Source: Burkholderiales bacterium
GTDB lineage: Bacteria > Pseudomonadota > Gammaproteobacteria > Burkholderiales > Burkholderiaceae_D
Assembly: GCA_016200845.1 (NCBI GenBank)
Contig: JACQDW010000075.1
Location: 1-32,163 of the forward strand
Direction: 5' to 3'
Length of the DNA stretch: 32,163 bases
The position numbers and the translations under genes were made by a program. Below, piece after piece: positions 1 to 32,163 of this stretch. A model generated the notes under the pieces. The model was not told the DNA's origin. It saw nothing but the letters and a program-made list of their open reading frames with translations, and made no database searches. Position 1 is the first letter of the stretch; every line of letters begins with the position of its first letter.

Positions 1-3000
1 ACGTTCGCCCTGGTGCAATTCAGCGATGTAACCATCGAAAGGCACATAGTCCAGTCCATTTGCGTGAGAGCCGTTCACAATCAAAGGCTTAGTGGTCGTT
101 TGCGCTGCCCCTTGCTGTGTCGCAAAAATCTCGGCAAACTTACGCAAGCCTTCGTACGCCTCTGACGAATTCGCGTCTGTTCCTCGCCTGTCAAAATCAA
201 CCGCAGCCTGATCCAGACGGCCGACAATTTCACCCACGCCACGCTGATACTCGACCAGGCTGCTGGTATTCTTGCTAAGCAGTTCCAAATAGTCTTTGGT
301 TAAAGCTGGCACGTCTTTAATATCGGCGTTATCTAGACGACTCTTTGCCAAGGCTAATTTCTGCTGACCAGATAACCCGGACTGAGCGCCAAACAGCAGC
401 TCATCCCGCGCCGACTTCATCGTCTTGGCGAGGTCATGGAAGGATTTGGCGGTCGCTTCCAGGCTATTGACCGCCGCATTCATCATTGTGCCCAGAAGCT
501 CCGTTTTCTCAGCGGCTGCCGATTTGGTGGCTTCGGCTGCCTTCGCTTCGTCTTGCAGGGCATACAAGCGCTTTTTTAACGCGACCGTTGACTCATTCAA
601 GCCCGACAGTTCTTTCTCTCGCAATTGCGCCACACTTAACTTTGCATTGAGTAATTCATCGATCTGACTTTGCACACTTGCATTGGTCGAAGCCAGAGCT
701 TCAGCCGCCGCCTTTTGCGTCGCAGCCAAACTTTCTGCTGCAGCCTTCGCATCGAGAGCAGCCTGCGCCTCATCCTTTAACGCATTGAGGCGGTTAAACA
801 GTTGCAGCGTTGATTCCGCCATGCCTTGAGACTCAAGGGCACGTTGTTGTGCGAGCGGCATCGACGCCTTAATGAGTACGTCAATTTCGCGTTGATACGT
901 TAAATTTGCTTGTTCAATGGTTGCCGCTGCTTGCTTACTCGCTGCTGCAAGTGCCTCGTTTGCTTCCTTTTTCGCTTGCGCAGCTTGTACCTGGTCGTAC
1001 AAGTCCCGATTGCTTTCACTCACTGTGTTGCGTTGCTTATCCCTCAATTGCGCCGAGGTCATGGTTAGCTGATCCAATTGATCTTGCAATGCTCTTCGTT
1101 CGCTCAAAGTATCGACTACCGACTTCGCCGCGCTCGTGGTTTTCTCCAACTCAGGATGCACTTGGGCGAACGCCTCTGCGACATTCATCAGACCCGCATA
1201 GGTTTTAGCGCCTGCTTCGGTCGCCAAGGCACCGCTGTTGGCCAAGCCAAGCACCGCGTCCTTGAACTGCTGGCGTGTCGTAATGTCAGCCTTGCCGAGT
1301 GCCGCCATTTCCTCCGCTACGCGTTTTGCAAGCGGAGCCAATTGTTCGGCCTCGGTTAAATATGTCTTTGAGAAAGCATCGGTTTTTTGTGCAAGCGTCT
1401 CGATACCGCCCATCAATCCGATTAAGCGCTCCCTGGCTTCGATAGAGGCATGACCGACCGCCCCAAACTGGGTGCCGATTGATTGCAGCACGTCATCCAA
1501 CTGGGCGTAATGATTGGCGATACGCAAAACAGTTTGCGCATACCCTTCACCGACTTGCCTGAATTTGTCGTACTGTGGAAACGCTGCTTGCGCCATCTCA
1601 TCTAAGGATTTTGAGATCACCCCATTTAGGGCATCCGTCAAAGCCTGGCCCGATAGCCCTTTTAACGACACCTTGGTGCTGGTCAGCGTTAAATTATCCA
1701 GCGTCTTAATGATCTCTTCGGATGAACCGCCCAGTGCCTTATTCGCCTGCTTGAGCGCGTCACCCATATTCGCAAAGATCAATCCGAGTTGAGATGACAG
1801 CTCGGCGCTTAGGTTTTGTGATTGAACGCTGTTTGTTGTGCTCTTCTTCAACCCAAACCAACTGGAGCTAGTCACGTCCACGCTGGCATATTGATTGAAG
1901 CCCCGTCCTGCTTGCAGATCACTGTATTTGCCGCCAAACTGCACGCCGGAATCAACGACGTTTTGCGTAGTCTTGCCCCACAAGCCACCAAGCCAGCCAG
2001 CTAACTTACTACCCACCAAGCCGACCAGTCCGCCCGTAATGGCGGAAAGCCAATTGGGGATAGAGTCAAAAAAGTCGCCCAGCTTTGATCCGCGAGAAAT
2101 GGTGCCTGTGGCGATACCCAGATTGCCGCCATCGATCACGCCCCGGTCGCGCACGACAAGATTCGTAAAACCAGCCATCGACGATTCGATATTTTTTAAC
2201 GCCGCCAGCATGCCCTGATTCACGGGCAACAGGCGGCTTGATGTCTGGCTCATTTCCTCTATCGACTTAGTGATAGTCTCTGATTTTGCCGCCAGATCGC
2301 CGAATACCGACCCCGTGCCTTGCTGCTTCTGCATTTCCGCCGCGCTCATGCCGCCACCGGAGCCGCCCGAGCCAAAGAAGCCCGTTGCAAAGCCGAGCGA
2401 AGCCATCACAGCCGCCATTGCCGCCATCCGGGGGATTGCGGTGTAGGGATCGCCTTGCGCCTGGCTGGCGATGCCGACCACGGCGGCCGACATGCCTTTC
2501 GCCAGATCGGAAGCCAGCTGCACGATGCGAAAGGCGTTTTCTGCCGCTTCCAGAGCTTTATATCCGCGTGTTCCCTCGGCGAAGAAACTCTTGGCCGCAC
2601 CAGCGATGTTGGCATAATTATTGATCTGGGCACGCGCCGAGCGCTCATTGATCGCCGCCATGTCCTGGGCGTATTTGATCGGGTTGCTGGATTTGCCCAG
2701 TTCGGCATTTGCCCTGGCTTTCGCCAGCTCGGCTTCAGTGCGGGCGTATTCTTGCAGGTGCGAACTTAGCTTCTGTAATGCGTTACCTGCCGTGCCAAAT
2801 GCGCCCGCCAAGGCATCGCCAAAGCTCTGCGCCTTGGCCGGGTCTAAAAAGGCATCTAGCTCTTTGCGTGCCTTTTGGATTTCCTCGGTATTGACCTCAA
2901 CCACGATTTGTTGTTTGCGCTGGTTCGCCGCCTCAATGGCGCGTTGAATTTGTCCCGCCTTATCGGCTTCAAAACCTTTGGAGTTCTCAATTTCTTTGAT

Positions 3001-4872
3001 TTGCTTGCGCAGACCCAGCTCAATCTTAAATTGCTCAATCGCGATCTTGCGCTCGGTTTCGGTCTTGCCCAGCAGCGTCACTTCCAATTGCCCCTGTTCA
3101 TTCGCCGCCGCCAATGAGGTGATATAGGCGTCTGTTGCCTGCACCATCTTAAAGCTGGCTTCGACCTTGGCCGCAAACTCATCCCTGAATTTCTTAGTGC
3201 GTTCTAATTGATCTTTTTCAGCGATAGCCAGGACATTGTTCAGATCAATCTCCGACGCCAGCGAACGGGCAAATTCACGTTGCGCGGCAGTAGCGGTCAG
3301 CTTGCCTTCGCGCAGGTCGGTGTCGAATTTAATGCGCAGCTTCTGGCCTTCCGTTAAATTCGCACTTTGCGTCAGCTCCGCTTGCGACGCCGCGAACTTT
3401 TCTTTCATGGTCAGTATCAGCGACTGGTAGGCGCTTTCCTGTTTGTTTAAGGTGTGGTTCTTTTCCTTGAACTTTTCATTGATTTCTTTGATGGCCATCG
3501 CGTTCGCCGCCACGGCCTGGCGATAGCCTTCCGACGTTTTAGTCAGCCCGGCGGTCGCTTCGTCAAACTTCTTCGCTTCTTCTTTTAACGCCTGCGCCTT
3601 GGTTTGATGGTTGCCTGCATTGATGTAGGCTTCTAGCTTATCGCTTTGTTTACGGGCTTCTTCATCTGCTCGAATTGCTTTGCCTTCTGCTGCTGCAACT
3701 TCGTTTTCTGCACCGACGACGGCCATAAGTGCTTTTTCGCGAGCCTTTAACGCCGCAATTTTGAGTTCGGAATTTCGATAAATTTCATTGTCAGTATTTC
3801 CAGAATTTCGCTTGTCTTGCTGATAGCCTTCTTCATTAGAGAGCATGACTCGCACTCTCTTAAGTTCATCATTTTGAGTTTCTTTTCTACCGAGCCCTAG
3901 CATGGCATCCCAAGCACCTTTAGCACTTTCTTTTACGGAATTCCACGCACTTTCAGTGGCACTAAGGTTATCTTTAAGTTGATCACTCTTTTTGTTGAAT
4001 GAGTCGATGTAGGCCGTTTGCGCCAAGGCGGCGGCTTCGTAAGTTTTGCCTTGCTCCAGCAGCGCCTTAATCTGATCGTAGGTGACTTTGGTCAGATAGT
4101 GATATTGCTCGCTGAGCTTTTTACTCGCTTCCAAGGGTGACTTGCCTAATTCACTGAGGTCTTTGGCGATGTCGCCGACGCTCATGCCGACGAGCTTCTG
4201 CGCCGCGCCCTTGGTGCCTTTACCCGCTTCATTGAGTTTAGTGGCCATGTCGGCCAACTGATCGGCGGTAACACCAGCGATGTTGCCCGTCATGATGATC
4301 GCCCGCTGATACGATTCAATCTCTTTGGAACCTTGATAGCAGGCATATGCCAACACGCCGACCGCTGCTGCACCGACCGACAAAGGATTAATCAGGCCAA
4401 GCACATAGCTTCCCAGCGCCTTGGCCGCATTGCCTGCACCGCCGAACATATCCTTTAACTGACCGCCTTGTTGCATAAAGACCGTCATGGGTGACTGCCC
4501 CGCCTGTAAGCTGACGACGATATCCGTGAACTGGGCAGGCACGTTGCGCATTGCGGCGGCGGTGGCGGCGGCGCTCATCGTGACTTTATTGAAATTCTGT
4601 GTGACTTGCTGTGTTGCCGCTGTTGAGGCGGCCGCGTATTGTTGCGAGGCTTGCCCTGCGCGATTCAATACGTCGTTAGCGCGAGTCTGTGCTGCAGCGG
4701 CTTCGTTGGCACCCACGACCACGCTTTTTTGCGCGGTCGTGGTTTTCTTGGTCGCGGCCACTGCGGCGTCGCCGGAAGCAGTCGTGGCTTGCGTAATCTC
4801 GTTAATCCCATCCACAGCGGCTTTATTGCCACTGACACTAATACGGATGCCATACTCAACTTGATTACCCAT
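1..4872 (-). CDS. phage tail tape measure protein (lambda GpH-like), 3' end off window
   Basis: Frame open on the minus strand in all lines checked, from ATG at 4872 to position 1 (>1600 codons; absent from ORF track because no stop in window). N-terminus MGNQVEYGIRISVSGNKAAVDGINEITQAT; AQFTDIVVSLQAGQSPMTVFMQQGGQLKDMFGG; C-terminal-type motif ANGLDYVPFDGYIAELHQGER near window start. Confidence 0.93.
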   Translation of the reverse strand, partial: MGNQVEYGIRISVSGNKAAVDGINEITQATTASGDAAVAATKKTTTAQKSVVVGANEAAAAQTRANDVLNRAGQASQQYAAASTAATQQVTQNFNKVTMSAAATAAAMRNVPAQFTDIVVSLQAGQSPMTVFMQQGGQLKDMFGGAGNAAKALGSYVLGLINPLSVGAAAVGVLAYACYQGSKEIESYQRAIIMTGNIAGVTADQLADMATKLNEAGKGTKGAAQKLVGMSVGDIAKDLSELGKSPLEASKKLSEQYHYLTKVTYDQIKALLEQGKTYEAAALAQTAYIDSFNKKSDQLKDNLSATESAWNSVKESAKGAWDAMLGLGRKETQNDELKRVRVMLSNEEGYQQDKRNSGNTDNEIYRNSELKIAALKAREKALMAVVGAENEVAAAEGKAIRADEEARKQSDKLEAYINAGNHQTKAQALKEEAKKFDEATAGLTKTSEGYRQAVAANAMAIKEINEKFKEKNHTLNKQESAYQSLILTMKEKFAASQAELTQSANLTEGQKLRIKFDTDLREGKLTATAAQREFARSLASEIDLNNVLAIAEKDQLERTKKFRDEFAAKVEASFKMVQATDAYITSLAAANEQGQLEVTLLGKTETERKIAIEQFKIELGLRKQIKEIENSKGFEADKAGQIQRAIEAANQRKQQIVVEVNTEEIQKARKELDAFLDPAKAQSFGDALAGAFGTAGNALQKLSSHLQEYARTEAELAKARANAELGKSSNPIKYAQDMAAINERSARAQINNYANIAGAAKSFFAEGTRGYKALEAAENAFRIVQLASDLAKGMSAAVVGIASQAQGDPYTAIPRMAAMAAVMASLGFATGFFGSGGSGGGMSAAEMQKQQGTGSVFGDLAAKSETITKSIEEMSQTSSRLLPVNQGMLAALKNIESSMAGFTNLVVRDRGVIDGGNLGIATGTISRGSKLGDFFDSIPNWLSAITGGLVGLVGSKLAGWLGGLWGKTTQNVVDSGVQFGGKYSDLQAGRGFNQYASVDVTSSSWFGLKKSTTNSVQSQNLSAELSSQLGLIFANMGDALKQANKALGGSSEEIIKTLDNLTLTSTKVSLKGLSGQALTDALNGVISKSLDEMAQAAFPQYDKFRQVGEGYAQTVLRIANHYAQLDDVLQSIGTQFGAVGHASIEARERLIGLMGGIETLAQKTDAFSKTYLTEAEQLAPLAKRVAEEMAALGKADITTRQQFKDAVLGLANSGALATEAGAKTYAGLMNVAEAFAQVHPELEKTTSAAKSVVDTLSERRALQDQLDQLTMTSAQLRDKQRNTVSESNRDLYDQVQAAQAKKEANEALAAASKQAAATIEQANLTYQREIDVLIKASMPLAQQRALESQGMAESTLQLFNRLNALKDEAQAALDAKAAAESLAATQKAAAEALASTNASVQSQIDELLNAKLSVAQLREKELSGLNESTVALKKRLYALQDEAKAAEATKSAAAEKTELLGTMMNAAVNSLEATAKSFHDLAKTMKSARDELLFGAQSGLSGQQKLALAKSRLDNADIKDVPALTKDYLELLSKNTSSLVEYQRGVGEIVGRLDQAAVDFDRRGTDANSSEAYEGLRKFAEIFATQQGAAQTTTKPLIVNGSHANGLDYVPFDGYIAELHQGER

Positions 4873-4880
4873 ACTATCCT

Positions 4881-5321
4881 TTACCGTTTCTGTTCCAACT
4901 CTTCCGCACGCCGCTGCATGCGTTCGACTCTTGCTTTATTCATGACTGCCAGTGCCGCCCGTTCCATCCATTCCAATTGCTGCACCAGGCTGACATGGGC
5001 TTTCTTTGGCACGCCGTTTTGATATTTCAGCTTGAACTCAATGGCGGGCGTCTTGATACAGGTGCGGATCAATTCGCCGTCCGGGCTGACTACGATGTCC
5101 CACTGGTTCTCCAGCGATAAAAAGAGATTTAACGCTGTCAGGTTTTCTGGCCACACCTCGTAGTCAGGCTCTTTCACATCTTCTTCGGTGGGGGCGTCGG
5201 CGATTTCGTCAAGCAGTCCCATCATTTGCATTTCTTCGGCAAATTCATTCGTGACATGCCTCGGCTTTTCCACTTTCGCACCGCCGACAACGCGCCCCCA
5301 CGCTTCGGCAGCGCCTTCTAG
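4881..5321 (-). CDS. DUF1799-like second half of the tail assembly chaperone, expressed as a -1 frameshift fusion (gpGT-like)
   Basis: Frame is open from the slippery site (5321) to TAA at 4881; the listed start at 5273 is an internal GTG. Confidence 0.82.
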   Translation of the reverse strand, partial: LEGAAEAWGRVVGGAKVEKPRHVTNEFAEEMQMMGLLDEIADAPTEEDVKEPDYEVWPENLTALNLFLSLENQWDIVVSPDGELIRTCIKTPAIEFKLKYQNGVPKKAHVSLVQQLEWMERAALAVMNKARVERMQRRAEELEQKR

Positions 5322-5327
5322 TTTTTT
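5278..5327 (-). promoter_or_regulatory. programmed -1 ribosomal frameshift signal
   Basis: A AAA AAC at 5327-5321 in frame, spacer TAGAAG, stem GCGCTGCCGA/TCGGCGGTGC (10 bp incl. two G-U), 17-nt loop. Confidence 0.85.
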
Positions 5328-5662
5328 CTGACGGAATTGTTAATTGTCGCGAAGAAGGCATTCACCATCGTCGGGCGTACCGGGAAGGTGTTGATCAAGG
5401 CAGCGAAGTTATCCGCGTTAAATTCGACCGGATTGCCGTTTTCGTCTTTGACATCGTCAAAGCCCACCGTGACTTCATTGAGCAATTCGGTATCGTTCAA
5501 GCTCTTCTCTTGCAGGCGTTCGTGGATACGATCCAGTTCTTGCTGGGTCACGCGCTTAAAACGTGCCTTGAACACCTGAGTTTTGACCTTACCATTGTCA
5601 TCGAGCATATCGACGCGGATATCGGTCAGGTAGGATTGGGAAACAGAGCTGAGTTTAAACAT
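5318..5662 (-). CDS. phage tail assembly chaperone, zero-frame product (gpG-like)
   Basis: 114 aa ORF between tail tube and tape measure genes; ends ...AGA AAA AAC TAG. Confidence 0.82.
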   Translation of the reverse strand: MFKLSSVSQSYLTDIRVDMLDDNGKVKTQVFKARFKRVTQQELDRIHERLQEKSLNDTELLNEVTVGFDDVKDENGNPVEFNADNFAALINTFPVRPTMVNAFFATINNSVRKN

Positions 5663-5751
5663 GATAGGTCTCTTTACTTTGGGGTTTTAAAATGCCGTCC
5701 GGTGGCTAAACCGGACGGGCAGGCGCTTCAAACACTAAATATGTGCAACGA

Positions 5752-6699
5752 TTACAAACAGGTGAGCGTGACTTCGTCATTGCCCGCCACTGGCACGGGT
5801 GACAGTGTCAACTTGTAGGCCGTTAAATCTTCTATGGAGTCGTAATCAACCCCGACGATACGTGCCTTCAAGTCGGTCTTGATCTTCTTGCCTGCCGCGC
5901 TGCCGTGCGTCACGCTGATCGGCACAGTAACGCCCGATTCAGCCAGGGCGTAAGGGTTGAACACGGCCAGAGTCGGCGCCAGCACTTTGATGGATGCCGT
6001 CGGTGCACGGTCATTGATGGCGATCTCGTACTGTGGACCAGGCAAATCCAAGCGCGAAATCTTATTGCCCAGCCCCCACTCGAATTCCGAATACGCGAGA
6101 TTGACCCCATTGACAGAGATTGGACTGGTGTTTTTGCTGTTCACCGCTTCTTCGATTGCCCAACCCGTCTTCGTTACCGCTGGCATCGCGCCATCGGCTG
6201 GGGTGACATACACGGCGTCATAGCTGACCGTCATCATCGGCGTGCCTTTGGCGTTTTGCTTCACCTTCAGTTCGCCGCGCATGCCCAACAGTTTGTGCAA
6301 GACGTCGCCGATATACATATAGGCGCACAGGCTGCCAAAATTGCTGCTGATCAGGTTGTAGGTCACGGAAACGCCTGCAGACACAGTCTCGGCAAAGCCG
6401 GTTGCCATAATGAGCGATGCCCACTTTGGCGCAGTGCCCAAAGCACCGGACGGCGCAAGCGCCACGTCGAAACTGAGCTTTGCCCATTGGCTGACGATGA
6501 TGCTGCCACCGCTGCCCAGAGTATCCATGACGATATTGCGATCTACCTTATCGACATCCATAGGACTGAGACTGACGTTACGTGCTTCAATCCAGTTCGC
6601 CGCACCTGTCGGTGTGGAATCGACGCCATACGTCGCTTCCGATTTCACCAGTACCGCTTTACTGCGCCATTTGCGCGGTTGTGCCAAAAGATTAGCCAC
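5752..6699 (-). CDS. phage tail tube / major tail protein
   Basis: 315 aa, MANLLAQPRKWRSKAVLVKSEATYGVDSTPTGAANWIEARNVSL; directly upstream of chaperone genes. Confidence 0.8.
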   Translation of the reverse strand: MANLLAQPRKWRSKAVLVKSEATYGVDSTPTGAANWIEARNVSLSPMDVDKVDRNIVMDTLGSGGSIIVSQWAKLSFDVALAPSGALGTAPKWASLIMATGFAETVSAGVSVTYNLISSNFGSLCAYMYIGDVLHKLLGMRGELKVKQNAKGTPMMTVSYDAVYVTPADGAMPAVTKTGWAIEEAVNSKNTSPISVNGVNLAYSEFEWGLGNKISRLDLPGPQYEIAINDRAPTASIKVLAPTLAVFNPYALAESGVTVPISVTHGSAAGKKIKTDLKARIVGVDYDSIEDLTAYKLTLSPVPVAGNDEVTLTCL

Positions 6700-6904
6700 G
6701 GTTCTTCTCCTTGCTTGCTACTTTCTTTGTTTCAGGTTCCTGCTGTGTGTTTTCAGCAGGGGCGGATTCATCAAAAGGCTGTACCCGCTCGCGCAAACCT
6801 GTTGCCGGGTTCACGATGAAATGGCCGCCTTTCCCCCATTCGGGGCAACGGGTGAAATCCTGCTCACCTGTTGTGTTCTCTTGATTTTCTTGTTCAATAC
6901 TCAC
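6692..6904 (-). CDS. hypothetical phage protein
   Basis: GTG start overlaps upstream TGA (GTGA at 6904-6901); VSIEQENQENTTGEQDFTRCPEWGKGGHFIVNPATGLRE. Confidence 0.6.
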   Translation of the reverse strand: MSIEQENQENTTGEQDFTRCPEWGKGGHFIVNPATGLRERVQPFDESAPAENTQQEPETKKVASKEKNRG

Positions 6905-7320
6905 AGCAAACTCCTGTCGTAATAGGACGTTAAATAAAGGTCTTGCCACCACACATGCCCATCGCGGAATGCAAGTAAGCGACTTGCCCCGCGCTCGAAA
7001 GGGTCAAACTCAGCGGATGCCTGCCAGCCAAAGACTTGCTCTTTCACCTTCTTGCGCAAGGCATCCAGTGCGCCGCGAGCTGCCGCGCCCTTGGTGTCTT
7101 TCAGATTCTTGACGACGAAGGCCACACCGACCGTCGCTTCCACCCGCTGCACCAGGACATCGGTTTGCGATTTACCCGGTCTTTCGTCCATCAAAAGCAC
7201 AAAGCAGGCAGGCGTCACCAAGGGGTTACTCTCCGCCGCAGCCTGAAAATCAGCCGCCTCGCCGACAAACTTCAATTCCGGCACGGTCTGCTTGATGCGC
7301 TCTTTTAACGCGTTAATCAT
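6901..7320 (-). CDS. Mu gp37-like / tail terminator protein
   Basis: 139 aa, MINALKERIKQTVPELKFVGEAADFQAA; position after DUF1320. Confidence 0.7.
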   Translation of the reverse strand: MINALKERIKQTVPELKFVGEAADFQAAAESNPLVTPACFVLLMDERPGKSQTDVLVQRVEATVGVAFVVKNLKDTKGAAARGALDALRKKVKEQVFGWQASAEFDPFERGASRLLAFRDGHVWWQDLYLTSYYDRSLL

Positions 7321-7715
7321 GGACGACCATCGCGTTTAAAGACTGCATTGCCGCCGCTCAGCATGACCACTTCCTGTGCGCTGTTACTGACTTGAGCAAC
7401 ATCTGACTGCAATTTGACGCGGCCATGCGATACATCCTTGAGCCATGCCACTGCATCTTCGTAATCGCTTCTGGCGCGTTCGGTTGCGGCATCGCCCAAC
7501 AACTGATAGCGGGCAATAGCGCAAGCAATTTGCGGCAGGTTTTGCGGCACGCTACTTAGGGGCAAGGTGTAGCGACTGGCCAGATACCCGTTGATCAAAG
7601 CGTCAGCGTCCAGCAATGCCTGGTTGACTGCGCCTGCAGGCAAGGCAGACTCGCGTTGCTCCAGTTCGTCCGTGCCGTAGCGCTGTTCAAGATTGCTGCG
7701 GGTGGCGTAGCTAAT
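7317..7715 (-). CDS. DUF1320 (Mu gp36-like) protein, probable ATT start
   Basis: ISYATRSNLEQRYGTDELEQRESALPAGAVNQALLDADALINGYLASRYTLPL; conserved N-terminus lies upstream of the ORF-track start. Confidence 0.75.
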   Translation of the reverse strand: MSYATRSNLEQRYGTDELEQRESALPAGAVNQALLDADALINGYLASRYTLPLSSVPQNLPQIACAIARYQLLGDAATERARSDYEDAVAWLKDVSHGRVKLQSDVAQVSNSAQEVVMLSGGNAVFKRDGRP

Positions 7716-7723
7716 GGCTTGTC

Positions 7724-8071
7724 TTAGCCTTCCACCCGTTTAACGATGAGCAGTGGCTCGGCTTCCAGCGCGGCGATCTGCTCATCGGTCAACTCAGCCA
7801 AAGCAACGAAAGTCGCTTCGCTCGGCCAAGCGCGACCAGCCCGGCGAAATCCCGCCTGCTTCGATTGCACTTCGAGACCAGCGATGCTTTCGCGCTTTGC
7901 GCTGGTGGCGTCGGAGGATGTCGCGTTTTGTTCTTGCGTTAAATCTGGATTGTCGTTTTGTGCCAGTGAGCCTTTGCCCTCTGGCTGTGCGACGTTTGGG
8001 CTTGCATCTGCTGGTGCAGTCTTCTTTGCCTGACTGGTCACCTGAGTAGCCTTGTTGTTCTTTGTTGCCAT
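7724..8071 (-). CDS. Mu gp35/HI1506-like protein
   Basis: C-terminal GFRRAGRAWPSEATFVALAELTDEQIAALEAEPLLIVK. Confidence 0.7.
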   Translation of the reverse strand: MATKNNKATQVTSQAKKTAPADASPNVAQPEGKGSLAQNDNPDLTQEQNATSSDATSAKRESIAGLEVQSKQAGFRRAGRAWPSEATFVALAELTDEQIAALEAEPLLIVKRVEG

Positions 8072-8082
8072 GACGACTCCTA

Positions 8083-8394
8083 CTAATTGTTTGTTTCAGA
8101 CAAGCGCTGGCGCAGCAGATAGCCTTCCAAAGCCCAAATTTTGTTGCGGGCTTCGTCGCGGGCGATCTTGCGACCGATGCCCGCGTCGAAATTTGCCTTG
8201 CTGGCGGCAGCGCTCTCGCCGAGCACCGTGTAACCGTTCTTGAGATAGAGGCAGCACACGGTCAGGGTCGAATCAGGGAACACGTGATAGGCCTCACCGA
8301 TAATCACGGCATCGATGTCGGCAGGCGTTAAGCGCGGGGCAGTTAAGCCCTTGGCTTGAATGTCTTGCTCGATCACTTGTTCATTGATTCGCAT
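8083..8394 (-). CDS. hypothetical phage protein
   Basis: 103 aa ORF in collinear head operon. Confidence 0.6.
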   Translation of the reverse strand: MRINEQVIEQDIQAKGLTAPRLTPADIDAVIIGEAYHVFPDSTLTVCCLYLKNGYTVLGESAAASKANFDAGIGRKIARDEARNKIWALEGYLLRQRLSETNN

Positions 8395-8442
8395 GGCTGC
8401 CTCAGTCTTTCAATTACTTAGTTAATTGGTTAGGGGCGCGGC

Positions 8443-9363
8443 TTACACCGTGCCAGTGGAGCCGTATGCCAACTGCCAGAAGCCATAGCCGCCCGCTGCA
8501 CGTGCTTCCGCGCCGAACTTGAATTTCTTCCGGCTGAACACGTCGTCGGCCTGCGGGTCGATCTGCTGCACGAAGACCGGGGCTTTGCGTTCCTGATAAA
8601 TGAATGGTTTGACTGGCTTGTTGGTGTCGAGCAAGAACCAGGCGGTCTTGGAAGTCAGGCGACCATCTACCACCACTTCAAAGGCATTGCGATAAGGATT
8701 CGGCTTACCGTCTTCCAGGCGTTCGGCGGTCATCAGGATATTGGCGGTGGCCTTCAAGGCTGGCGGCACCAGCAAGACATTCGGTTTAATGTTCAACGGG
8801 CGACCTTCGTCGTCTTTGAACTCCATCATGGCGGTTTCAGCCGCGCCGAGCGATGCCTGGGCTGCGGCCTGCGTAGCGCAAGACAAGACTGCCGTGCCTT
8901 TGTTGCTGATGGAGTCCATCGTGCCATCTTCTTTCTTGACCGGATGATCGATGTCGATGAAGTACTGGCCGTCATAGCACTTCGCGCTAAAGCCGTTATT
9001 GACCAGGGCGATGACAATTTCGTCGGGCAGTTGTGCCGCCGATTGCGCCGCCATTTCGGCTTGCGGACCATAAATGCCCAAATTGTCATCTTCAATATCG
9101 TTGCGATCCACTTCTACGGTAGCTTCGAAATCGTCATTGACGACCGAATACTTAAAGCCTTCCAGAGCTTTAACGTTCTTTTCGCCGATCCACTTGCGCA
9201 TGCGCGGAAAGTTGGATAACCAAGCGTAATCGTTCTGGCCTGTGGTGGACGGCACTTTCATGGCAATGCGTTGCCATGTGCTTTCTGTCGCAGAAAAAGT
9301 ATTGTTAAAAGTGGTCTTCAGCGAAATGAACAACGCCGAAAGGGTTTCTTTATTGATGAACAT
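8443..9363 (-). CDS. T: Mu-like major head subunit (gpT)
   Basis: MFINKETLSALFISLKTTFNNTFSATESTWQRIAMKVPSTTGQNDYAWLSNFPRMRKWIGEK. Confidence 0.93.
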   Translation of the reverse strand: MFINKETLSALFISLKTTFNNTFSATESTWQRIAMKVPSTTGQNDYAWLSNFPRMRKWIGEKNVKALEGFKYSVVNDDFEATVEVDRNDIEDDNLGIYGPQAEMAAQSAAQLPDEIVIALVNNGFSAKCYDGQYFIDIDHPVKKEDGTMDSISNKGTAVLSCATQAAAQASLGAAETAMMEFKDDEGRPLNIKPNVLLVPPALKATANILMTAERLEDGKPNPYRNAFEVVVDGRLTSKTAWFLLDTNKPVKPFIYQERKAPVFVQQIDPQADDVFSRKKFKFGAEARAAGGYGFWQLAYGSTGTV

Positions 9364-9415
9364 GATCAATCCCTATGAGGTAATGAATGAGAAATGCTGT
9401 TGTGGGTAAGCTGGC

Positions 9416-9820
9416 TTACTCGATCCAGACGCCGTCCGGCTCAACCGCCAAGACTTTGCCTGCAACCGAACGGGTGTTCGCGCCGTTGGTCTTGGCGACC
9501 GTCTGGTCGTCAACGATGTAGCAGCTCTTGCCGACATCGGCTTGTGTGACCAGGTCTGCTGCCAGATTGCCGAACTTGAAGGCTTTCTTACGGCGCACCA
9601 GTACAGTCTTAGCGCCGTCGGCACCGCCGAGGTTGTTCACGCTTTCTTCGGCGCGACCCAGATAGGTGACAGTGGTGGCGGTCAGTCCTGGCACGGCAAA
9701 GCCAGCAGCGTTAGCCACCACGAGGGAGCCGCCAAAAATCTTGACGTTCGCGCCCACCTGAAAGCCGATGATTTCCGCATCCTTGTGCGGTGTATTGCGA
9801 TCTGCGGTTAATGCAGTCAT
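9416..9820 (-). CDS. hypothetical head protein (possible capsid decoration protein)
   Basis: 134 aa ORF between I/Z and T. Confidence 0.55.
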   Translation of the reverse strand: MTALTADRNTPHKDAEIIGFQVGANVKIFGGSLVVANAAGFAVPGLTATTVTYLGRAEESVNNLGGADGAKTVLVRRKKAFKFGNLAADLVTQADVGKSCYIVDDQTVAKTNGANTRSVAGKVLAVEPDGVWIE

Positions 9821-9861
9821 GTTGCTTCTCCTAAGAGTTAAACTTCAGAACCAGCAAGCGT

Positions 9862-10443
9862 TTAGACTTGTGTTTCTGCTTGCAGGGTTTTAAGGAAGTC
9901 TTCGGGTTTAACGCCCATCGCTGCACACAGCGCAGCTTGGTTCTCCGTCAGACTGGTGGAAGGCATGCCTGGTGGCACGGTTGTCGTTTGCATGCTGGTC
10001 AGGGCGGCAATACTTGGTGCGCTGGCGATATACGACTGCAAGGCGGTTAAATCCTTGGTACCCCATGTACGCGCCCAGGCTTCTTGCGATGGCAAGAGCT
10101 TGTTGGCGTTTAAAGCCGCCACCACAACGTCATTGACGTTCTTAGTGGTCAATTCAGCCGACAATTGGGCAACCTGCGTTTGCAAGGCCTGCATGACGCC
10201 GACCGCGACGAATTTCGCAGGGTCGGGGGTGTTTGCGCCCTGTGCGATTTGTGCGTTCAAAGCGACGACCTGAGCACCTTGCGCTTGCAGATGTGCAGCA
10301 AGATCGAAGGAAGCCGCTGCAGTCGCAACCGGATCGGTTTTAATCTGGTCAATCAACTTTTGCAGTTGCGCCTTGATTTCATCGGCGGTACTGCCAACTG
10401 GCAGGTTGAGCATCCAGCGCAGGTTTTCTAAGAGTTCATCCAT
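9862..10443 (-). CDS. putative internal in-frame scaffold product (gpZ-like)
   Basis: Internal ATG at 10443 (MDELLENLRWMLNLP) preceded by GGAGACCGTA. Confidence 0.5.
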   Translation of the reverse strand: MDELLENLRWMLNLPVGSTADEIKAQLQKLIDQIKTDPVATAAASFDLAAHLQAQGAQVVALNAQIAQGANTPDPAKFVAVGVMQALQTQVAQLSAELTTKNVNDVVVAALNANKLLPSQEAWARTWGTKDLTALQSYIASAPSIAALTSMQTTTVPPGMPSTSLTENQAALCAAMGVKPEDFLKTLQAETQV

Positions 10444-10983
10444 TACGGTCTCCATTGAGGTCAGTGGGGTCGGGGTAAATTGAAAATGCAAAGCGGCAGT
10501 CGACAGCAACACTTCATTCATGCCGTCGATAGAGGGGTTGTTAGTGATGGCCGCCATGTACAGGGCGATGACGTTGCCCGTGGCCTTGTCGTAGCCGATC
10601 ACAGGCGAAATGAATTTGAATTCGCCTGATGCGATGTAGTCTTTGGCGTTTTCTGTCCACTCGACATCGATGGCGAACAGGCCGACGCCTTCACGCCATT
10701 CCAGCTTCTTAAAGAAACCTGCGGCGGGCGCTGGTTTGCCGTTTTCTTTTGCCAGCAGAGTCTGGTGATCGTAATCAATGACGTAAGGCGTAGCGCGGGT
10801 GTCAGCCGCCGCAATCAGTTTGGCGGCCAATGTGGCGTCCATGAACCATCCCGGCGCATCCATTGGACGGCCATCGCGACCGACAAAGCGGCCTGCCGGA
10901 GTCAATTGCACTTCGCCACTGGCCGTAATGGCCAGCGAACAGGCTGCGATTCCGAAGTGGTGATGTGTCGATGGTTTTTTCAT
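9862..10983 (-). CDS. I: Mu-like prophage protease/scaffold (gpI)
   Basis: MKKPSTHHHFGIAACSLAIT...GRPMDAPGWFMDA...VIDYDHQTLLAKENGKPAPAAGFFKKLEWREGVGLFAIDVEWTENAKDYIASGEFKFISPVI; ATG at 10983 preferred over TTG at 11010. Confidence 0.9.
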   Translation of the reverse strand: MKKPSTHHHFGIAACSLAITASGEVQLTPAGRFVGRDGRPMDAPGWFMDATLAAKLIAAADTRATPYVIDYDHQTLLAKENGKPAPAAGFFKKLEWREGVGLFAIDVEWTENAKDYIASGEFKFISPVIGYDKATGNVIALYMAAITNNPSIDGMNEVLLSTAALHFQFTPTPLTSMETVMDELLENLRWMLNLPVGSTADEIKAQLQKLIDQIKTDPVATAAASFDLAAHLQAQGAQVVALNAQIAQGANTPDPAKFVAVGVMQALQTQVAQLSAELTTKNVNDVVVAALNANKLLPSQEAWARTWGTKDLTALQSYIASAPSIAALTSMQTTTVPPGMPSTSLTENQAALCAAMGVKPEDFLKTLQAETQV

Positions 10984-11014
10984 GTGGCCATGATGCCAAG
11001 CCACATGCAAGCGC

Positions 11015-11039
11015 TACAGACTGACGCATGTCAGCAGTA
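11015..11039 (-). promoter_or_regulatory. putative late-promoter activator site upstream of gene I
   Basis: CTGAC-GCAT-GTCAG dyad (11021-11034) within a ~25-bp block shared with 19438-19462. Confidence 0.6.
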
Positions 11040-11247
11040 GTCAATTTATCGGGGAAGTGTCGAAAAACGGGGGAGGATTTGATTTTGATGTTAACGCTAC
11101 AAGCGCAACATCGAATTTAACGCGGGTTTAACGCGCCCACAAGGCGATAATTCGCGTTTTATGTGGGAATGTTCGTCTTGGGCGTTTTAATCGCCGCCTG
11201 CGCATTTTTGGCGGATTGTACAGAAAGCGGGAAACGTTCTCCAATTT

Positions 11248-11775
11248 TTATACTGACAAATAGTCTTGCAGCATGACGACAATATGCGCTTCCTCTTGCG
11301 GATACAAGTCGCCATTTGCCATCACAGGCAAAAACGGGCGGGCAGGAATATCGCCCCACAGCTTGGGGAACTGGCTTTTCGTGCCGCCAAACTGCTGCAT
11401 CGCTGCATAGATCATAGTAGAGCCGACCGTTACACCTTGCTCATTGGCATTGACAATAAATTGCCGCGCAAGGTCGCCACTCTCTCCCATCAAGGGCTTT
11501 TTGCCGATGGCGAGCTGTTGCCCCTTGGCGCTGATCTTCCCCGTCTTTTTTGAAAAACCCCCACGCCTGGCGAGGTAGCGCATCAGGGTGGTTTGTGAAT
11601 TTGTCGCCCAGGGCGTGCCGTCCGGTGCGGTCGCAGTTGAGAAGCGTTGCTTGGTGCGCTCCATGATGTCTTCGCCAATCGCCATCAATACAGGCGACAG
11701 ATCGCTGGTGCGCTGCTGCAGGCTCTCCAGTAGGGCGTTAACGGTGCTGTTGTTGATTGCGATGACGGTAGGCAT
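11248..11775 (-). CDS. G: Mu gpG-like virion morphogenesis protein
   Basis: DIMERTKQRFSTATAPDGTPWATNSQTTLMRYLARRGG; between F and I. Confidence 0.88.
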   Translation of the reverse strand: MPTVIAINNSTVNALLESLQQRTSDLSPVLMAIGEDIMERTKQRFSTATAPDGTPWATNSQTTLMRYLARRGGFSKKTGKISAKGQQLAIGKKPLMGESGDLARQFIVNANEQGVTVGSTMIYAAMQQFGGTKSQFPKLWGDIPARPFLPVMANGDLYPQEEAHIVVMLQDYLSV

Positions 11776-11793
11776 GTGCTATCCTTTTCTTTA

Positions 11794-11877
11794 GAGCGGT
11801 TGTTTCCAATGGGAACGGTTAGGGGCTGTTAGGTTTTTAACGGTCGCTATGATCCGGTTCGAATCCGGCGCCGCTCG
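11794..11877 (+). other. tRNA-like element (possibly degenerate), non-coding
   Basis: GAGCGGT/GCCGCTC 7-bp acceptor-like stem (one G-U), T-arm TCCGG-TTCGAAT-CCGGC, anticodon-like hairpin GGCTGTT/AACGGTC; no encoded CCA, atypical D-loop and anticodon loop. Confidence 0.45.
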
Positions 11878-11880
11878 ACT

Positions 11881-13140
11881 CTATTTCACCAGCTTCACAT
11901 ACCGTGCAGCGCCCAAGTCTCCCGCATCTATCCATCCTCCTGTCCGAATAAAATTAGAAGTGATGCGATCACGCACGCCGTCAAACCGGGCTTTCTCTTT
12001 GTAATTCACGCGCACCACCAGCTTGCCCAAACCGCCCGGCACGTCAAGCACATAAATTAATGCCTGATCCGCAGTGTCCAGATAAGGCGTAGCTTCGTCC
12101 AGGTGCTCTCTTAAATTCTGCCAAACCTCAATCGGCAAACTCGCGCCACGGGCGTCTTTATAGTCGCGCAAAGCGTGCAGCAGCTCATCATCGCGCAGCC
12201 AGACAGCGGCGTTATCCAATTTAACGCCAGCATCCGCCAGGTTCTGTACGGTCTGCGCTTCGACTACATGCGCTAGTCGCGCTTCGCCTGTCGCCTGCAT
12301 GGTGGTGCTGACCCGCTCTACCATGCTCTGCCACGCCAGCACCTGCTCTTGCTCGACGGCTTCCTGAATTAATTCCCACATGTGAGAACCGACCGACGAT
12401 TCCAGATTGATCAGCTTCTTCTCCACAAAGTCCATCAGGGACTTTTGCGTACTCGCACCAGGTGCATAATCAAAGCCCTGATCGATGCCCACCGGAGCGC
12501 CAGTCTTTGCACTATGTTCCTGCCAGCCTGCAGGCGGTTCGCCTTTGCCGTTGGCCTGCGCCTTGAGATATTCTTTTTCATCGACGGGCGTCACCCGGCA
12601 ATGGCACATCCAACCGTTCGGCGGAAAGTGGGTATCCCAGAACGGATGCTCATTGTGCAGCACCAGACCATGCCACGCCACGTGCAAGGGACGGGGGTGC
12701 ATGACGCCATCGGCATGCACGTATTTCCAATACGGGCGCAGTGAGAGTAAGTCGGGGTGTTTCAACTGCTGGTAACGGCCAGCGGCGTAACTGGTCGCCA
12801 TGTTGGTTTGATAGATGATGCGCGTGCGCCAGGCGTGACCTGCTTCACTGCCTTCACCTGTCCAGCCTACCCAGCCATGCTGAGTGACGATGCGATCAAA
12901 GTCCTTACGGAAGGCTTCTATTCCCAGACCTTGCTCTATCGCCTTGGCTATCGCATCCTGAAAATCATTGAGCAAATCGGCATTGATCGCGCCTGCCACG
13001 ATAAAGGCGCGATCATGGGCGGACTTCATGATATCGTCCCAGCGTTCGGAGGGAAGCTGGAGCTTGGCTTTAAAAAACGCCAGTTGCTCAGCGAAAGGAT
13101 TGGGATTGCCCTTACTCGAAAGGCTGATCGATGTCGGCAT
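11881..13140 (-). CDS. F: Mu F-like head morphogenesis protein
   Basis: 419 aa; HPRPLHVAWHGLVLHNEHPFWDTHFPPNGWMCHCRVTPV. Confidence 0.92.
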   Translation of the reverse strand: MPTSISLSSKGNPNPFAEQLAFFKAKLQLPSERWDDIMKSAHDRAFIVAGAINADLLNDFQDAIAKAIEQGLGIEAFRKDFDRIVTQHGWVGWTGEGSEAGHAWRTRIIYQTNMATSYAAGRYQQLKHPDLLSLRPYWKYVHADGVMHPRPLHVAWHGLVLHNEHPFWDTHFPPNGWMCHCRVTPVDEKEYLKAQANGKGEPPAGWQEHSAKTGAPVGIDQGFDYAPGASTQKSLMDFVEKKLINLESSVGSHMWELIQEAVEQEQVLAWQSMVERVSTTMQATGEARLAHVVEAQTVQNLADAGVKLDNAAVWLRDDELLHALRDYKDARGASLPIEVWQNLREHLDEATPYLDTADQALIYVLDVPGGLGKLVVRVNYKEKARFDGVRDRITSNFIRTGGWIDAGDLGAARYVKLVK

Positions 13141-14729
13141 TATTGACCATCCATCACATCGCTGATGCCCTTGAGTTCCGACAAGGCGAACGCGAGAGCC
13201 ATGATCTTAGTCAGCTCGGCCTGCGGCTGGCCGCCAAACGCATTGATCAAGTTATCTTGCAAGGCCGCCATGCTGGGCGCGTTATCCACTTCCGCCTTAA
13301 TCAGGTCGATCATCGCGGTCATGGCGGGCGCTGCACCTGCGCCCAGGATCAGCGCATCATCAGTAGTGGCAGGCGGCAGTGCGGCATTTAACGCAGCCTT
13401 CGCGACGAGATCGGCGATAGCTTCAACGTCAGGTGCTGGCCTTGCACCGGATTCCGGCTTAACAGGCTCAGCCACCGCCAGCACGGCCTCATCGTCTTTG
13501 GCTTGCGGGATGTTGAGCTTTTCTTGCGCCCAGGCGAGCGGGATCTTGAAACCGACACCGACCAGCTTAGGCAAGGCCTCGGCATACGCCGTTAAATCTT
13601 CCGCCTCCGATACGTCAAACACAAAACGCGGACAGCGCTTTAAGCCTTCAATGCCGGGGCGATTTAGGGCGATCAGCGGGTAAATCAGATCGCGGGTGAG
13701 CGTTGCCGCTAACTGACGGGCGTCGCTGTCGCGGATATCGTGACGCACCTCATTGTGGACTTTACCCAGAGCAAAGCTGCCACCGCCGCCTTTGCCGCCC
13801 GTATCTGCAGACAAGGTTTGTCCCAGTATGCTCTTAGAAATCGATTTCTCTGCCCAACTCATCATAGACAAGTGAGCGGCGTCGCCACCGCCGCCCGTGA
13901 TCTTCTGCACTTCGAGCTGCATTTCCTGCGGCATGATGGCGCGTGCGTCATGCCCCAAGGCGGTCACGGCACGCATCAGGCTGCGCTTTTCATCTTCGCT
14001 GGCTCCGGCAAAGTATTTGCCGATGATGATGGGCAAGCCATAGGTTTCGAGGAATTCGGCGAAATCACCGACCGCATACGCCTTATAGATGAACGGCCAC
14101 ACCAGGGTGCGGAATAAGCCCATGCGTCCCAGATAGCCTGTTTTCGCTTTGCCGTGGGTGTGCATGATCCAGCCGAACGGATTTAACGCCGCACCATCGA
14201 CGGTGCCGTCTTGCAAGTGCAAAGCGGTGCGTTTGGTGTTGAGCCTGAACCACTCTTGCGGGCGCGGGTGAAACGCGGGCAAGAGTTCGCCGCCTTCTTT
14301 GCGCCATTCCAGCTCTATCGGGGCGAAGCCATGCCCGACACCATCCATCATTCCCAACAGCGCATCTTCCAAAGGATCGACGGCGTCCGTTAAAATTTCG
14401 CGCACCCATTCGGCATCGGCTTTCTCGCTTGCAGTGGCGTTACGCGGCGGCACGATGTCCCAGGACAAAGACACCACCGCATTCTTGCGCTTGGCCATTT
14501 CGGCTTGAATATGGCCGTCGCGTTCTTCCATATCGGCAAACAGACGGTGCTGATCGATCAGATTTCCCTGATCGGCTTCCTGCAGGATACGCGCCAGCCT
14601 GGCTGGCGTCAGACCGCCCAGCATAGGCGTTAAAAATTGATTGGTGAGCGCAGATAGTCGCGCTGTCTGCGGCTCGTTCAACAGCTTTGATTGTATCGGC
14701 TGCCCCGACTGGTCAAGGATTTGGCTCAC
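13140..14729 (-). CDS. DUF935 / Mu gp29-like portal protein
   Basis: 529 aa; ARLARILQEADQGNLIDQHRLFADMEERDGHIQAEMAKRKNAVVSLSWDIVPPRNAT. Confidence 0.92.
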   Translation of the reverse strand: MSQILDQSGQPIQSKLLNEPQTARLSALTNQFLTPMLGGLTPARLARILQEADQGNLIDQHRLFADMEERDGHIQAEMAKRKNAVVSLSWDIVPPRNATASEKADAEWVREILTDAVDPLEDALLGMMDGVGHGFAPIELEWRKEGGELLPAFHPRPQEWFRLNTKRTALHLQDGTVDGAALNPFGWIMHTHGKAKTGYLGRMGLFRTLVWPFIYKAYAVGDFAEFLETYGLPIIIGKYFAGASEDEKRSLMRAVTALGHDARAIMPQEMQLEVQKITGGGGDAAHLSMMSWAEKSISKSILGQTLSADTGGKGGGGSFALGKVHNEVRHDIRDSDARQLAATLTRDLIYPLIALNRPGIEGLKRCPRFVFDVSEAEDLTAYAEALPKLVGVGFKIPLAWAQEKLNIPQAKDDEAVLAVAEPVKPESGARPAPDVEAIADLVAKAALNAALPPATTDDALILGAGAAPAMTAMIDLIKAEVDNAPSMAALQDNLINAFGGQPQAELTKIMALAFALSELKGISDVMDGQ

Positions 14730-16387
14730 ATCATGCTCCTGGAATTGTTATCGTAGTCATCAAAACGACTGCCGCCACTGCCATTGCCGCGCCGGGAGGT
14801 GCTTTGAAAATCGTCGTAGCGCATGCCGCCATGGCTGGTCGCCAGCGCCCACAGCATGTGCAGGGCGTCCGGTCCATCGTCATGGTCGGCTTTAGGAAAG
14901 TGGGTCAATTGTTCGATCAAGGTGTTTTGCGACGGATGTAAACGTATTAAGCCGTTCGCCACATGCGGCTGTATCGATTCGATCCGCAGTAATTTGTCTG
15001 CATGCGGTGTAACGGCGCGGGCTGGCACTGGCACGCCCAAGGCGGCGCTGCGCTTCACCAGCTCGGTGCGCAAGAACTCTTGAAACTGCACGGTCTCGAT
15101 AGCCCAGATCAAGCAGCGCCACTGCCGCTGCAACTCAATCACGTCGCTGATGATCTTGTCCGGGACGCGCTTGGCGATCTTGGCTTCTACCACGTCCAGA
15201 ATGCCCGTAAAGCGGTTGAACCCGCCAACCAAAAGAGCTGAAGGATCGCGGCTGGCACCTTGTTTGCCCAGGGATGGATCGCAAGCACCGAAGAAAATCC
15301 AGTCTACCAGGCGATTCACCCAAAACTGAATCACGCCGTTAAATGGCGCATCTTCACCGGACACCGGATCGTTCTGCTGTTCAGAGTCAAAAGCGCCGTG
15401 ACCATCACGCGCACGTTTAAGCATCAGCTTTAACAGCGGCTGCCCTGCAGGCCAGCATACCCGTGCGCCAAACTCCATATTGGCGCGATTGGCTTGATAG
15501 AACAGATTGGCGCTGACGCCTTCGTCGTCGACGTTCAGCAGCAGCTCTTCCCACTGATCCCACAAGTCCATCCTGTGCGGCCAGTCGATGATGGCCTTGA
15601 ACTTCTTGCGCTTCCACAGCGGATTTTTTAACAGGCGCGACAGCACCGAGTCATAGTGCAGAATCGTCCCGATGATAATCACGTCCATCGTATCGTCTGC
15701 AGGGCCGAGACTGAGCACGGTCTTTTTTAGCCAACTCTCCAGCTTCTCGCGTTGCTCTGGGCTACGCACGTTCTCATCATTCTCAAGATCGTCGCCGATC
15801 ACCAGATCGGGGCGATGTGGGCCATGCCGCAAGCCGCGCATACGCTTGCCGGAGCCGAAAGCCTGTACCTTGCAATCGTTCGCGGTGACGATAGTTCCCA
15901 CTTGCCAGACCCGGCCTTGCCCGGTCGCATGCGGAAAATCCATCTGCAAACGGGGATTGAACGCCAGCTCTGCCTTAACGGCCTCCAACATTGTGACGGC
16001 CTGATCCATCGCATCCATGATGATGAGCGGATAGCGCTTGCGCCCCGTGAGCACGCACCACAAGGTGAAAATTTGCGTTACCAAAGTAGATTTCGCATTG
16101 CCACGCGGCGCGGCGATGGCTTCATGCTGACCTTCCTTGGCATCGACTATTTCAGGCAGACGCAGATACAGGTAGTCATGTAATACGGCGTTTTCATGCT
16201 TGATGTAATGCGGAAAATAAGTGCGGGCAAAGTATTCGTAATCCTGACGCGCCTTAGCGACACGTCGCAAGCTCTCTTGCGGATCGGGGTCGAAACCGTC
16301 GCACTCCGCTTCAATCTGTAAGCGAAACTGCCCGGCAAGGGCAGCGATCTCGTTTAGGAAGTCTTTTTTATTGAGCTTAGCCATCAC
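14726..16387 (-). CDS. Mu gp28-like terminase large subunit
   Basis: 553 aa; APRGNAKSTLVTQIFTLWCVLTGRKRYPLIIMDAMDQA. Confidence 0.92.
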   Translation of the reverse strand: MMAKLNKKDFLNEIAALAGQFRLQIEAECDGFDPDPQESLRRVAKARQDYEYFARTYFPHYIKHENAVLHDYLYLRLPEIVDAKEGQHEAIAAPRGNAKSTLVTQIFTLWCVLTGRKRYPLIIMDAMDQAVTMLEAVKAELAFNPRLQMDFPHATGQGRVWQVGTIVTANDCKVQAFGSGKRMRGLRHGPHRPDLVIGDDLENDENVRSPEQREKLESWLKKTVLSLGPADDTMDVIIIGTILHYDSVLSRLLKNPLWKRKKFKAIIDWPHRMDLWDQWEELLLNVDDEGVSANLFYQANRANMEFGARVCWPAGQPLLKLMLKRARDGHGAFDSEQQNDPVSGEDAPFNGVIQFWVNRLVDWIFFGACDPSLGKQGASRDPSALLVGGFNRFTGILDVVEAKIAKRVPDKIISDVIELQRQWRCLIWAIETVQFQEFLRTELVKRSAALGVPVPARAVTPHADKLLRIESIQPHVANGLIRLHPSQNTLIEQLTHFPKADHDDGPDALHMLWALATSHGGMRYDDFQSTSRRGNGSGGSRFDDYDNNSRSMM

Positions 16388-16635
16388 TCTGCCTGTTCGT
16401 CTTCGTTATCTACTCGTGATGGGAAGGTGGCTACCAGCGCACGAACAGTCGCCACAACGTCTGCAATTTCAAACTCTCGGCGCTCATCTCCTAGCGCAAA
16501 TCGAATACTGTGTATCGCGGTTTCCCATCGATCTTTACGCACAACTTTCCCGTCGGGACGAAACTCGTAGTCTTTTGGGTCTTTGCCACGAAATTCCGGC
16601 AATCTAAAATCTTCTTCAGTGACAGTTCTTTTCAT
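16384..16635 (-). CDS. small hypothetical protein inserted between gp27 and gp28
   Basis: MKRTVTEEDFRLPEFRGKDPKDYEFRPDGKVVRKDRWETAIHSIRFALG; overlaps terminase start. Confidence 0.65.
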   Translation of the reverse strand: MKRTVTEEDFRLPEFRGKDPKDYEFRPDGKVVRKDRWETAIHSIRFALGDERREFEIADVVATVRALVATFPSRVDNEDEQAE

Positions 16636-16641
16636 GGCCGC

Positions 16642-17142
16642 TTACCCGTAAGTCTTCGCCAGTTCATCGCCAAACGGCTCTAACAGCTCTACGAAGATGG
16701 CGGCATGCTGCGGATATTGCTTGCGCACGAACTCCGCCAGCTTTTGCACCACTTCCATCGCAGTTGCTAACTCCGAGGTTTCCGGCAACAAGCGCTTAGA
16801 TGCGCTGATGGTCTTATTGAATGCATCAGCCAGACTGGCCAGCAACTGCACCTTAGTGACGGGGTTGATCTTGGTGTCACGCGTCAGTTCTTCCATACTG
16901 CTTTGGTACTGCGTGACCAAGCCCGCCAGCATCTGACGGCCAATGTCCTCAATGCAGCCACCCGCCATCAACTGCGCAGCCTGCGCCTTGTCCCAGTCGT
17001 CACCTTGTTCACAGGCCGCCGACTTCCAGCGTGAGGCAGTGCCATATGACACGCCCACTTTTAACGCGGCGACCTCAAGGGATAAGCGATCAAACACATA
17101 AGCGCGTCTTACCTTGTCGCGGATTTCAGGTGGATGCGCCAT
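16642..17142 (-). CDS. DUF3486 / Mu gp27-like (small terminase)
   Basis: MAHPPEIRDKVRRAYVFDRLSLEVAALKVGVSYGTASRWK. Confidence 0.88.
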   Translation of the reverse strand: MAHPPEIRDKVRRAYVFDRLSLEVAALKVGVSYGTASRWKSAACEQGDDWDKAQAAQLMAGGCIEDIGRQMLAGLVTQYQSSMEELTRDTKINPVTKVQLLASLADAFNKTISASKRLLPETSELATAMEVVQKLAEFVRKQYPQHAAIFVELLEPFGDELAKTYG

Positions 17143-17342
17143 TACAGACCCAACTTGAATTTAGCCGCCAAAATGCCGGCAGTCACAATCGCGCCCGAGA
17201 CTGCGCCCGAAGCCGCACCATACAGCGCCGCTTGTTTCTTAAAGTTGCTCATCTGCGCGTCAATCGCATCGACCTTTTGATCGATCTTGCGCAGCAAGGC
17301 CAATTCTTCACTCACTGGTTTATTCTCTGGGGTTGTGCTCAT
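17142..17342 (-). CDS. small hypothetical membrane protein
   Basis: 66 aa with Ala/Gly-rich hydrophobic segment; ATG/stop overlap with neighbours. Confidence 0.6.
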   Translation of the reverse strand: MSTTPENKPVSEELALLRKIDQKVDAIDAQMSNFKKQAALYGAASGAVSGAIVTAGILAAKFKLGL

Positions 17343-17641
17343 GGCTTATCGGCTTTCTTGTCTAGTTTGTCGGTCATGCGATCAATCTTGGTATTGATAC
17401 TGTTTAAGGCTTCCAGCAATTCTTTCTTGCCGTCATTCACTTCGGTTTTCTGGGCAAAGTTCAGAGCAGAACTCAACTGGTAAGCGTGAAACTCGTTCGT
17501 CAGCGTGGTATTTTTAGTTTTGAGGCTGTCGATTTCCGCTTGCTGGCGCGTCATCCACTGACGCACAAAAAACGCCAGGCACAACATGAGCACGTTAAAT
17601 AAACCCAGCACAACGACGCCTGGCGATATCTCAACGCTCAT
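17339..17641 (-). CDS. DUF2730 / Mu gp25-like protein
   Basis: N-terminal TM then coiled coil, MSVEISPGVVVLGLFNVLMLCLAFFVRQWMTRQQAEIDSLK. Confidence 0.7.
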   Translation of the reverse strand: MSVEISPGVVVLGLFNVLMLCLAFFVRQWMTRQQAEIDSLKTKNTTLTNEFHAYQLSSALNFAQKTEVNDGKKELLEALNSINTKIDRMTDKLDKKADKP

Positions 17642-17861
17642 AGAATTCTTTCTCTTTTCGCGCCTGACAAGTGATGCAGCGCTGACAGCCAGGCATGGCC
17701 TTGCGGCGTTTTAACGGAATATCCTCGCCGCAGTCCTGGCACTCGGTGGCGCTGTCGGCCACGGTCTTGCCCGTTAAAGCGGCGCGTTGCGCTTGCGCGG
17801 CCAAGGCGCGTTCGCGTGTTTTTTCTTCAAGCTCGCTGGCTCGGTCAAAAATGTCAGTCAT
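17631..17861 (-). CDS. TraR/DksA-family C4 zinc-finger protein
   Basis: CQDCGEDIPLKRRKAMPGCQRCITCQ. Confidence 0.88.
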   Translation of the reverse strand: MTDIFDRASELEEKTRERALAAQAQRAALTGKTVADSATECQDCGEDIPLKRRKAMPGCQRCITCQARKEKEFYER

Positions 17862-18378
17862 GCTTGATGGAGGTAGATGGCTTAGGTGGATAGAAGTCGA
17901 TCAGGGCTTTGTATCTGGCGCGACAGACTTCATATTGTTCTTTGGCGTTTTCGATCCAGAGCGCGACGTCGGTATCGGTGGCAATGGCTTCATCTCCTGT
18001 GTCAACGCTGGAGAGGGGCGCGGGCATTCCTGCAGGGTCACTTCCTTGATCGCTGCTGTTGAGCACGCGCACAAGATCAGCGTTAAAACAAGTGCGGTTA
18101 GTCGCGACTTTAACGACTTCATGCTGCTTCCTTTCTTTCAGATCTTGCAGGTCTTCTTCGGCAAGTCGAAGCCTGACGGTAAGTGATTCAGCCAAAGCGC
18201 TCGCTTTAATCAGGCGATCTTTGCCTGCAATGGCGGTGGCGTCGAGTTCCGCTTTATGCCCCGCCTTTAACAGCGCGATGTCGGATTCCAGGCGATCCGC
18301 CTTCCACGTCATCAAGCCCAATCCAACGGTAAGAACGACGCAAAGGACAGCTAAAGGCTTCTGAAAATCGGGCATCAT
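17854..18378 (-). CDS. Rz-like i-spanin
   Basis: N-terminal TM (LAVLCVVLTVGLGLMTW) + coiled coil; ATGA overlap with upstream stop; Rz1-like ORF nested. Confidence 0.65.
   Translation of the reverse strand: MMPDFQKPLAVLCVVLTVGLGLMTWKADRLESDIALLKAGHKAELDATAIAGKDRLIKASALAESLTVRLRLAEEDLQDLKERKQHEVVKVATNRTCFNADLVRVLNSSDQGSDPAGMPAPLSSVDTGDEAIATDTDVALWIENAKEQYEVCRARYKALIDFYPPKPSTSIKHD
17901..18122 (-). CDS. Rz1-like o-spanin lipoprotein nested in Rz in another frame
   Basis: MKSLKSRLTALVLTLILCACS lipobox (LCA-C), Pro-rich tail. Confidence 0.7.
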   Translation of the reverse strand: MKSLKSRLTALVLTLILCACSTAAIKEVTLQECPRPSPALTQEMKPLPPIPTSRSGSKTPKNNMKSVAPDTKP

Positions 18379-19004
18379 GGATGCACCTCGTTTGTGCAAG
18401 AGCCTTGTCCCCACAACGCATAGCGCGGCTCATACTTGAACAAGATGCGCCTTGGATAGTCCCGATTTTCTGTAAAGTTGGCTGCAGAGCGACCCGCATT
18501 TACTCGCTCTACAACGCTGAAATAGCGACGCGAATCAAGCCCCAAGCTTGATGCGTGCTTTTGATCGCGATAAACCCAGCCAAGACCGCCGTTATAGGCG
18601 GACAAGGCCATAGCCATGCGGTGACACGGGTTTACCGCAGTGATTTGTTGATAGAGCCAGCGGTCGTACTGCACCAGGGAGCGCATCGCCCATGTGGGAT
18701 TACTGGGCTGGCAGTCGATAACGCTGATTTTATTTTTGCTGCACCACCATTGCGCGGTGGACGGCATAAACTGCGCCATGCCTTGTGCACCGACACGGGA
18801 AACCGCCTGCGGGTTCCAGCCGCTTTCCTGCTGTATCTGCGCCGCGAATGTCGCAACAGGCGCATCCAAGCCCCACTCAGCGTGTGCAACACGGATAAGT
18901 GGGGCGCGATAGCTTACTGCTGCGGGAGGTATTTGTTGAGCGATTGCCACTTGTGTCATCGACCAAGCGGAAACACAGGCGAGAAGGGTAAGCAGCCAGC
19001 GCAT
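18375..19004 (-). CDS. phage lytic transglycosylase (SLT domain) with N-terminal signal
   Basis: QQESGWNPQAVSRVGAQGMAQFMPSTAQWW; ALSAYNGGLGWV; signal MRWLLTLLACVSAWSMTQVAIAQ. Confidence 0.88.
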   Translation of the reverse strand: MRWLLTLLACVSAWSMTQVAIAQQIPPAAVSYRAPLIRVAHAEWGLDAPVATFAAQIQQESGWNPQAVSRVGAQGMAQFMPSTAQWWCSKNKISVIDCQPSNPTWAMRSLVQYDRWLYQQITAVNPCHRMAMALSAYNGGLGWVYRDQKHASSLGLDSRRYFSVVERVNAGRSAANFTENRDYPRRILFKYEPRYALWGQGSCTNEVHP

Positions 19005-19005
19005 C

Positions 19006-19356
19006 TTATGCGCCCAGACCGATGGCGATCATGAATGCCGCTACGATCACTGCCCGGCGTATCTGGGCTATCGCAAACAGCATGTCGTTTTGCAACTGAC
19101 AATCCAGATCGAACAGCAGGCCACCGCCCTCAATGTCGCGTTCGTCTTCATCATCCTTCGGATAGAAGCGATCCGGGCGCGCATAGGGAAACAAAGAACG
19201 ATCCAGCCAATAGCCGCCAAAGCCACCCATTGCGATCAGGTTGAGCTTGTACAAACTGACTGCCAGCTGCTGCGGATAGAAGAAGAAAATCAACACCGAC
19301 AGCGCCAGAGCAATCAGCAGCCAGTCCATCATGCGAATTTTAAGTAGAAATTTCAC
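19006..19356 (-). CDS. putative holin
   Basis: Two or three hydrophobic segments, directly upstream of lysin. Confidence 0.65.
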   Translation of the reverse strand: MKFLLKIRMMDWLLIALALSVLIFFFYPQQLAVSLYKLNLIAMGGFGGYWLDRSLFPYARPDRFYPKDDEDERDIEGGGLLFDLDCQLQNDMLFAIAQIRRAVIVAAFMIAIGLGA

Positions 19357-19437
19357 AGCACACTCCCAGAGGTCATTGGTTAAAAATGAACTGATACAGC
19401 TCAGTAGATGCCAATGTAAGTGGAGCGCGGAAACGAC

Positions 19438-19462
19438 TAAAGGCTGACGCGTGTCAGCAGTG
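19438..19462 (-). promoter_or_regulatory. putative late-promoter activator site upstream of the holin/lysis operon
   Basis: CTGAC-GCGT-GTCAG dyad (19444-19457) between the Mor-like gene and holin; shared with 11015-11039. Confidence 0.6.
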
Positions 19463-19505
19463 CTTTAATTGAGAGGGAATTTTATTGCAGGAAGAACGAA
19501 AGAGC

Positions 19506-19949
19506 TTAGATCAAGCTCATTTGGCGGGGATCAACGGCGCTGGTTTCTGTACCAGTGGTTTTGAGAATGCGCCAGATAGTACGCTCATGAATGTGCGGTG
19601 TAAACTGTCGTGTGATCTTGGCGACGGCGGCGCGGGCGGATAATTTGTCACGCATAGTCAGGTGATCAAACTCATTCAATATCTGGCGATTGCGCAAAAT
19701 AATCATGGCACGGCGGCAAGTCGGCACGGTGAAGGGGTCACTGCCAAAGAAGCGCAGCATCTTCTCTGCACCTTCGCGTCCCACGATGGCGGCCATTTTT
19801 TCCAGACTGGTAGCGCTGTGGTAGAGATTGATCGCTGTGCCGCCATGTGCATCGATCAAGCGCAAGGCATTGACCAAGCCCACCAGGGCAATCAATTTTT
19901 GTGCTGTCATCGGCAAATGTGCCAAGGCTGGATCGATCTCTTGCATCAT
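19506..19949 (-). CDS. Mor/C-family transcription activator
   Basis: LIALVGLVNALRLIDAHGGTAINLYHS...VGREGAEKMLRFFGSDPFTVPTCRRAMIILRNRQI + C-terminal HTH. Confidence 0.82.
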   Translation of the reverse strand: MMQEIDPALAHLPMTAQKLIALVGLVNALRLIDAHGGTAINLYHSATSLEKMAAIVGREGAEKMLRFFGSDPFTVPTCRRAMIILRNRQILNEFDHLTMRDKLSARAAVAKITRQFTPHIHERTIWRILKTTGTETSAVDPRQMSLI

Positions 19950-20380
19950 CCTGTTTTCCTCCCGTGCCTTTGCGCGTCATAATTTAACGCTGCAATAATT
20001 TTCATTAACTGAGCGGCGTCGCACCATTCGATACGATCCACTTTGCAAATGCGCTTCGCCATACCGTCGGCATACGACCAAGGGCGCTGTGCTTCTGCCA
20101 GTTGCGCTTCGATCTTGGCGATCAGGCTGGCCTTGTCTTTTTTAACGACAGGCGCTGAGCGTTCAGCCTTCTTCGCCTTCACCTTAAAGCCTAGCTTTTT
20201 GAAATGATCCAGCAGCGCCTTGCGGCCTTGCCACGTCAGGTCTTTACTGGAAGTCTTCCCTGTGACCTGCAGCAGCAAGGCGCGATAGGTGTCATCATCC
20301 AGCGCCAATTGCACTTTGGCGATATGGATTTGCGCCAGTTCGGCTTTGCGCAGTTGGTCGGCGGTTTTCAAGGGTTTCAT
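19946..20380 (-). CDS. DUF1018 / Mu gp16 (GemA-like) regulatory protein
   Basis: AQIHIAKVQLALDDDTYRALLLQVTGKTSSKDLTWQGRKALLDHFKKLGFK. Confidence 0.88.
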   Translation of the reverse strand: MKPLKTADQLRKAELAQIHIAKVQLALDDDTYRALLLQVTGKTSSKDLTWQGRKALLDHFKKLGFKVKAKKAERSAPVVKKDKASLIAKIEAQLAEAQRPWSYADGMAKRICKVDRIEWCDAAQLMKIIAALNYDAQRHGRKTG

Positions 20381-20382
20381 AA

Positions 20383-20796
20383 TTAAAACCCTACCTTTAC
20401 CAATTCGAGGTTCTGGTTGTTTTTTTCAAAGTGCCGACGCAATGATTTAACGCTATTCCAGCTCGGCATTAACATCGTGTGCTTTTTGTTTATCTCTACC
20501 AGTCTCGCTTTTGGACACCGCTTACCACCCCATATTTTTATCAGGTCTGCCCGCGTTTTCGCAGAGTGGATGAAAGACGATTTTGGACAAAAAAATCTCT
20601 TGCCTTCCTCGCTGTCATTCACCATCCACTTACCGCACCACTGGCCATTCACGTAAGTCATGATGGTGTATTTAAATGTCTTAACACGTTCAACGCGCAA
20701 ATTGACCTTAAAGCCGTCAATCATCATTTCAACATGTCCCCACGAGCCAGAAAGCTCAGCTTCAACTTGTTCCCATTGTTCTTTTGTGATCGTCAT
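20383..20796 (-). CDS. hypothetical protein
   Basis: MTITKEQWEQVEAELSGSWGHVEMMIDGFKVNLRVERVK; start chosen after leader-like N-terminus. Confidence 0.65.
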   Translation of the reverse strand: MTITKEQWEQVEAELSGSWGHVEMMIDGFKVNLRVERVKTFKYTIMTYVNGQWCGKWMVNDSEEGKRFFCPKSSFIHSAKTRADLIKIWGGKRCPKARLVEINKKHTMLMPSWNSVKSLRRHFEKNNQNLELVKVGF

Positions 20797-20846
20797 ATCT
20801 ATAACCTTTCGGCTGCTCATCAGTGCAAGGCCACCACGGCTTGCAG

Positions 20847-20869
20847 ACAAAGCGGCTAGGCCGCTTTGT
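20847..20869 (-). terminator. hairpin downstream of HU-like gene (possible terminator/attenuator)
   Basis: ACAAAGCGGC-TAG-GCCGCTTTGT perfect 10-bp inverted repeat, 3-nt loop; T-run is weak. Confidence 0.5.
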
Positions 20870-20884
20870 TTCGCTTCTTGATAC

Positions 20885-21160
20885 TTACCCTGCGGCTGCT
20901 TCTTTTAACGCCTTGGCGGCGCTAAATTTAGGCGTGCGCTTGGCGGCGATGTCGATACTTGCGCCAGTCGCTGGATTGCGGCCTTTACGTGCGGCGCGTT
21001 CGCTGGCGCTAAACTTGCCCAGATCGGTGATGGCAATTTCATGCCCGGCGCGGACGGTGTCCAGCACCGTTGTCACCAGGACGTTTAAAACAGATTCGGC
21101 TTGCGCCTTGGTAACGTCTGCGGATTCGGCTAAGTGCTTGATCAATTCTTGCTTGTTCAT
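20885..21160 (-). CDS. HU-family DNA-binding protein
   Basis: MNKQELIKHLAESADVTKAQAESVLNVLVTTVLDTVRAGHEIAITDLGKFSASERAARKGRNPATGASIDIAAKRTPKFSAAKALK. Confidence 0.95.
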   Translation of the reverse strand: MNKQELIKHLAESADVTKAQAESVLNVLVTTVLDTVRAGHEIAITDLGKFSASERAARKGRNPATGASIDIAAKRTPKFSAAKALKEAAAG

Positions 21161-21295
21161 GTGTTGCTCCATTACGTTAAAAAGTTAAATAAAGTGACCA
21201 CTGTCGCGGGTCGGGCGGTGCACCACGTTTTACCGCTTGCACTGACACTGTTTTTTCTGGCTAAGCCACCTGTGCCTGGGCTGCTACAGCACAAC

Positions 21296-21925
21296 CTATA
21301 AAGCAGCCATGTCGAGCGGGATGGCTTCATATTGATCCGTATCGTCGGCGCGGCGCTTGTAGAAGCGCACGTATTGCTTGCTGCCGACCACCTGCACCGA
21401 TTCGCCTATGGCTTTCATGGCGTTTTTCCAGCGCTCATCTTCTATTTCAAGGCGACGCAAGCCCAAGATACGGCCATGATTCAGATTGCCTTCCTGATCG
21501 GTCTTGAATGCGTCTTGCACCAGGACTTGGATTTCCGGGCTGGAGCCTTGCGACCACTCGTTAATGCATTCATCGATCAGGGATTTAGCCGCTTGCAAGC
21601 GTTCGTCAAACTGGATGCTTTCGCTCACGGCAAACTGCACCTTGAACTGTCCGTCGAAAGAAAACAGGGTGACATTGCCTTTCTTGCCGCCCAGCTTGGT
21701 GTCGTACTGCTCTGCGCTCATATCCACAAACGCAGCGATATCACCGAAGGTGCTAGCCTTGAATTTCGCCAAGGCTTCATTGACAGCCACTGCTTTAGCG
21801 ATCAATTCCTGCACCAGCTGGTCACGCGCCTTATCGATGGGCTTGACTAGCGATTCAGGCACCAAGCGGCCTTGCGCGTCCTGCATGTAGCCTGGTGGTA
21901 GTTCGAATTGTGTTGCTGTATTCAT
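21296..21925 (-). CDS. DUF3164 family protein
   Basis: 209 aa; GYMQDAQGRLVPESLVKPIDKARDQLVQELIAKA. Confidence 0.85.
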   Translation of the reverse strand: MNTATQFELPPGYMQDAQGRLVPESLVKPIDKARDQLVQELIAKAVAVNEALAKFKASTFGDIAAFVDMSAEQYDTKLGGKKGNVTLFSFDGQFKVQFAVSESIQFDERLQAAKSLIDECINEWSQGSSPEIQVLVQDAFKTDQEGNLNHGRILGLRRLEIEDERWKNAMKAIGESVQVVGSKQYVRFYKRRADDTDQYEAIPLDMAAL

Positions 21926-21951
21926 GCGTTACTCCTGTTCTGATTGATTAG

Positions 21952-22068
21952 TTACACATCGGTCGGGCCGATGGGGATCGGGAATTTCTTTGTTTGCTGC
22001 TCTTGTTGCGGGGACTTCTCTTCTTTATCCGGCGGCGGCCACGGATAGTGCGGCTCAAAATTGCTCAT
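21952..22068 (-). CDS. 38-aa small protein, not in ORF track
   Basis: MSNFEPHYPWPPPDKEEKSPQQEQQTKKFPIPIGPTDV; GGAGGAAGC upstream of ATG; ATGAGC overlaps previous stop. Confidence 0.6.
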   Translation of the reverse strand: MSNFEPHYPWPPPDKEEKSPQQEQQTKKFPIPIGPTDV

Positions 22069-22619
22069 GCTTCCTCCTTATTTCTGGGTTTCAGGTTTAA
22101 CGCTTGACGTACGCTGTCCGGCATCGCCGTTCTTATCGCCGGAATATCCAACTTGGAAAAACCTTGCGACACCTCTTGACGATGGCTTCCTTCGCCAGCG
22201 ATTCCTTTGCGTTGATTCTCTTTAGCCTGTTCCTGCCGGGCTTCCAATTTTTCTGAAGCGCCGATCAAGACCTGGAGCAAATAACCGTGCGTTTTTAACG
22301 GCAGTTGCAAATTGCCTCGGCTGGCCAACACGGTTTCAATCGCCAACTTCCAACTCTCACGCGGTGCGGCATAATGCTGGCCGTTGCGTGTGATCTTGCC
22401 AGCCTGAACCATAGGAATTAACTCTTCCAACAGCACTGCGACACGATCAAAACTCAGGCTGCGCTTAGCAGGCCGGAATAACGCGAGGTATTGAATCAAG
22501 GCCTTACCCAGCGTTAAATCCATGCCCATCGCAGCCGCAATGGCGGAACGGGCGGCGTCATGGTTGATCATCGCGTCCAAGCTCATTTCTGCGCCGCAGG
22601 CGGGGCAAGCGGTACGCAT
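22065..22619 (-). CDS. hypothetical Mu-like early protein with N-terminal CPAC zinc-ribbon-like motif
   Basis: MRTACPACGAEMSLDAMINHDAARSAIAAAMGMDLTLGKALIQYLALFRPAKRSLS; start 2 nt after the preceding TAG. Confidence 0.75.
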   Translation of the reverse strand: MRTACPACGAEMSLDAMINHDAARSAIAAAMGMDLTLGKALIQYLALFRPAKRSLSFDRVAVLLEELIPMVQAGKITRNGQHYAAPRESWKLAIETVLASRGNLQLPLKTHGYLLQVLIGASEKLEARQEQAKENQRKGIAGEGSHRQEVSQGFSKLDIPAIRTAMPDSVRQALNLKPRNKEEA

Positions 22620-22620
22620 G

Positions 22621-22797
22621 CTATTCCCCACACACTTTGACAACTGAGCCAACAGAGCCGAGGCCAGTCTCAATTTGCACATCAACGACTTCTTCCCAGC
22701 GCTGCTCTTGGATTTCAAAACTTATGTCTGTCACCAAATAGACCGGGTAGTAATGCGGAAACTTCGCCAGTTCCAGTATCAATTCACCGACTGTCAT
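22621..22797 (-). CDS. 58-aa small protein, not in ORF track
   Basis: MTVGELILELAKFPHYYPVYLVTDISFEIQEQRWEEVVDVQIETGLGSVGSVVKVCGE; tightly packed between neighbours. Confidence 0.65.
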   Translation of the reverse strand: MTVGELILELAKFPHYYPVYLVTDISFEIQEQRWEEVVDVQIETGLGSVGSVVKVCGE

Positions 22798-22799
22798 GA

Positions 22800-23015
22800 T
22801 CAGACGCCTCCCAGTTTGTTTAACTCGGCACGCGCCTCGACGCGACGCATCAACAAGCTCTTGCGTGCAGCCTCTGCTGCTGTTTTGTTGGCGTCCACAT
22901 CCGTTAAATAGTCGCCCAAGGCTTTATATTCTTGGTCGATGACATAGATATGCAATGCGATAGCAGCACGCCGGATGGCGGTCAGCATGGGCTGTACATT
23001 AATTAATGTCCTCAT
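22800..23015 (-). CDS. hypothetical protein
   Basis: 71 aa in early operon. Confidence 0.6.
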   Translation of the reverse strand: MRTLINVQPMLTAIRRAAIALHIYVIDQEYKALGDYLTDVDANKTAAEAARKSLLMRRVEARAELNKLGGV

Positions 23016-23022
23016 GGTGCAC

Positions 23023-23268
23023 CTACGCGGTTTGGGTGGTAAGAACAGCCTTCATTTCCTTGATCGAAAGCCCGCTTTCTTCGTGGGCGCTGATCAACAT
23101 GCTTGCACCGACAGGCAGCCTGCCGTGACGAATCTTGCTGATCACAGGTGGCGCCACTTCCAGCACCCGCGACAAACCCGCATCGTTTTTTAACGTCATG
23201 GTTGCAAGCAGTAAATCAAGAAATGCGTTGTTGTTGCGTACCTGTTCTGCGTTCAATTTCGTTTTCAT
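23023..23268 (-). CDS. small HTH (Cro/CI-like) protein
   Basis: TLKNDAGLSRVLEVAPPVISKIRHGRLPVGASMLISAHEESGLSIKEMKAVL. Confidence 0.7.
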   Translation of the reverse strand: MKTKLNAEQVRNNNAFLDLLLATMTLKNDAGLSRVLEVAPPVISKIRHGRLPVGASMLISAHEESGLSIKEMKAVLTTQTA

Positions 23269-23774
23269 GCTGCCTCCTGCGTAGTGTTGATTTGTGGGCC
23301 GCCGACAACTGGCAGCGGCAAGGTAACTTTGTCGATGATTCCGGCTTGTTGGACTGGCGTTGCGTCAACTGCACGCGCCGCCGCTTTTAACGCGTTCTTC
23401 TTTGGCGTCGCTGCTTCCTGAACCAGTGGCTTAGGCTTAAAGGCGCATTGCTGACAGGCTTGCCACTGCATCATTTGCCGTGGGTTGTGGGTCGGCGCTG
23501 CACTGAGCGCATTTTCGCGACAGATGCTGATGCCGACGCTGTGCCCACTGTGGGGGCATTCCATTTGCTCAAAGGTGCGGCGGTAGTCGCGCTCGATGTG
23601 CGCCGTGCTGGCAGCCCCGGTGCCATACGCACCGCAGCCGTTCATCACTTGTGAGAGCTTGGCGCGGCAGATGCCCATCTTCTTTGCGACATCGGCCTTC
23701 GTGCTGTTATCAACCTCACGCTGCAAGCCCTTGAACCAGTCCAAGCCCATGTAGTCACATAACTTCATCTTCAT
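23265..23774 (-). CDS. hypothetical HTH-containing protein
   Basis: KADVAKKMGICRAKLSQVMNGCGAYGTGAASTAHIERDYRRTF. Confidence 0.7.
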   Translation of the reverse strand: MKMKLCDYMGLDWFKGLQREVDNSTKADVAKKMGICRAKLSQVMNGCGAYGTGAASTAHIERDYRRTFEQMECPHSGHSVGISICRENALSAAPTHNPRQMMQWQACQQCAFKPKPLVQEAATPKKNALKAAARAVDATPVQQAGIIDKVTLPLPVVGGPQINTTQEAA

Positions 23775-24393
23775 CTCCTTTTTCTTCAATCCACATCACG
23801 CGATTCTTGTTGGGGTCGTACACTTGCTTGGTACGCTGTACCATCGGCGCACGTGGCCCGGTGTCCATGTTTGGCTTAAAGCGGTAGCGCCCTGGTCGTG
23901 CACGTCGCCCCAATACGGGTGCTGTGACGCATTCGAGATACCCGGCATTGGCCAACATGAGGACATAGGTCTTGGCGGTCTCTTCTGCGACTATTTGCGA
24001 GCTGGTGCTGGCAAATGCAGCGAGTTCGCGATAATCGAAGTTTTGCCCCTTCAACACACGACGCAGGGTTCCCCACATCGCTTCATTGACGCTGCCTTGG
24101 GTGACGACTTCCCCTTTCTTGGTTAAGCGCGGCGCTTCCACGCCGTTGTCTTTGATCAGGGCGTAGATATTGCGCTTACACATCGTACCGACCGCTTCAC
24201 TGTCAATGACTGCGATAAAGCCCGCCTTGAGAAGGACTTTGACGTAGTCTTTGACTGCATCTTCAGACACCTTGCCGCGCTCTGCGATCTGTGCCTGGGT
24301 GAATCGGTCATGCTGCTTGCGTATCTGCGCCCACACTTTTTGACGCGGCGACTTTCCGCCACTCATTTCTTGTTCGGCAGGTAATCTGGCCAT
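23755..24393 (-). CDS. hypothetical early protein (winged-helix-like)
   Basis: 212 aa between MuB-like and HTH genes; RFTQAQIAERGKVSEDAVKDYVKVLLKAGFI. Confidence 0.7.
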   Translation of the reverse strand: MARLPAEQEMSGGKSPRQKVWAQIRKQHDRFTQAQIAERGKVSEDAVKDYVKVLLKAGFIAVIDSEAVGTMCKRNIYALIKDNGVEAPRLTKKGEVVTQGSVNEAMWGTLRRVLKGQNFDYRELAAFASTSSQIVAEETAKTYVLMLANAGYLECVTAPVLGRRARPGRYRFKPNMDTGPRAPMVQRTKQVYDPNKNRVMWIEEKGDEDEVM

Positions 24394-24395
24394 CG

Positions 24396-25163
24396 TTAAA
24401 TCTTCCTTTTTGGATGGGTGGCGGAAGGCAAGGCGATCTTTTGCAATGCCGCGAAGGTGACGCTGTCCATGCCCTGCGTTAAACAGTGTTCATGCAGCTG
24501 GTTAAAACACTTCACCACGCTGCTGACCGAGCCTTTGGCAAACTGCACCAGGGCTTCCACGGCATTGGCGTCAAATTCGATGTTGGGGCAGTAGATCGGC
24601 GCTAATTTGTAGGCGTCGTCCACCGTCACATCCTTGGCTTCTGCCCAGGCTGATACGCGGCGATAGAGTTGCTTAAACTGCGGTCTTGCCATCGCATTCG
24701 GTAGCTGCTCTTCACCGACCAACAGGATCGGCGTCTGGGTGGAATCAAACAGTTCGCGGGTGATCTGCGCCAAAATCGGCTTCTCGATGGCGCGGTTAAA
24801 TTCATCCAGAATCAAGACGCGCTTGGATGCGGCTAACTGGCTGGTGACTGCATCGAACAAGTCGGGAATCGTCGAGTTATAGCTGTAGTCCACCTTCATT
24901 TCTTCCAGTATCTTTTGCAGGAAGGTTTTCTTCGTCCAGACCGCTTTCATCTGCACAAAGTAAGCGCGTGTGTCGAGCGCCAAGGTGTTGCTGCTAAAGG
25001 TCTTTCCCCAGCCGCTAGGGCCATACAGCACCCCGATGCCGTCCATGCCCATGCGGCGATTGGTGAGCTGCTCTAGGGTGGCCGCGACCAGATCGAAGGT
25101 CGCGATAGCAGCGACGCCGCCGCGCGGACGTGCTGTGTTTGCCTTGCTATTTTGCTGTGCCAT
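24396..25163 (-). CDS. B: MuB-like AAA ATPase transposition protein
   Basis: Walker A GPSGWGKTFSSN; Walker B RVLILDEFNRAI; adjacent to the transposase. Confidence 0.93.
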   Translation of the reverse strand: MAQQNSKANTARPRGGVAAIATFDLVAATLEQLTNRRMGMDGIGVLYGPSGWGKTFSSNTLALDTRAYFVQMKAVWTKKTFLQKILEEMKVDYSYNSTIPDLFDAVTSQLAASKRVLILDEFNRAIEKPILAQITRELFDSTQTPILLVGEEQLPNAMARPQFKQLYRRVSAWAEAKDVTVDDAYKLAPIYCPNIEFDANAVEALVQFAKGSVSSVVKCFNQLHEHCLTQGMDSVTFAALQKIALPSATHPKRKI

Positions 25164-25183
25164 AAGTCATAATCCTTCTGTAG

Positions 25184-27364
25184 TTAGTTTTGGTTCATAC
25201 AAAGCACGGTTGCCGCCGTGCTTTGCTCTTCTTGTGTCATCGCCTGATGACGTTTGTAAAACATCGTGAATTCATTTGATTGCTGGTACATCCCGTACCA
25301 TCTGGTCTGTTGCGCGTCTTCGATAACACCTCCCTCATTGAGTAATTGATCCAGTGCCATCCAGCGGGCAAAGCGTTGGTGCGGCTGTTCCGGCAGATCA
25401 ACGACCTTGCTCTCTTCTGCCTCTGCCGTTACTTCCTTAAATTCTGTGTAGGTCACGCCTGGTGCGCTGACCAAGATTTCTTGGTCTTGGTCTAACGCCC
25501 ACTTCTCGCGGATTTGGTCGATGTTGGTCGGAATGACCACGCCTTGCGACACCTCTAAAGCCAAGGCGCCATCGCGCTCCGCATGAATCTCCGTTAAGCC
25601 ATTGAGCAGGCGTTTTTCACGTCCAGCCGTGCGTTTTTCTTGTGCCTGCTGTACAAATGACTTAGGCATGTAGGGCGCGGCATTGGCATCCAGCTCGGCG
25701 CTACAAATCAGGCGACCATCGGCGTTGTAAATCCATACCGTCTGCGGATCGTGAATGTCATATGAGACCGCCATTTGCTCACCGTTAAACTCCGTTAATG
25801 CGGCGTTGAAATAGCGCATACCGAACAACTCAACCTCGGCACGGCGCACTGAGCGCATCATTTGCGGCCGGAATAAGGCTATGCCTTCTTCCTTGCTGAC
25901 GTGGTGCGGCGTAAACCCTTTTGCTTCCGCCAGCGCCCAAGCTTCGTTCGGCGCTTGATGGCGTTTGCGACCAGTCGCCGGGTCGATCATCTTAGGCAAG
26001 CTGCGATGTGGGCGATTGTTATACGCGTTAAATTTGCCGTTAATGAATTCGATAAAATGTGACCAGCCCATCAACGGTATCGTCGCCACTTCGCCTTTTG
26101 TTTTCGCTTTTAACGCATTGCGCGACAGCTTAAAGACGTTATGTTTCGCCTCGCGATCCATGTCCGCGCCCATGTAGCCAGTGATTTCCTTGGCCGCCTT
26201 GGTCAGCGTCTGGTGAAAGCGTTCGATCACACCACGCGCCTGGGAGTTGTACGGCAGGCTGTGCACCATTTCAGTACCGAGCCGCGCCATTACTCCCGTG
26301 GCCTTGTCCTGCATCATTTGATTGACATAGCCTGAGCCGTTATCGACATAAAAAATCGCGGGTATGCCGCCAGTCTCGACCGCGTGGCGCAAGGCATCCA
26401 ACACCACCAAGGCACTCTCATTGAGGCCGATAGACCAGCCAACGGCGCGGCGGGTCGCGATATCGATGACCGTGGTGATCTCCGGCCGGAAAGGGCGTCC
26501 GTGCAATGGGTGCTGCACTTCCGCATCAAATTTATGACCGTCGGCGCTGTACACGTCTGAGGGCAACAGATCATCAAACGTGCGGCGCACAAAGGATTTC
26601 AGGTTTTTCAACTCACGATCACCCATACGCCCCACTTGCAGGCTGACGTTGCCGATCTTCTTCAAGAAACGGCGCACCTGGTGAATGCTGGGGCGATCCA
26701 TCGCCGCATTGGCTTCCACGAATAATTGATAAGCGTGCTCTACCGTTGGTTTTTCAGGCTTTTGATAGTAGCTAAGGAAGCTCTCCGCCCAGACAGGCAC
26801 GGCCATATTGGCTTCACGCTTCTTCGGTACGATACAGCCCGCCTTTTGGTATTCGACCAGGCGCAACAAGCTACGCTCACTGGGCAAGCCGTCTGCGCTT
26901 GGCTTGCCACGTCCATCCCGTGCCAGGCGCAAGGTTGACAAGAGTTGATCGCTCACTTCGCCGCGTCTCGCAAAGTCCAGCAAAGTACGCGCCGCTTTTT
27001 TTAACGGATAACCTGTACGCTTCATGATCGAATTTAACGCGTCTATCACGCCTTTACGGGCATCTGCCGTTAAATTCTGTTCGTCGGTATAACTACCCCT
27101 GCTCTGCACGACAACGGAGGTCGTCACTACGGCTGGCGCTAAGGCGACCAACTGCTTCGCGGCAGAATCGCGAATGGCAGCCATGACTTCAGCGGAGGGG
27201 ACATATTCGCGACGCTTGCCGCCACGGCCAGAGACCTCTTTAAAAGCCCAGGAGCAACGATCAGCGTAAGCAATGATGTTTGCTTTTGAACCCGGCAAGC
27301 CTGGTATCGACATACCAGCCAGTTCAGCGGCGCTGTAGTGGGTTTTAATCGTTACTTGGCTCAT
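25184..27364 (-). CDS. A: MuA-like DDE transposase
   Basis: 726 aa; N-terminal Mu-type DNA-binding domain; catalytic core VYSADGHKFDAEVQ...IFYVDNGSGYVNQMM...HSLPYNSQARGVIERFHQTL. Confidence 0.95.
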   Translation of the reverse strand: MSQVTIKTHYSAAELAGMSIPGLPGSKANIIAYADRCSWAFKEVSGRGGKRREYVPSAEVMAAIRDSAAKQLVALAPAVVTTSVVVQSRGSYTDEQNLTADARKGVIDALNSIMKRTGYPLKKAARTLLDFARRGEVSDQLLSTLRLARDGRGKPSADGLPSERSLLRLVEYQKAGCIVPKKREANMAVPVWAESFLSYYQKPEKPTVEHAYQLFVEANAAMDRPSIHQVRRFLKKIGNVSLQVGRMGDRELKNLKSFVRRTFDDLLPSDVYSADGHKFDAEVQHPLHGRPFRPEITTVIDIATRRAVGWSIGLNESALVVLDALRHAVETGGIPAIFYVDNGSGYVNQMMQDKATGVMARLGTEMVHSLPYNSQARGVIERFHQTLTKAAKEITGYMGADMDREAKHNVFKLSRNALKAKTKGEVATIPLMGWSHFIEFINGKFNAYNNRPHRSLPKMIDPATGRKRHQAPNEAWALAEAKGFTPHHVSKEEGIALFRPQMMRSVRRAEVELFGMRYFNAALTEFNGEQMAVSYDIHDPQTVWIYNADGRLICSAELDANAAPYMPKSFVQQAQEKRTAGREKRLLNGLTEIHAERDGALALEVSQGVVIPTNIDQIREKWALDQDQEILVSAPGVTYTEFKEVTAEAEESKVVDLPEQPHQRFARWMALDQLLNEGGVIEDAQQTRWYGMYQQSNEFTMFYKRHQAMTQEEQSTAATVLCMNQN

Positions 27365-27465
27365 GCCAAGCCTCCAGACAAAAATAAGGCGAGGGGTGAT
27401 CTAGTTACTCTAAAATCACCTGGCAGGCTCCACTGCAAACAACTCAATTTCACAGGACACCCCTC

Positions 27466-27744
27466 ATGGAACAAATTTCGACAGAACAATGGAATGACGT
27501 CGTGACAGAACTGACCGTTATCCGCGAAGCATTCGCCACCTTGATCTACACGCTGGCGCGTAGCCAAACCCTGCGCCTGGACGAGTTCGATGCCCAACTC
27601 CGTTTGACCGCAAGTAAGTTGGACGAGCCAGACATCGCGCAAGCCTTGACACAGTTCGGCAAGCTGTTGGCGCATAACGTTGAAATGGCGCATCTTGACC
27701 TTTCGCTTAGCGCTGTACGGAAGCGACGCGATGCAACCGAGTAA
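27466..27744 (+). CDS. hypothetical protein, plus strand within the early operon
   Basis: MEQISTEQWNDVVTELTVIREAFATLIYTLARSQTLRLDEFDAQLRLTASKLDEPDIAQALTQFGKLLAHNVEMA; plausible composition, AGGA upstream. Confidence 0.7.
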   Translation: MEQISTEQWNDVVTELTVIREAFATLIYTLARSQTLRLDEFDAQLRLTASKLDEPDIAQALTQFGKLLAHNVEMAHLDLSLSAVRKRRDATE

Positions 27745-27940
27745 AAGGACGCCAGTTAGCCCTGACGTAGTCTTCCAAGACATCAAAATAATCCAGCGAG
27801 GCGCCGCAATCGCGGCAAGAAGAGATATCCTGTTCGCCCATTGCGAACGCCTCGTCTATGGTCATCTCGCAACCGCAAGCGCACACCGTAAGACGACGGG
27901 CGAAAACGGTTGAAGTAAAGTTGTTGTTAACTTGGTTCAT
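27707..27940 (-). CDS. small putative zinc-binding protein
   Basis: CACGCEMTIDEAFAMGEQDISSCRDCGA. Confidence 0.7.
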   Translation of the reverse strand: MNQVNNNFTSTVFARRLTVCACGCEMTIDEAFAMGEQDISSCRDCGASLDYFDVLEDYVRANWRPFTRLHRVASVQR

Positions 27941-28431
27941 GGCGCATCTCCAAATAAGGAAAGTTCAGGCTGGGTTACTTTGAGCACGTTGCCGCGCTGG
28001 TAAGCCAGTTGGGACAGGGTTTCAGTCAGGGCGGTCACGGTGTCTTCCAGCGCTTCGCCGTTTTGATAAAAGCGCGCCAGTAAGGTGATCGCCTCGGAAA
28101 AATTGCCTTGCAAGGCGGCCAGATCGGTGACATCGGCCTTTTTACCGGAAGGGATAGCGACTACCACCTTGTCACCCTGCGCCAGGCACAGGTATTCGCT
28201 GATAAAGGACGCGCCGCAAAAGGTCTCGAATTGCCGGATTTTGTTTAACGGCATGGAGGTATCCGACAGCCAGCGATACAGCGTCTTGATCTCCACCCCC
28301 ATCAAATCGGCCAATACCTTGATCGGGCGGCGGTTTTCTGTGGCAAATTCAATACATAAATCCATTGCATCCGACAAGCTGGCGGCGCGTACTGTTTTCC
28401 ACTTTCTTTTTCTCGGCATCATGTTTTTCAC
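27937..28431 (-). CDS. early regulatory-type HTH protein
   Basis: RPIKVLADLMGVEIKTLYRWLSDTSMPLNKIRQFETFCGASFISEYLC. Confidence 0.7.
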   Translation of the reverse strand: MKNMMPRKRKWKTVRAASLSDAMDLCIEFATENRRPIKVLADLMGVEIKTLYRWLSDTSMPLNKIRQFETFCGASFISEYLCLAQGDKVVVAIPSGKKADVTDLAALQGNFSEAITLLARFYQNGEALEDTVTALTETLSQLAYQRGNVLKVTQPELSLFGDAP

Positions 28432-28482
28432 TCTGAGAATTACAGTTCTAGCGCTTGGAGGGCGTCACAATTAAGATTCAAC

Positions 28483-28806
28483 TCATGCAGCGGCGGCTGT
28501 ATTAAGTGTTCTAAGTGTGTCGAACTGTGTAGTGGCAGTGCGTGTAAGTGGAAAAACTGGCGTAAAATTCCGCTTTGCATAGCGCTCCGGCCAAATGACT
28601 TCCGGTGCAACACCAATGGCGGCAGCAATAATGCTTTCCGCCTTAGGGTAAGGACGGTCAAGCGCACCATTCAAGGTGCGTGTAGCCAGTCCGCTTTGCA
28701 GTGACAGTTGACGCAAGGACCAGCCAGCTTTATGTAAAGCGGCGACGATATCCGCACGATGCCAATCGGTAAGCGCGGATTTTTTTGAGCTGTGTAATGC
28801 ATCCAT
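28483..28806 (-). CDS. Ner/Nlp-like regulator
   Basis: DWHRADIVAALHKAGWSLRQLSLQSGLATRTLNGALDRPYPKAESIIAAAIGVAPEVIWPERY. Confidence 0.9.
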   Translation of the reverse strand: MDALHSSKKSALTDWHRADIVAALHKAGWSLRQLSLQSGLATRTLNGALDRPYPKAESIIAAAIGVAPEVIWPERYAKRNFTPVFPLTRTATTQFDTLRTLNTAAAA

Positions 28807-28857
28807 TGTTTGCCTCTGGTGGTTGAATCAATGGACGCATATTAAGTGTATTGATCT

Positions 28858-28870
28858 GTATTGTCAATAC
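28858..28870. promoter_or_regulatory. candidate operator palindrome in ner/repressor divergent region
   Basis: GTATTG-T-CAATAC perfect dyad. Confidence 0.45.
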
Positions 28871-29009
28871 GGTTTTAATCGAAACAGTTTAAATTTTTTA
28901 CTCCAATCGGGAAAAACATATAAGTAATTGATTTTAAGGGACTATTTCATGTTGAGTATTTCAAACAAAGCGTATTGCAATCATTACGGTTTCGTTGCGA
29001 GTAACTGTT

Positions 29010-29453
29010 ATGGGTAAAAAGAAATATTCAGCAGCTGAAATCGCCGCAATGAACTTGCCTGGTTTGCCCACAACGAAGGCAAATGTGCTGGCACGCGCCG
29101 AAAAAGAAGCATGGCCATACGAGACTACGGTTGGTCGGGGAGGAGCAAGGAAGATGTTTGAAATTCCTAGCGCCTACCAAGCTGACTACAAGCCTTATGA
29201 GAATGACTCGCAGCCTTTAGCTAAGCCTGCGGCGACTACCAAGGTTGTAGGTGCCATCACGGGTGGCGCAATTGTGAATTCGAAACAATTAGCCACCGCT
29301 ATGCGTGCGCTAGATGAATATCTGAAGGAAAACGGCCTTGTGATAGACGAGCCTGAAGTAAAGGCAAAAATTGTGGCAATCCTCTATAAATACCTACAAA
29401 AAGGTGCCGAAGGTGAGGATGTGCAAGAGTTGCTGCAAGTGATGATGCGATAA
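29010..29453 (+). CDS. Mu-type repressor-like protein (Mu-type HTH)
   Basis: MGKKKYSAAEIAAMNLPGLPTTKANVLARAEKEAWPYETTVGRGGARKMFEIPSA; divergent from ner. Confidence 0.82.
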   Translation: MGKKKYSAAEIAAMNLPGLPTTKANVLARAEKEAWPYETTVGRGGARKMFEIPSAYQADYKPYENDSQPLAKPAATTKVVGAITGGAIVNSKQLATAMRALDEYLKENGLVIDEPEVKAKIVAILYKYLQKGAEGEDVQELLQVMMR

Positions 29454-29477
29454 CGTTAAACTTTTTATCTAAAACCT

Positions 29478-29939
29478 ATGAAAATTCTCAAATGGCTTCT
29501 AATTTTGCTTGTCTCAATCCCTATTGTATTGATCACTAGCGTATATGTAAGAAATAAGGCTATAGGGCCTGCAGGATGGGCTGAAGACAATACTGTCAAA
29601 GCGCTTAAGGCCTATATGAAAGACCCTGATTCGATGGTTGTACGGTCTTCTTACACCCTGTCTTCAACAAATGCCGATGGCGATATGGAAATTCGCATTT
29701 GCGGAATTGTGGATGGGAAAAATAGCTTCGGCGGATATACAGGAGGGACACGTTTTGTTTCAAAGAGCGTACGAAATAAGAGATTTGAAACTTTTGACAC
29801 AAACTTCGTTAAAATTGAAGATTCTGAAGAAACGGCACGTGCATTAAAGTTAGAAATGCTTTCCGGATTTGATAAGGTCTATTGGAACGAATACTGCGTC
29901 GATTCAGCGCACCCACCAACAAAGCCAAGTAAATTATAG
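29478..29939 (+). CDS. signal-anchored hypothetical protein (cargo/moron)
   Basis: MKILKWLLILLVSIPIVLITSVYV TM segment; between repressor and phage terminus. Confidence 0.7.
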   Translation: MKILKWLLILLVSIPIVLITSVYVRNKAIGPAGWAEDNTVKALKAYMKDPDSMVVRSSYTLSSTNADGDMEIRICGIVDGKNSFGGYTGGTRFVSKSVRNKRFETFDTNFVKIEDSEETARALKLEMLSGFDKVYWNEYCVDSAHPPTKPSKL

Positions 29940-30239
29940 GTAGATAAATCTCAAATAATTTACTCATAGCGCTACTAAATGCAACTTGCCCCAATATAAA
30001 TATTGCTTTCTCCGTTACTATTGTGTTTTTAGGCAATATTAGAAGTGTATTTTATTTGATGGGGGAAGATGCAGACGTTATCGCGTTAAAGTCACTGTTA
30101 TCAAAAGCACGCAGGACTAAATATGAAGAGCACGTGTCAGTAAATCAATTCGGGAAAGTGCGAAATACTTTAACGCCCGCCGCCAACGATTCAATTTATC
30201 TCGAATCAGATCAGATTTCGCCAAAATCTAGCTATTCCG

Positions 30240-30313
30240 GTGACAAAAAAAGCGCAAAAACATCGCGATTAGTATCATTTCTAATCAAAATGCTGAAGCG
30301 CTTTTTTTGTCAC
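30240..30313. repeat. 16-bp perfect inverted repeat with nested 6-bp hairpin
   Basis: GTGACAAAAAAAGCGC (30240-30255) / GCGCTTTTTTTGTCAC (30298-30313); inner GATTAG (30267-30272) / CTAATC (30281-30286). Confidence 0.9.
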
Positions 30314-30362
30314 TGCTTTTGGGTTTTAGTGGCGTGTTTATTGAGTTTCCGGCTTTTTTTAT

Positions 30363-31232
30363 CTATTGATGATAAGTGTCAAAACAAGTACTCCCCCACA
30401 CTGTAATCTCGTTAAAGTATCCTTTCCCTTCACGATTACAAAACAAAAACGACGATGACTGGAAAGGTCGCACTTTCTTAGCCATTTCTACAGCATCACG
30501 CAATTCATTAGACCACTTAATCACCATACGCTTACCCGTGGTGGTTTGCGTCTTACTTGGAGTGAAGTGAATGCCATCATCCTGTAAACTAGACATTGTG
30601 AGGCGCAATAAATCTCCTAGGCGCATGCCCGTAAGCAGTTTCACCCTGATATACGCTTGAACAGCAAGAACACTACCGGATTTCCGTTTTGACTCTAAAG
30701 ACAAACATTCAACGATCTCCCAATCCTCTACATAACGGGTGCGCGCCTTTTCACCAGTTAAACGAATCTCCCCCTTGAATGGATGCTGATGAATGAATCC
30801 CCACTCGACCGCCTTTGTAAAAGCATGTGACAGCACTTCAATTTCTCTACGAGCACCTGTACCACCACCCCGCTTTTCAATGTACTGGTAAATATGCATG
30901 GGCTTAATATCGAGCAAGTGAACCTCGGCAAACACAGCACGCAAAGGTTTAACCGCGATTCGGTTATGCGTCTGCGTCGTTACTTTTTTACCTGGCACCA
31001 CTTGCAGCATGTAGCGATCTAACAAAGCACCAATAGTTTTCGCTTTAACCGTAACACCAATTCGATCAGCCCAAACTTTATAGGCTTCCGGCAATGTAGC
31101 CGCGAGTCTAAATTTTCTCTTACCATCCCACATTGATTCCTGACCAGCAGGCACCTGATAATAATATGCGCCATGTTCATGCTTCCAACGTGCAGGTAAG
31201 CCTCTATTTTCTGGATTACGTGCTCGCGGCAT
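30363..31232 (-). pseudogene. tyrosine recombinase/integrase truncated by prophage insertion (native part ~30401-31232)
   Basis: LLTGMRLGDLLRLTMSSLQDDGIHFTPSKTQTTTGKRMVIKWS; C-terminus replaced by phage-encoded VWGSTCFDTYHQ before the catalytic HxxR/Y region. Confidence 0.85.
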
Positions 31233-31440
31233 TTAATGCACCCCAATTTGGTTCTGTGATAATTTTAGTTTTCTTGTCTGGCTTCCCACTTAAAATACTT
31301 TCCACGTGAGACCGCAGCACAGCGATACTTCCGTCTGGCCGCAATCGATGTTCAATACCCATCTTGCTTAACGTATTTGATTGAACATTGTGATGTACCC
31401 GCCTCGTCAGTTCTCGTATTTCATCATCGGTCAAAAACAT
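31216..31440 (-). CDS. DUF4224-like protein
   Basis: MFLTDDEIRELTRRVHHNVQSNTLSKMGIEHRLRPDGSIAVLRSHVE; overlaps integrase start. Confidence 0.75.
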   Translation of the reverse strand: MFLTDDEIRELTRRVHHNVQSNTLSKMGIEHRLRPDGSIAVLRSHVESILSGKPDKKTKIITEPNWGALNAAST

Positions 31441-31454
31441 AGATCAAATCCTCA

Positions 31455-31843
31455 TTAATTAATACAAGGTGCAGTGGCAACCCAACACACACCTAATGCT
31501 TGATTAGAAAAGAAAGTCATGCCCTCGCTGTTATGTGTCGCGCCTAATTGCATGACATGTGAAAACGCTTCAAACGCATCTGCACCGTATGGCAGTTGAT
31601 AATAGTTTTTCTCAGGTACGACAATCCCGCGAGACGACCAATAGCGTTTCTTATTGAGTTCGTGCGTATCCTGATCTTTCGAAATGTATTTGCTGATGTA
31701 ACCAGCCAATTTGTGCGCCCCATGCTTACCGAATCCGAACTTATGCGGATCACGCACATTGATTTGCCCGCCTTGTTTTCCATCAGCTGACAGGCCAAGA
31801 CCTCTGCACAACCGAACTAATTCAAAGCGATGCTGTCAAAAGT
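31455..31843 (-). pseudogene. 5'-truncated replication-initiation-like (rolling-circle type) protein fragment
   Basis: GKQGGQINVRDPHKFGFGKHGAHKLAGYISKYISKDQDTHELNKKRYWSSRGI; reading frame begins at junction with IS-like sequence. Confidence 0.5.
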
Positions 31844-31872
31844 GAGTAAGGTCGTTAGTTGAGGAGATAGCG

Positions 31873-32023
31873 ATGCAAATGAGTTTTGGGTCAATGGAAA
31901 TGATGCGGCGGGTGCGCAAAGACAGCACCTTATCGAAAGTCAATCTGTTCATCAATTGGGAGGCATTGCGTGGGCAACTAACGGGGCTGTACAAACGCGA
32001 TAGTAGCCATGCTGGAGGGCAAG
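31873..32023 (+). pseudogene. IS5-type transposase N-terminal fragment, interrupted at 32024
   Basis: MQMSFGSMEMMRRVRKDSTLSKVNLFINWEALRGQLTGLYKRDSSHAGGQ. Confidence 0.75.
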
Positions 32024-32163
32024 TGTTGACGCGCATCCAAAATTGACCAGGTAAACGCAGTTTTTCGCAACGAATATTGACCAGGGAAATTAACCTATCC
32101 TTACTGTTTTTCTGTAAGGGAATTCAAGGTGATTACCATGGGAATGTATGCCAAAGTCCGGCG
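32024..32163 (+). mobile_element. IS21-type element, left end (partial)
   Basis: TGTTGACGCGCATCCAAAATTGACCAGG terminus, ATTGACCAGG repeated at 32042 and 32076, followed by istA-like start. Confidence 0.7.
32129..32163 (+). CDS. IstA-like transposase, N-terminus only
   Basis: GTG ATT ACC ATG GGA ATG TAT GCC AAA GTC CGG: VITMGMYAKVR. Confidence 0.6.
   Translation, partial: MITMGMYAKVR

Follow-up and report, generated by a model that had tools for sequence, protein, structure and literature searches.

An exact heptamer scattered through transposable phages and elements of one host genus, and its conserved central tandem

Introduction

Several classes of short DNA words are known to be repeated across phage or bacterial genomes. 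Mycobacteriophage stoperators occur as many asymmetric sites across a temperate phage and are absent from its host; DNA uptake sequences and KOPS-type signals are exact words of high density, selected within genes and present genome-wide in the host. Chi sites are short, exact, asymmetric and frequent words that also lie within genes. Transposable phage Mu has a strong gyrase site (SGS), a single central element that is required for synapsis and whose right arm carries repeat motifs (PMC10052514). The conservation of gyrase sites in transposable phages has been called unclear (PMC8705779), and a 2018 study of phage Ab30 proposed an SGS at 18736-18772 (PMC5977238). Mu genome immunity, an element-wide distinction of self from non-self, is unexplained and is thought to require 'specific Mu sequences' (PMC7350765).

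The present study characterised the heptamer TTTAACG (CGTTAAA on the other strand) in a 32,163-bp stretch of DNA, hereafter the window, and in related phages and elements. The window comes from a 3.43-Mb draft genome, 70.6% complete. By transposase, its closest named relative is an Undibacterium MAG, so the host genus is presumably Undibacterium. A sequence-only reading of the window had mapped the word and proposed candidate functions, which are taken up below where the results bear on them.

Heptamer content of the window

The window is occupied by a D3112-like Mu-type transposable prophage encoding MuA, MuB, GemA, Mor, a D3112-type TerL, portal, MuF, G, protease I, capsid and tail proteins. 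The left part of the prophage runs beyond the contig, and its right end, placed approximately and not to the base, lies at ~30.2-30.3 kb, where an integrase-like fragment (30363-31232) adjoins it; small ORFs follow at 31455-31811 (within 30363-32163). Encoded on the minus strand are the MuA-type transposase (25184-27364; phrog_310, E = 2.8e-159), the MuB-type transposition ATPase (24396-25163; phrog_296), an HU-family protein of the early region (20885-21172; PF00216, E = 1.1e-29), the GemA homologue (19946-20380; PF06252, E = 1.3e-28), a Mor/C-family late activator (19506-19949; PF08765) and the D3112-type terminase large subunit (14726-16387; phrog_38). A Mu-type repressor-like protein with a MuA N-terminal DNA-binding domain (28995-29453; PF02316) is encoded on the plus strand. 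Beside it, 29478-29939 encodes a small predicted exported or membrane protein with a weak phrog_2320 match, which had no counterpart in the relatives compared and is possible lysogenic cargo. An HU-family protein is also found in phage KS10 (gp23, L209).

The exact word occurs 59 times in the window (1 per 545 bp) and is its most frequent 7-mer, with 33 copies read as TTTAACG on the plus strand and 26 as CGTTAAA, hence without orientation bias; 58 of the 59 lie at or below the prophage end at ~30,300. In the tail genes (span 575-3752), TTTAACG starts at 575, 776, 1661, 2195, 3584 and 3746, and CGTTAAA at 898, 1687 and 3352. Across tail and head genes (5128-9913) the respective starts are 5128, 7304, 7739, 9169 and 9907, and 5416, 5821, 6928 and 7937; a tandem pair follows at 11116 and 11127. 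The MuF/portal/TerL region (11836-15343) has TTTAACG at 11836 (intergenic), 12220, 13387 and 14182, and CGTTAAA at 13590, 14388, 14628 and 15337, while the lysis/Mor/GemA/HU region (17060-21181) has the former at 17060, 17710, 18109, 19983, 20141, 20446 and 20904 and the latter at 17593, 17772, 18081 and 21175. Through the early region with MuB and MuA (22096-28250), TTTAACG starts at 22096, 22294, 23189, 23386, 26109, 27000, 27033 and 28244, and CGTTAAA at 22512, 22902, 24394, 24477, 25783, 26026 and 27068; in and beside the left-end genes (29454-30175), CGTTAAA starts at 29454, 29807 and 30084, and TTTAACG at 30169. The single CGTTAAA in the integrase-like gene (30410-30416, minus strand) is probably outside the prophage, at host background density. 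The earlier map was accurate for all 33 TTTAACG coordinates, for 24 CGTTAAA copies and for that at 30410, and missed only the one at 29807.

Dinucleotide-preserving shuffles of the window (n = 100) gave 3.8 ± 2.1 heptamers (maximum 10), codon-order shuffles of its genes 3.5 ± 1.8, and synonymous-codon shuffles of 40 genes 4.8 ± 2.0 (maximum 12 of 500), against 50 observed in coding DNA. Codon-preserving shuffles, which the sequence-only reading had proposed as a check on its claim that codon usage is insufficient, thus failed to reproduce the count, and that claim holds. Its statement that codon phase varies is borne out as well, enrichment being found in all four orientation/codon-phase combinations observed, and copies in non-coding DNA are real, with eight heptamers inside or overlapping gaps. 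The exact word was enriched 10.5-fold in the window, compared with 0.45- to 1.55-fold for its 21 one-base variants. Gaps between heptamers were near Poisson, and a search for even spacing found none. The flanks were nearly information-free, apart from a weak preference for C/G directly after the word, and no 10.5-bp phased flanks were found at the scattered heptamers, which are therefore not ordinary gyrase wrapping sites. Here and below, expected counts derive from simple Markov models. Codon shuffles in eight elements back them: besides the window, six further phages and one of the 8-kb elements likewise exceeded their shuffled counts.

Selection and restriction to transposable elements

When 22 window genes were codon-aligned with those of five relatives, the heptamer was nucleotide-identical in 27 of 33 cases where the peptide context was unchanged, whereas other 7-mers with unchanged peptide were identical in 17-25%. 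Only a minority of heptamer sites were common to two phages: individual positions turn over, yet the density is maintained. The heptamer is a selected DNA-level signal, under purifying selection with turnover, and not a matter of codon usage; the synonymous-site comparison thereby confirms what had been called likely from the sequence.

The whole assembly contains 462 heptamers including the 59 of the window, leaving 403 outside, or ~1 per 8.4 kb. Whether the word belonged to phage or host, a point left open by the sequence-only reading, is thus decided in favour of the phage; the equal density across the host chromosome that would have marked a host signal was looked for, and the host proved to be at background only. 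In three relatives (G374, G124, G109), heptamer density was 1-3 per kb across the prophage and changed sharply to background at its edges. Pooled counts were 231 heptamers inside against 22 expected, and 31 against 20 in the host flanks. Five non-transposable prophage regions of the same genus (TerL_ATPase) had 31 against 19 expected, and lacked both the scatter and the tandem described below. A host-wide signal is refuted by the 403 copies in 3.4 Mb and by the flank counts; the high heptamer density belongs to transposable elements.

A conserved tandem between genes G and I

The copies at 11116 and 11127 form a tandem pair, CGTTAAACCCGCGTTAAA, of two units with an 11-bp period (11116-11133, minus strand), reading CGTTAAA-N4-CGTTAAA in the transcribed sense. 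It lies in the gap between a gene G-like virion morphogenesis protein upstream (11248-11775, minus strand; PF05069) and the head maturation protease I downstream (9862-11010, minus strand; phrog_328, E = 5.9e-107). Among 78 non-redundant related phage loci, CGTTA-N6-CGTTA (period 11) occurred in 48, exactly once per locus, compared with 0-11 matches for other periods of the CGTTA pair and weak secondary peaks at 12 and 20-21. The pair, which had earlier been treated as one more intergenic copy, is instead a conserved, helically phased element. Its units are spelled CGTTAAA, CGTTAGA, CGTTAAC or CGTTAAT; it is present in D3112 and JBD30, occupies the G-I gap wherever both genes were found, and was 4.0-6.6 kb beyond the start of TerL in the loci measured.

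Like an SGS, the tandem has helically phased repeats and sits in the G-I gap, close to the centre of the genome. The Mu record places the annotated gyrase cut site (17879-17880) within the same gap, and the Mu arm that follows the cut site contains TTTAAAACG, TTTAAACCG and TTTAACG. By position and analogy, the tandem may correspond to the SGS. The Mu SGS differs in that it occurs once, at the centre; the word studied here is in addition scattered element-wide, at sites that have no phased flanks. In Ab30 (L174, LN610590), the interval 18736-18772 is an insertion-free, palindrome-containing stretch of 37 bp just after gene G, ahead of accessory genes; the conserved tandem lies at 19639-19656, ~0.9 kb beyond the proposed SGS, and is an alternative SGS candidate.

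Occurrence among phages and short Mu-like elements

In 12 phages pooled, the exact word occurred 427 times against 32 expected (13.3-fold); of its variants, TTTAACA (3.0-fold) and TTAAACG (1.8-fold) were clearly above chance, and the others ranged from 0.8- to 1.5-fold. Motif-rich phages comprised the window, G374, G124, G109, G172 and G001, the last an IMG/VR record and the remaining named G-series phages from Oxalobacteraceae genomes. They also included the IMG/VR phages L103 (26 against 0.9 expected), L090 (26 against 1.1), L126 (37 against 2.2) and L096 (17 against 0.9), together with L104 and L073; several IMG/VR records are fragments. Motif-poor phages were D3112, JBD30, G241, G349 and G387, as well as Mu (12 against 8.8, not enriched), B3, KS10, a Klebsiella Mu-like phage and VW-6B. 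Host genus g40 holds one motif-rich and three motif-poor phages, so host genus alone is not decisive. The tandem-bearing D3112, JBD30, G241 and G349 have little or no scatter, and tandem and scatter can therefore be uncoupled. In L072, CGTTAGA occurred nine times against 1.4 expected, two of them in its tandem, and in L148 CGTTACA occurred seven times against 1.1, one in its tandem. These two phages are suggestive of a scattered word that co-varies with tandem spelling, a covariation that D3112 does not have.

A search for CGTTAAAN4CGTTAAA in 44 genomes of the host genus recovered, besides prophages, three elements of ~8 kb, here G233 (L193-L195), G338 (L196-L198; G338:C74, ~24.3-33.0 kb) and G354 (L199-L200). 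They encode an XRE-type repressor, MuA (PF02914), a MuB-like ATPase, GemA, a Mor-like protein and a short protease-I-like protein, and no terminase, capsid or tail genes were found in them; they are possibly satellites or reduced transposable phages. Scattered heptamers numbered 17, 17 and 12 in G233, G338 and G354, respectively, against 1.6-2.5 expected, and the tandem lies off centre, at ~0.7 of element length. The elements in G338 and G233 adjoin rsmH/ftsL. An unbiased search of the 44 genomes for PF02914 transposases returned only these three elements, whose transposases are barely alignable with those of the window type, so that two deep lineages are represented. All seven transposable elements found in the genus, namely the three 8-kb elements and four window-type prophages, were motif-rich. 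Two more tandem matches in the genus (G224, G304) had neither scatter nor Mu genes, and their number is no more than chance would give.

Genes that track the trait

Across 21 phages, no gene was present in all motif-rich and missing from all motif-poor members. The mosaic phage G172 (L051-L052) combines early genes of motif-poor type, with a MuB nearly identical to that of L126, and G374-like late genes; it carries 35 heptamers, early region included. MuA, MuB, Ner and the repressor were rejected as determinants, as G172 is motif-rich despite the motif-poor type of all four. The HU-like phage protein, one of the readers suggested earlier, had to be dropped, its gene being missing from G172. 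TerL tracked the motif in 10 phages and then failed, because D3112/DMS3-like phages with ~79% identical TerL have no scattered sites. Portal, capsid and protease were likewise rejected, the window versions being nearest to those of motif-poor phages.

On gene trees of the 21 phages, the trait required two changes for GemA and Mor, four for MuB and TerL, and five for MuA, so the GemA-Mor part tracks it best; exceptions are G387 and the window's own Mor. In a second, larger phage set, GemA, Mor, TerL and DUF1804 tied at four changes. The AlphaFold2 model of GemA (pLDDT 81.6, pTM 0.48) has two three-helix domains, and a PDB structure search with it gave no significant match. GemA may be regarded as a weak candidate for reader or partner. 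The same word is found across very diverged GemA proteins and transposases, which favours a host reader, or one common to the elements of one host.

Discussion

The heptamer is exact, restricted to transposable elements, shared across deeply diverged lineages of one genus and coupled with an 11-bp tandem. Being dense in a virus and in diverged elements, selected, and not enriched in host DNA or in the other prophages sampled, it resembles an address tag for mobile DNA that has gone unrecognised. Our preferred, though tentative, explanation is that TTTAACG is recognised by a sequence-specific DNA-binding factor that acts on the topology of the whole element or on its self-recognition. The tandem is the best clue to its role. 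Binding of such a factor would be strongest at the central tandem and weaker at the scattered copies, and the bound factor would mark or organise the element as one supercoiled domain; this domain or mark might help to unite the ends for replicative transposition, to tell self from target DNA, or both. The reader is more likely to be shared by the elements of one host, such as a DNA-topology or nucleoid protein, possibly with GemA, than to be a repressor, transposase, MuB or terminase. A role in controlling transposition, broadly understood, is possible.

This mechanism would fit the domain and self-immunity ideas advanced for Mu, in which an element-wide distinction of self from non-self is proposed to need specific sequences (PMC7350765); unlike here, no such distributed word is enriched in Mu. 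That Mu, B3 and KS10 live without scatter is a point against the explanation. Among the matches listed in a search of the open-access literature there was no report of TTTAACG as a motif, nor was a description found of any transposon or phage that bases self-recognition or domain formation on a distributed sequence. DNA uptake sequences and KOPS-type signals differ in that the heptamer is at background in host DNA and has no strand bias; the Neisseria DUS was looked for in the window and is absent.

It is unlikely, on balance, that the tandem is a late (PI-like) control element and the scattered copies are extra GemA or Mor sites. Beyond the small number of trait changes on their trees (two against 4-5 for MuA, MuB and TerL), both genes are present in the 8-kb elements, and GemA, which almost all transposable phages encode, sensitises injected DNA to Gabija. 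However, the window's Mor is nearest to that of motif-poor phages (63-65% to G241/G387), the Mor of G374 is only 32% identical although both phages share the word, and the word is unchanged in the 8-kb elements, whose GemA is 21-24% identical; G387 breaks the GemA pattern, and the GemA fold search was not significant.

We consider a modification target quite unlikely. On this reading, an enzyme of the host or phage would methylate the heptamer or modify it in another way, and selection would keep it dense since modification protects or marks the element. All-or-none recognition of an exact asymmetric 7-mer is typical of modification enzymes, and the heptamer has this exactness; TTTAACA (TGTTAAA), the sole variant at 3-fold, could stem from decay of a methylated C in CGTTAAA, but the G/C at this end frequently falls on a synonymous third codon position, and this too accounts for the variant. 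No methyltransferase was found among the window and other phage proteins scanned, and none emerged as common to motif-rich phages. Host DNA and other prophages are neutral for the heptamer, restriction selects for fewer sites, and the conserved 11-bp tandem would be left unexplained.

A Chi-like site, regulating a RecBCD-type nuclease and so letting linear transposable-phage DNA survive, is very unlikely. The heptamer shares with Chi an exact, asymmetric, short and abundant word on both strands, in genes too; Chi-rich phages are known (PMC12407980), and the Gam end-protection protein was found in none of the window-type Undibacterium phages tested. Unlike known Chi, however, the word is enriched only in transposable elements, neither in host chromosomes nor in other prophages of the genus, and a conserved central tandem would have no explanation. 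Nor is there an anticorrelation with Gam, since L090, L096, L129 and L103 have both Gam and the motif, and G241, L110 and L141 have neither.

Highly improbable is stoperator-like silencing in lysogeny, which was among the functions first proposed and in which the repressor, or another phage-encoded regulator, would bind at sites throughout the genome. The many asymmetric sites in the prophage and their absence from the host recall stoperators, and the tandem with its 11-bp direct repeat is regulator-like. Against this, the gap holding the Ner-repressor operator (28807-28994) has no heptamer, the word is identical with unrelated repressors (MuA-N type in the window, XRE-like in the 8-kb elements), the sites are mostly within genes and unbiased in orientation (33/26), and one-base variants are not enriched, unlike degenerate regulator sites. 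Codon bias does underlie several of the other words enriched in these genomes. For the heptamer, an artefact of composition or codon usage is practically excluded by the codon shuffles, one-mismatch controls, intergenic copies and conservation test.

We return to a recognition site read across the element and propose, as a reading we hold with somewhat less than even confidence, an element-wide, exact 7-bp self-address, nucleated at a phased central element and common to otherwise unrelated transposable elements of one host. The word is selected, countable and synonymously editable over whole elements, and together with a tandem present across many D3112-type phages it makes gyrase-site conservation and Mu immunity directly testable. 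If it is truly a self-address, the heptamer would represent a new type of sequence-encoded self-recognition.
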